The notes under the pieces: model-generated
The model's input: the letters and a program-made list of their open reading frames with translations, nothing else
Told to the model about the DNA's origin: nothing
The model's database searches: none
Part shown: positions 1-64,000 of the stretch, in pieces
Layout of the letters: each line of letters starts with the position of its first letter
Numbering within the stretch: the first letter of the stretch is position 1
Translations under genes and position numbers: made by a program
NCBI GenBank assembly: GCA_030737835.1
Contig: JAUJYN010000018.1
Location: 3,658,001-3,722,000, forward strand
Direction of reading: 5' to 3'
DNA from: Acorus gramineus
Lineage: Eukaryota > Streptophyta > Magnoliopsida > Acorales > Acoraceae
Length of the DNA: 64,000 nucleotides

Positions 1-2
1 CC

Positions 3-1508
3 GCCCACTTGGCTGTACGTCGTTGGAGGCTTCTGGAGGAGGCCGCTTGCTGGATCAGCGTTCGAGAGACTCCTGCGGGTGGCTTTTTGGCCAGGCTAGT
101 GGTGCAGCCCGTTCTTCTCGACGAGATCCGCACGGCTCAGGGGCAGGATCCTCACTTTCTAGTCCTCTCTGAAGGCGTCGCCCGGGGCGAGCGTCCGGAC
201 TACCAGATTCACGAGGACGGGATCCTGCGGTTCAGAGGTCGAGTATGCATTCCTGACGACGTAGAGCTGAAGCAGAAGATCTTGGACGAGGCCCATCGTT
301 CGAGGTACACAGTGCATCCTGGTGGCACGAAGATGTACAGGGGCCTTCGTCGTGGCTACTGGTGGCGCGGGATGAAGGCGGATATTGGCCGTTTCGTTGC
401 CCGTTGCTTGGTATGCCAGGAGGTGAAGTCGGAGCATCAGCGTCCTGCGGGGAAGCTGCAGTCCATTGAGATTCCTCAGTGGAAGTGGGAGCAGATCACC
501 ATGGACTTCGTTTCGGGCTTGCCGAGGTCACGTTCGGGTCGCGATGCCATCTGGGTAATCGTCGACCGACTGACTAAGTCCGCTCATTTCCTCCCCATCC
601 GACTCACCGATTCTCTGGACACCCTGGCGCAGTTGTTTGTCTCCGAGATTGTTCGTCTCCATGGCACTCCCGTCAGCATCATTTCTGATAGAGACGCGAG
701 ATTTACTTCGAGGTTCTGGTGTAGCCTTCAGCACGCCCTTGGTACGAACCTCCACTTCAGTACAGCGTTTCATCCGCAGACGGACGGCCAGTCGGAGAGG
801 ACGATTCAGACCCTGGAGGACATGCTACGAGCTTGCGTTCTCGATTTTTTTGCCTACAACAACAGCTACCACTCTAGTATCCGGATGGCACCATACGAAG
901 CACTCTATGGCCACAGCTGCAGATCCCCCTTGTGTTGGGACGAGGTCGGAGAGCGCCAGTTGGAGGGACCAGAGATCATCCACCAGACCTCAGAGATGGT
1001 CAAAACGATTCGCGAGCGTATCCGAGTCGCTCAGAGCCATCAGAAGAGCTACGCCGATCGTCGTCGCCGTGAGCTCGCCTTCGAGGTTGGTGACCATGTC
1101 TTCCTGAAGGTGTCCCCGATGAAAGGCATCTTCTGTTTTGGTGTGCAGGGCAAGCTGAGTCCGCATTTCATTGGGCCGTTTCTCATCCTCGAGCGGGTTG
1201 GAGAGGTGGCCTATCGCATAGCTCTTCCCCCGCAGTTGGCTCAGGCCCATGACGTCCTCCATGTCTCGCAGCTGAGGCGTTACGTCCACGATCCTGCTCA
1301 AGTCATTCCATTCGAGCCGCTCGTCTCCGAGCCGGACTTATCATTCGTGGAGCAGCCGATCGAGATCCTGGACCGACGCGAGAAGAGGCTCCGCACCAAG
1401 ACCATCCAGCTGGTTAAGGTGCGATGGCAGCACCGTTCTGGTGCCGAGGCCACTTGGGAGCGCGAGGACGCCATGCGTAGCGCATATCCGCATCTTTTCC
1501 CTTCCTAG
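3..1508 (+). CDS. E1 pol, 3' part: integrase and chromodomain (Ty3/gypsy Del/Tekay)
   Basis: This is the C-terminal part of a retrotransposon polyprotein, open from the left window edge to a stop at 1506-1508. Counting from position 9, it shows the integrase zinc-binding HHCC residues (H96, H103, C133, C136). The DDE catalytic core follows, with D166 in MDFVSG, D227 in SDRDARF and E263 in QTDGQSER. The last 50 or so residues (VEQPIEILDRREKRL onward) form a type II chromodomain, which in chromoviruses guides insertion toward heterochromatin. Domain order and wording match the Del/Tekay lineage, and the same sequence recurs in E2 and E6. It belongs to a fossil element that enters from outside the window. 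Confidence 0.93.
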   Translation, partial: AHLAVRRWRLLEEAACWISVRETPAGGFLARLVVQPVLLDEIRTAQGQDPHFLVLSEGVARGERPDYQIHEDGILRFRGRVCIPDDVELKQKILDEAHRSRYTVHPGGTKMYRGLRRGYWWRGMKADIGRFVARCLVCQEVKSEHQRPAGKLQSIEIPQWKWEQITMDFVSGLPRSRSGRDAIWVIVDRLTKSAHFLPIRLTDSLDTLAQLFVSEIVRLHGTPVSIISDRDARFTSRFWCSLQHALGTNLHFSTAFHPQTDGQSERTIQTLEDMLRACVLDFFAYNNSYHSSIRMAPYEALYGHSCRSPLCWDEVGERQLEGPEIIHQTSEMVKTIRERIRVAQSHQKSYADRRRRELAFEVGDHVFLKVSPMKGIFCFGVQGKLSPHFIGPFLILERVGEVAYRIALPPQLAQAHDVLHVSQLRRYVHDPAQVIPFEPLVSEPDLSFVEQPIEILDRREKRLRTKTIQLVKVRWQHRSGAEATWEREDAMRSAYPHLFPS

Positions 1509-1543
1509 ATGTTTTTGTATTTATTTTGAGGACAAAATTTCCT

Positions 1544-1556
1544 AAGGGGGGAAGAA
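1544..1556 (+). promoter_or_regulatory. E1 polypurine tract
   Basis: The purine run AAGGGGGGAAGAA lies directly before the TGTTATATATG start of the 3' LTR. This is the expected place for the plus-strand primer of reverse transcription. The same tract, reversed, borders the 3' LTRs of E2 (12463) and E6 (46147). Confidence 0.85.
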
Positions 1557-4310
1557 TGTTATATATGTGTCACTTTTAGCCTTCCGGGCACCTTTGGGAC
1601 ATTTCTGGCAGTTTTTCAACTTTTTCTTTTTCGATCGGAACCGCTAAAATTTTGGACTTTTAGCTATTATCATGAGCTTGAGAACTCCGATTGAAAATCT
1701 AACTGCACATTATGTGTCCTGGTGCCATTTCAAACCACTCACGAAAATTTCATCGAATTCCAGTAACGTTCAGAAATTGGCAGTTCCGAAGCATATCCGG
1801 GTTTTGACCGAGCGGGAATGTCAAAGGGAGACTTGACCAAGTCAAAGATGACTTTGACCAAGTCAAGTTTGACCATTGACTTGGTCAAATCATTTTGTTT
1901 GTTAGTGTGGTTAGGTTGACCCAAAGTCAAACACAAAAAACCTAATTTTTTCTAAATGTGTGTGAGTGTGTGTGTGTGTGGCCTTTAAGTGGGCATCCCC
2001 TTCATGTTCATCTTCTCTTCTTCATCTCTCTCACACACAAATCCTCTCATCCCCTCTTGTTATTTCTTTCCATTAGAGGTAGTAGAAGAGGTTGAACAAG
2101 AAAACCCTAGAAGGGAAAAAGATTGGTAAGGGCTTGATCTACCTTCCCATGGTTTTTGTTTTGGATTTCCCCTTTTCTCTACCTCCCTCTCATGGCTTCT
2201 CCTCCCCTGTTTTCAGCCATATTAGGTGTCACGCCCCAGGGCGGCCGTCCCCGGGACGCGACAAGTGTATATATGATATCAGCAGTCTATACAGGAGGTC
2301 AATAACATACTCTAAACAACAGCTAAAATGACAACACAGACAAAAGCAAGGCTTACATGATATATACACAAATAGCGGAAGCTAAAAGACTGAGTCTGTA
2401 AATCAAAAACATATTACAGACTCGATACATACAATCAAAAAGGGATGCTGATAGCCTCTAACACTCGCGGGAATGTGGCGCTGCTCCGCTACTGCTAAAG
2501 TCCCTCGGGGAGCTCCTCCTTCAGATCCGACTCAGTGATAACTGGAGAAAAATATGCGAGGGGTGAGCCACACGCTCAGTGAATATCACAACCCATGCAT
2601 CACAATTCATATTAACCTCAAAATTATTCAAAACCTCAAAGTGGGAACAACTACACAAATTAGTGGGTCTCTCATCGCCAACCCACCACACCCTCACCCT
2701 CACCCTCCAATAGGTGACATGATGGCTATTGGGACTGACTAGACTGTTAATCACCCTTGGTCCACCGATAGTCTCTCCTCCACTCCGTAGCCCGCCTGGT
2801 CTACTCCCACAATTCAGCACAGTCCGAAACCAAATCAGGAGGTACCTACTGATGGGAGCCCTCTGTCAGGACGGCCTGTCTAACGCTGGGGCAGTCTCTA
2901 TACCGATCCAATGAAGGGAACAGAAACAGCCTACCCACACGTATACGATCCAATCGGATCCATTGGCAACATCTTCCTAACATTTCTAATGTCATGAATT
3001 CTTGCGAATTCCTCCAGGGCGCATAACTACGATGCGGGGAAGCCTGTATTATAACCTCATGGTTATAATATTCACTAAGCATGCTCATTACCAATAACTC
3101 ACATTTGATTTAAAATAAATTAAACTAAATGGGACACATGCATAGGTCGAGGCTTCCTAGCATGAAAATATGGTGTCAGGATGCATGGCTCTTACACATA
3201 TCCTAAGGGTGCAAGTCCCTAACATACAAGGTTTAGGGTGGCATGCATACTACATAACAATCATGCCTGCATAGATTACATATTATACAAGTTAATATTA
3301 AACTATGGTGCCCCAGGGGAGGACGATACACGCCAAGAGCATATACGCCTCCCAACTAGGTTGGATTGTCCCACTCACCAATACCCGGGTTGTCGCGTGA
3401 CCGTCCGTCAAGATCTGCAAGACAGGTATTCAACATGGTGAGTAAAATACACAAATACATACAAAAATACACTAAAAATACCCAACACTCGGACAAGCGT
3501 ACATACGGCCCGTACGCACGCGAGCTTGAGTGCCCCGACTAACTCCCGCACCCACGGCAGCCATGCGCACTGTTATATATGTGTCACTTTTAACCTTCTG
3601 GTAACCATTGGAGCATTCTGGCAGTTTTTCGGTTTTTTTCGTTTTTCGATCGGAACCGCTAAAATTTTGGACTGTTAGCTATCGTCCTGAGTTAGAGGAC
3701 TCCGATTGAAAATATAACTGCATATTAGGTGTCCTGGTGCCATTTTAGGCCTCTCACGAAAATTTCATCGAATTCCGGTAACGTTCTGAATTTCACAGTT
3801 TCGGGGCGTATCCGGGTTTTGACCGAGCAAGAAGTCATTGGGAGAGTTGACTTGGTCAAGTGGGCCCATGACTTGGTCAACCCTTTTTGTCTTTTAGTTT
3901 GGTTGGGTTGACCCAAGTCAAATCTCATCTAATCCTCACTTAAGCCTAATTAATCTTGATTAGCCCTAATCCAAGTGAGGTTGACTTTATTTAAGTGAGA
4001 TCTAAAAGCTCTAGCACTATTCATCTTCTTCCCAAAAGTGATTTCTCTCTCCCCCTCTCTCCATTTCTTAGATTTGAGCCTCTTGGAGGGCTTGAAGCTT
4101 AAAACCCATAACATAGAAAGGCTAGATCGGGTCCCGATCTACGCCCCGGTGTTCTCGGATTCGAATTCCGAGAAGTTTGGCCCCTTCATCCCCCCTCTTT
4201 TCTCCCCTGATTTGGGCCATTTCGAGGGCCAAAGGAGATCCCGGCGTTGGAGGCCTTTGGGGAGAGGTTTCGGTGCGCGGAGAGCAACCGAGCATCCTTG
4301 CTTTCCCTTG

Positions 4311-5566
4311 GTAAGCCCTTTTTCCTCTCTTTCCTTGCATAGATGCTTGTTAGGATGATGGTTTTGGGGTTGGGAGGCGGTCGGTGGCTGTGGGTGGCCG
4401 TCGGAGGGCTGTGGGTGGTGGTCGGAGGCCATGGGGGGGGGGGCGGTGGTAGGAGTTGGGTGGTCGGGTAGGGAGATAGGCAGTCCCGGGCAGGGAGGCT
4501 AGCTGTCCCGGGTAGGCTGGGAGCAGGCGCACCAGATTGCCGGGCGCGCGAGCGCGTGCGCGCGGGCGTGCGCTCGGGGGGTGCAGGGGGAGGCGTGCGG
4601 GGTAGGCTGGCTGGGCTGTGCGCGCTGGCAGGCTAGGCGCGCAGGCGTGCTGGGTAGGAGGTGCTCGGGCATCAGGCGGGCAGTGCCCGGGCGTGCAGGC
4701 GAGCGGTGCTCGGGCCACTCGGCGATGCGCACAGGCAAGCAGCACGGGCAGCAGCGCGGGCAGGCTGGCAGGCGCGCTGGGCGCGTGCTGGCAGGCGCGC
4801 TGGGCGCGTGCTGCCAGGCGCGCTGGGCGCGTGTTGCGCGGGCGTGCGCGTGGGCGCTGGGTGAGGGTCCCGGGTGCTGGGCGCTGAGCGCCGGGCGCTG
4901 GGTCGCGGATATTGGGTGCTGGGCGTGGGTGTGCTGGGCGAGGGTGCTGGGCGCTGGGCGTTGGGGCACTGGGGGCTGAGCACCGTGCAGGAGCATACCC
5001 TCGGGGCGCTGGGCAGAGGCACAGGCGTGCGCGCGGTGAGGTGAGCGGGCGGGGTGCGCGTGCAGGGCGCTGCGCTGGGGCGCAGTGCGCACGGGTGCAC
5101 CCGGGGCTGGGTGAGCTGCTGGTCAAGTGGGTGATGCGAGCGGTGGTGCGCACGGGGTGCGTGCGGAGCGAGGCGAGGGCAGCGGAGGTGCGAGCGGGGT
5201 GAGGCGCTGGGCGCGCGGGGCATGCGGTGTGTGTGTGGGCCAGCGCGGGGCGTGCGGTGTGCGCGCGGGTTGCTACGCTGGGGCGCAGTCGGCGCGCGGT
5301 GCACCCGGGGAGCTCGGCGGCGTGTCCAGGTGGCGGGCAGGGACCGGCGGTACGCCTGGGTGCGCGGGCTGAGGCGCGGTGGTGCATCCGGGGTGGGTGA
5401 CTGTGCGGGTGGTTGCCGAGGGTGTGGGAGTGAGTCGGGGTGCTCGGGCTAACGTGCGTACAGGCCGTATGTATGTTTGCCCGAGTGTTGGGTACTTTTA
5501 GAGTGTTTTTGTGTATTTTGTGGTATTTGTGGATTATACTCACCATATTAAATACCTGTCTTGCAG
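4311..5566 (+). other. Intron-like GC-rich core of the LTR at 3571-6999
   Basis: The segment begins CCCTTG/GTAAGCCC and ends CCTGTCTTGCAG/ATCTTGACGG. These edges are conserved in all the long LTRs. The inside is very GC-rich and differs in length and wording from copy to copy. Long Ala/Arg/Pro-rich open frames on both strands are by-products of this composition and not genes. That it is spliced is inference. Confidence 0.5.
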
Positions 5567-6693
5567 ATCTTGACGGACGGTCGCGCGACGACCCAGATAC
5601 CGGTGAGTGGGACGATCCAACCCAGTAGGGAGGCGTTACATGCACTTGGGCGTGTACCGTCCTCCCCTGGGGCATCGTAGTGAATATTAACCTGTTTAAT
5701 GTGAAAACTATGTAAGCATGATAATCTGTAGTATGCATGCCACCCTAGATTGTATGCTAGGGACTTATACCCTTAGGACCCGTATAAGAACCATGCACCC
5801 TGTTATCATGTTTCCATGCTAGGAAAGCCCCGACCGATGCATGTTCCCATTTAGTTTAATTTGTTTAAATAAAATGCGAGCATGTGATTATTAGCCTGTC
5901 TTAGTGAATATTATAGGGGAGGGGCCTCGCGAGGACAGCGGTGAGACCCGGGCTAGGGTACTCCGTGTTCCTTGTTTGGTTGTCGAGATGTCCTATATCG
6001 GGACCTCACGCTGCCCTCCCAAGGATTCTTTCCCCGTTAATATTCCAACCTCTTTATTATTATAATGCATGTTTCCCCGCATCCTGGTTATGCGCCCTGT
6101 TGGAATTCTGAAGAATTCAAGGCATTAGAGTTGTAGAGAGGTGTTGTCGGCGGATCCGAGTGGATCATATGCGTATGGATAGGCTGTTATGTTTCCCTTC
6201 GTTGGATCCGTGTAGAGACTGCCCCAGCGTTGGAAAGGCCGTCCCTTCCGAGGGCTCCCATCAGTAGGCGCCTCCCGATATTTGTGACGGACTGTGCTGA
6301 AGTTGTGGGTGAAGGCCAAGCGGCCTACAGAGTGGAGGAGAGACTATCGGTGGACCAAGGGTGACCAACAGCATAGTCAGTCCCAATATCCTAAGTCACC
6401 TATTGAGGGGTGAGGGTGAGGGTGTGGTGGTTCGGCGATGTACGAACCACTGGATTTATGATGTTATGCCACTTTGAGGCTGGTTGTTGTTTAATTGTGG
6501 TTAATATAGCTGTGATGCATGGGTTGTGCTGTTCACTGAGCGTGTGGCTCACCCCTCGCACAATTGTTTTCTCCAGTTGCCACTGAGCCGGATCAGCAGG
6601 AGGAGCCTTCCGAGGGATTCCTTTAGTAGCGGAGCAGCGCTACGTCCCGCGAGTGTTAGAGGCTATCAGCATCCCTTTTTGGCTGTATGTATT

Positions 6694-6795
6694 TATATGC
6701 GTGCTTGAGCACGCATTTGTATATATTCAGTTGTATATTGTGTATATATGCGTGCTTGAGCACGCATTTGTATATATTCAGTTGTATATTTGTAT
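6694..6795 (+). repeat. 51-bp tandem duplication in an LTR
   Basis: Two near-identical copies with a 51-bp period, each containing the palindrome CGTGCTTGAGCACG followed by TATA-rich sequence. The other LTR-A copies have a single version near their 3' end, so the duplication looks private to this copy. Confidence 0.8.
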
Positions 6796-9739
6796 GATTG
6801 TGTATCGAGTCTGGAGTATGTTTTATTTACAGATTCAGTCTTTCGCTTCCGCATTTGGTGTATATGTCATGTCAGCCTCCTTGTTGTCTGTGTGTCATTC
6901 TAGTTGCTTGTTTATGGTATATTATTGAACTCCTGTGTAGATTCTGATATTATATATACACTTGCCGCGTCACAGGGACGGCCGCCCTGGGGCGTGACAT
7001 GCACGGCCACGCGAACGCGCACGCACGGGTGCGCACGCACGCATGCACGCCCGAGCCCCGGGCGCACTGCCGCGCCCCAGCCCGCGCGCCCAAACGGGCT
7101 GTCGCGCCTCTGCCCGCACGCCCAGACCGCGCGTCCAGCCCCGGGTGCACCCGCGCGCACTGCTCCCCAGCGCAGCACCTCGCGCGCACACCCGCATGCA
7201 CTGCGCCCCAACGCAGCACCCCGCGTGCACCCCGCGCGCACGCCCGCTCGCCTCCCCCGTGCACACCGCACGCAACGCGCCCCTGCGCAGCGCTCCGCGC
7301 GCACGCTGTGCACTGCGCCCAGCGCGCCCGACCGCACGCACCCAGCGAGCCGGACAACACGCGCCCAGCGCGCCTGCCCGCAGCTCGCCTACCTGCGCCT
7401 GCCCGCCTGCGCCTGCCTACCTGTGCGCGTCGGTGAGCCCGCATGCACCCGAGCCAACCCTAACACCTGCAACCGCCCCCAACAGCCTCCTCCAACCACC
7501 CAACAGCCATGCATAACCAAAAACACCTCCTAACATGCATCTAAACAAGAAAAGGAAGGAAAGAAACTCACCCAAGGAGGGGAAGGGAAAGGGAGGAAGA
7601 ACGGGTGCTCTTCGCGCACCAATTTGCCACCTCCAAGACCACCACCACCAAGATCTCCACTCAGCCAAAGAAGGGCTGAAAACAGGGGAGAAAAGAGGAT
7701 ATGAGAGGGGGTCACACATGAGGGAACTCGAAAATGAAACCATGGAAGGATAGATCGGGTCTTTACCTATCTTTTCTCCTTCTAGGGTTTCTCTTTTTAA
7801 CCACCTTAGCTAGATCAAATCAAGGAAATAAGGAGAGGGGAGAGAGAGATTTTGGTGGAGAAGATGATGAATAGGGGAGTGCAACTATTCTTGGTCGTCC
7901 CACTTAAAGCACCCCCACACACACACACACTCACACACTCACCACTCACTTAACTTAGCACTAATTAGGTTTAGGTTAGGTTTAGGGGCACTTTGACTTG
8001 GGTCAACCCATCCACACAAGAAGACAAAGGAGTTGACCAAGTCATGGGCCCACATTGACCAAGTCAAGTCTCCCAATGACTTTTCGCTCGGTCAAAACCC
8101 GGATACGATTCAGAACTGTGAAATTATGAAATGTTACCGGAATTCGAATAAATTTTCTTGGGTGGCTTGAAATGGCACTAGGACACATAATATGCAGTTA
8201 GATTTTCAATCGGAGTCCTCAAACTCAGGATGATAGCTAAAAGTCCAAAATTTTAGCGGTTTCGATCGAAAAACGAAAAAGCTGAAAAACTGCCAAAATG
8301 CTCCAATGGTTACCAAAAGGCTAAAAAGTGACACATATATAACATTAGGGCTGCGGGTGGTCTTGGTGGTGGTGGTCTTGGTGGCGGCTATTTGGTGCGC
8401 GAAGGGCACCCGAGTTCCCTCCCTATCCTTTCCTCTCTTTGCGTAAGCTTTTCTCCTCCCTATGCTTGTTTAAATGCTTGATTAGGGTATGTGATTGGGT
8501 GTGCATGCTTGCATGGGTGTTAGGGGGGTGTGGGAGGGCTGAGGAGGGGGTGGAAGGGGCTCGGGTGCGCGTGCGGGGTCATCCGCGCTCGTGCGCGCGA
8601 GTCTGCGCCCGCAGGCAGGCGCTGGCTCGCGCAGACGGGCGCGCTGGCTGGCGAGCGGGGGTACGCGCTGACGCGCGGGCGTGTGCGCGGAGTGCTGCGC
8701 GGGGGCGCAGTGCTCGCGGAGTGCTCCGCGGGAGCTCAGTGCGAGCGGGTACGCCAGGGCTGGACGCGCGAGTGTGCGCCCGCGCGCGAGCGCGGCAGCT
8801 TGTCTGGGCGCGCAGGCAGGGGCACAGCAGCGCGTCTGGGCGCGCGGGCTAGGGCGCGGCACTGTGCCCGGGGCGCAGGGGCGCGTGCGTGCATGCGTCT
8901 TCGTGCGTGCCGTGCGGGTGGCCGTGCGTATGGCTGCGCGTGGGTTCGGGAGGGTGTCGGGGCACTCGGACTAGCGTGCGTACGCGCGTGCTCGCGTGCA
9001 TGCTGGCCTGTATGCATGCTTGTCCGAGTATTGGGTATTTCTAGTAAATTTATTTATGTATTTGTGTAGTTTACTCATCGTATTGAATGCCTATGTCTTG
9101 CAGATCTTGACGGACAGTCACGCAACGACCCGGGCTTCGCTGAGTGGGGGCAATCCAACCCTGTAGGGATGCGTTCGATGCACGTAGGCGTGCATTGCCC
9201 TCCCCTGTATTAACATGTACTAAATGTAAAGCTATGCATGCATGATAAATATGATATATCCATGCCACCTTAGACTTTGTATGCTAGGGATATGCACCCT
9301 TATATCATGTATAGCGGCCTATGCATGTTTAGTCACCTTGTCCTTTAATTGGAAAGCCCCGAACTATGCATGTTCCCATCTAGTTTAATTTAATTAAATG
9401 AAATGAGAGCATATAGTTACAAGCACGCCTTAGAGGATATTATAACCTTGTTGTTATAATATATGTCTCCCCGCATCTTAGTTATGCGCCCTGGAGGAAT
9501 TCTTGAGAATTCATGACATTAGTAGAGTTACAATCGTTGTCGACGGATCCAAGAGGATCGTATCCATGTGAACAGGCTGTCTTCTCCTTTTGGTTGGATC
9601 CAATGTAGGAACTCCCTGGCGTTAGCTGGCCTGACAGAGTGCTCCCATCTGTAGGTACCTCCGATGCGTCGGATAGTGCTGATCGTGGGAGTATACCAGG
9701 TGGAGGCTACGAGGGTGGGAGAGGCTACCGGGTGGACCG

Positions 9740-12462
9740 TGTCACGCCCCGGGCGGCCGTCCCCGGGACGCGGCAAGGGTATACATGATATCAGCAGTCA
9801 ATAAAAGAGATCAATAATATACCATAATCAATAGCTAAAAAGACAACACAGACAACAAAAGGCTGACATGATGTATACACAGAAATGCGGAAGCTAAAAA
9901 GACTGAATCTGTAAATCAACAACACTTTACAGACTCGATACATAATCATATGTCCTGTGAGAGCCAATATATCCACAATACAACCAAATATAATCCAAAC
10001 TAGGTGCCCAAGCACAGAAATATATACATACAACAAAGAGAAGGATGCTGATGGCCTCAAAACTCGAGGGACGTGGCGCTACTCCGCTACTGGTGTAGTT
10101 GCTCGGGAAGCTCCTCCTTCAAGTCCGCCTCGATAATCACTGGGGAAAAACAATTATGCGAGGGGTGAGCCACACGCTCAGTGAATAGCACAACTCATGC
10201 ATACAGTTTATATTAACCACATTTTATCAAGTCACTAGCCTCAAAGTGGCATAAACAACACAAATTCGGGGGTTCGTACATCGCCGAACCACCATACCCT
10301 CACCCTCACCCTCACCCCTCAATAGGTGAATAAGGATGTTGGGACTTAATAGGCGGATAATCATCCTCACATAATCCTGTGGGTCGCCACATCACCGGCC
10401 CACCACACCGTCACCCTCACCCCTCAATAGGTGACATAGGCTCTTGAGACTGACTAGGCTGTTGGTCACCCTTGGTCCACCGATAGTCTCTCCCCACTCC
10501 GTAGGTCGTTTGGCCACTCCCACATTCGGCACAGTCCATCTACCAAATCAGGAGGTGCCTACTGATGGGAGCCCCTGCACGGGACAACCTTTCTAACGCT
10601 GAGGTAGTCTCTACACGGATCCAACGAAGGGAACAGAACAGCCTATCCATCGCATATGATCCACTCGGATCCGCTGACAGCACATCTCTACTACTCTAAT
10701 GTCTTGAATTCTTCAGAATTCCACCAGCGCACATAACCAAGATGCGGGGAGTACATAAGATAATAATGAGGAAAAGAGACCTTGGGAGGGCAACCTGAGG
10801 TCCCGATGTAGGACATCCCGCCAACCAAACAAGGAACACGGAGTACCCTAACCCGAGTCTCAATGTTAACCTCGCAAGGCCCCCTTATATTCCCCAAGGC
10901 ATGCTAATCATATCACAAGCTTGCATTTAATTAAATAAATCAAACTAATAGGACGCATGCATAGGTCGGGGCTTTCCTAGCATGATAACGAGGTGACAGG
11001 ATGCACGGCTCATGCACATATCCTAAGGGTGCAAGTCCCAAACATACAAGTCTAGGGTGGCATGCATTCTACACATAAATCATGCTTGCATGGATTATAA
11101 TAAACACAGTTAATATTAACTATGTGCCCCAGGGGAGGACGGTACACGCCCAAATGCATGTAGCGCCTCCCAAACTGGGTTGGGTTGTCCCACTCACCGA
11201 AAGTTGGGTCGTCACACGACCGTCTGTCAAGATCTGCAAGACAGGGTATCAACTTGGTGAGTAAAATCCACGAATACCACAAAATACACAAAAACATACA
11301 AATAAACACCCAACACTCAAGCAGCCCTGCACAACGCCCTGCACGCAGCGCCCCCATCGCCCCATCGCCAGAGCCCAGCACACCCGTGCCCAGCACCCAG
11401 CACGCGCCCGCTCGACCAGCACACCCAGCACGCCCAGCGCCCAGCACGCCCAGCACCCCCGCGCCTGCACCACCCGAGCGCACGCCCGCGCGTACGCGCG
11501 CACGCCCTGCCGCTACACGCCAGCAGTGCCTGCCTGCTGCGCTGCCTGTGCTGCCTGCTGCCCAAGACCACCAGCCAACCAGCCCGAGCACCTCCACCAC
11601 CAACCACCGGCCACCCATGGCCTCCGACCGCCCCCAACCACCTCCGACAGCCACCCACAGCCGCCGACCACCACCCAACTTCAAAATCCCCCTCCTAACA
11701 AGCATCTAAACAAGAAAAACAAGGAAGGAGAGCTTACCCAAAGGAAGAGGAGGAAAGGAAGGGAACCGGAAGCTCCTTTCACACCGAAAAGCTTCCCCCA
11801 AGGTCTCTACAACCAAGACCTATTTCCACCTCCGATTTGGCTCGGATCTGAGCAGAAGAGAGGGCGGACGGAAGTGCTAGACACGCCGGAATCCGGATTT
11901 GAAAACACCAGGGTGTAGATCGGGACCGGATCTACACTTTCTATGATTTAGGTTAACCAAGATTTTTGAGAGAGGGGGAGAGAAAACAAAAAGAGGAAGA
12001 TGATGAATAGTACATGGCAACTTTTTGCTTTCATTAAATAAGTCAAACAAGGTTTAATTAGGGCTTAACCAAGATTAATTAGGTTAAGGGCTAGATTAGG
12101 TGAGTTAAGTGGCCTTTGACTTGGGTCAACCCAACCACACAAAGAGACAAAAAGGGTTGACCAAGTCATGGGCCCACTTTGACCGAGTCAACTCTCCCAA
12201 TGACTTCTCGCTCGGTTAAAAACCCGGATACGCCCCGGAACTGTGAAATTTCAGAAACGTTACCGGAATTCGATGAAATTTTCGTGAGTGGCTTAGAATG
12301 GCACCAGGACACATAATATGCAGTTATTTTTTCAATCGGAGTCCTCTAGCTCACGACGATAGCTAACAGTCCAAAATTTTAGCGGTTCCGATCGAAAAAC
12401 TCAAAAACTGCCAAAATGCTCCAATGGTTACCAGCAGGCCAAAAAGTGACACATATATAACA
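9740..12462 (-). repeat. E2 3' LTR (LTR-A)
   Basis: Terminus to terminus, TGTCACGCCCCGGGCGG to GACACATATATAACA, 2,723 bp. Acceptor-like (11234) and donor-like (11737) splice signals on the minus strand enclose the shortest GC-rich core in the window, about 504 bp. Repeated CCCTCA units lie near 10297-10319. Confidence 0.9.
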
Positions 12463-12478
12463 TTCTCCCCCCCTTAGG
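12463..12478 (-). promoter_or_regulatory. E2 polypurine tract
   Basis: The plus-strand sequence TTCTCCCCCCCTTAGG directly follows the LTR end. Read on the minus strand it is a purine run just before the 3' LTR, the expected second-strand primer. Confidence 0.85.
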
Positions 12479-12509
12479 AAATTTTGTCCTCAAAATAAAT
12501 ACAAGACAT

Positions 12510-15500
12510 CTAAGAAGGGAAAAGATGCGGATACGCGTCACGCATGGCGTCCTCGAGCTCCCAAGTGGCCTCGGCACCGGAACGGTGCTGCCATCGCACC
12601 TTGACCAGCTGGACGGTCTTGGTGCGGAGCCTCTTCTCGCGGCGGTCCAGGATCTCAATCGGCTGCTCCACGAAAGACAAGTCCGGCTCGAAGACGAGCG
12701 GCTCGAACGGGATGATGTGAGCAGGATCGTGGACATATCGCCTCAGCTGCGAGACATGGAAGACGTCATGGGCCTGAGCCAACTGTGGGGGCAGAGCTAT
12801 GCGATAGGCCACCTCTCCAACTCGCTCGAGGATGAGGAACGGCCCAATGAAACGCGGACTCAGCTTGCCCCGCACACCGAATCGGAAGATGCCCTTCATC
12901 GGGGACACCTTCAAGAACACATGGTCACCAACCTCGAAGGTGAGCTCACGGCGACGACGGTCGGCGTAGCACTTCTGACGACTCTGAGCGACTCGGATAC
13001 GCTCGCGAATCGTCTTCACCATCTCTCTGGTGAACGATCTCTGGTCCCTCTAACTGGCGCTCTCCGACCTCATCCCAACACAGGGGGGACCTGCAGCTGC
13101 GGCCATAAAGTGCCTCGTAAGGAGCCATCCGGATGCTCGAGTGGTAGCTGTTGTTGTAGGCAAACTCCACCAACGGAAGGTGCCTCTCCCAACTGCCCCC
13201 AAAATCGAGAACACAGGCCCGCAGCATGTCCTCAAGAGTCTGGATCGTCTCTCTGACTGGCCGTCCGTCTGCGGATGAAACGCTGTACTGAAATGGAGGT
13301 TCGTACCAAGGGCGTGCTGGAGGCTACGCCAGAACCTCGAAGTAAAACGCGCGTCTCGATCAGAAATGATGCTGACTGGAGTGCCATGGAGACGGACAAT
13401 CTCGGAGACAAATAACTGCGCCAGGGTGTCCAGAGAATCGGTGAGTCGGATGGGGAGGAAATGAGCAGACTTCGTCAGCCGGTCGACGATCACCCAGATG
13501 GCATCGCGACCCGAACGTGACCTCGGCAAACCCGAGACGAAGTCCATGGTGATCTGCTCCCACTTCCACTGAGGGATCTCAATGGACTGCAGCTTCCCCG
13601 CAGGGCGCTGATGCTCCGACTTCACCTGCTGGCATACTAGGCATCGGGCAACGAAACGGGCAATATCCGTCTTCATCCCGCGCCACCAGTAGCCGCGACG
13701 AAGGCCCCTGTACATCTTCGTGCCACCAGGGTGCACTGTGTACCTCGAGCGATGGGCCTCGTCCAGAATCTTCCGCTTCAGCTCTGCGTCGTCGGGAATG
13801 CACACTCGGCCTCTGAATCGCAGGATCCCGTCCGCGCGAATCTGGTAGTCCGGACGCTCGCCCCGGGCGACGCCTTCAGAGAGGACTATAAAATGCGGAT
13901 CCTGTGCCTGAGCCGTGCGGATGTCGTCGAGAAGGACTGGCTGCACCACTAGCCTGGCCAAAAAGCCACCAGCAGGAGTCTCTCGAACTAATCCAGCAAG
14001 CGGCCTCCTCCAGAAGCCTCAAACGACGGACAGCCATGTGGGCGGCCATGCCCACGCATCTGCAACGACATTCGCCTTACCCGGATGGTAAGCGATGTCA
14101 CAATCGTAGTCTGTCAGGAACTCAACCCAACGTCTCTGACGCATGTTGAGCTCCGGCTGAGACTGCAGATATGTCAAGCTCTTATGATCAGTAAAGAGCT
14201 CGAACTCCTCTCCATAGAGGTAATGCCTCCACATCTTCAGCGCAAAGATGATCGCAGCCAACTCGAGGTCATGGGTGGGGTAATTCTGCTCATGGGGCTT
14301 CAACTGACGAGACGCGTAAGCCACCACCTTACCGTGCTGCATCAGGACGCAACCCACACCCAACTGCGATGCATCAGTGTAAACTGCGAACCCACCACTC
14401 CCAGATGGAAGGGTAAGAACTGGCGCTGAGGTGAGCCTTCGCTTCAGCTCCTGGAAGCTCTCCTCGCAAGCAGGGGACCACTCGAACCGAACGTCCTTCC
14501 GAGTGAGGCGGGTAAGAGGAACGGCTATCTTCGAGAAACCCTCGACAAACCTCCTGTAATAACCCGCCAAGCCCAAGAAGCTCCGAATCTCTGTGGGGTT
14601 CGACGGTCGACGCCAATTCGACACGGCGAGCGTCTTCTCCGGGTCCACAGATATACCCTCACCGGAAATCACATGGCCCAGAAAGGCCATACGCTCCAAC
14701 CAGAACTCGCACTTGCTGAACTTGGCGAACAACTGATGTCTGGCCAAAGTCTCCAAGACAGTGCGAAGATGGTGAGCGTGCTCCTCAAGACTCCTCGAGT
14801 ACACCAATATATCATCGATGAATACTACCACAAAGGAGTCGAGGAAGGGTCGAAATACCCGGTTCATCAGATCCATGAAGGCCGCCGGCGCGTTCGTCAA
14901 CCCGAATGGCAGTACTCTGAACTCGTAGTGCCCATACCGGGTGCGAAAGGCCGTCTTCGGAATGTCTGACTCCCGGATCTTCAGCTGGTAGTACCCCGAG
15001 CGGAGATCGATCTTGGAAAAGACGCGCGCTCCCTGGAGCTGGTCAAACAGATCGTCGATCCGCGGCAACGGGTACTTGTTCTTCACTGTCCGTTTATTCA
15101 GCTGCCTGTAATCAATACACAGCCGCAGCGAACCGTCCTTCTTCCGGACGAACAGGACAGGGGCTCCCCACGGAGAAACACTCGGACGTGCGAAGCCCTT
15201 CTCCAGCAACTCCTCCAACTGCTCCTTGAGCACCCTCAGCTCTGCAGGGGCCATCCGGTACGGAGCCCTCGAAACCGGCTCGGTCCCCGGAATCAGATTG
15301 ATCTCAAACTCGATCGCGCGATCCGGCGGTAATCCCGGAAGATCATCGGGGAAAACCTCGGGATACTCTGCCACGACCGGAGTCTGACTGATATCTGCCC
15401 GCAGCGGTGCATCCTCCTGAGCAATATAAGCTAGAAAGCCCTCGCATCCACCCTGAAGGAGTCTCCACGCCTGCATGGACGACACGAACCCCAAAGGAGC

Positions 15501-17238
15501 TACGTCTCGATCGCCCACGAACTGGAAGGACCTCCGACCCGGAAGGTGGAACGACACCGACTTGGCGAAACAGTCGATGCTGGCATGACTAGCTGCAAGC
15601 CAATCCATCCCCAGGATGGCATCAAAGTCTGTCATCGCGAGCTCCACCAGCTCCACTGGAAACTCATGCTCCGCAACCTCTACCGTACACCCTCGGTACA
15701 CAGAACTGAGGAGAATCCGGTCTCCCACGGGCAATGATACCTCCAAGATACCATCCAAAGGGGCGGACGCCACGCCCGTTCGTCTCGCGAAAGCAGGAGA
15801 TCTGAACAGTACCTCTGACCACGCTTCCTGATGCCTGAGCCTCCTCTGCCAAAAGTGCTGCCACTCGGCCCTACACGAACTGAGGCTGGGGAGCAGGGGC
15901 ACGCCTCGCCGGCTGCGCTGGCTGCCTCCTCTGATCAGCACCGCCACCCTGTGGCTGCTGCTGCTGACGCTGAGGCTGCTGCTGCGGCTGGCGCTGAGGC
16001 TGTTGCTGCTGCTGCTGAAACGGCTGCTGCTGCAACTGCTGCTGTTGCTGTGGAGGCATCACTCTGGGTCGGCCAGCGTCGGGGCAATTATACAAGATAT
16101 GCCTGATGCGCTGACAGTGATAACAGCGCCTCGTCTCTGGTCGCCTCGCCTGGACCGGCATTGCTGCGATGGGTGCTGGACCTCGCACTGGCACCGCATC
16201 AGCTGGAGAAGAGGCAGCCGCTGACAGATCAAAACGGGGCCTCTTCTTCTTCCGCTATCCCTGGTCCTGGCTCCTGGGTGGCCTCTGGTCTGCCGATGGG
16301 GTCGAAGTCCTCACGAGGATCCCGAGGTCTCGCTCGATGGTCTTCGCTCGAGACACTAAGTCGGAGTACCTCGAGAAAGCCTGGGAGGTGACGTGCACCC
16401 GAATGGCGCTACTGAGACCAAGCTCAAATCGACGGCACCTCGACTCCTCGTCCATCACCAAAGCTGGAGCGAATCTGGACAGCCTTGTAAAATGCGTGGA
16501 GTAGTCAGCGACAGACATAGTGCCCTGAGTCAGCTGCTCAAACTCCTGCATCACTATCTGTCGCGTCGAGAAGGGGAAGTACTCCTCCAAGAAATACCTC
16601 CGGAATCCCGCCCATGTAAGCTGCTCCAATCCCTCTGGGATGTCCACTGATCTAGTAGCCCACCACTCGGCGGCGCTACCCTTCAGCATAAAAGCGGCCA
16701 GGGAGACTCGCTGGCGGTCGGTGCAAAGCATGGTCGAGAAGATGGTATCCACCTCCATCAACCATCTCTCTGGAGCGAGGGGGTCCTCCGTCTGACCCTG
16801 GAACTCGGGAGGGTGGAGCTTCAGAAAGGCTAAGAGACCACTCTGCTGCACCCTCGCTGCAGCCTCTAGCCCCACCTTCCTCTCCTGAGGATCCTGAACT
16901 CTGTCCGCTGGGACCACCACGGGAACTGGGGGTACATCTGGCACCACGGGTGGATCCGCCACCAGGGGAACCTGCGGAACTGCCTCGCGGGCCGCTCGCA
17001 GCTCCCGAATATCCTGTGCCTGATCTGCCAATACTCTGGTCTAGGCCTCCAATGCCCTGGTCTGTGTCTCCACCAAGTCTGCTATCCGCGCAAACGTGCG
17101 CTCCCAGGCAGGAGGCTCCGGCGTTGATCCTGGCCTCACGGCTGAGGACTCACCAATAGCATCCTCGACTCTGGCAGGTCCGGAGACCTCCAAAGGTCGA
17201 GAGGGACCACGTCCGCGCCGTCCTCTGCGAGGAGGCAT
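12510..17238 (-). pseudogene. E2 gag-pol region (broken)
   Basis: Reading the minus strand from MPPRRGRRGRG at 17238, the order is gag, a CCHC zinc knuckle (CYHCQRIRHILYNC, 16084-16125), a glutamine-rich linker coded by CAG/CTG-type repeats (about 15950-16060), aspartic protease region, reverse transcriptase with FIDD near 14810, RNase H ([16 protein letters not shown]), integrase, and a C-terminal chromodomain ending near 12510. This order and the chromodomain define a chromovirus of the Del/Tekay group. It is a fossil with about six breaks. Near-identity to E6 suggests both descend from one recently active subfamily. Confidence 0.9.
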
Positions 17239-17341
17239 ATCAGCAACCTAAGAAAACCAGACACTAGGATCAGAATACTCATATAGAAATCCTAGGACTC
17301 ATCTCTACGAAAAAGAAGACAATTGGCTCTGACAAGACCAA

Positions 17342-17354
17342 GCTCTGATACCAA
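17342..17354 (-). promoter_or_regulatory. E2 primer-binding site (initiator tRNA-Met)
   Basis: The plus strand reads GCTCTGATACCAA. Its complement TTGGTATCAGAGC matches the 3' end of plant initiator tRNA-Met, the usual primer for this lineage. It lies a few bases from the 5' LTR edge at 17359. Confidence 0.88.
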
Positions 17355-18770
17355 CTTTTGTCACGCCCCAGGGCGGCCGTCCCCGGGATGCGGCAAGGGT
17401 ATACATGATATCAGCAGTCAATAAAAGAGATCAATAATATACCATAAACAATAGCTAAAAGACAACACAGACGCCACGCCCATCCCAGGCAATGATATCT
17501 CCAACATAACATCAAGAGGGGTGGACACCACGCCCATCCGTCTCGCGAAAATGGGAGACACTAACGAGTGCGTGGCTCCAGAATCAAATAGCACATATGC
17601 AGGAAGCTGGGAGATCAAAACAATACCTCAGACCACGCTACCCTAAGCCTGCGCCTCCTCGACTGAAAGTGCTGCCACTCGACCCTGAACAAACTGCGGC
17701 TGAGGAGCAGGGGCACTCCTCGCAGGCTACACTGGCTGCCTCCTCTGGTCAACTCGGCCACCCTGTGTCTGCTGCTGCTAACGCTGCGGCTGCTGCTGCT
17801 GGCGGGGCTGCTGCTGCTACAGCTGCTGCTGCTGGGGCACACGGGGTCGGCTAGCATTAGGGCAATTATGTAAAATATGCCCAATGTGCTGGCAATGGTA
17901 ACATTGTCGCGTCTCCGGTCGCTTGGCGTGGACTGGTACTGCCACAATGGGTGTTGGACCTCGCACTGGCACCACATTGACTGGAGTAGCGGCGGCCACT
18001 GACTGATCAAAGCGGGGCCGCTTCTTCTTGCGATGTCCCTGGTCCTGGCTCCTGGGGGGCCTCTGGTCTGTAGAAGGGGTTGGAACCCCCAAAGGGACCC
18101 CAAGGTCTCGCTCGACTGTCCTCGCATGAGACACCAAGTTTGAGTACCTCGTGAACGCCTGTGAGGTGACATGCACCCGGATGGTGCTAATGAGACCCAT
18201 CTCGAAATGACGGCATCGCGTCTCCTCATCCATCACCAAGGCGGGGGCGAACCTGGAAAGCCTCGTGAAACGTGTGGAGTAATCAGCAACTGACATGGAG
18301 CCCTGCGTCAGCTGCTCGAACTCTCGCATCACGATCTGGCGTGTCGAAAACAGGAAGTACTCCTCGAGAAAGTATCTCTGGAATCCAACCCATAGAAGTC
18401 GCTCCACTCCCTCGGGGATGTCCACCGACCAGGTAGCCCACCAGTCAGCGGCGCTACCCTTCAACATGAAGGTGGCCAGTGAGACACGCTGGCGGTCGGT
18501 GCAGTGCATGGTCGAGAAGATCTTGTCTACCTCCATCAACCAACACTCAGGGGCAAGGGGGTCCACCATTTGACCATGGAACTCGGGAGGGTGGAGCTTC
18601 AGAAAGGCAGTGAGGCCGCTCTGATGCACTCGTGCTGCAGCCTCTAGCTCCACCTCCCTCTCCAGGGGATCCTGAACTCCCACTACCGGAATCTCCACTG
18701 GGACAGGGGGTACCTCGGGCACCACCGGTGGATCTGCTACTATGGGGACCTGTGGAACTGCCTCGCGGGC

Positions 18771-21700
18771 TGTCACGTCCCAGGGCGGCCGTCCCCGGGA
18801 CGCGGAAAGTGTATATATAATATCAGAATCTACATGGGAGGTCAATAATATATCATACACAACAACTAGAATGACACACATGCAACAAAGGGGCTGACAT
18901 GATATATACACCAAATGCGGAAGCAAAAGACTGAATCTGTAAATAAACATTCTACAGACTCGATACTCAATCATCTGTTCTGTGAGAGCCAATATACACA
19001 AATACAACTGAACATATACAAACACGTGCCAAGCACGGAAATCAAATACATACAGTCAAGAAGGGATGCTGATAACCTCTGGCACTCGCGGAACGTGGCG
19101 CTGCTCTGCTACTGAAGGAATCCCTCGGAAAGCTCCAACTGCTGCTCCGGCTCCAGCTCAGGCTCAGTGACCACTGGGGAAAAACATATGCGAGGGGTGA
19201 GCCACACGCTCAGTGAACGGCACAACCCATGCATCACAGACAATATTTACCACAATTCCATTATTTATCCAATCTCCAAGACATAACAACATAATCCAGT
19301 GGTTCGTACTTCGCCGAACCACAACACCCTCACCCTCACCCATCAATGGGTGACATAGGCTATTGGGACTGATAATCATCCATTCACAAATCCAGTCGGT
19401 CGCTCATCGCCAACCCACTACACCCTCACCCTCACCCTACCACGGGTGACATAGGATTTTGGGACTGACTAGGCTGTTGGTCACCCTTGGTCCACCGATA
19501 GTCTCTCCTCCACTCCGTAGGCCGCTTGGTTTTTACCCACAACTTCGGCCCAGTCCGAAACCAAATCAGGAGGCGCCTACTGATGGGAACCCTTGGAAGG
19601 GACGACCTTTCTAACGCTGGGGCAGTCTCTACCGGATCCAACGAAGGGGACAGAACAGCCTATCCATACGCATATGATCCACTCGGATCCGCCGACAACA
19701 CATCTCTACAACTCTAATGTCATGAACTCTTCAGAGTTCCTCCAGGGCGCATAACCAAGATGCGGGGAACATGAACAATGAAAGCAAGGTTGTAATATCA
19801 TTGGGGGAAAGAACTCGGGAGGGCGGCGTGAGTTCCCATTATAGGATACCCCGACAACCAAACAAGGAACACGGAGTACCCTAACCCGGGTCTCACCGCT
19901 GTCCTCGCAAGGCCCCTCCCCTATAATATTCACTAACATGCTAATAAACATACCAATCATACAACATTATTTATAATATTATTGGGACTAGAAACCTTGG
20001 GAGGGCAGCATGAGGTCCCGATACAGGACATCCCGACAACCAAACAAGGAACACGGAGTACCCTAACCCGGGTCTCAATGTTGACCTCGCAAGGCTCCTC
20101 CCTATAATATTATCTAAGGCATGCGATTTAACATACACTAGCATTTAATTTAATAAATAAACTAGTAGGACGCATCCATAGGCCGAGGTTTTCTAGCATG
20201 AAAAACAGGGGACATGGTGCATGGCTCATACACATATCCTAAGGGTGCAAGTCCCTAACATACAAGTCTAGGGTAGCATGCATTCTACATTTAAATCATG
20301 CAAGCATGGAATACATATTACAACAGGTTAATATAATCCATGGTGCCCCAGGAGAGGTCGGTATACGCCCAAATGCGTATAACGCCTCTCTACTGGGTTG
20401 GATTGTCCCACTCACCAGTATCTGGGTCGTTGCGTGACCGTCCGTCCAGATCTGCAAGACAGACATTCAATATGGTGAGAACAAAACATAAATACTCTAA
20501 ATACCCAAACATACAAAACCCACAACTAAACACCTAACACTCGGGCAAACGTGCATACGACCCGCACACACGCTAGCCCGAGCACTCCGGCTACAACCCG
20601 CACGGCCACCCGCCCTCGGATGCGCCGCCGCGCCTCAGCCCGCGTGCCCCGACGCACTGCCGCACGCACGCGCACGCTCGCGCGCTCCCGCGCGCACCGC
20701 GCGTCCAGCCCAGCGCGCCCCCGCGCGCACTGCACGCACGCCCCAGCACGCGCGCGCACTGGCCCCCAGCACCGCGCGCACTGGTCCCCAGCACCGCGCC
20801 CAGGCGCATGCCCAGGCGCCCTGCCTAGCACCCAGGCACAGTGCCCAGGCGCCCTGCCCGCGCGCGCGCAAGCTCGCGCGCACTCCCGTGCGCACCCGCG
20901 CGCACTCCCGCGCACACCCCCGCTCGCGCCAGCACCCGCGCGCACGCCCGCGACCACTCCGCCCGCACCCGCGCACCCGCGCACACGCACCCGCGCGCGA
21001 CTGAGCGCCCGACTGCGCCCGTCAGCGCCCAACGCCCAGCGCCACCTGCGCGCACGCCCGCGCGCACGTCCGCGAGCACGCGCGCGCGCACGCGCCCCTG
21101 CCAGCTGCTGCGCCTGCTGCCTGTGCTGCTGCCACCAGCCACCCTGCCCGAGCACCTCCACCACCACTCCTCCGGCCACCAATGGCCTCCGACCACCTCC
21201 ACAACCCCCCGACGGCCACCCACCACCGCCAACCGCCTCCCAACCCCAAATCCCACCTCCTAACATCCATCTAAGCATGAAAAAGAGAGGAAAGAGGCTT
21301 ACCAAGGGGAGGAGGGGAAGTCCGGTTGCTCTCCGCGCACCAAAACCTCTCCCAAAGGGCTTCCAATGCCCAGATCTACTCCCACCTCCGAAATGGGCCA
21401 AAACAGAGGAGAAGAGAGGGCGGACGGAGGGGCAAATCTCACCGGAATTCGGATTTGAAAGCACCGGGGTGTAGATCGGGACCCGATCTACACTTCCTAT
21501 GCTTTAGGTTTTAAGCTTTGAGGGCTCTAGGGGGCTCAAAAGTGAGAAAAGGAGAGAGGGGAGAGAGAAAATGAAATTGGTAGGGATGATGAATAGTGAT
21601 TTCGAAATTAGATCCCACCTTTATATAGTGTGCGACTTAAAAACCCGGATACGCCCCGGAACTGTGAAATTTCAGAAACGTTACCGGAATTCGATGAAAT

Positions 21701-21890
21701 TTTCGTGAGAGGCCTAAAATGGCACCAGGACACCAAATATGCAGTTAGATTTCCAATCGGAGTCCTCTAACTCAGGACGATAGCTAACAGTCCAAAAATT
21801 AGCGGTACCGATCGAAAACCGAAAAAAAATGAAAAACTGCCAGAACGCTCCAACGGTTACCAGCAGGTTAAAAGTGACACAAATATAACA
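18771..21890 (-). mobile_element. Solo LTR (LTR-A, minus) in the E3 gag
   Basis: A complete LTR of 3,120 bp, TGTCACGTCCCAGGG to GACACAAATATAACA, with a perfect CGGGC target duplication (18766-18770 and 21891-21895). The gag sequence is continuous across the two flanks. A good TATA box is present on the minus strand (21620-21627). Acceptor-like (20452) and donor-like (21302) signals enclose an 851-bp GC-rich core. A duplicated stretch near 19780-20110 repeats a module of about 120 bp. Confidence 0.93.
21620..21627 (-). promoter_or_regulatory. TATA box of the LTR at 18771-21890
   Basis: The minus strand reads CACTATATAAAGGTGGG, followed within about 40 bases by the CACTATTCATCATC block that is conserved in all LTR-A copies and may be close to the transcription start. 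The E6 LTRs have TATATAAG in the same place (near 45720). Confidence 0.65.
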
Positions 21891-22255
21891 CGGGCCGCCC
21901 GTAGCTCCTGGATCTCTCGTGCCTGATCAGCTAACGCCCTAGTATGGGCCTCCAGTGCCCTAGTCTGAGTCTCCCACTAGATTTGCGATACGAGCGTAAG
22001 CACGCTCCCATGCAGAAGGCTCCTGCGCTGGTCCTGGCCCAATAGCCGAGGACCCTCCAGTAGACTCCTCGCCTCTGGTAGGTTCGGAAACCTCCAAGGG
22101 CCGAGGGGGACCACGTCCACGCTTTCCTCTATGAGGAGGCATATCAGCAACCTAAGAAAACAGACACTAGGATCAGAATACTCATATAGAAATCCTAGGA
22201 CTCATCTCTAAGAAAACAATTGGCTCTGACAGGACCAGGCTCTGATACCAACTTT

Positions 22256-25200
22256 TGCCACGCCCCAGGGCGGCCGTCCCCGATACGTGGCAAATATAAA
22301 TAATATCAGCAGTCTATACAGGAGATCAATAAAATACTCTAAACAACATCGAAAATGACAACACAATCAATAATGTAGCTGACATAATATATATATACAT
22401 ATAGCGGAAGCTTAAACGACTGAGTCTGTAATTCAAAGACATATTACAGACCCGAATACATAATCAATTGTCCTGTGAGAGCCAATATAAACAAAGACAT
22501 CCAATACAAGTGTTGTGCCCAAGCACGGATAACAATACATACAAGCAAGAAGGGGATGCTGATGGCCTCTCACTCGCAGAACCCAAAACGTGACGCTGCT
22601 CCGCTACTGCTGTGATGCCTCGGGGAGCTCCTCCTTCAGATCCGACTCAGATACAACTGAAAGAAAAAGAATATACGAGGGGTGAGCCACACGCTCAGTG
22701 AATGGCACAATCTATGCCACACAACTCATATTAACTTTAAAATAATTAAAATCCCTAAACGAAAGTAACTGTACAAGACAGTGGGTCGTAACATCGCCGA
22801 CCCACCCCACCCTCACCCTCACCCTTTAGGGGGTGACATGGGCCTTTTGGGATAGACTAGACTGCTCTCCACCATTGGTCCACCAGTAGCCTCTCCCACA
22901 CTTCGTAGCCTCTACCTGGTATACTCCAACGATCAGCACCCTCCGACGCATCGGAGGTACCTACAGATGGGAGCCCTCTGTCAAGACAGCTTTCCAACGC
23001 CGGGGAGTCCCTACTCAAATCCAACAATGGGAGAAAACAGCCTACCCACACGGATACGATCCTCTTGGATCCGTCGTAATCGATTCCTAACATTTCTAAT
23101 GTCATGAATTCTCAAGAATTCCTCCAGGGCGCATAACTAAGATGCGGGGAATCATATATTATAACAACAAGGTAATAATATTCTCTAAGGCATGCTTGAA
23201 ACAATATATTCTCATTTTGATTTAAATAAATTAAACTAAATGGGCAACATGCATAGATCTAGGCTTTTCAAGCATGGGACATGGTGTCTAGGCATGTATG
23301 GGCCTCTATACATCATTGAACATCGATTACGAGACCGGACCCAACAACTATGGGAACGGTCGAACAACGAATGGGTCACGCGGCAATGTGTCTTCGCCTC
23401 ATCCTCACCAATATCATTCGTTAACCCTCTCCCGGGTAGCCTCTACCTGGTATACTCCCACGATCAGTACGCTCCCGAATGCATCGGTGGTACCTACGGA
23501 TGGGAGCCCTCTGTCAGGACAGCTTCAACCCGGCCTCTCCAACTCACCGCTCTACACCCTTGGTCCACCAGTAGCCCTTTCCCCGGGTAGCCTCTACCTG
23601 GTATATTCCCATGGTCAGTACGTTTTCGAATGCATCGGTAGTACCTACAGATGGGAGCCCTCTGTAAGGACAGCTGTAATCCCGAGAAGTTCCTACATCG
23701 GATCCAACGAAGGGGAGAACGATCACGTGTTTGCAAAGCGAACCCAATGAAAAATAACTACTCTCAATAATCACTTATCGAGATATCAAAACACAGGCAT
23801 AACCACAATCTATGCAACACAACTCATATTAACCTTAAAATAATTAAAGTCCCTAAACGGGAGTAACTGTATAAGCTAGTGGGTCGTAACCTCGCCGACC
23901 CACCCCTCCCTCACCCTCACCCTTTAGGGGTGACATGGGCCTTTTGGGACAGGCTAGACTACTCTCCCTAGAGGGGGGGGGGGATTGGAATCGAAGCACT
24001 CACCATTACCCGGGACCTCGTGCATCCCATCCGACGAGATCTGCTGGGTAAGAGCATTCAATATGGTGAGTAAACTACACAAATACACATGAAATTTAGT
24101 AGAAATACCAAATACTCGGACAAGCATGCATACGGACTCGCACACATGCCAGCACGCACGTACGCATGCGAGTCCGAGTGCCCCGACACCTACCCAAACC
24201 CTCGGGCAGCCACACGCATGGCCCCCCGCACGCGCACTCACGCATACGCACGCACGCACGCGCCCCAGCACCCTTGGCGCACTGTCGCGTGCCCGCCCGC
24301 GCGCCCAGGCGGGCTGTCGTGAGCGCGCGCATGCTTGCGCGCGCCTGCCCGCCCTCGCGTGCACTGCTCACCCGCATAGAACCCCGCGCATGCCCCAGCA
24401 CGCGCACGCGCGCACTGGCCCCCAGCCCCGCGCTCTCGCACGCTCGCTCGCACGCCTCGCGCGCACCCCCGCTCCCGCCAGCGCCCGCGCGCTCGTGCGC
24501 ACGCACCCTCACACGTCTGCGCGCCCGCCTGCGCGCGCACGGCGCAGACTGCCCCCAACGCTCGCCTAGCCTCTCCCAACCTCTTTTTAACCCTCCCCAA
24601 CCCCTCACACACACTCTAAGTCATCTACCTAACATGCATGACCTCCCCAACCCTCCCAACAGCCCTAAAAATCAAAAAGAAGGGGAAGAGGACTTACCAA
24701 AAGAGGGAAACGGAAAGGGGGAGATGCGGGGCTCTCGACGCACCCACGACCACCTCAACCACCACCACCACCACCACTACCTCTTCAGCCTCCTCAGCCT
24801 CCTTCTTGGCTGAAAATCAGGGGGGGAGAACAAGATATGAGAGGGTGCTTGAGAGAGAGGAGATCAACAACAACAACGAAACCTACACAAAGTTTTCCAT
24901 CACCTCCTCCTCCACCTTCTCCTTCTCTTTGAGGAATTAATACAAACACCTTGGGGGGCTTTGAAAGAGAGGAAGAGAGACCAAGAATCCCACGTTGGAG
25001 TGGGAGGGAGAGAGAGAGAGAGAGAGAGAGAGGAAGATATTTTGGGCACAAATAAATATCTAAAGAGGGATGGAAATGACCATTTCATCCCTGACTTAGA
25101 AATTCTGTACATGCTTCACTGGAACAGCCATAACTTCCTCAATATAGCTCCGAATTGCACAATTCTAGGTCCGTTGGAAAGCTAAGAAGATTATCTACAA

Positions 25201-25532
25201 CTTTTATGTTTATGCCAAGATCAAATAATCTCTCCAGCTATTCCGAAACGTGAGCTAAACATTGAATAGGGCTGCTACCAGAATTTTTCATCCCCGGAGT
25301 ATACTTGGTAAAATACCCATAACTTTTACTACATGAATCCAGTTGATCCAATTCCACTTTTGTATGAAAGCTAACTCGAAACTGAGCATCTCATTATAAA
25401 TTCATATTTAAACCTCTTCATCTTGGATTTTAACATAATCAAATCCAAATAGCAAATTGGAAATACATAACTTCAAGGAAAAATTATGTAGCCAATTTTC
25501 TCAATCAGAGCACTCCAAATGACACAGGCATA
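22256..25532 (-). repeat. LTR-B shared by E3 (as 5' LTR) and E4 (as 3' LTR)
   Basis: It begins TGCCACGCCCCAGGG directly after the E3 primer-binding site and ends GACACAGGCATAACA directly before the E4 polypurine tract (TTCTTCCCCCCTTAGG). It therefore serves as the 5' LTR of one internal region and the 3' LTR of the next. Length is 3,277 bp. Its partner is at 28278-31715. The order of internal modules differs between the two. Acceptor-like (24041) and donor-like GTAAGT (24697) signals are kept. Confidence 0.82.
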
Positions 25533-28277
25533 ACATTCTTCCCCCCTTAGGAAATTTAGTCCTCGAAATTTAAGGAAACCCAAAGGGAAGACCGAATATA
25601 GCAAGTATCACGCATAGACCTTTTGCTCCCAAGTGGTCTTCGCACCGGACTGGCGCTACCAACACACTATAATCAAAGGAACGGTCTTAGCGTGGAGCCT
25701 CTTCTCATGTTGTCCTTGACCTCGATCCACTGCTCCATGGACGACAAATCCACCTCGAGGATGAGGCGGTCGAACAGAATGACATGAGCAGGATCGTGGA
25801 CATAACGCCTCGGCCATGAGACAAGGACGACGTCGTGGGCATGAGCCAGCTATGGGGGAAAGGCTACATGATAAGCCACCTCCCCAATCCACTCAATGAC
25901 GAGAAACAGTCCCATTAAAGAGCCAACTCATCTTGCCCCGAACGCCGAAATGGAGGGTGCCCTTAAACCAGGACACCTTCTCAAAAATATGATCGCAAAA
26001 CCCAAAGGTTAGCTCCTGGCGACGATGACCTGCGTAGCCCTTCTGTCGGTTCTGGGAGGTGCAGATGTACACACGAACCAACCTGGCCACCGCAAGGTCA
26101 AACAACTAACATATGGCCCCTCCAACTGACGCCCCTCAACCGTCCCAACACAAGGGAGGTATAAAATCGCGCCTATAGAGTGCCTTTCACAGATCCATCT
26201 GGGTGCTCGAATGGCAGTCGTCTTGCAAGCATACCCCAACAAATGGGTGGTGCCTCACCCAACTGCCCTCATCATCGAGCACGCAGGCACTTAGCATGTC
26301 CTCCAAGGTCTGAATCGTCCTCTTTGCCCGGCTGTCCATCGACGGTGAAACGCTATACTTAAATGGAGGCTCACGCCAAAGCCTGTCAAGGCTGCGCTAC
26401 AACCTCAAAGTAACCCTCGCGTCTCAACCGAAAATAACGCCGACTGGAGTGCCATGAAGACAAACAATCGCGAAGGTGAAAACCCACGTCAAGGCGTCCA
26501 GAGACTCAATCAGTCAGATTAGGGAGGGAAGCACGGACTTAGTCAATCGGTCATTGATCACCTAGACGGCGTCATGACCCGAACGTGACATTAGCGAGTC
26601 CGCAACAATCCTTGATAACCCACTCCCACATGCACTGAGGAATCTCAATGGACTGACGCTTTCCACTCAATGACGATTCTTGAATTTTGCCCGAGGGCAT
26701 GCCAACCTGGGGAAACAAAGTCACCCATATCACCTTTTCATCGCACTACTAGCAATCTCTATGAAGACTACCCCAAAGTAGTCCATGAAAGCCCAATAAA
26801 CTTTTTGAGATCCACGAAGGCATCCGGTGCATTCGTCAACCGCGACGGTAGTACTTAAAGCTCGTAGTGCCTGAACGGTCACGAAAGGCCATCTACGGGA
26901 TGTCTAACTCCCGGATCTCCGACTTGTGGTACCCTTGTGCGAAGATCGATCTAACAGCAGACACTCGCTCCCAGAGCTGGTCAAACAGATCATCGATTCG
27001 CGGCAAAGGTAATTGATCTTCAACCTCCACGGGGAGATCAAAACAACACCTTGAACAATTAAGTCCAAATTCTGCTCCTCGAGCATGGCTGGCGCTCATG
27101 ATGACACTTACACGCTTCATAAGCTACTCAACCGCACTTAATCCACAAGACACGCAATAAGGGGTCGTCGAACCTCAACAATGCCTATGCGACGTCATCT
27201 ATCTGATAGGGCGGTTGAGTCCCATCACGAACGCTAGCATCGCGTCTCCTTATTTCCGACCAATGTGGGGCAAAACACGACAATATCCATAACTGTGCTT
27301 CACATGCCACCAGAGATAGGTCGCTCATCTATAACCATTGGAACTCCAGCATCCTGCACTCCATGGGCAGATTCATCACAGGGAGTCCACGCTCTCGACA
27401 TCATCCAGTAGCACTCTCCCGGTGTGGCCTCTACCTGGTAGCCTCCCAAGCCTACTATCTCTGCCATATGGGCGCACCAACAAGCATAGTACCTAGGAGC
27501 ACCTCACAGGGCTCTAGCCTCAACCGGGCAGCTACAGCTCACAATGATATATCGAAGCGACTCTAGATGCCACTATGGAACCCTGTCCACAAGCAATCGC
27601 CCACCAAGCTGCAATAGGATGCACCCAATCCCGATCGTACGCATCACCACTCGCTACAGCACCTTCCAAGTGAGAGGAAAATCCATCATCAATTTGATGC
27701 TTCAAAGGTATTCCTTGACTGGGAAAAGAACCTTGGGAGGGCACCATGAGCTCCCGATATAGGATATCCCGACAACCAAACAAGGAACACGGAGTACCCT
27801 AGCCCGGGTCTCAACGCTGACCCTGCAAGGCCCCTTAATCCTGAGTAGGAAGACTAGAAGAAGACATCATCCCTTAATGAGCAATACGCCACATCCTCAA
27901 CACTTTACACTGGCGCCGCACGCGAACTCCATGGTTACCAGCAATACCGATGCACGGGAAAGAAGCTCCATTTTCGAGACGCAATCTATACCTTAGAAAT
28001 TGCGACCAATTCATCACTATCACACTACTAGGCTAGAATCTCCTACCCAAGCCTTAATCCCACAACAAGGGATCCAACAACTGACCCTAACTAGTCGACC
28101 CAGTCGACAACTTAAGGGTGGGTCCAGGGGGTCACGTCCACGTCAACGGATGCGAGGAGGCATGTCAGCAACCTAAGATATACCTCTAAAACAAGAGTAC
28201 TCGGATGCAATCCTACGACTCATCATCTATACGACTAGACTTAGGCTCTGACAGGACCAGGCTCTGATACCAACTTT
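25533..28277 (-). pseudogene. E4 internal region (decayed gag-pol)
   Basis: From left to right on the plus strand there is a polypurine tract (25533-25548), chromodomain and integrase C-terminal sequence (about 25600-26110), integrase core traces (to about 26660), a reverse transcriptase trace ([10 protein letters not shown] near 27000), a stretch without recognisable domains (27120-27710), an LTR-like segment (27715-27835), another unclear stretch, a gag-start trace near 28160 and a primer-binding site (28259-28272). Identity to E2 is still plain in places, but the whole is a fossil. Confidence 0.75.
27715..27835 (-). repeat. LTR-A-like segment inside the E4 internal region
   Basis: About 120 bp (GACTGGGAAAAGAACCTTGG onward to GGCCCCTTAATCC) closely matches an LTR-A module found near 44170-44300 and 52100-52220. 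It has no LTR termini, so it is a captured or recombined fragment and not a separate insertion. Confidence 0.7.
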
Positions 28278-31200
28278 TGTCATGCCCCAGGGCGGCCGTC
28301 CCCGAGACGTGGCAATAATAAAATATCAGCTATCAATACCTGAGGTCAATAAAGACTCCAACAACAATACACAAGGTGGCAAAGCAAGATAATGATAACT
28401 GACTGAAAAGCGGAAGCATAATATATAAACAATGTCTGTAAATCAAAAACATTATTACAGACTCGAATACACAATCACTGTCCTGTGAGAGCCAAGTCTA
28501 GACCAAAGAAAATACAACCTGTGCCACATGCACGATTTACAATACATACATGACTCTAGGACTGCTGACAGCCTCGCACTCGCCACCCGCCGGAAGAACG
28601 CTCCACGCCCATAAGACCACGCCACAGGGAAGCTCCAACTCCACGCCCAACACTGCCCCTGAAAAGAAACAGTATGCAAGGGGTGAGCTACAAGCTCAGT
28701 GAGTGGCTGGAAACCAATCACCATACTACAGTTCAATACTCAAACAATTTCCTCACAAGGAAAACATGGGTGGAAACCCATGGATAACAGGGTCACGCGG
28801 CGGTGCGACCCACCTCACCCTTACCCTCACTCCCGGAGGGAGACTCTTGGGACTTTTGGGGAGAGACCATACCGTCGGTCGATGAGACCCGGAATTACTG
28901 GTCTACACAACACTACTGGATCATCTACATCTAGATATCTGCCCAACGATGTCCTTGAACATCGATTATGAGACCGGACCCAACAACTATGGGAACGGTC
29001 AAAAAATGAATGAGTCACGCGACGATGTGTCTTCACCTCATCCTCACCAATATCATTCGTTAACCCTCTCCCGGGTAGCCTCTAACTGGTATACTCCCAC
29101 GATCAGTACGCTCCCAAATGCATCGGTGGTACCTACGGATGGGAGCCCTCTGTCAGGACAGCTTCAACCCGGCCTCTTCAACTCACCGCTCTACACCCTT
29201 GGTCCACCGGTAGCCCTTTCTCCGGGTAGCCTCTACCTGGTATACTCCCATGGTCAGTACGTTCCCGAATGCATCGGTAGTACCTACAGATGGGAGCCCT
29301 CTGTAAGGACAGCTGTAATCTCGAGAAGTTCCTACATCGGATCCAACGAAGGGGAGAACGATCATGTGTTTGCAAAGAGAACCCAATGAAAAATAACTAC
29401 TCTCGATAATCACTTATCGAGATATCAAAACACAGGCATAACAAGAATCTATGCAACAACTCATATTAACCTTAAAATAATTAAAGTCCCTAAACGGGAG
29501 TAACTTTACAAGCTAGTGGGTCGTAACCTCGCCGACCCACCCCTCCCTCACCCTCACCCTTTAGGGGTGACATGGGCCTTTTGGGACAGACTAGACTGCT
29601 CTCCACCCTTGTCCACCAGTAGCCTCTCCCTCGCGTAGCCTCTACTTGGTATACTCCCACGATCAGCACCCTCCGACGCATCGGAGGTACGTACAGATGG
29701 GAGCCCTCTGTCAGGACAGCTTTCCAATGCCGGGGAGTCCCTACTCAGATCCAACGAAGGGGAGAAAACAGCCTACTCACACGGATACGATCCTCTTGGA
29801 TCCGTCGACAACGCTTTCTAACACTACTAATGTCATGAATTCTCAAGAATTCCTCCAGGGCGCATAACTAAGATGCGGGGGAAACATATATTATAACAAC
29901 AAGGTTATAATATTCTCTAAGGCATGCTTATACCAATATAATCTCATTTTGATTTAAATAAATTAAACTCAATGGGAAACATGCATAGATCAAGGCTTTT
30001 CAAGCATGGGACATGGTGTCTAGGCATGTATGGGCCTCTATACATGATACATGGATGTATATCCCTAGCATACAATGTCTAATATGGCATGGTTACATCA
30101 TATCAAAAGATGCATTATCAAGATATCTAGATATTATAGCTAGGGGGCCCCATCGATGAGCGACGCGCGTCTACGCGCGTCGAGCGCATCCCTAGAGGGG
30201 GGGATTGGAATCGAACCACTCACCATACCCGGGACCTCGCGCATCCCATCCGACGAGATCTGGAGGGTAAGGGCATTCAATATGGGGAGTAAACTACACA
30301 AATACACATGAAATTTACTAGAAATACCAAATACTCGGACAAGCATGCATACGGACTCGCACGCATGCGAGCACGCACGTACGCACGCGAGTCCGAGTGC
30401 CCCGACACCTACCCGAACCCTCGGGCAGCCACACGCATGGCCCCCCGCACGCGCACGCACGCATACGCACGCACGCACACGCCCCAGCACCCATGGAGCA
30501 CTGTCGCGCGCCTACCTGCGCGCCCGCGCGCACTACGCGCCTGCACAGAACCCCGCGTATGCCCCAGCACGCACACACACGCGCACTAGCCCCCAGCCCC
30601 GTGCCCAGACGCATGCCCATGCACACTGCCTCGCGCGCACCCCCGCTCGGGCCAGCGCCCGCGCACCCGCGCGCCTACTCCGCGCGCACCCCAGCGCTCG
30701 TGCGCACGTGCCCTCGCACGTCTGCGCGCCCGCCTGCGCGCAGTCTGCCCCCAACGCGCGCCCAGCCTCTCCCAACCTCTTTTTAGCCCTCCCCAACCAC
30801 TCACACACACTCTACCTCATCTACCTAGCATGCATGACCTCCCCAACCATCCCAATAGCCATTAAAATCAAAAAGAAGGGGAAGAGGACTTACCAAAAGA
30901 GGGAAACGGAAAGGGGGAGATGCGGGGCTCTCAACGCGCCCACGGCCACCTCAACCACCACCACCACCTCTTCAGCCTCCTCAGCCTCCTTCTTGGCTGA
31001 AAATCAGGGGGGGGAGAACAAGATATGAGAGGGTGCTTGAGAGAGAGGAGATCAACAACAACAACCAAACTTACACAAAGTTTTCCATCACCTCCTCCTC
31101 CACCTTCTCCTTCTCTTTGAGGAACTAATACAAACACCTTGGGGGGCTTTGAAAGAGAGGAAGAGAGACCAAGAATCCCACGTTGGGAGTGGAAGGGAGA

Positions 31201-31715
31201 GAGAGAGAGAGAAAGATATTTTGGGCACAAATAAATATCTAAAGAGGGATGGAAATGACCATTTCATCCCTGACTTAGAAATTCTGTACATGCTTCACTA
31301 GAACAGCCATAACTTCCTCAATATAGCTTTGAATTGCACAATTAAAGTTCCGTTGGAAAGCCAAGAAGATTATCTCCAACTGTCATGTTTATGCCAAGAT
31401 CAAATAATCCCTCCAACTATTCCGAAACGTGAGCTAAACATTCAACAGGGCTGCTGCCAGAATTTTTCATCCCCGGGGTATACTTGGTAAAATACCCATA
31501 ACTTTTACTACATGAATCCAGTTAATCTAATTCCAGTTTTGTATGAAAGCTAACTCGAAACTGAGCATCTCATAACAAACTCATATTTAAACCTCTTCAT
31601 CTTGGATTTTAACAAAATCAAATCCAAATACCAAATTGGAAATACATAACTTCGAGGAGAAAAATTATGTAGCCAAATTTTCAATCAGAGCGCTCCAAAT
31701 GACACAGGCATAACA
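28278..31715 (-). repeat. E4 5' LTR (LTR-B)
   Basis: Runs from TGTCATGCCCCAGGG, next to the primer-binding site, to GACACAGGCATAACA, 3,438 bp. It contains several copies of a roughly 140-bp unit built on GGTAGCCTCTACCTGGTA (near 29070, 29220 and 29635). Acceptor-like (30260) and donor-like GTAAGT (30893) signals are present. A GA-rich stretch lies near 31195-31215. Confidence 0.88.
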
Positions 31716-32108
31716 AGTATGCTTCCGAACGCATCGGTGGTACCTACGGATGGGAGCCCTCTGTCAGGACAGCTTTTCTAACACCGGGGAGTTCCTACAT
31801 CGGATCCAACGAAGGGGAGAACGATTCCACGCTCGCAATATCATTCGTTAGCCCTCTCCCGGATAGCCTTTACCTGGTACACTCCCACGATCAGTACGCT
31901 CCCGAACGCATCGGTGGTACCTACGGATGGGAGTCCTCTATCAGGACAGCTACAACCCGGGCCTCTTCAACACAGACGACATTGGGAGTAAACATTCCAT
32001 GTTCGCAAAGCGAACCCAATGGAAAAACACTACACTCGATAATCACATATTGATGATAGCGAACACTATTGTACTCCCACACGGTTGCGTCGCTCGGACA
32101 CAGGGGGG
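31716..32108 (-). repeat. LTR-B fragment
   Basis: Two copies of the LTR-B unit that carries GCATCGGTGGTACCTACGG (near 31730 and 31905), in the same orientation as the E4 LTRs. No terminus is present. It is probably the older LTR-B copy into which E4 was inserted. Confidence 0.7.
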
Positions 32109-35100
32109 TGTCACGCCCCAACTACCGGCTTAACAATCCGATAAGATAATGAATTCTCCTGAATTCCAAACGAGTGCATCGCTCGGATGCACGGGGCGAT
32201 TACATTGCTAGCGCTCTAACTAATAAGGTGCAACCCGACAGCGGGTCATGCCAACGCCTATTCTACTAGGCCTATCAGTTTTTAACATGCGCATATAAAT
32301 ATATCCAGGAGAATTTTATATCTAGCTATGTGCATGAACCATATGCACAATCATCTAATAATTATAGGGACACTCCCTAACATGGATTTACATCATAATA
32401 AATCATACAACATGCATACATGGTCATTAATCACATAAACATAGAAAATATACTCTAACATGCGTTGGATATCGCCAACTTAAAAGAAAGGGTCAAGCGC
32501 GATCTCGCGCACTAACAGGTGCATGCCAATATTCCAAACGAACCTGAGTCGAGTAGGAAATCGCATCTACTTACTCAGTTCGTTCATGTTATATATGTGT
32601 CACTTTTTAGCCTTCTGGTAACCATTGGAGCATTCTAGCAGTTTTTCAACTTTTTCATTTTTCGATCGGAACCGCTAAAATTTTGGACTTTTAGCTATCA
32701 TCCTGAGTTTGAGGACTCCGATTGAAAATCTAACTGCATATTATGTGTCCTGGTGCCATTTCAAGCCACTCACGAAAATTTCATCGAATTCCGGTAACGT
32801 TTCAGAATTTCACAGTTCTGAATCGTATCCGGGTTTTGACCGAGCGAAAAGTCATTGGGAGACTTGACTTGGTCAATGTGGGCCCATGACTTGGTCAACT
32901 ATTTTGTCTTCTAGTGTGGTTGGGTTGACCCAAGTCTAAGTGCACCTAAACCTCACTTAAACCTAATTTAATTCTAAGTGGTGAGTGTGTGAGTGTGTGT
33001 GTGGTGTGGCCCCCCTTTAAGTCCACGCCTAGACATAGTGCCCCCCCCCCCCCCACTATTCATCATCTTCTCCACTTCAAATCTCTCTCTCCCCTCTCTT
33101 TATTTCCTCCATATGACCTAGTAGTAAGTGTTGGATCAAGAAACCCTAGAAGGAGAAAAGAAAGGTGAGGACCCGATCTATCCATCCATGGTTTCATTTT
33201 CGAGTTCCCTCATGTGTGACCCCCTCTCATAGCCTCTTTTCTCCCCTGTTTTCAGCCCTTCCTTGGCTGAGTGGAGATCTAGGTGGTGGTGGTCTTGGAG
33301 GTGGCAAATCGGTGCGCGAAGAGCACCCGTTCTTCCTCCCCTTCCCTTCCTCTCCTTGGGTGAGTTTCTTTCCTTCCTTTTCTTGTTTAGATGCATGTTA
33401 GGAGGTGTTTTTTATTATGCATGGATGTTGGGTGGTTGGAGGGGGCTATTGGAGTTGTTAGGGTTGGCTCGGGTGCATGCGGGCTCACCGGCGCGCGTGC
33501 GCACAAGCCTGCGCGCACAGGAAGGCAGGCGCAGGCGGGCGAGCTGCGATCAGGCCGCTGGGCGCGTGCTGTCGGGCTCGCTGGGCGCGTACGTTCGGGC
33601 GCGCAGGGCGCAGTGCACGGCGTGCGCGCGGAGCGCTGCGTAGGGCCGCGTTGCGTGCGGTGTGCGCGGGGAGGCGAGCGGGCATGCGCGCGGGATGCGC
33701 GCGGGGTGTTGCGCTGGGGCGCAGTGCATGTGGGTGTGCGCACGAGGTGCTGCGCTGGGACGCAGTGCGCGCGGGTGCACCCGGGGCTGGACGCGCGGTG
33801 TGCGCGGGCATGCGCGAGCGTGCGCGCGGCGTGCGGCGGGTCTGGGAGTGCGGGCAGAGGCGCGGCAGCGCGTCTGGGCGCGCAGATTGGGGTGCGGCAG
33901 TGCGCCCGGGGCTCGGGCGTGCGTGCGTGCGTGCGCACCCGTTCGTGTGTGCGTGCGCACCCGTGCGGGTGGCCGTGCGCATGGCTGCCCGGGGGTGCGG
34001 GAGTGAGTCGGGGCACTCGGGCTCGCGTGCGTACGGGTCGTATGTATGCTTGTCCGAGTGTTGGGTATTTTTAGTATATTTTTGTATGTATATGTGTATT
34101 TTACTGACCGTGTTAAATACCTGTCTTGCAGATCTTGACGGACAGTCACGCGACGACCCGAGTATTGGTGAGTGGGACAATCCAACCCAGTTGGGAGGCG
34201 TATATGCTCTTAGGCGTGTATCGTCCTCCCCTGGGGCACCATAGTTTAATATTAACTTGTATAATATGTAATCCATGCAAGCATGATTGTTATGTAGTAT
34301 GCATGCCACCCTAGATCTTGTATGTTAGGGACTTGCACCCTTAGGATATGTGTAAGAGCCATGCATCCTGATACAATATTTTCATGCTAGAAAGCCCTGA
34401 CCTGTGCATGTTCCCATTTAGTTCAATTTATTTTAAATCAAATGTGAGTTATTTAGTAATGAGCATGCTTAGTGAATATTATAACCATGCGGTTATAATA
34501 CAGGCTTCCCCGCATCGTAGTTATGCGCCTTGGAGGAATTCACAAGAATTCATGACATTTAAATTGTTAGGAAGATGTTGCCGGCAGATCTGATTGGATC
34601 GTATACGTGTGGCTAGGCTGTTTCTGTTCCCTTCGTTGGATCCATATAGAGACTGCCCCAGCGTTAGACAGGCCGTCCTGACAGAGGGCTCCCATCAGTA
34701 GGCACCTCCTGATTTGGTTTCGGACTGTGCTGAATTGTGGGAGTAGACCAGGCGGGCTACGGAGTGGAGGAGAGACTATCGGTGGACCAAGGGTGATTAA
34801 CAGCCTAGTCAGTCCCAATAGCCGTGTCACCTATTGGAGGGTGAGGGTGTGGTGGGTCGGCGATGTTGCGACCCACTGGATTGTGTAGTTCCTGCCACTT
34901 TGAGGCTTTGAATAATTATTTGTGGTTAATATGAATTGTGATGCATGGGTTGTGCTATTCACTGAGCGTGTGGCTCACCCCTCACATATTTTTCTCCAGT
35001 TATCACTGAGTCAGATCTGAAGGAGGAGCTCCCCGAGGGAATTCATCAGTAGCGGAGCAGCGCCACGTTCCCGCGAGTGTTAGAGGCTATCAGCATCCCT

Positions 35101-37129
35101 TTTTTATTGTATGTATTATATTTCCGTGCTTGGGCACCTGTTTGTATTATATTGGATGTCATTGTATATATTGGCTCTCACAGGACAGTTGATTATGTAT
35201 CGAGTCTGTAATATGTTTTTAAATTACTAACTCAGTCTTTTAGCTTTCGCTATTTGTGTATATATATCATGTCAGCCTTGCTTTTGTCTGTGTTGTCATT
35301 TTAGCTATTGTTTAGAGTATGTTATTGACCTCCTGTATAGACTGCTGATATCATATATACACTTGCCGCGTCCCGGGGACGGCCGCCCTGGGGCGTGACA
35401 CTTCAGAGGGAGAGGGCGAGAGAGATCATCATCTCATGAAGCTGGTCATAGCCTTGCCCCATTAGCATGGGCGCAACAACTACACCACACCCTCGAGTCT
35501 TATCGCAAGGGAATATTAGGCAGGTGCCCGTTATTAACCCAGACTTAATCCTGCTGGGAGTAGTATTACAATACTACCTAAGGCCTGCCATATTCTATAC
35601 ATCCATACACATTACACAAATACATGCCCATACTAGAGGGGCTCATGCAACACAATCATTCATACATGAATACAATACATGTATATAAGCCTAGCATGCA
35701 AGATATCTACATATTATAGCTTAAACATGCCCATACTACTTATCTACACAAGTAGTATAGTTAGGGTGCCCCATCGATGCGCGACGCGCGACTACGCGCG
35801 TCGAGCGCATCCCGAGAGGGGGGGGGGGTTGGATAGAACCACTCACCATACAACCCGGGACCTCGCGCATCCCATCCGATGAGATCTGCAAGGTAAGGGC
35901 ATCAAATTTGGTGAGTAACATCACAATTTAACACTTAGAATTTACTAGAAATGCCAAAGACTTAGACATGCACGCATACGGGATCGCACACATGCAAGCA
36001 CGCGTGTACGCACGCATGCCCGAGTTCCCCAGCACCTGCCCGAGCCCCTGGGCAGCCCCCCGCATGCCCTAGCACGTGCACTAGCACCCAGCCACGCGCC
36101 CAGACACATGCCCAGGCGTACTGCCCCCCGCGCGCGCACGCTCGCGCGCGCCGGCTCGCACTCGCGCGCATGTCCTGCGCGCACCCGTTCGCTGCCAGCG
36201 TCTGCGCACCCGCCTGCGCCTACCAGCGCTCCTCTGCGCGCGCGCCTGCGCACGCCCAGCCATCCTTAACCCTCTTTTAACCCCTTTTAACCCCTCCCCC
36301 ACACTTCTCACTCACCCTAAACCAATTACCTAACATGCATGACTTCCCTACAACCCCCTAAGCCATGAAAACCAAGAAAAGAAGGGGAAGAGCTCACCTT
36401 GGGAGAGGGAATGAAAGGGGGAGATTCGGGGGCCCTCGATGCACCCGCAACCACCTCAACCACCACCACCACTACCACCACCTCCTCAGCCTTCTTTGGC
36501 TGCAAATCAGGGGGGGGAACAAGATATGAGAGGGTGCTTGAGAGAGGGGAATCAATAACAACAACAAAACCTACACAAATTTTTCTCTTCCTCCTTCACC
36601 TTCTCCTTCTCTTCTCTTTGAGGAAATAATACAAACACATGGGGGGGATTGAAAGAGAGAAAGAGAGTCCACGTGAGAGTGAGAGAGATATTTTCCATTT
36701 GGCGGGGTGAGAACAAGATTTGTGAGGGGGGTAAACCTAAGCCTATTCTCACCCTCTAACAACCAAATAATCAAGTGGTTGCTTCACCACTAAGCATAAA
36801 GGGGGTAAGGTTACCCAAGGTCACCCCATCACAAAAATATCTTACACTATTTGACTAATCAAACCAGGAACTCTCGAAAACCCGGATACGATTCGGAACT
36901 GCATATTTTTCTAAACGTTACCGGAATTCGATGAAATTTTTATGGGTAGTACTAAACGGTACCAGGACCCATAATATGCAGTCAGATTTCCAATCAGAGC
37001 ACTCTAACTCCCGCAGGTGGCTAAAAGCCAAAATTTTAACGGCTCCGATCAAAAAATTAAAAAGGCCCTGAATGACCCAGAAGTGACCAAGGCTTAACCG
37101 AAATGGCTCCAAATGACACAGGCATAACA
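32109..37129 (-). mobile_element. Degenerate LTR (LTR-C, minus), in two pieces: 32109-32586 and 35401-37129
   Basis: Starts TGTCACGCCCCAACTACCGG and ends GACACAGGCATAACA, interrupted by a plus-strand solo LTR. There is no primer-binding site on its left and no polypurine tract on its right, so it looks like a solo LTR. The flanks (GGGGG and AAAAC) do not match, so the boundaries on one side may belong to another copy. Acceptor-like (35886) and donor-like (36397) signals surround a 512-bp GC-rich core. Confidence 0.65.
32587..35400 (+). mobile_element. Solo LTR (LTR-A, plus)
   Basis: A complete LTR of 2,814 bp, TGTTATATATGTGTCAC to GGCCGCCCTGGGGCGTGACA. The flanks GTTCA (32582-32586) and CTTCA (35401-35405) form a target duplication with one mismatch. 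Donor-like GTGAGT at 33360 and acceptor-like TTGCAG ending at 34131 enclose a 772-bp core. A run of 14 cytosines lies near 33041-33054. Confidence 0.9.
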
Positions 37130-38308
37130 AAAACCAAGTGGCGTGTAAAAATACTCCCATGTGAACACCATGCGCACCCGTGGCACACCCTCACGCGCAA
37201 TTCCATGAGTCCTCGTGCGTCACTCAGCACGTCCCAACTCGCACGTCCCCATTCGCGTGACCTCAAGTGCATGCGTGCCTATCCCATGAACACGTTTGCA
37301 TGGGCTCTCATATCACAAAAGTCACCACCTCTCACAATTGACTCACCATTACACACTCGCCTAGACTCGAGCATGCATACACGACACGCACTGCCAAGCA
37401 GAGGTGAGTACTCCTCGCGTGCACACCTCGCGCTCCGAGCGGACCTAAGTACTCCAAGAATGCCCTCGGGCACCCTGTGCATGCCCTAAGCACCCCGTGC
37501 ATGCTGTCGACGCGCTTCGTATGCATAAAAGAACACCAAGCATGCGCTCGAGCACCCCATGCATGATGTCCACGTGCTCCGCATGCATCCAAGAATGCCA
37601 AGCATGTGCTCGAGCACCCCATGCACGATGTCCACGCTCTCCGCATGCCGAGCATACACCCGCAGCCCCGCAAGCCGTTCATGCAATCTCAAGTGTACCG
37701 GTGCATCAACCCTACGCCCCTTGAGAGGGAGGAGAAGAGGGAGGGAAAGCAAAGCACATACACACATCCACCTCTTCTTTCCTTCACTCCTTCTCACTTT
37801 ATTTTATTTCCACGAGTGGCTGCCGAGAGAGTGAAAATGGGAGGGAGAGCTAGAGCTAATTGAGAGGGAGAGAAAAAGTGTTTTTGAGTAAGATAGAAGA
37901 GACATTTAATGAAAAAAGGTTGGGTTGGTGGCTATGGAATGGGAGGAGTGAACTTAAGCTCTCTCACCCACTCACATCAACATATTTAAAGGAGGGTGAC
38001 TTGCACACCAAGTACACGTGCACCATAGTCGGCCACTAGTTCACTTACCAAGACCCAATAAATGAAAACCTGGATATGATTCGAAACTGTATATTTTTCC
38101 CAAATGATATCAAAAGTCGATGAAATTTTTATGGGTAGTACAAAACAATATCAAGACCCATAATATGCAGTTAGATTTTCAATCAGAGTACCCCAACTCC
38201 AGCAGACAGTTAAAAACTAAAATTTTAGCGACTCCGATCGAAAAAAAAAAAAGACTCCAAATGACACTAGCTTAATCAAAATTGCTTTTTTATGACACAG
38301 GCACAACA
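37130..38308 (-). repeat. LTR remnant (minus, LTR-C relative)
   Basis: Only the LTR 5' half is recognisable. It ends with ATGACACAGGCACAACA at 38308, preceded by the block AACCTGGATATGATTCG to TCCGATCGAAAA that all these LTRs share near their start. It may be a separate copy, or the right part of the LTR-C copy at 32109. The sequence does not decide between them. Confidence 0.6.
37430..37645. repeat. 62-bp tandem repeat, about 3.5 copies
   Basis: The period is 62 bp (CAAGCATG at 37537 and 37599; AGCACCCC recurs at the same spacing). The units carry CGAGCACCCCATGCA and GATGTCCACG. It lies in the part of the LTR remnant that corresponds to the variable core of other copies, which suggests how such cores grow. 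Confidence 0.75.
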
Positions 38309-38875
38309 GGGAGTCAGGGTGAGGGTGAGGTTAGTCGCGCCGCCGCGCGACCTTGTTATCTGTTGGGTTTTTACCCATGTCTTCCTTGAAAGGAAATTGC
38401 CTTGTCATTCAATTGTTGTATTGGTGCTTGGCTTATTTCCACTCACTGAGCTGGTAGCTCACCCCTCGCATACTGTTTCTTTTAAAGGGCGGTATTGAGC
38501 GTGGAGTTGGAGCTTCCCTGTGGTGTGGTCTTGTGTACGTGGAACGTCCCGTCTGGCGAGTGGCGAGTGCGAGGCTGTCAGCAGTCCTAAAGTCATTTAT
38601 GCATTGATAAATCGTGCGTGTTGCACTGATTGTATTTTATTTTGAGTAGACTTGGCTCTCACAGGACAGTGATTGTGTATTCGAGTCCGTAATAATGTTT
38701 TGGGTTACAGACTTATTGGATTTTTATGCTTCCGCATTTTTAGTTGAGCTATCAGTTATCATTGCTTTGCCAGCCTTGTATGTTATATATATTGGCGTCG
38801 TTGTTGACCTCTTGTATGATTACTGATATTTTATATATTGCCACGTCTAGGGGACGGCCGCCCTGGGGTGTGACA
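38309..38875 (+). repeat. LTR-B 3'-end fragment (plus)
   Basis: 567 bp ending GGGGACGGCCGCCCTGGGGTGTGACA. Reverse-complemented, it matches the start of the E4 5' LTR at 28278-28850, including the TCGCGCCGCCGCGCGACC block. Its 5' part is missing, and it abuts LINE sequence on the right. Confidence 0.8.
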
Positions 38876-39494
38876 ATACGATGGCACAATCTGTGGAACG
38901 GCACCAACGCAGGGATTAGACGACCACACCTCGTCAATTGAGAGGCGGTATGCCTCCGTCAAACACTCAGTGGATTGGGGATACCCGACTTTGAGGCTAC
39001 TAACAAAGCCCTCAAGTCGAAATGGTTGTGGAAATGGGGAGACAGCAACAACATGGTGTGGAGGCAACTGCTCGGGGAGCCTTTAACAATGGGAGTGCCC
39101 GAGGTGGTTTTCAGTGACCTTCACGTAGGATGTCACATGTACGAAAGGAATCTTCTCCTTGGCTACCGATTTTGAAGAATCAGTTGCATGGAAGGTGGGG
39201 GACGGAACAGGGGTGAAATTATGGGAGCACGCCTGGTGCGGGTGGCTCTCATTGCAGGCTAGTTTCTCTCTAGCGTATCTGGTGGCAGCATGCAAAGACG
39301 GATGTGTGCTAAATTTCTGAAAATCAAACAACAGCTATTGGGAGGTGCCCAGTGCTTGGCCTAATAAGTCGGAGGAGGTTCTCGAGTTCACTGCCTTACG
39401 TCCCCGCATAGAGGGCGTCACTCCAATGGAGGGAATCACGAACAGGAGAATGTGGGTGCCGAACCCTGGCCTTGGGTTATTAGTGATTAAGCCC
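38876..39494 (+). mobile_element. LINE-1-type remnant, left part (RT C-terminal region)
   Basis: Plus-strand coding traces include LGIPDFEATNKALKSKWLWK and MVWRQLLGEP near 38975-39080, and a later NPGLGLLVIKP near 39455-39493. These are the region between the reverse transcriptase and the zf-RVT domain of plant L1-like LINEs. The 5' end is cut at the LTR fragment ending 38875. Several frame changes are present, so it is dead. The reading continues at 56933 after E5, where KPYDWWRWF is read across the E5 insertion point. Confidence 0.8.
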
Positions 39495-41971
39495 CATGAT
39501 GGCCCGTGTCCCAAACCATCGACACGTGCACGCCACCCAAGCTCTGATACCAACTGTGATGGACCGTGCCCAAAAACACCCGCACGAGCACATCACGTGC
39601 CTCAAAACTCCCCATTTCTTTTATAAAAAAAACATCAAAATATCCACCCTATATAATCTCATATGATAACAACTCTGGAATAACATATAATCAACAAGAT
39701 ATACAATCACCTATATAAATCTTTCGCCGCGTAACTCTAATACAACATTTAATCAATCATATACATAATCACATATATCACAACATGCCCAGGAAAGTTT
39801 AAGCAGTCAACAGAACATCTAATACACCCCATATACAGTAATCCATATATACAGAACATTTTAACATATGCGTGGTCCACTAGACCAGCCTCTACCAAAG
39901 TAATCATATACAGATCCAAAACATCAAAAATATACACATCTATATATATATATATATATCACCAACTGGAGGTGACAACAAAAGAAGACAAAGTCAAAAG
40001 CCCAGAAACCCCCGCCTTTACTCTGCAAAAATAGGAAAAATAGAATCGAACAAGCGAAAGATGCTCAGTAACCTAGACATTCCACGAATAATAACTCAAA
40101 GGTGAAACTCAAATAAAATGAAATACTAGCTCAAACGTCTCAATAAACATGAGGCCAAATAATAAATACCAAATAAAAAACCTGTATGCTTACCAACAGA
40201 AAAAATAAATAACATTGTTGATAAACTCACCCATCAAAGAGGAATGAATAGCTCAGAATAACACATCACAATCGATAAGGACAACAAATAACATCAAGGT
40301 GCATCACCGATGGACTAAGAACAGATACCCTGAAATCACAATTCAGCTGAATCACCCCAATCTGAACGATAAGGAATCGCAACTCTGGCCCCTGAATGTC
40401 CAGAGCGCAAGATTGACCATCTACACGACCCCATCTCGACCCTTCTCCGTCCGAGATGTCAACAACATACAAACCTCGCGCGTGGCCCTTGAACGTCCAC
40501 CGCGAGGAAACGCTACCTGGCCCCCCGCCGTCAAGGCACGGTAGGGTATTAACCTGTCCCCCTACAAGACCCGTACGTACTCATGCGCGCTCATGGGGAG
40601 CTAATCCTCAAACCAAATGTAAGGTCTATGGTCATCCAACTCCAAGCAAGCAAAAAAGTAATATAAGATGCAGCGATATCAAGTAAATCACAAAGCTCCA
40701 TGGTCGGACAGCACAACCACGCTGATCATAGGATGCCAACAAATCACTAGGATGTAAATAATAATATCAAGGAAGGCTCACAATATTAACAAGTCAATTA
40801 TGAGTTCACGAGAATCAATAATGGACTATATAAAATGGGTCACAAAATAAGGAACACCCTGGAATCTCAAAATAAATTGATCAATGATATGAAAATTTAG
40901 AATCTCGATCAATTACAGAATCTCAAATAACACAAACAGCAAACCAAACAGCGACAACAACAGAGCGTGGAATGGAATGGAACAAACAAATAGCAATAGG
41001 GTCACTTACCTTGCAATTTATATCCCAAACTGGACTAACCCTATTCCAGCTCTTAAACCAAGCAGAAAGGAACCCACTGATAAAAATATAATCTCAATTA
41101 GATACAAAAAATAACCCTAGTAATCAAGAGATTCTCAGTTCTCCTAAAACAAATTGGATATCCCCACAACAAACCCTAAGTTAACACAATAAAAATAACT
41201 CTCCAATTCTTATTTACCCGGCCCCAAAAACATATTCCAATTTCAGTCCCAAATCACAATTTTCGATTCAAAACTAAAATAGAACAACCCTATACGAAGA
41301 ATAACAATGAAAAGAACAAAAATCCTTACCCTGTATAGCACGAAAAATATTCCACGAAGCTTTTCCTAATTTTCCCTTTTTATTTTCCCTTGGAATAGAG
41401 TATCGGGCGACTCTCTCTCACTCACCATATATATCACCAACACCACCTCCACCGACTCACCAAATTATTTTAAACTTTGGATTCCACCAAATGACAAAAG
41501 TGCCCTCTTTTAGAATTCTGCGCAACCTTGACTCTAACCACTATATCTTGTTGTAGGAGAGTCCACTTCAGATGATACAACTTCTGTTGGAAAGATAACG
41601 AAAATATCTACGACTTCTATGTTTAAGCCAAGATCAGAAGAAGCCTCCAACTATCTTAAAAATAGCAAAGAACAGAAGACCTCGCTATTTCTTCTTCTAA
41701 GGGCAGAATTGGTAAAATAGCCATAACTTTTCCAATACAATTTCACATGATGCAAAACTAATTTTATATGAAAGGTAACTCTAAAATAAAGACTTCATAT
41801 GTTCACATCAAATCCTGAATATATATCCAAGATGCTTTACCAAAATGAAATCGAATGCAGACTTCAAGAACAATAATGACCAAAAGCTCAATAGCATAAA
41901 ATTATCCTATCCTGCAATCCAAACATGTAAATATTAGCAAAAACTGGACAAGTGGGTTCGGGCTATTACAT
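39495..41971 (-). repeat. E5 3' LTR
   Basis: 2,477 bp, ending GGGTTCGGGCTATTACA next to the polypurine tract. Near its outer edge it contains GCTCTGATACCAAC (39541-39554), a copy of a primer-binding site, followed by a second LTR-end-like TGTGATGGACCGTGCCC. A TATA box (GATATATATGG, minus strand) lies near 41434. A short (TA)n run sits near 39941-39958. Confidence 0.85.
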
Positions 41972-41989
41972 CCTACCCCCCTTAAACAG

Positions 41990-43177
41990 GATTTGGTCCT
42001 CCAAATCTAAGAGGTTTACCTCAAGAAGCAAATAGATGGGAATAACTCTCCCCATCCTGAACAAGGTTGAATTATCCCTTAACTCATATCCAATCATAAA
42101 AATGACATAATATTGACATATACGGTCTGTGACCAAAGCACAACCCAGCGGCAAGGATACAGCCAATGGGTGAAGCAGTGGAGTCGGCTCGATTCCCAAG
42201 GAAGGTACAAAACTTGGCGTCAAAAATAAATGCAAAGCACCAGGGTCAATCAACGTGAAGTAACTGATTGAGAAGTCATAAGAGTACCTCTAACAACATC
42301 ACGAGTTGCATGCGCATTCTGCTCCATCACTGTGTAGACAATCCCTTGAGCTGGTTGCTTCTGTGTGTCCACTGCTACTGTAGATCCTTGACTCTGCGTT
42401 GCTGGAATCTTTGCTGTCTGAGAACACTGGCGTGCCATATGACCCTCATGACCAAACTTTTGGGCGATTCTGCCAACAATTGCGCGCTAGATGCCCTGTG
42501 CGACCACAAACATAACAAACTGTAGAACGACGATCGTCTCGACCGTGACCACTCTCCTGAGTCCTCTGTTGCTGTAATGGATGTCTATCAAACTGCTGCT
42601 GACCACCTCGACCCCTCGGCTGATGGCCATGGCGAATAGGTCCTCCAACTCCTCTTAATTGTTCAGTTCCAGTCATAGCTGACCCGCCTTGTGGGATACG
42701 AGCACGTTCTATCTCCGCCAAGTTTTGTTCAAGTAATAAAGCTCGCTCCAAGACTAGAGCATAGGTGGGGAATTTTAATGCAATTAGACTGATACGAATC
42801 TCAAGACGCAATCCCCTCTCAAATCTCCTCGCCCTAGCCTCCTCATCACGCAACATGTGTGCTCCGAATCGTGACAATCAAGTAAACTCTGCATCATACT
42901 CTGCCACCGATCGTCCCCCTTGCTGCAGATACAGAAACTTTTGCTCTTTGTCCCTTCGAACTGCCTCTGTAAAATATTTCTCACTGAAAAGTTGAACAAA
43001 CCTCTCCTAGGTGATCGAGGATGTCTGCGTACGCTCCATAATACGCCACCACAACTCTGCATCGCCAGCCAATCGAAATAAAGTCAAAGGAACCCTATCC
43101 TCCTTTTGGCACTTGATCGCTCAGAATGTCTTCTCCAACAAGAATAACCACTCCTCTGCAATCATTGGATCTGTTGT
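41990..43177 (-). pseudogene. E5 protease and gag (main part)
   Basis: On the minus strand, gag shows the Ty3/gypsy capsid pattern (LSRFGAHMLRDEEARARRFE) and a CCHC knuckle (CYVCGRTGHLARNC). These are followed by an aspartic-protease trace (DPGALHLFLTPSFVPSLGI) near 42240-42170, and then directly by the end of the coding region and the polypurine tract. E6 was inserted in this gag at 43177. It is a fossil with a few breaks. Confidence 0.8.
43173..43177. repeat. E6 target-site duplication, left copy
   Basis: GTTGT at 43173-43177 is identical to GTTGT at 54068-54072 on the other side of E6. The E5 gag is continuous across the two. Confidence 0.95.
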
Positions 43178-46146
43178 TGTCACGCCCCAGGGCGGCGGTC
43201 CCCGGGACGCGGCAAGTGTATATATGATATCAGTCTAAAGAGGAGTTCAATAATATACTCACGCAACAGTTAAAAATGACAACACAGATGAAGACAAAGC
43301 TGACATGATATATACACAGATAGCGGAAGCTAAAAGATGGAGTCTGTAATCCAAAAATATACTACAGACTCGATACATAAACAAACGTCTTGTGAGTGCC
43401 AATATACACAATACAACCAAATACAATCCAAACTGGGTGCCCAAGCACAGAAATATATACATACAATAAAAAGGATGCTGATGGCCTCAAAAACTCGCGG
43501 GACGTAGCGCTACTCCGCTACTGGTGCAGTCGCTCAGGGAGCTCCTCCTTCAGGTCCGCCTCAGTAATCACTGGAGAAAATAATTACGCGAGGGGTGAGC
43601 CACATGCTCAGTGAATAGCACAACCCATGCATCACAGTTATATTAACCACAATTAATCAACAACCAGCCTCAAAGTGGCATAACAACATAAATCCAGTGG
43701 TTCGTTACATCGCCGAACCACCACACCCTCACCCTCACCCCTCAATAGGTGACATAGGATATTGGGACTTATTAGCCTGATAAACATCCATACACATCCA
43801 TACACATCCATACACCCTCACCCTCACCCCTCAATAGGTGACATAGGATATTGGGACTGACTAGGCTGTTAATCACCCTTGGTCCACCGATAGCCTCTCC
43901 TCCACACCGTAGCTCGCCTGGTCTACTCCCACATTCAGCACAGTCCGAAACCAAAATCAGGAGGTGCCTACTGATGGGAGCCCTCTGTCAGGACGGCCTG
44001 TCTAACGCTGAGGAGTCCTTACACGGATCCAACGAAGGGAAGAGAAACAGCCTACCCACACGCATATGATCCACTCGGATCCGCTGACAACACATCTCTA
44101 CAACTCTAGTGTCTTGAATTCATCAGAATTCCTCCAGGGCGCATAACCAAGATGCGGGGAACATGCATTAATATAGACGGGAAAAGAAACCTTGGGAGGG
44201 CACCATGAGGTCCCGATATAGGACATCCCGACAACCAAACAAGGAACACGGAGCACCCTAGCCCGGGTCTCAATGTTGACCTCGCAAGGCCCCTTAATAT
44301 TCCCTAAGGCATGCTTTAATATTACAAGTTGCATTTAATTTAACAAATTAAACTAGTAGGACGCATACATAGGCCGAGGCTTTCCTAGCATGATAACAAG
44401 GTGACAAGATGCATGGCTCTTACACAACCTAAGGGTGCAAGTCCCTAACATACTCAGTCTAGGGTAGCATGCATACTACATATCAATCATGCTTGCAGGT
44501 TAATATTAATCTATGGTGCCCCAGGGGAGGACGGTATATGCCCAAGTGCATATAGCACCTCCCAACTGGGTTGGATTGTCCCACTCACCGGTAATCGGGT
44601 CATCGCGCGACCGTCCGTCAAGATCTGCAAGACAGGGTGATAAACCTGGTGAGTAAAATACACAAAAATACGCTAAAAATACCCAACACTCGGACAAGCG
44701 CACATACGGCCTGTACGCGCGTGAGCCCGAGCACCCGACTCACTCCCGAACCCTCGGCAACCACCCGCACGGCCACCCGCCCCCGGATGCACCGCCGCAC
44801 CCCAGCCCGCGCACCCAGGCGCCCTGCCGAGCCCCTGCCCGCACGCCAGGACACGCCACCGAGCTCCCCGGGTGCACCGCGCGCTCACTGCGCCCCAGCG
44901 CAGCAGCCCGCGCGCACACCGCACGCCCCGCGCCCAGCGCCTCGCCCCTCGTGCACCCCGCGCGCACCATCGGCCTCGCCTCACCGCGCGCGCACAGCAC
45001 GCCTGCGCCCCTGCGCAGTGCTCCGCGCGCACGCTCCCGCACGGCGCCTGTGCCCAGCGCCCAGCGTCCAGCGCCCCCAGCATCCAGCACACCCGCGCCC
45101 AGCACACACGCCCAGCACACGCGCTCCAGCTCCACCCGAGCGCACGCCCGCACGCATGTCCGCGCGCATGCGCGCGCGTGACCTGCCACTGCACACCTGC
45201 TGCGCCTGCCTGCTGCGTTGCCTGTGCTGTCTGATGCCTGAGACAGCCACCACCCTGCCCGAGCACCTCTCCACCACCCACTGGCCACCAATGGCCTCCG
45301 ATCGCCACTAACCACCACCGACCACCACCAACAGCCCCAACAGCCACCACACACCCAAAACCCCCTCCTAACAAGCATCTAAGCAAGAAAAGGAAGGAAA
45401 GAGAGCTTACCCAAGGGAAAGGAAGGGGACCGGGAGCTCTTCGTGCACCGAAACGCCTCCCCAAAGCCTCCACCACCGAGCTCTTCCTCAGCCCTCGAAA
45501 TGGCTGAAATCAGGGGAGAAAAGAGGGGGTAAGAGGGGGTCAAACAAGTGGGAACTCGAATCCGAGACCACCCGTAGATAGATCGGGATGAGATCTAACC
45601 TTTCTATGCTTTGAGTTTTGAGTTTCAAGCCTCTAGGTAGCTCAAAATAAGAAAAAGAGAGGGGGAGAGAAAAAATTTGAGAAGATGATGAATAGTGGGG
45701 GGCAAATTTAGCTCTCACTTATATAAGTCAACATACTTAGATTAGGGTTAAACAAGGATTAATTAGGGCTAAGAGAAGGTTTAAGTGGGATTTGACTTGG
45801 GTCAACCCAACCACACAAAAAAACAAAAAGGGTTGACCAAGTCATGGGCCCACTTTGACCGAGTCAACTCTCCCAATGACTTCTCGCTCGGTCAAAACCC
45901 GGATACGCCCCGAAAGTGTGAAATTTCTGAAACGTTACCGGAATTCGATGAAATTTTTGTGAGTGGCTTAACATGGCACCAGGACACATAATATGCAGTT
46001 AGATTTTCAATCGGAGTCCTCAAACACAGGACGATAGCTAACAGTCCAAAATTTTAGCGGTTCCGATCGAAAAACGAAAAAAACTCAAAAACTGCCAGAA
46101 TGCTCCAATGGTTACCAAAAAGGCAAAAAGTGACACATATATAACA
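43178..46146 (-). repeat. E6 3' LTR (LTR-A)
   Basis: TGTCACGCCCCAGGGCGG to GTGACACATATATAACA. Acceptor-like (44625) and donor-like (45410) signals enclose a 786-bp GC-rich core. A TATATAAG box lies near 45720 (minus). A small tandem ACATCCATAC repeat lies near 43790-43815. Confidence 0.93.
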
Positions 46147-46162
46147 TTCTCCCCCCCTTAGG
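46147..46162 (-). promoter_or_regulatory. E6 polypurine tract
   Basis: TTCTCCCCCCCTTAGG on the plus strand, directly beside the 3' LTR, identical to that of E2. Confidence 0.88.
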
Positions 46163-46194
46163 AAATTTTGTCCTCAAAATAAATACAAGAACAT

Positions 46195-49100
46195 CTAAGA
46201 AGGGAAAAGATGCGGATACGCGTCACGCATGGCGTCCTCGAGCTCCCAAGTGGCCTCGGCACCGGAACGGTGCTGCCATCGCACCTTGACCAGCTGGACG
46301 GTCTTGGTGCGGAGCCTCTTCTCGCGGCGGTCCAGGATCTCAATCGGCTGCTCAACGAAAGACAAGTCCGGCTCGAAGACGAGCGGCTCGAACGGGATGA
46401 CGTGAGCAGGATCGTGGACATATCGCCTCAGCTGCGAGACATGGAAGACGTCATGAGCCTGAGCCAACTGTGGGGGCAGAGCTATGCGATAGGCCACCTC
46501 TCCAACTCGCTCGAGGATGAGGAACGGCCCAATGAAACGCGGACTCAGCTTGCCCCGCACACCGAAACGGAAGATGCCCTTCATCGGGGACACCTTCAAG
46601 AAGACATGGTCACCAACCTCGAAGGTGAGCTCACGGCGACGACGGTCGGCGTAGCACTTCTGACGACTCTGAGCGACTCGGATACGCTCGCGAATCGTCT
46701 TCACCATCTCTGAGGTCTGGTGAACGATCTCTGGTCCCTCCAACTGGCGCTCTCCGACCTCGTCACCTGCAGCTGCGGCCATAGAGTGCCTCGTAAGGAG
46801 CCATCCGGATGCTCGAGTGGTAGCTGTTGTTGTAGGCAAACTCCACCAACGGAAGGTGCCTCTCCCAACTGCCCCCAAAATCGAGAACACAGGCTCGCAG
46901 CATGTCCTCAAGAGTCTGGATCGTCCTCTGACTGGCCGTCCGTCTGCGGATGAAACGCTGTACTGAAATGGAGGTTCGTACCAAGGGCGTGCTGGAGGCT
47001 ACGCCAGAACCTCGAAGTAAAACGCGCGTCTCGATCGGAAATGATGCTGACTGGAGTGCCATGGAGACGGACAATCTCGGAGACAAATAACTGCGCCAGG
47101 GTGTCCAGAGAATCGGTGAGTCGGATGGGGAGGAAATGAGCAGACTTCGTCAGCCGGTCGACGATCACCCAGATGGCATCGCGACCCGAACGTGACCTCG
47201 GCAAACCCGAGACGAAGTCCATGGTGATCTGCTCCCACTTCCACTGAGGGATCTCAATGGACTGCAGCTTCCCCGCAGGGCGCTGATGCTCCGACTTCAC
47301 CTGCTGGCATACTAGGCATCGGGCAACGAAACGGGCAATATCCGTCTTCATCCCGCGCCACCAGTAGGCCCGACGAAGGCCCCTGTACATCTTCGTGCCA
47401 CCAGGATGCACTGTGTACCTCGAGCGATGGGCCTCGTCCAGAATCTTCCGCTTCAGCTCTGCGTCGTCGGGAATGCACACTCGGCCTCTGAATCGCAGGA
47501 TCCCGTCCGCGCGAATCTGGTAGTCCGGACGCTCGCCCCGGGCGACGCCTTCAGAGAGGACTATAAAATGCGGATCCTGAGCCTGAGCCGTGCGGATATC
47601 GTCGAGAAGGACTGGCTGCACCACTAGCCTGGCCAAAAAGCCACCAGCAGGAGTCTCTCGAACGCTGATCCAGCAAGCGGCCTCCTCCAGAAGCCTCCAA
47701 CGACGGACAGCCATGTGGGCGGCCATGCCCAAGGGCTGCCTACTGAGCGCATCTGCCACGACATTCGCCTTACCCGGATGGTAAGCGATGTCACAATCAT
47801 AGTCCGTCAGGAACTCAACCCAACGTCTCTGACGCATGTTGAGCTCCGGCTGGGACTGCAATATGTCAAGCTCTTATGATCGGTAAAGAGCTCGAACTCC
47901 TCTCCATAGAGGTAATGCCTCCACATCTTCAGCGCAAAGATGATCGCTGCCAACTTCAGGTCGTGGGTGGGGTAATTCTGCTCATGGGGCTTCAACTGAC
48001 GAGACGCGTAAGCCACAACCTTACCGTGCTGCATCAGGACGCAACCCACACCCAACTGCGATGCATCGTGTAAACTGCGAACCCACCACTCCCAGACGGA
48101 AGGGTAAGAACTGGCGCTGAGGTGAGCCTTCGCTTCAGCTCCTGGAAGCTCTCCTCGCAAGCAGGGGACCACTCGAACCGAACATCCTTCCGAGTGAGGC
48201 GGGTAAGAGGAACGGCTATCTTCGAGAAACCCTCGACAAACCTCCTGTAATAACCCGCCAAGCCCAAGAAGCTCCGAATCTCTGTGGGGTTCGACGGTCG
48301 ACGCCAATTCGACACGGCGAGCGTCTTCTCCGGGTCCACAGATATGCCCTCACCGGAAATCACATGGCCCAGAAAGGCCATACGCTCCAACCAGAACTCG
48401 CACTTGCTGAACTTGGCGAACAACTGATGTCTGGCCAAAGTCTCCAAGACAGTGCGAAGATGGTGAGCGTGCTCCTCAAGACTCCTCGAGTACACCAATA
48501 TGTCATCGATGAATACTACCACAAAGGAGTCGAGGAAGGGCCGAAACACCCGGTTCATCAGATCCATGAAGGCCGCCGGCGCGTTCGTCAACCCGAATGG
48601 CAGTACTCTGAACTCGTAGTGCCCATACCGGGTGCGAAAGGCCGTCTTCGGAATGTCTGACTCCCGGATCTTCAGCTGGTAGTACCCGAGCGGAGATCGA
48701 TCTTGGAAAAGACACGCGCTCCCTGGAGCTGGTCAAACAGATCGTCGATCCGCGGCAACGGGTACTTGTTCTTCACTGTCCGTTTATTCAGCTGCCTGTA
48801 ATCAATACACAGCCGCAGCGAACCGTCCTTCTTCCGGACGAACAGGACAGGGGCTCCCCACGGAGAAACACTCGGACGTGCGAAGCCCTTCTCCAGCAAC
48901 TCCTCCAACTGCTCCTTGAGCACCCTCAGCTCTGCAGGGGCCATCCGGTACGGAGCTCTCGAAATCGGCTCGGTCCCCGGAATCAGATTGATCTCAAACT
49001 CGATCGCGCGATCCGGCGGTAATCCCGGAAGATCATCGGGGAAAACCTCGGGATACTCTGCCACGACCGGAGTCTGACTGATATCTGCCTGCAGCGGTGC

Positions 49101-50992
49101 ATCCTCCTGAGCAATGTACGCTAGAAAGCCCTCGCATCCTCCCTGAAGGAGTCTCCACGCCTGCATGGACGACACGAACCCCAAAGGGGCTACGTCACGA
49201 TCGCCCACGAACTGGAAGGACCTCCGACCCGGAAGGTGGAAAGACACCGACTTGGCAAAACAGTCGATGCTGGCATGACTAGCTGCAAGCCAATCCATTC
49301 CCAGGATGGCATCAAAGTCCGTCATCGCGAGCTCCACCAACTCCACTGGAAACTCATGCTCCGCAACCTCTACCGTACACCCTCGGTACACAGAACGGAG
49401 GAGAATACGGTCTCCTACGGGCAATGATATCTCCAAGATAGCATCTAAAGGGGCGGACGCCACGCCCGTCCGTCTCGCGAAAGCGGGAGACACGAACGAG
49501 TGTGTGGCTCCGGAATCAAACAACACATATGCAGGGAGCTGGGAGATCTGAACAATACCTCTGACCACGCTGCCTGATGCCTGAGCCTCCTCTGCTGAAA
49601 GCGCTGCCACTCGGCCCTGCACGAACTGCGGCTGAGGAGCAGGGGCACGCCTCGCCGGCTGCGCTGGCTGCCTCCTCTGGTCAACATGGCCACCCCGTGG
49701 CTGCTGCTGACGCTGAGGCTGCTGCTGCGGCTGGCGCTGAGGCTGCTGCTGCTACTGGCGCTGCTGCTGGAACGGCTGTTAAACGGCTGCTGCTGCAACT
49801 GCTGCTGCTGCGGAGGCATCACTCGGGGTCGGCCAGCATCAGGGCAATTATACAAGATATGCCCGATGCGCTGACAGTGATAACAGCGCCGCGACTCTGG
49901 TCGCCTCGCCTGGACCGGCACTACTGCGATGGGTGCTGGACCTCGCGCTGGCACCACATCTACTGGAGGAGGGCAGCCGCTGACCGATCAAAGCGGGCCC
50001 TCTTCTTCCTGCGCTGTCCCTGGTCCTGGCTCCTGGGTGGCCTTTGATCTGCCGAAGGGGTCGAACACGAGGATCCCGAGGTCTCGCTCGACTGTCTTCG
50101 CTCGAGACACCAAGTCGGAGTACCTCGTGAATGCCTGGGAGGTAACATGCACCCGAATGGCGCTGCTGAGGCCAAGCTCGAATCGACGGCACCTCGTCTC
50201 CTCGTCCATCACCAAGGCTGGAGCAAATCTGGATAGCCTCGTGAAGCGCGTGGAGTAGTCAGCGACGGACATAGAGCCCTGTGTCAGCTGCTCAAACTCC
50301 CGCATCACGATCTGCCGCGTCGAGAACGGGAAGTACTCCTCCAAGAAATACCTCCGGAACCCCGCCCATAAAAGCTGCTCCACTCCCTCCGGGATGTCCA
50401 CTGATCTAGTAGCCCACCAGTCGGCGGCGCTACCCTTCAGCATAAAAGTGGCCAGGGAGACTCGCTGGCGATCGGTGCAAAGCATGGTCGAGAAGATCGC
50501 ATCCACCTCCATCAACCATCGCTCTGGGGCAAGGGGATCAGCCGTCTGACCATGAAACTCGGGAGGATGGAGCTTCAGAAAGGCGCTAAGACCACTCTGG
50601 TGCACCCTCGCTGCCGCCTCCAGCTCCACCTCCCTCTCCTGGCGATCCTGAACTCTCGCCGTCGGAACAACCATAGGGACTGGGGGTACATCGGGTACCA
50701 CAGGTGGATCTGCCACCAAGGGGACCTGCGGAACTGCCTCGCGGGCCGCCCGCAGCTCCTGAATCTCCCGTGCCTGCTCTGCCAACACCCTCGTCTGGGC
50801 CTCCAATGCCCTGGTCTGCGTCTCCACCAAATCTGCTATCCGCGCAAACGCGCGCTCCCAGGCAGGAGGCTCCTGTGCCGATCCTGGCCTCACGGCTGAG
50901 GACTCCCCAGTAGCATCCTCGCCTCTGGCAGGTCCGAAAACCTCCAAAGGTCGAGAGGGACCTCGTCCACGCCGTCCTCTGCGAGGAGGCAT
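46195..50992 (-). pseudogene. E6 gag-pol region (broken)
   Basis: Minus-strand order from MPPRRGRRGRG at 50992 is gag, CCHC knuckle (CYHCQRIGHILYNC, 49844-49885), a glutamine-rich linker (about 49690-49810), aspartic protease ([13 protein letters not shown] near 49515), reverse transcriptase (FIDD at 48502-48513), RNase H (TDHKSLTY), integrase with zinc-binding and DDE motifs (about 46900-47600), and a C-terminal chromodomain (about 46200-46400). Family and order are as in E2. About six breaks are spread over the region. Confidence 0.92.
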
Positions 50993-51093
50993 ATCAGCAA
51001 CCTAAGAAAACCAGACACTAGGATCAGAATACTCATATAGAAATCCTAGGACTCATCTCTACGAAAGAAGACAATTGGCTCTGACAGGACCAG

Positions 51094-51106
51094 GCCCTGA
51101 TACCAA
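51094..51106 (-). promoter_or_regulatory. E6 primer-binding site
   Basis: CCCTGATACCAAC on the plus strand, the complement of the initiator tRNA-Met 3' end, four bases from the 5' LTR edge. Confidence 0.85.
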
Positions 51107-51110
51107 CTTT

Positions 51111-54067
51111 TGTCACGCCCCAGGGCGGCCGTCCCTGGGACGCGACAAGTGTATATATGATATCAGTAAACAAGAGTTCAATAACATACTCACACAACAG
51201 TTAAAAATGACAACACAGAGGCTGACATGATATATACACAGATAGCGGAAGCTAAAAGACTGAGTCTGTAATCCAAAAACATACTACAGACTCGATACAT
51301 AATCAAACGTCCTGTGAGAGCCAATATACATAATACATCAAAATACAATCCAACTGGGTGCCCAAGCACAGAATATATACATACAATAGAAAAGGGTGCT
51401 GATGGCCTCAAAAACTCGCGGGACGTGGCGCTACTCCGCTACTGGTGCAGTCGCTCAGGGAGCTCCTCCTTCAGGTCCGCCTCAGTAATCACTGGAGAAA
51501 ATAATTACGCGAGGGGTGAGCCACATGCTCAGTGAATAGCACAACCCATGCATCACAGTATATATCAACCACCATTAATCAGCAAAAGCCTCAAAGTGGC
51601 ATAACAACATAAATCCAGTGGTTCGTTACATCGCCGAACCACTACACCCTCACCCTCACCCCTCAATAGGTGACATAGGATATTGGGACTTATTAGCCTG
51701 ATAAACATCCATACACATCCATACACATCCATACACCCTCACCCTCACCCCTCGATAGGTGACATAGGATATTGGGACTGACTAGGCTGTTAATCACCCT
51801 TGGTCCACCGATAGCCTCTCCTCCACACCGTAGCTCGCCTGGTCTACTCCCACATTCAGCACAGTCCGAAACCAAAATTAGGAGGTGCCTACTGATGGGA
51901 GCCCTCTGTCAGGACGGTCTGTCTAACGCTGAGGAGTCCCTACACGGATCCAACGAAGGGAAGAGAAACAGCCTACCCACACGCATATGATCCACTTGGA
52001 TCCGCTGACAACACATCTCTACAACTCTAGTGTCTTGAATTCATCAGAATTCCTCCAGGGCGCATAACCAAGATGTAGGGAACATGCATTAATATAGACG
52101 GGAAAAGAAACCTTGGGAGGGCACCATGAGGTCCCGATATAGGACATCCCGACAACCAAACAAGGAACACGGAGCACCCTAGCCCGGGTCTCAATGTTGA
52201 CCTCGCAAGGCCCCTTAATATTCTCTAAGGCATGCTATAATATTACCAGTTGCATTTAATTTAACAAATTAAACTAGTAGGACGCATACATAGGCCGAGG
52301 CTTTCCTAGCATGATAACAAGGTGACAAGATGCATGGCTCTTACACAACCTAAGGGTGCAAGTCCCTAACATACTCAGTCTAGGGTAGCATGCATACTAC
52401 ATATCAATCATGCTTGCATGGATTACATATTAAATAGGTTAATATTAATCTATGGTGCCCCAGGGGAGGACGGTATACGCCCAAGTGCATATAGCGCCTC
52501 CCAACTGGGTTGGATTGTCCCACTCACCGGTAATCGGGTCGTCGCGCGACCGTCCGTCTAGACCTGCAAGACAGGGTGATGAACCTGGTGAGTAAAATAC
52601 ACAAAATACGCTAAAAATACCCAACACTCGGACAAGCGCACATGCGGCCTGTGCGCGCGCGACCCCGAGCACCCCGACTCACTTCCGAACCCTCGGCAAC
52701 CACCCGCACGGCCACCCGCCCCTGGATGCACCGCCGCGCCCCAGCCCGCGCACCCAAGCGCCCTGCCGAGCCCCTGCCCGCACGCCAGGACACGCCGCCG
52801 AGCTCCCAGGGTGCACCGCGCGCTCACTGCGCCCCAGCGCAGCAGCCCGCACGCACACCGCACGCCCAGCGCCTCGCCCCGCGTGCACCACCGGCCTCGC
52901 CTCACCGCGCGTGCACAGCACGCCTGTGCCCCTGCGCAGCGCTCCGCACGCACGCCCCCGCACGGCACCCTGCGCGCAGCGCCCCAGCGCCCACGACCAG
53001 CGCCCAGCGTCCAGTGCACCCGCGCCCAGCACACGTGCCCAGCAGCCCTCCAGCTCCACCCGAGCGCACGCCCGCGCGCACGCGCGCGCGCGCCCTGCCA
53101 CTGCACGCCTGCTGCGCCTACCTGCTGCGCTGCCTGTGCTGCCTGCTGCCCGAGACAGCCAACCACCCTGCCCGAGCACCTTTCCACCACCCACCGGCCA
53201 CTAGTGGCCTCCGACCGCCCCTAACCACCACTGACCACCACCAACAGCCCCCAACAGCCACCACACACCCAAAACCCCCGCCTAACAAGCATCTAAGCAA
53301 GAAAAGGAAGGAAAGAGAGCTTACCCAAGGAAAGGAGAGGAAGAGAAGGGAACCGGGAGCTCTTCGGGCACCGAAACGCCTCCCCAAAGCCCTCCACCAC
53401 CGAGCTCTTCCTCAGCCCTCGAAATGGCTGAAATCAGGGGAGAAAAAAAGGGGTAAGAACAAGTGGGAACTCGAATCCGAGACCACCCATAGATAGATCG
53501 GGATGAGATCTAACCTTTCTATACTTTGAGTTTTGAGTTTCAAGCCCTCTAGGTAGCTCAAAATCAAGAAAAAGAGAGAGGGGGAGAGAGAAAAACCATT
53601 TGAGAAGATGATGAATAGTGGGGGGCAAATTTAGCTCTCACTTAAATAAGTCAACCACTTAGATTAGGGTTAACCAAGCTTAATTAGGGCTAAGAGAGGT
53701 TTTAAGTGGGATTTGACTTGGGTCAACCCAACCACACAAAAAAAACAAAAAGGGTTGACCAAGTCATGGGTCCACTTTGACCGAGTCAACTCTCCCAATG
53801 ACTTCTCGCTCGGTCAAAACCCGGATACGCCCCGGAACTGTGAAATTTCTGAAACGTTACCGGAATTCGATAAAATTTTCGTGAGTGGCTTAAAATGGCA
53901 CCAGGACACATAATATGCAGTTAGATTTTTAATCGGAGTCCTCAAACACAGGACGATAGCTAACAGTCTAAAATTTTAGCGGTTCCGATCGAAAAACGAA
54001 AAAAACTCAAAAACTGCCAGAATGCTCCAATGGTTACCATAAGGCTAAAAGTGACACATATATAACA
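51111..54067 (-). repeat. E6 5' LTR (LTR-A)
   Basis: 2,957 bp and collinear with the 3' LTR at 43178-46146. Acceptor-like (52564) and donor-like (53324) signals enclose a 761-bp core. It ends at 54067 beside the right GTTGT copy. Confidence 0.93.
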
Positions 54068-54072
54068 GTTGT

Positions 54073-54288
54073 CCCATAGAATAGTGGTGGAGCCATCTTC
54101 ATGAAAGTATCATACATCCCTTGATCCTTGGATGTCGCATTCGTCTGCCTAAGCTCCAGGGTAGCATTAATATGCTCCCGCAATGTTCCTGTCATGTCCC
54201 CAATGGCCTGGATCAGCCTATCAGCATCTGATGATTCCTGGTGAGCTGTATGTTCCATCTCAAATCTCTGATCCGTTGTGACCAACAA
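54073..54288 (-). pseudogene. E5 gag, N-terminal part
   Basis: Reads from a start codon at 54288. The product has a hydrophilic N-terminal region (DADRLIQAIGDMTGTLRE) and then APPLFYGTT, the beginning of the capsid-like region, just before the E6 insertion point. A leader with a primer-binding site follows on the right. Confidence 0.75.
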
Positions 54289-54422
54289 AACACATCACAT
54301 AAATGAAAACTAATTTATCCTATCCCAAAGTGCTCTGTATATGATTCTAGACATCTAACCCTATACTATTGCTCTGTTGAACTTTTGCTTAAATCCTCAA
54401 TTAAGTCAATGAGGTTTCACCT

Positions 54423-54437
54423 ATGCTCTCATACCAA
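54423..54437 (-). promoter_or_regulatory. E5 primer-binding site
   Basis: The plus strand reads ATGCTCTCATACCAAT. The complement TTGGTATGAGAGCAT is a variant of the initiator tRNA-Met primer site, directly left of the 5' LTR edge at 54439. Confidence 0.7.
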
Positions 54438-54438
54438 T

Positions 54439-56927
54439 TGTGACGGCTCGTATCCCAAACCATCGACACGTGCACGCCACCCAAGCTCTGATACCAACTG
54501 TGACGACCCGTGCCCAAAAACACCCGCACGAGCACGTCATGTGCCTCAAAACTCACCATTTCTTTAAAAAAAAACATCGAAATATCCACCTTGTATAATC
54601 TCATATGATAACAACCCTGGGATAACATATAATCAACAAGATATTCAATTACCTATATAAACCTTCCGCTACGTAACTCTGATACAACATTTAATCAATC
54701 ATATACATAATCACCTATATCACAACATGCCCAAGAAAGTTTAACCAGTCAACAGAGCATCTAATACACCTCATATACAGTGATCCATATTTACAGAGCA
54801 TTTTAACATAGGCATGGTTCACTAGACCAGCCTCTACCAAAGTAATCATATACAGATCCAAAACATCAACAATATACACATCTATATATATACCTATCAC
54901 CAATTGGACGTGACAACAAAAGAAGACAAAGTCAAACGTCGAGAAACCCTCACTTCTACTATGTAGAAATAGGAAAATAGAATCAAATGAGTGAAAGATG
55001 CTCAGTAAGTGACCCAGACATTCCACGAATAATAACTCAAAGGTGAAGCTCAAATAGAATGAAATACTAGCTCAAACATCTCAATAAACATGAGGCCAAA
55101 TAATAAATACCAAATGAAACAACTGTATGATTACCAGCAAAGAAAAGAAATAACATTCCTGGTAAACTCGCCCTTCAAAGAGGAATGAATAGCTCAGAAT
55201 AACACGTCACAATCAATAAGGCCAACAAATAACATCAAGGTGCATCGCCGATGGACTAAGAACAGATACCCTGAAATCACAATTCAAGCCGAATCACCCC
55301 AATCTGAATGATAAGGAATCACAACTCTGGCCCCTGAATGTCCAGAGCGCAGGATTGACCATCTACATGACCCCATCTCGGCCCCCCGCCGTCCGAGATG
55401 TCCACAACATACAAACCTCGCGCGTGGCCCTTGAACATCCACCGCGAAAAACGCTACCTGGCCCCCGACCATCCAGGCATGGTAGGGTATTAACCTACCC
55501 CTGTACAGGACACGTACGTACTCATGCGCGCTCATGGGGAGCTAATCCTCAACCCAAATGTAAGGTCTATGGTCATCCAACTCTAAACAAGCAAAAAGAT
55601 AATATAAGAAGCAGCGATATCAAGTAAATCACAAAGCTCCGTGGTCAAAGAGCACAACCACGCTGATCATAGGATGCCAACAAATCACTAGGACATAAAT
55701 AATAATATCAAAGAAGGCTCACAATATTAACAAGTCAATTATGAGTTCACGAGAATCAATAATTGACTATATAAAATGGGTCACAAAATAAGGAACACCC
55801 TGGAATCTTAAAATAAATTGATGAATGATATGAATGTTCAGAATCTCGATCAATTACAGAATCTCAAATAACCCAAACAGCAAACCAAACAGCAACAACA
55901 ACAACAAAGCGTGGAATGGAATGGAACAAACAAATAGCAATAGGGTCTCTTACCTTGCAATTTATATCCCAAACTGGACTCACCATATTCCAGCTCTTAA
56001 ACCAAGCAGAAAGGAACCCACTGATAAAAATATAATCTCAATCAGATATGAAAAATAACCCCAATAATCTAAGAGATTCTCAGTTCTCCTAAAACAAATT
56101 GGATATCCCCACTGCAAATCCTAAGTTAACACAATAAAAATAACTCTCCAATTCTTATTTACCCAGCCCCAAAAACATATTCAAATTTCAGCCCTAAATC
56201 ACAATTTTCTATTCAAAACTAAAACAGAACAACCCTATATGAAGAATAACAATGACAAGAACAAAAATCCTTACCCAGTATGGTAGGAAAAATACTCCAC
56301 GAAGCTTTTCCTAATTTTTCCTAACTTTCCCTTTTTATTTTCCCTTGGAATAGAGTCTCGGGCGACTCTCTCTCACTCACCATATATATCACCAACACCA
56401 CCTCCACCGACTCACCAAATTATTTTAAACTTTGGATTCCACCAAATGACAAAAGTGCCCTCCTTTAGAAAATTCTGCGCAGCCTTGACTCTAACCGCTA
56501 TATCTTGTTGTAGGAAAGTGCACTTCAGATTATACAACTTCTGTTGAAAAGGTAACGAAAATATCTATAGCTTCTATATTTAGGCCAAGATCAGAAAAAG
56601 CTTCCAACTATATTAAAAATAGCGACGAACAGAAGACCTCGCGATTTCTTCTTCTACAGGCAGAAATGGTATAAGAACCATAACTTTTCCAATACAGCTC
56701 CAAATGATGTAAAACTAATTTTATATGAAAGGTAACTAGAAACTAAAGACTTCATATGTTCACATCAAATCCTGAATATGTCTCCAAGGTGATTTACGAA
56801 AATGAAACCAAATGCAAACTTCAAAAACAATAATGACCAAAAGCCCAATAGCATAAAATTATCCTATCTTGCGATCCAAATATGTAAATATTAGCATAAA
56901 CTGGACATGAGGGTTCGGGCTGTTACA
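54439..56927 (-). repeat. E5 5' LTR
   Basis: 2,489 bp, TGTGACGGCTCGTATCCC to GGGTTCGGGCTGTTACA, collinear with 39495-41971. Like that copy, it carries an internal GCTCTGATACCAAC (54485-54498) followed by a second LTR-end-like TGTGACGACCCGTGCCC at 54499. A TATA box lies near 56380 (minus). Confidence 0.85.
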
Positions 56928-57661
56928 AGGCCTATGATTGGTGGCGATGGTTTGTAGAACCAAATGTACGCTTACAAGACAAGGCATCGATTCTATGGCA
57001 TCTTTCAGTCCCGTTGAAAACAAGGGCTTCCTTTGGCTAATCTTTACAAAGGCACTACGGGCAAGATGGCGCCCGCAAGAGTCAGAAACATGTGTGTTGT
57101 GTGAGGTGGACCGTGAAACTACCGAACATCTAATATGCTCTTGCAACTTCACGCACCGATTGTGGGATCGGCTGGCCGCGGAGATTGACCTCAGCGGTTA
57201 GTTCAATTTGGTAGAGGGGATTGGAAAGCAAGCAAGTAGTTGCAGGGTTCGGCCGACGAAGGAGTTGGTGCTACAGTGGATTTATCTATAATTCTACCGA
57301 CGGCCTGGGCGGCATGGAACGTTCAAAATGCCGCAGTCTTTAGGGAGCAGACTATGTACGTGGAGAACGCATGGGATGACATTGTTGGGCTCATAAAAGA
57401 ATGGGTCGATATCCTTAGCTGGAGCTTAAGTCGGTTGGCTTCAGAGGGGGATGACTTATTGTCGAGAGTTAGGCCGGTGACTCGATCGTGGATGGGATAG
57501 AAATCTCTTCTGCTGCTATCCCTCCCCTCACCTCCCCCCCAATCGAGGTTTCTCCTTTTGCTTTCCCTTTTGATGAATCTTTGTTTTAATCTTGCCTTTA
57601 GAATTGTACTACGCCACTTCTTAATGAAATCGTGGTAAAATTTCTACCTTTGGCTCAAAAA
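56928..57661 (+). mobile_element. LINE-1-type remnant, right part (zf-RVT domain and 3' tail)
   Basis: It continues the LINE at 38876-39494 after E5. YDWWRWF at 56938 leads into the zf-RVT zinc domain (ETCVLCEVDRETTEHLICSC, HRLWDRL). A short C-terminal region (AWAAWNVQNAAVFREQ) ends with a stop at 57500. A 160-base pyrimidine-rich 3' tail ends in CTCAAAAAA near 57661. Frames change within the zf-RVT region, so it is dead. Confidence 0.82.
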
Positions 57662-59870
57662 ACTGTTCTCACTCTTAACTGGAACAAGAGTGCTATCAAA
57701 TTCTGTCTGTCTCTTCCTAGACGTTTTCAACAGTGTTTGGCCCGGATACTTAAAAGTCCCATTATCCTCTTATCCATGGAAATATCTTGGAGCACAACTA
57801 TTCATTGGAAGGGCTCCTAGATCCTCTGCTGATACAATTTTTTATCGGATGACTGACAGGCTTGCTGCTTGGAAAGCTTCTCTCCTCACTATGGATTGGC
57901 AGGTTGGGCTACACTAATAAGCTCTGTTCTTCAAGCTATGTCCCTTCATTTGATGCAGGCAGCCTGGTTTTGAGTGGCAATGGATGAACAAGTGGATGCT
58001 ATGGAACATAATTTTCTACGGGAAGGAGAGAGTCAGAAAAGACAGATTCATTATGTTAGCTGGGATCAAGTTACATTGCCAAGAAAACCTGGAGCATTCA
58101 TCGTAGCAGTATTGGTTGTGTTGGCTTTCAGGTTCTTAATAAGAGAATTTTGTAAGCCGCTTCTTTCAGTTGAAATACTGATGGAACGATAATCCGTGGG
58201 AGTTGCCTCGATCGAGGATAATATCACCAGTTTGGAGGGCATTGTGTGCAGGACTACGAATCATGAGAAACTTCATTTGTAAAATTCCAGAAGATCTATA
58301 TGATATCGATTTTCTACGAGACCAATGGTTTACACCAATACCATTTTCTCAAATCCCCACTTATATTAATATGGAGGAATCCTGTAGAAATTATCATTTG
58401 GGAGATATGATAGAGAATGGACAGTGGATGGTAGAGAGTTTATAGCGTATAATTCTTGAATTCTGGGTGATACAGATTATCGATAGCACACCTGTGAATC
58501 CATAAAGAAATTGGCCTACCCGATGGTGTTGGTTAGACTCTACTTATGAAATACCAAAACCAAGGGAGGTGTATCTCGTTCTAACTCGTGGACCCTTGGA
58601 TCTAGATGCCTAGGTTTGAAAGAGAATATGGAAGATCCCTGTTTTCTCTAAGGTAAAATTGTTTGTTTGGCAGTTAATGAGAGATAGACTCCCTACTAGA
58701 GCTATGTTAGATTCATTTGGCCTTCATATGGATGTCTTATGTCCATTATGTCGTGTTGAGACAGAGTTATCGGCCCACCTCTTCACTCGTTGCTTTATTG
58801 CTGCTGAATATTGGCGGAAGGTGCCCACAAAACTACACCATCCTCATTCTGTTTGGATGGCTGGAAGTAGGATGCAGGTTGATGGATGCAGGTTGTTGCA
58901 GGTATATGACTACGGAGTCGGAGGATTGGCTGGTTTATTTTGCTCTCAGTTTATGGCATATTTGGTTGGAGCGAAATTTGTGTTTAGGGGGTCACAACTT
59001 AGCATCAGATGAAAGCTCAAGTTGAAGTCCATTTTGAGGAATGCACAGGTCAGATTGGTATAGATGGGAGGACAGAGGAGTTATGGAAAGTTTCTCCTAA
59101 TACCCAGTCCTTCATGAAGAGCATCTTAATTGGGCTTATGTGGTGACTGATGCAAGTGTGGAACTACAATCCAGAGCTGCTGGTGCAGGCTTTGTAGTAT
59201 TGCGAGCTAATCCGTTCCAAATCTTGGGAGTGGGTTATCACTATCACCCATGGGATTCACCAGCCCGCATGGGGTTGGAAGCTGTCCCCCATGGCATTCA
59301 GTATGCGTGACAATAGGGAATAGCAGAATTATTCGTTTGCTCGGATGCAAACAAAATATTATGTACTTCAAGGAGGGACAGTTGGTCCTATCTATCTACA
59401 AGAAGAAGAAATAAATAGAATAATGTATATTACGTAATGGAGGTCGAAAAGTCCCTTATATAGTTACAAGATGTACAAACCCCAAAACAGAAAAAGATCA
59501 AAATACCCATGACAAAAATACGGCCTATGAGGGACGTTGCCCCCCAACCCCCGGGCCTCCGGGAATAGGCCCAACAACAGACCTATCCAATAACTTCAAT
59601 ACAAGATAGCATTGAGAGAGTTAAAAAGCAGGCTACATATGAGAAGCCAATTCATTTTGCAAAGGTCACTCGTGATACCGTTCAGTGTCCTGAGGCATTG
59701 GCTCATTTTGCTCGCCCAAGCAGGTCATCTGGAATTTCTGGACCTCCTCAGGACTTAAAAGTCTGTCATATTTTACAGCCTTATATCCATACTTTACATA
59801 GTGTTATCCAGTTTGTACAAGTTCTGTTTGAGGTAATATAACTTGTGCCTTGTTAGGCCTTTCACCAAAA
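57662..59870 (+). mobile_element. Second LINE (L1-type with RNase H), 5'-truncated remnant
   Basis: It starts abruptly in reverse transcriptase sequence (LNWNKSAIKFC, then YPWKYLGAQLFIGRAPRSS). Next come the connection region (MDEQVDAMEHNFL), a zf-RVT domain (VLCPLCRVETELSAHLFTRC near 58730-58800) and a C-terminal plant-type RNase H (VVTDASVELQSRAAGAGFVV near 59140-59200, then IERVKKQATYEKPIHFAKV near 59610). It ends near 59835 with a stop and then an AT-rich tail. Multiple stops and frame changes are present. The first LINE tail abuts its start, so the first LINE may have been inserted into this one. The exact 3' end (59835-59880) is uncertain. Confidence 0.8.
59393..59581 (-). mobile_element. 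Small insertion in the LINE RNase H region, possible solo LTR of a small LTR element
   Basis: About 190 bases without LINE similarity, flanked on both sides by CCTATC (59387-59392 and 59582-59587). On the minus strand it starts close to TGTTGTTGGGCC, has a TATA box (CTATATAAGGGAC) near 59455 and an AT-rich end. Size and signals suggest a small solo LTR, but the terminal bases are not clear. Confidence 0.4.
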
Positions 59871-60094
59871 ATATATATATGTTCGCGAGTACCCAACACA
59901 CAATCATCCAGAAATATCCAAACAAGCAAAACATGAGTTCATCAGCACGCAGGTACATATCAAAATATAAAGAGAGTAACAAATTAGCAGCAAAAAAAAA
60001 AGTGAAGTAAAATTTCAGTCTCAGATTGATCTAACTGTACAAATCAAATGAACAGGGATTATGAAGAAGAAAAAAACTTGACATAGCTCAATCA
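59871..60094 (-). other. Likely 3' untranslated region of the cpFtsY gene
   Basis: AT-rich sequence between the LINE tail and the cpFtsY stop codon. On the minus strand it has T-rich stretches and no clean AATAAA signal, so the poly(A) site cannot be placed. No coding signal is seen. Confidence 0.45.
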
Positions 60095-63000
60095 TCAAGA
60101 CAAAATGGCATTCACAAAAGCCTCCGGATCAAATGGCTGAAGGTCATCCAACCCCTCACCAACACCCACAAATTTTACGGGGATGCCTAGTTCATCTACC
60201 ACACTAACCTGCATATAGAAAACCATGCTCTCAAAAAGCCTTGTATTGCATGTAATCACTAGTTAAAGCATTCATATATACTACTAGATAACAAGCAACT
60301 CGAACAACCCAACAAAAATTAAAGGCATACCACACAGCCACCTCGAGCAGAACCATCTAGCTTTGTCAGTATAAATCCTGTAACTCCAACAATCTGTGAT
60401 AGGACACTAAATGAGAAATTTTTCCCCAAAAGGAAAAACAAAAGAAAAAGAAAAATGGAAATCCTGTTATTCAAGCATATCAAGGAGACAGTTTCAAAAT
60501 AATAACAGAGGAAAACAGAAGGAAAATGCTGAATTTGTTTAACACTATTTTGAAGTATGAAGATGATCTTGACCAAATATTAGTATCAAATACATTTGCA
60601 TTATTTTATGCAGAAGTACAAGAATAAGCATGTGTGCATGACTTGTATGCAAGTAAATACTTTGGCATGCACATTCTTGGACATGTACATGATCACTGCT
60701 TGATTACACCCCACTATGGAGCTAATAGGTTGGCAAACCTTGATTAAACATGCACAAAATTCAACTGAATCTATCTCAACATTATAAGGAAAAACCCAGT
60801 CAGATTGAAGTTTGATGAGCTACCTCATTGAATTCTCTTGCCTGTGGTAACATATTTAATCCAGTAGTCCCATCTAGAACCAACAATATCTCCTGTCAAG
60901 TTTGTGAAAATGTGTATTAGATAATATGCATCTTCTATACTGGACGTCTACATATCTGTCCATCCATCCAATAAGATCAAATGCATATGTTAAAGAAATA
61001 ACTAAACATAATACAGAAACAAAAGAACAATAAAGACGAGGAAATGGCATCGATTACACTTCACCAAGGTTCTTGTTTTTTAAAGAGCATGCTAAAGTTT
61101 CCATAATTTTATGACCGAAGGCGGGCGTTCATTACACCAGCTAATTGTACAGTATAAGGGGCGACAGCGACAGGCAACAATAATTAATTAAAGGAATTAT
61201 TGACAAGATCTTCAAAAGAAAATAGAATAACTGGTACGTATGGCTCTTGACATATTAAATCAAATGTATATGTATGATAGGAGATAACATATTTTAAATT
61301 AACTGAAATGTCCATGATATTCTTGTATACCATGTAACCCAAGATCTAGTAAGTAATGAAATCTTCGATTACAGAACAAGTGAGAGCTCTTGGACTTACA
61401 TTTGGGGCACCAGGCATGGCTCTTGCAATGGCCTTCTTACAAGCGATCAACTCTTCCATCAAGCTGTAATTTGTATGGAGTCCTGATTAATCAAATGGAA
61501 CAATATATAAGAACTGTTTGCGGCAAAAAAACAGATGTAACAATGAAATAATTGAGTACATACGTCCAGATGTGTCGCATAGCACTATATCATACCCTTG
61601 TTCTTTCCCTCTTTTCACAGCCTGTGAAAGAACTATCCAGAAACCAATTTATAATGCCATATCATTGCCATGTTTTTTTACCAGTAATGCAAACAACCCA
61701 AATTTCAAAAAGTTGCAACAAATACATGCATTGCCCATTTGTTATATAACCTGATGGAGCCTTGGCCTTTTCTCCTTCAGCTATGACTATCTCAGACCCT
61801 GTTCTCTCAGCCCAGACTTCCAATTGATCACTTGCAGCTGCTCTAAATGTGTCACCTGCAGCCATTAGTACCTGACACAAATTTAAAGCAATTATCATTT
61901 AGAAAAATGAAAGTAGTGCACAATTGGTTCATGAGATCACATGTGATTAGATCCATTTGCATAAATTATTTTATCAGCAAAATGGGAATGGTCTCTAAAG
62001 AATCCAAAAGGAAGTCCCAAATTAAATGTCGAGTTGATCATAACTAAAAAGTTCACTTTTAAGTTCAATATTAATATCCATTTTTCAAGGACCCCTCTAA
62101 TTTCGATCTTTTATATGAAGGGGTAACCCTTAGGTCTTAAGGGCCCATAAATTTTAACAACATTCAAACACGATCCACCCTGCATGTAAGCGAGTTAGAT
62201 AGACCAAACCTTATGCAAATTCCTAAAATATACTCCCTCATATATAATCATAAAAACTTTTGGTAATTACACCAATTTTTTATTTTTTTGGATAAATACT
62301 ATACCTAAAAAAGGCAGTATGGGCCCCCCCTTAGTGGGGGCCCTAGAAGACCTCCACCTAGCCTGTCTAGGTTTAGGGTTGGCCTACATGCAAACATACT
62401 AAAACTCCAAATAGCAATTACAAAATCATATATTTCCCTAGTATGACATTTGCCCGCAGGCATCTTTTGTCAACATTTATGGTTTATGGTTAACATTTCC
62501 GGTCAGAACATGGACATTTCAGGTGAAAGGGATTCATATTTAGGTTTCACAAAAGACTATGTTGGATCAGAAGAATACGAGAAAATTATTGCAGCAACCA
62601 ATGTTCAAAATGAATAACGCGAAATTCAACACCAATTACTCTATGCTTTCTATAATTATAGTAGGAAACTAAAACAAATTGCTTTATGCTTTCTATAAGT
62701 AGTGGAAAAGCCCATGGGCAAGCATGGGCACTCGGGTACCTTTGAATAATCGTCAGTGCATATGTTAAAACACTCTTTTTTATATAATTACTCCTTCAAT
62801 GTCAACGAAATAAGGAATAAACAATTAAACCTGAAGCATACCATTAACAGTTGTCACACAAGCATGCAAAAAGATTTACAAAGAGAAAGGAATTCTCACC
62901 TTCACTCCTTCATTCTTCAATCTATAAGCAAGCTTTCCTGCAACAATCAATGCATACCAGTGATCAACAAAACAAATTAGTCCTTCATCAGAAAGCACAT

Positions 63001-63938
63001 GGTAAGACAGGAACTCAACAAACTTATATTTGATTATTCCCACCTTCTTAGAGGATATATATTTAAATGTAAATATTAGCATAACATCACATTTACATCT
63101 CCAATATAGAAAATAGAAAATAAAAGCATTTCAAAATCAGTACCAAGAGATGTCGTCTTCCCACCACCATTGACGCCAACGACCATTATCACAGCTGGTT
63201 TCCTGGCAAACACAACAACAGAACAATTTACTGTTATGTGAAGCCAATCTTCACTCATTATAAAAAAAAAAAAAAAAACCCAAAGCAGTCATGAAAAAGA
63301 AACCTGTATCCTAGCTGGAGCTCTGTCTTGCTCCCTTTACTAGTCAACAATTGAAGCACACTTTTCTTCAAAGCATCCTTAGAAAGAAAGAAAAAAATAA
63401 TAATCACAAATTCTCACTATTTTTTACTTCCAAAAAGGACTAATCATCTACCTTGATCTCACTTCCAGTTTTGAGCTTCCCCGCCAATATATCGCTCCGT
63501 AAGCTCTCAACTATCTTTATTGATATCTTGGGACCGAAATCAGACACCAAGAGAGCCTAAGAAGAAGAAGGAAAAAAAAAACTCTTTTTTAAAATTAAAA
63601 AAAAAAATCCAAAATTGAGTGCAAAATATTGGGGGATTGATTACCTCTTCGAGCTCATCGAGGACGCGGTCGGTGTCGGAGAGGTTCCAGTAGAGGAGGA
63701 GCTCATCGATGACGGCGAGGTTCTCACGGGTCTTGGAGAAGCCGGAGAAGAGGCTATCCACGTCGCTCTTCGCCTTCTCCTTGATCAGTCGGCCAAGGCG
63801 GGTGAAGAACCCCGTCTGACCCGTCGCGGAGCATCTGAACCGGGCCATGCCCGGTCCGCTCGGAACGAGGAGGGGAGTGGTGGGAGGACTGGATCTGCTG
63901 GACCGGAGGAGGGACGCGTGGATGGTGGAGGCGGCCAT
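60095..63938 (-). CDS. CPFTSY: Chloroplast FtsY, signal recognition particle receptor (11 exons)
   Basis: A GTPase receptor that docks cpSRP54 with its light-harvesting protein cargo at the thylakoid membrane. Exons (minus): 63938-63645, 63556-63452, 63377-63304, 63202-63144, 62937-62900, 61871-61751, 61632-61564, 61482-61400, 60892-60824, 60393-60331, 60208-60095. All introns are GT-AG and the exons join in frame to 362 codons, close to the 366 of Arabidopsis. Residues 1 to about 38 resemble a transit peptide (Ser/Arg-rich, MARFRCSA). Residues 43-60 ([18 protein letters not shown]) match the membrane-binding helix, followed by an NG domain. GTPase motifs are GVNGGGKTT (167-175), DTFRAAA (197-203), DTSGR (250-254), TKLD (314-317) and GVGE (340-343). 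The start is the first ATG, followed directly by the transit peptide. Nothing suggests damage. Confidence 0.96.
60394..60823 (-). other. cpFtsY intron 9
   Basis: 430 bases, AT-rich, GT-AG, between the exons ending AREFNE and starting IVGVTG. No other feature is seen. Confidence 0.9.
60893..61399 (-). other. cpFtsY intron 8
   Basis: 507 bases, AT-rich, GT-AG (donor GTAAGT). It separates the exon with [17 protein letters not shown] from the exon with [11 protein letters not shown]. No other feature is seen. Confidence 0.9.
61872..62899 (-). other. cpFtsY intron 5, the largest intron
   Basis: 1,028 bases, mostly AT-rich, GT-AG. It holds a GC-rich inverted repeat (GGGCCCCCCC, loop TTAG, TGGGGGCCC) near 62322-62345 and a direct repeat built on ATGCTTTCTATAA (near 62643 and 62686). 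It may hide a small decayed transposon, but no terminal repeats were found. Confidence 0.85.
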
Positions 63939-64000
63939 TTTTTCCAGGGGGGGTTTTGCCCGCGGCGAGTGGCGTTGGGTGGAGGGACGAATTCGGTCCT
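63939..64000 (-). promoter_or_regulatory. cpFtsY 5' leader and promoter-proximal sequence (partial)
   Basis: Only 62 bases upstream of the start codon are in the window. No TATA box is visible, and the promoter lies mostly outside. Confidence 0.4.

Follow-up and report, generated by a model that had tools for sequence, protein, structure and literature searches.

Predicted two-intron transcript leader in the long terminal repeats of a chromodomain-bearing Ty3/gypsy retrotransposon family of Acorus gramineus

The window analysed here, a stretch of 64,000 nucleotides from contig JAUJYN010000018.1, contains a Ty3/gypsy retrotransposon family with a chromodomain that is represented by 11 long terminal repeats (LTRs L1-L11). 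In Pfam analysis the open reading frames of three copies show the gypsy order of gag, aspartic protease, RT-RNase H and integrase, and a chromodomain is located 3' of the integrase; for the chromodomain the matches reach significance (3.7e-4 and 7.2e-4), yet with 20.8 and 19.9 bits they stay below the curated Pfam cut-off of 25.1. We take the family to be Tekay/Del-like, a label given by LTR length, primer-binding site (PBS) and gag start. Element A has both LTRs present, is flanked on both sides by the 5-bp target duplication GTTGT and carries pieces of gag, protease, RT, integrase and chromodomain in its interior. L2 (LTR 3571-6999) is nested within intron 1 of L1, the front of L3 (1557-2226) is separated from its remainder, which starts at 8345, by an insertion with the 5-bp duplication TTAGG, and L8 is a single LTR (32587-35400). 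All 11 copies come from one species and are related by descent, so they count as fewer independent cases.

Searches with RT, gag and integrase found no relatives in the virus contig collection, and PBS-pattern matches in four virus contigs are taken as chance, with nothing retrotransposon-like beside them in the stretch inspected. Rfam gave no match. Among genome contigs two related loci, L001 and L002, were detected, the latter being 48% identical; L001 stops about 0.45 kb into its own LTR, short of any donor, and when their two assemblies were searched with gag, one yielded nothing and the other four weak matches (19-27% identity).

Conserved donor-acceptor pairs had been proposed for every long LTR in a preliminary description of this DNA, which numbers each acceptor by the G of its AG, and for this family all 11 pairs were recovered where they had been placed (Table 1). 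The donor of the predicted intron 1 (D1) reads GTRAGY throughout, namely GTAAGC in six LTRs, GTAAGT in two, GTGAGT in two and GTGAGC in one. Its acceptor (A1) is always CAG, extended to GCAG in ten copies and to CCAG in L7, and is followed by ATCT in ten copies and by GTCT in L11 (52564). A branch-point-like YTNAY in the forms CTCAC, CTCAT or CTGAC occurs 24-26 nt 5' of A1 in 10/11 copies, and intron 1 thereby has the GT donor, branch site, AG acceptor and spacing proper to the U2 type. The length range first given also holds: ten copies have an intron 1 of 504-1256 nt, and the remaining one (7571-3415) is interrupted by the nested LTR. The TATA box placed about 300 bases upstream corresponds to a TATA-like box 303-361 nt before D1 in nine of the 11 LTRs; for L9 none was found and the front of L3 lies beyond the insertion. 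Intron 1 is retained in every LTR, including single LTRs with target duplications.

Table 1. Features of the retrotransposon family (positions in the window; a slash marks a predicted splice boundary)
Feature	Position	Strand	Details
Element A, both LTRs present	43178..54067	-	self-comparison, Pfam, ends and duplication
L1 predicted intron 1	3415..7571	-	interrupted by L2; D2 at 3378
L2 predicted intron 1	4311..5566	+	D2 at 5603
L3 predicted intron 1	8443..9103	+	D2 position at 9140 is CTGAGT (broken)
L4 predicted intron 1	11234..11737	-	D2 at 11197
L5 predicted intron 1	20452..21302	-	D2 at 20415
L6 predicted intron 1	24041..24697	-	D2 at 24003; exon 2 of 37 nt
L7 predicted intron 1	30260..30893	-	D2 at 30223; acceptor weak, branch-point A lost
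L8 predicted intron 1	33360..34131	+	D2 at 34168
L9 predicted intron 1	35886..36397	-	D2 at 35846; exon 2 of 39 nt
L10 (3' LTR of element A) predicted intron 1	44625..45410	-	D2 at 44588
Element A, predicted exon 1	53325..53619	-	presumed transcription start; TATA-like box TATTTAAG at about 53648
Element A (L11), predicted intron 1	52564..53324	-	GTAAGC...TTGCAG; GC 71%
Element A, predicted exon 2	52528..52563	-	36 nt
Element A, predicted intron 2	51002..52527	-	GTGAGT...TTTTCTTAG
PBS core	51097..51105	-	TGGTATCAG; within predicted intron 2
Element A, predicted start of exon 3	50992..51001	-	GTTGCTGAT, then gag ATG (A = 50992)
Second acceptor, another copy	17236..17254	-	TTCTTAG/GTTGCTGATATG; first exon base 17247
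Second acceptor, another copy	22140..22158	-	first exon base 22151
Second acceptor, divergent subfamily	28161..28179	-	ATCTTAG/GTTGCTGACATG; first exon base 28172

Downstream of A1 a second donor position (D2) follows at 36 nt in 9/11 LTRs and at 37 and 39 nt in the two others, with the sequence GTGAGT in all but one copy. Between the PBS and the gag ATG, 9 nt short of the latter, all four leaders with a PBS have the putative partner of D2, the acceptor A2 (CTTAG/GTTGCTGAYATG); this includes the divergent subfamily, where the stretch preceding A2 has changed. CTGAT is found 21-22 nt 5' of A2 in three of these four leaders. A1, its branch site and D2 are retained together in 9/11 copies. We read the leader as two predicted introns with a 36-nt exon between them. 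The intron in the transcribed leader that had been proposed at the outset is thus kept, as the first of two, and the short exon, D2 and A2 are added to it.

In element A the predicted intron 2 takes in what remains of U5, crosses the LTR end at about 51111 and includes the PBS. Its unspliced leader has 2627 nt with 51 ATGs, compared with 340 nt and two ATGs after predicted splicing, and in the unspliced form the gag frame is closed immediately upstream by the TAG of A2. Exon 1 of nine of the 11 LTRs contains nine ATGs where 21.5 are expected; ATGs of U3 are likewise under expectation (23 versus 37.8), which counts against the two-intron reading. Exon 2 is free of ATGs in seven of the 11 copies and has three each in L6, L7 and L9 and one in L10. 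The possibility that exon 2 represents a coding extension of gag was rejected: frame 0 is open in six of seven translated copies but L11 has a stop, and four copies of exon 1 are without any ATG. No poly(A) signal common to the seven LTRs scanned was found.

The base composition speaks against an intron. In plants, introns generally exceed exons in U-richness by about 15%, as stated in a paper on BARE1 (PMC3735527), and intron 1 does not show such U-richness against its flanking exons. In 10/11 copies it has 18-27% T and 39-49% G; its edges (first 120 and last 130 nt) reach 30-42% T around a GC-rich core, and the portion of intron 2 within the LTR has 29-33%. That the edges stay while the core drifts freely, as was first claimed, is right for the edges, where the motifs are better conserved than their flanks, and needs care for the core, which is not the fastest part in every pair. 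In element A, the two LTRs differ by 8.2% in the core, by 4.8% in U3 plus exon 1 and by 2.7% from exon 2 to the LTR end; in the pair L1/L8, U3 plus exon 1 differ by 10.7% versus 9.4% for the compared part of intron 1. The CpG observed/expected ratio of the core (0.86-1.32) had suggested shielding from methylation, an idea that was dropped because about half of the recent differences in the core of element A (20/41) are of CpG type. Genes in the core were rejected for either strand: the longest open stretches of 106-404 codons (10/11 cores) pass the 95% line of shuffled sequences in six of 20 cases and never exceed the maximum of 100 shuffles. Blocks of G-quadruplexes were rejected as well, their cover falling on either side of the shuffle mean and never above the maximum.

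Of the six D1 columns four do not vary, one alternates between A and G and one between C and T; in the flank 5/39 columns are invariant. D1, the CAG of A1 and D2 pooled have 12/15 invariant columns (14/18 if all six A1 columns are used) versus 27/105 flank columns counted once (P 8e-5), P values being guides only, since site selection followed inspection and neither rows nor columns are independent. When the upstream section is aligned as a whole, the D1 donors do not fall into one column, which speaks against a conserved site; with randomly trimmed ends they share a column in 10/12 alignments. Between A1 and the LTR end, weighted splice-site scores place D2 first among the 43 conserved GT columns of the two strands and A1 second among 37 conserved AG columns. 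Among all sites of seven of the 11 LTRs, D1 ranks 1-9 of 225-286 GT sites and D2 ranks 1-4, whereas A1, among 144-228 AG sites, ranks 50 in L7 and 3-8 elsewhere; donors of equal or higher score occur on the antisense strand of these LTRs. A conserved U5 acceptor at 51491/43570 scores above A1, and an acceptor at 51058/17304 scores above A2 in two of four leaders. A combined rule for five features (donor, branch site, acceptor, short exon, second donor), formulated once the pattern was known, matches at the predicted place in nine of ten LTRs tested, with 14 sense matches in total (five elsewhere) and one antisense match; 200 shuffles gave a mean of 2.1 and a maximum of 7.

From these data it appears probable that the transcript leader of these chromodomain Ty3/gypsy elements holds two spliceosomal introns, giving a spliced mRNA and an unspliced genome. 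Transcription would start about 30 nt past the TATA-like box; intron 1 would be situated wholly within the LTR and be followed by the short exon, and intron 2 would extend from the LTR across its end and the PBS up to 9 nt before the gag ATG. The fully spliced RNA, with a leader of about 340 nt and few or no upstream ATGs, would act as mRNA, while the unspliced RNA, which retains the PBS, would act as genome. It had been noted as a paradox that splicing of genomic RNA should delete the core from new LTRs; a natural answer would be the removal of the PBS, together with the rest of U5, in intron 2. Since intron 2 would carry off the PBS, the fully spliced RNA could not be copied, and the introns would persist in new LTRs because this RNA escapes copying. 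More tentatively, with confidence falling somewhat short of even, we suggest that leader splicing sorts the RNA into an ATG-poor, fully spliced message, barred from replication by the position of the PBS inside an intron, and an unspliced genome, and that the long LTRs of this lineage are long because they bear introns.

Introns are the best fit to the conserved LTR edges, judged from the motifs, because donor and branch-like site vary within the consensus and, in 9/11 copies, are situated 303-361 nt past a TATA-like box. The edges could instead be promoter, RNA-structure or packaging elements with incidental splice-like motifs, the core being made of fast-changing short tandem repeats. Conservation after A1 indeed reaches well past the motifs (131/511 ungapped columns invariant), the antisense strand equals the sense strand by a plain count of conserved splice-like motifs (sense versus antisense: GTRAGY 1 and 1, acceptors 2 and 3) and the cores contain many short tandem arrays; nevertheless, variation of D1 and, in 10/11 copies, of the branch site stays within the splicing consensus and no member of the order donor-branch-acceptor-donor-acceptor is missing, the final acceptor standing at the start of gag, which makes this explanation unlikely. 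Quite unlikely is also a single splicing step that joins D1 or D2 straight to A2, with the 36-nt exon skipped or optional and the function, a short leader that has lost the PBS, unchanged. D1 and A2 alone would be enough, and L7 has a weak A1 and L3 a broken D2; yet among the conserved donors of its section D2 scores highest, and it is co-retained with A1 and the branch site in most copies. That the signals are unused ancestral leftovers, or act in short non-coding RNAs or in chimeric transcripts with host genes instead of in gag expression, is very improbable, for although the copies look old (2.7-8.2% difference between LTR segments of element A) and signals or spacing are impaired in L3, L6 and L7, the damage is confined to single copies and strongly differing subfamilies keep the sites.

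If the two-intron leader is real, splicing would be a simple way of separating message from genome, and the predicted junctions should be visible in long-read RNA of plants rich in such elements. The preliminary description knew of no such module in this lineage, and none appears among the papers listed; however, the idea was printed in 2005 for another lineage, the soybean Ty3/gypsy element Diaspora (PMC1142308). Its authors stated that neither retroviruses nor LTR elements had been reported to have an intron upstream of gag, described their predicted donors and acceptors as of medium confidence in one element and of unknown relevance, and considered the long LTRs of BAGY-1 and RIRE3 a puzzle (PMC1142308). 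Like the present family, Diaspora combines a leader of great length with donors predicted inside the LTR and acceptors predicted around the start of gag, but it is a relative of Athila/Calypso, and its sites are presented in the pertinent sections without a conservation test (PMC1142308).

Splicing that parts RNA pools for translation and replication, here predicted from sequence, is known from the barley Ty1/copia element BARE1, whose intron of 104 nt, in contrast, is located at the gag end outside the leader, stops pol and was demonstrated by RT-PCR (PMC3735527). Other spliced plant gypsy elements mentioned there are Bagy2 (env RNA) and CRR (rt removed) (PMC3735527). EVD/EVADE and Ogre are likewise plant LTR elements with functional introns and two RNA forms, as is predicted here, but the EVD intron takes out the protease region after gag, and in the passages concerned neither intron is described as located in the leader (PMC12786077, PMC6317226). 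While introns of BARE1, EVD and Ogre lie within or between coding regions, those predicted here end 9 nt before the gag ATG. The plant pararetroviruses CaMV and RTBV also have a splice donor in a long leader bearing uORFs and a Met-tRNA primer site; their spliced RNAs, however, serve downstream ORFs, while for the first ORF the leader is dealt with by ribosome shunting (PMC5902531).

Eleven long LTRs in the window (L1–L11) belong to a Ty3/gypsy element encoding gag, protease, RT-RNase H and integrase (Pfam), with a chromodomain match that is significant yet under Pfam's curated cut-off. Presumably this is a Tekay element, a group that also includes RIRE3. Element A (5' LTR L11, 3' LTR L10) is the sole copy with both LTRs among those described, and the duplications around the single LTRs L1, L2 and L8 match or nearly match. 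Three LTRs of the family are nested at 1557-9738 in alternating orientation: L2 lies inside L1, and L1 inside an LTR whose two parts start at 1557 and 8345. Additionally, a 62-bp tandem repeat (2.6 copies, 37489-37648) adjoins L9.

Copies of the two long-LTR families (a slash marks the predicted splice site)
Feature	Type	Position	Strand	Flanking duplication	Strongest donor
Element A	two-LTR copy	43178-54067	minus	GTTGT at both sides	
L1	single LTR			TTAGG and TTAGG	
L2	single LTR			CGCAC and TGCAC	
L8	single LTR			GTTCA and CTTCA	
Second family, copy 1	long-LTR copy	54441-56927	minus		AAG/GTAAGA at 55953
Second family, copy 2	long-LTR copy	39497-41970	minus		AAG/GTAAGT at 41009

A leader with two introns is the best model for this family and, judged from its sequence, a moderately probable one. 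It extends the preliminary description, whose single intron inside the LTR is partly supported but incomplete, a second donor and a second acceptor having been missed. All 11 of the donor–acceptor pairs listed there are present where they had been placed (acceptor coordinates refer to the G of AG). Intron 1 would run from these donors (D1) to these acceptors (A1), followed by an exon 2 of typically 36 nt and by intron 2, which would reach from donor D2 to acceptor A2. D2 lies 36 nt past A1 in nine of the 11 LTRs (37 in L6, 39 in L9) and reads GTGAGT in ten, with CTGAGT in L3. A2 reads CTTAG/GTTGCTGAYATG and is found in all four leaders retaining the primer-binding site, past this site and 9 nt ahead of the gag ATG; in element A its TAG closes the gag frame just upstream. 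A branch-like YTNAY site, in three spellings, occurs 24-26 nt ahead of A1 in 10 of 11 copies, and CTGAT 21-22 nt ahead of A2 in three of four leaders. Of the 10 LTRs tested, 9 have the composite pattern where predicted. Counted by a rule devised only after the pattern had been seen, it has 14 sense hits in all (5 elsewhere) and one antisense hit, against an average of 2.1 and no more than 7 in 200 local shuffles.

In alignments of the LTRs the predicted splice sites are better conserved than their surroundings, in agreement with the preliminary description: 12 of 15 pooled site columns are invariant versus 27 of 105 flanking columns (each flanking column entered once, branch site excluded). 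D1 forms a column common to all 11 rows of the donor-region alignment (G, T, A/G, A, G, C/T), in which 5 of 39 flanking columns are invariant; the CAG of A1 is invariant, as are five of six columns of D2. Between A1 and the LTR end, assumed splice weights place D2 first of 43 conserved GT columns (both strands) and A1 second among 37 conserved AG columns, the top-ranked AG column being a TTTTCTCCAG site further down U5. This acceptor-like TTTTCTCCAG/TGATTACTG site (51491 and 43570, minus strand) is conserved in 8 of 8 rows, outscores A1 and might act as an alternative acceptor within intron 2. Three results count against the sites exceeding chance. D1 does not fall into one column when the upstream section is aligned as a whole, although it does so in 10 out of 12 alignments whose ends were set at random. 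By splice-like motif count alone the antisense strand has as many as the sense strand. Within individual LTRs (7 of 11 scored) the sites rank high, mostly not first, and antisense donors score as high or higher.

The start of transcription is presumed. Splicing is inferred to occur and would yield two RNAs, the fully spliced one serving as message and the one keeping intron 2 as the copied form. Intron 2 would contain the primer-binding site, so that the message would lack tRNA priming there and only RNA retaining intron 2 would be copyable. RNA spliced at intron 1 only would also be copyable and would yield LTRs without the core, the GC-rich middle of intron 1; none of the 11 LTRs in the window lacks it.

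The GC-rich composition of intron 1 speaks against the intron reading. T amounts to 18-27% over its full length and only the edges are U-richer; most plant introns are unlike such a GC-rich, T-poor sequence. The core is G-rich and A-poor, has a high CpG content (o/e near 1) and contains short tandem arrays in many copies. Between the equal-age LTRs of element A (core at 44756-45290 and 52695-53204) it is the most divergent part, differing by 8.2% with 20 of 41 changes CpG-type; U3 plus exon 1 differs by 4.8% and exon 2 to the LTR end by 2.7%. This means that the core is not a shielded stretch. L6 and L7 agree with element A (intron 1 9.4%, upstream 2.9%), L1 and L8 disagree (compared part of intron 1 9.4%, upstream 10.7%).

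The unspliced leader of element A has 2627 nt and 51 ATGs, 47 of them in intron 2 by itself; the predicted spliced leader would have 295 + 36 + 9 nt and 2 ATGs, both in exon 1. Predicted exon 1 contains no ATG in L2, L4, L5 and L10. Over nine of the 11 LTRs it holds 9 ATGs versus 21.5 in shuffles, but since U3 is ATG-poor as well (23 versus 37.8, six LTRs) the depletion is not special to exon 1. Exon 2 has no ATG in seven of 11 LTRs, one in L10 and three each in L6, L7 and L9, which represent a divergent subfamily (24004-24040, 30224-30259 and 35847-35885). The spliced leader of this subfamily would keep ATGs, three in exon 2, and splicing would still remove most upstream ATGs. In L7 two of the three lie in a frame that would continue into gag, and its Gag might begin in exon 2.

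According to excerpts of a 2025 review, plant LTR elements are generally without introns, with exceptions including Ogre and EVADE (PMC12786077). In excerpts of further papers Ogre has an intron and Bagy-1 and Del are assigned to Tekay (PMC6317226), BARE1 is spliced at the gag end as seen by RT-PCR (PMC3735527), CaMV and RTBV carry donors in the leader (PMC5902531), and in sunflower Tekay is missing from the expressed elements or under-represented there (PMC7730604, PMC9784723). Excerpts of PMC2832683, PMC2829016 and PMC9289625 make no mention of leader introns. Among the matches listed, judged by title or abstract start and with subscription literature mostly outside the scope, none reports an intron in the leader of a Tekay element.

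The second long-LTR family possibly shares the leader design. Its strongest donor lies 960-975 nt from the LTR start and precedes a T-rich stretch, a hint that more than one family may have donors in the leader; the two copies (91% identity) are too few for testing conservation. No usable relative from another plant was found in the contig collections searched, a further point against the two-intron model. A 3816-bp contig of a Streptomyces clavifer assembly (BMWJ01000031.1) encodes a retrotransposon pol that shares 66% identity with the plant-type pol described here and is likely contamination of that assembly. Ty3/gypsy-like sequence in the L002 and G002 contigs of a Trichormus MAG is likely eukaryotic DNA in this bin.
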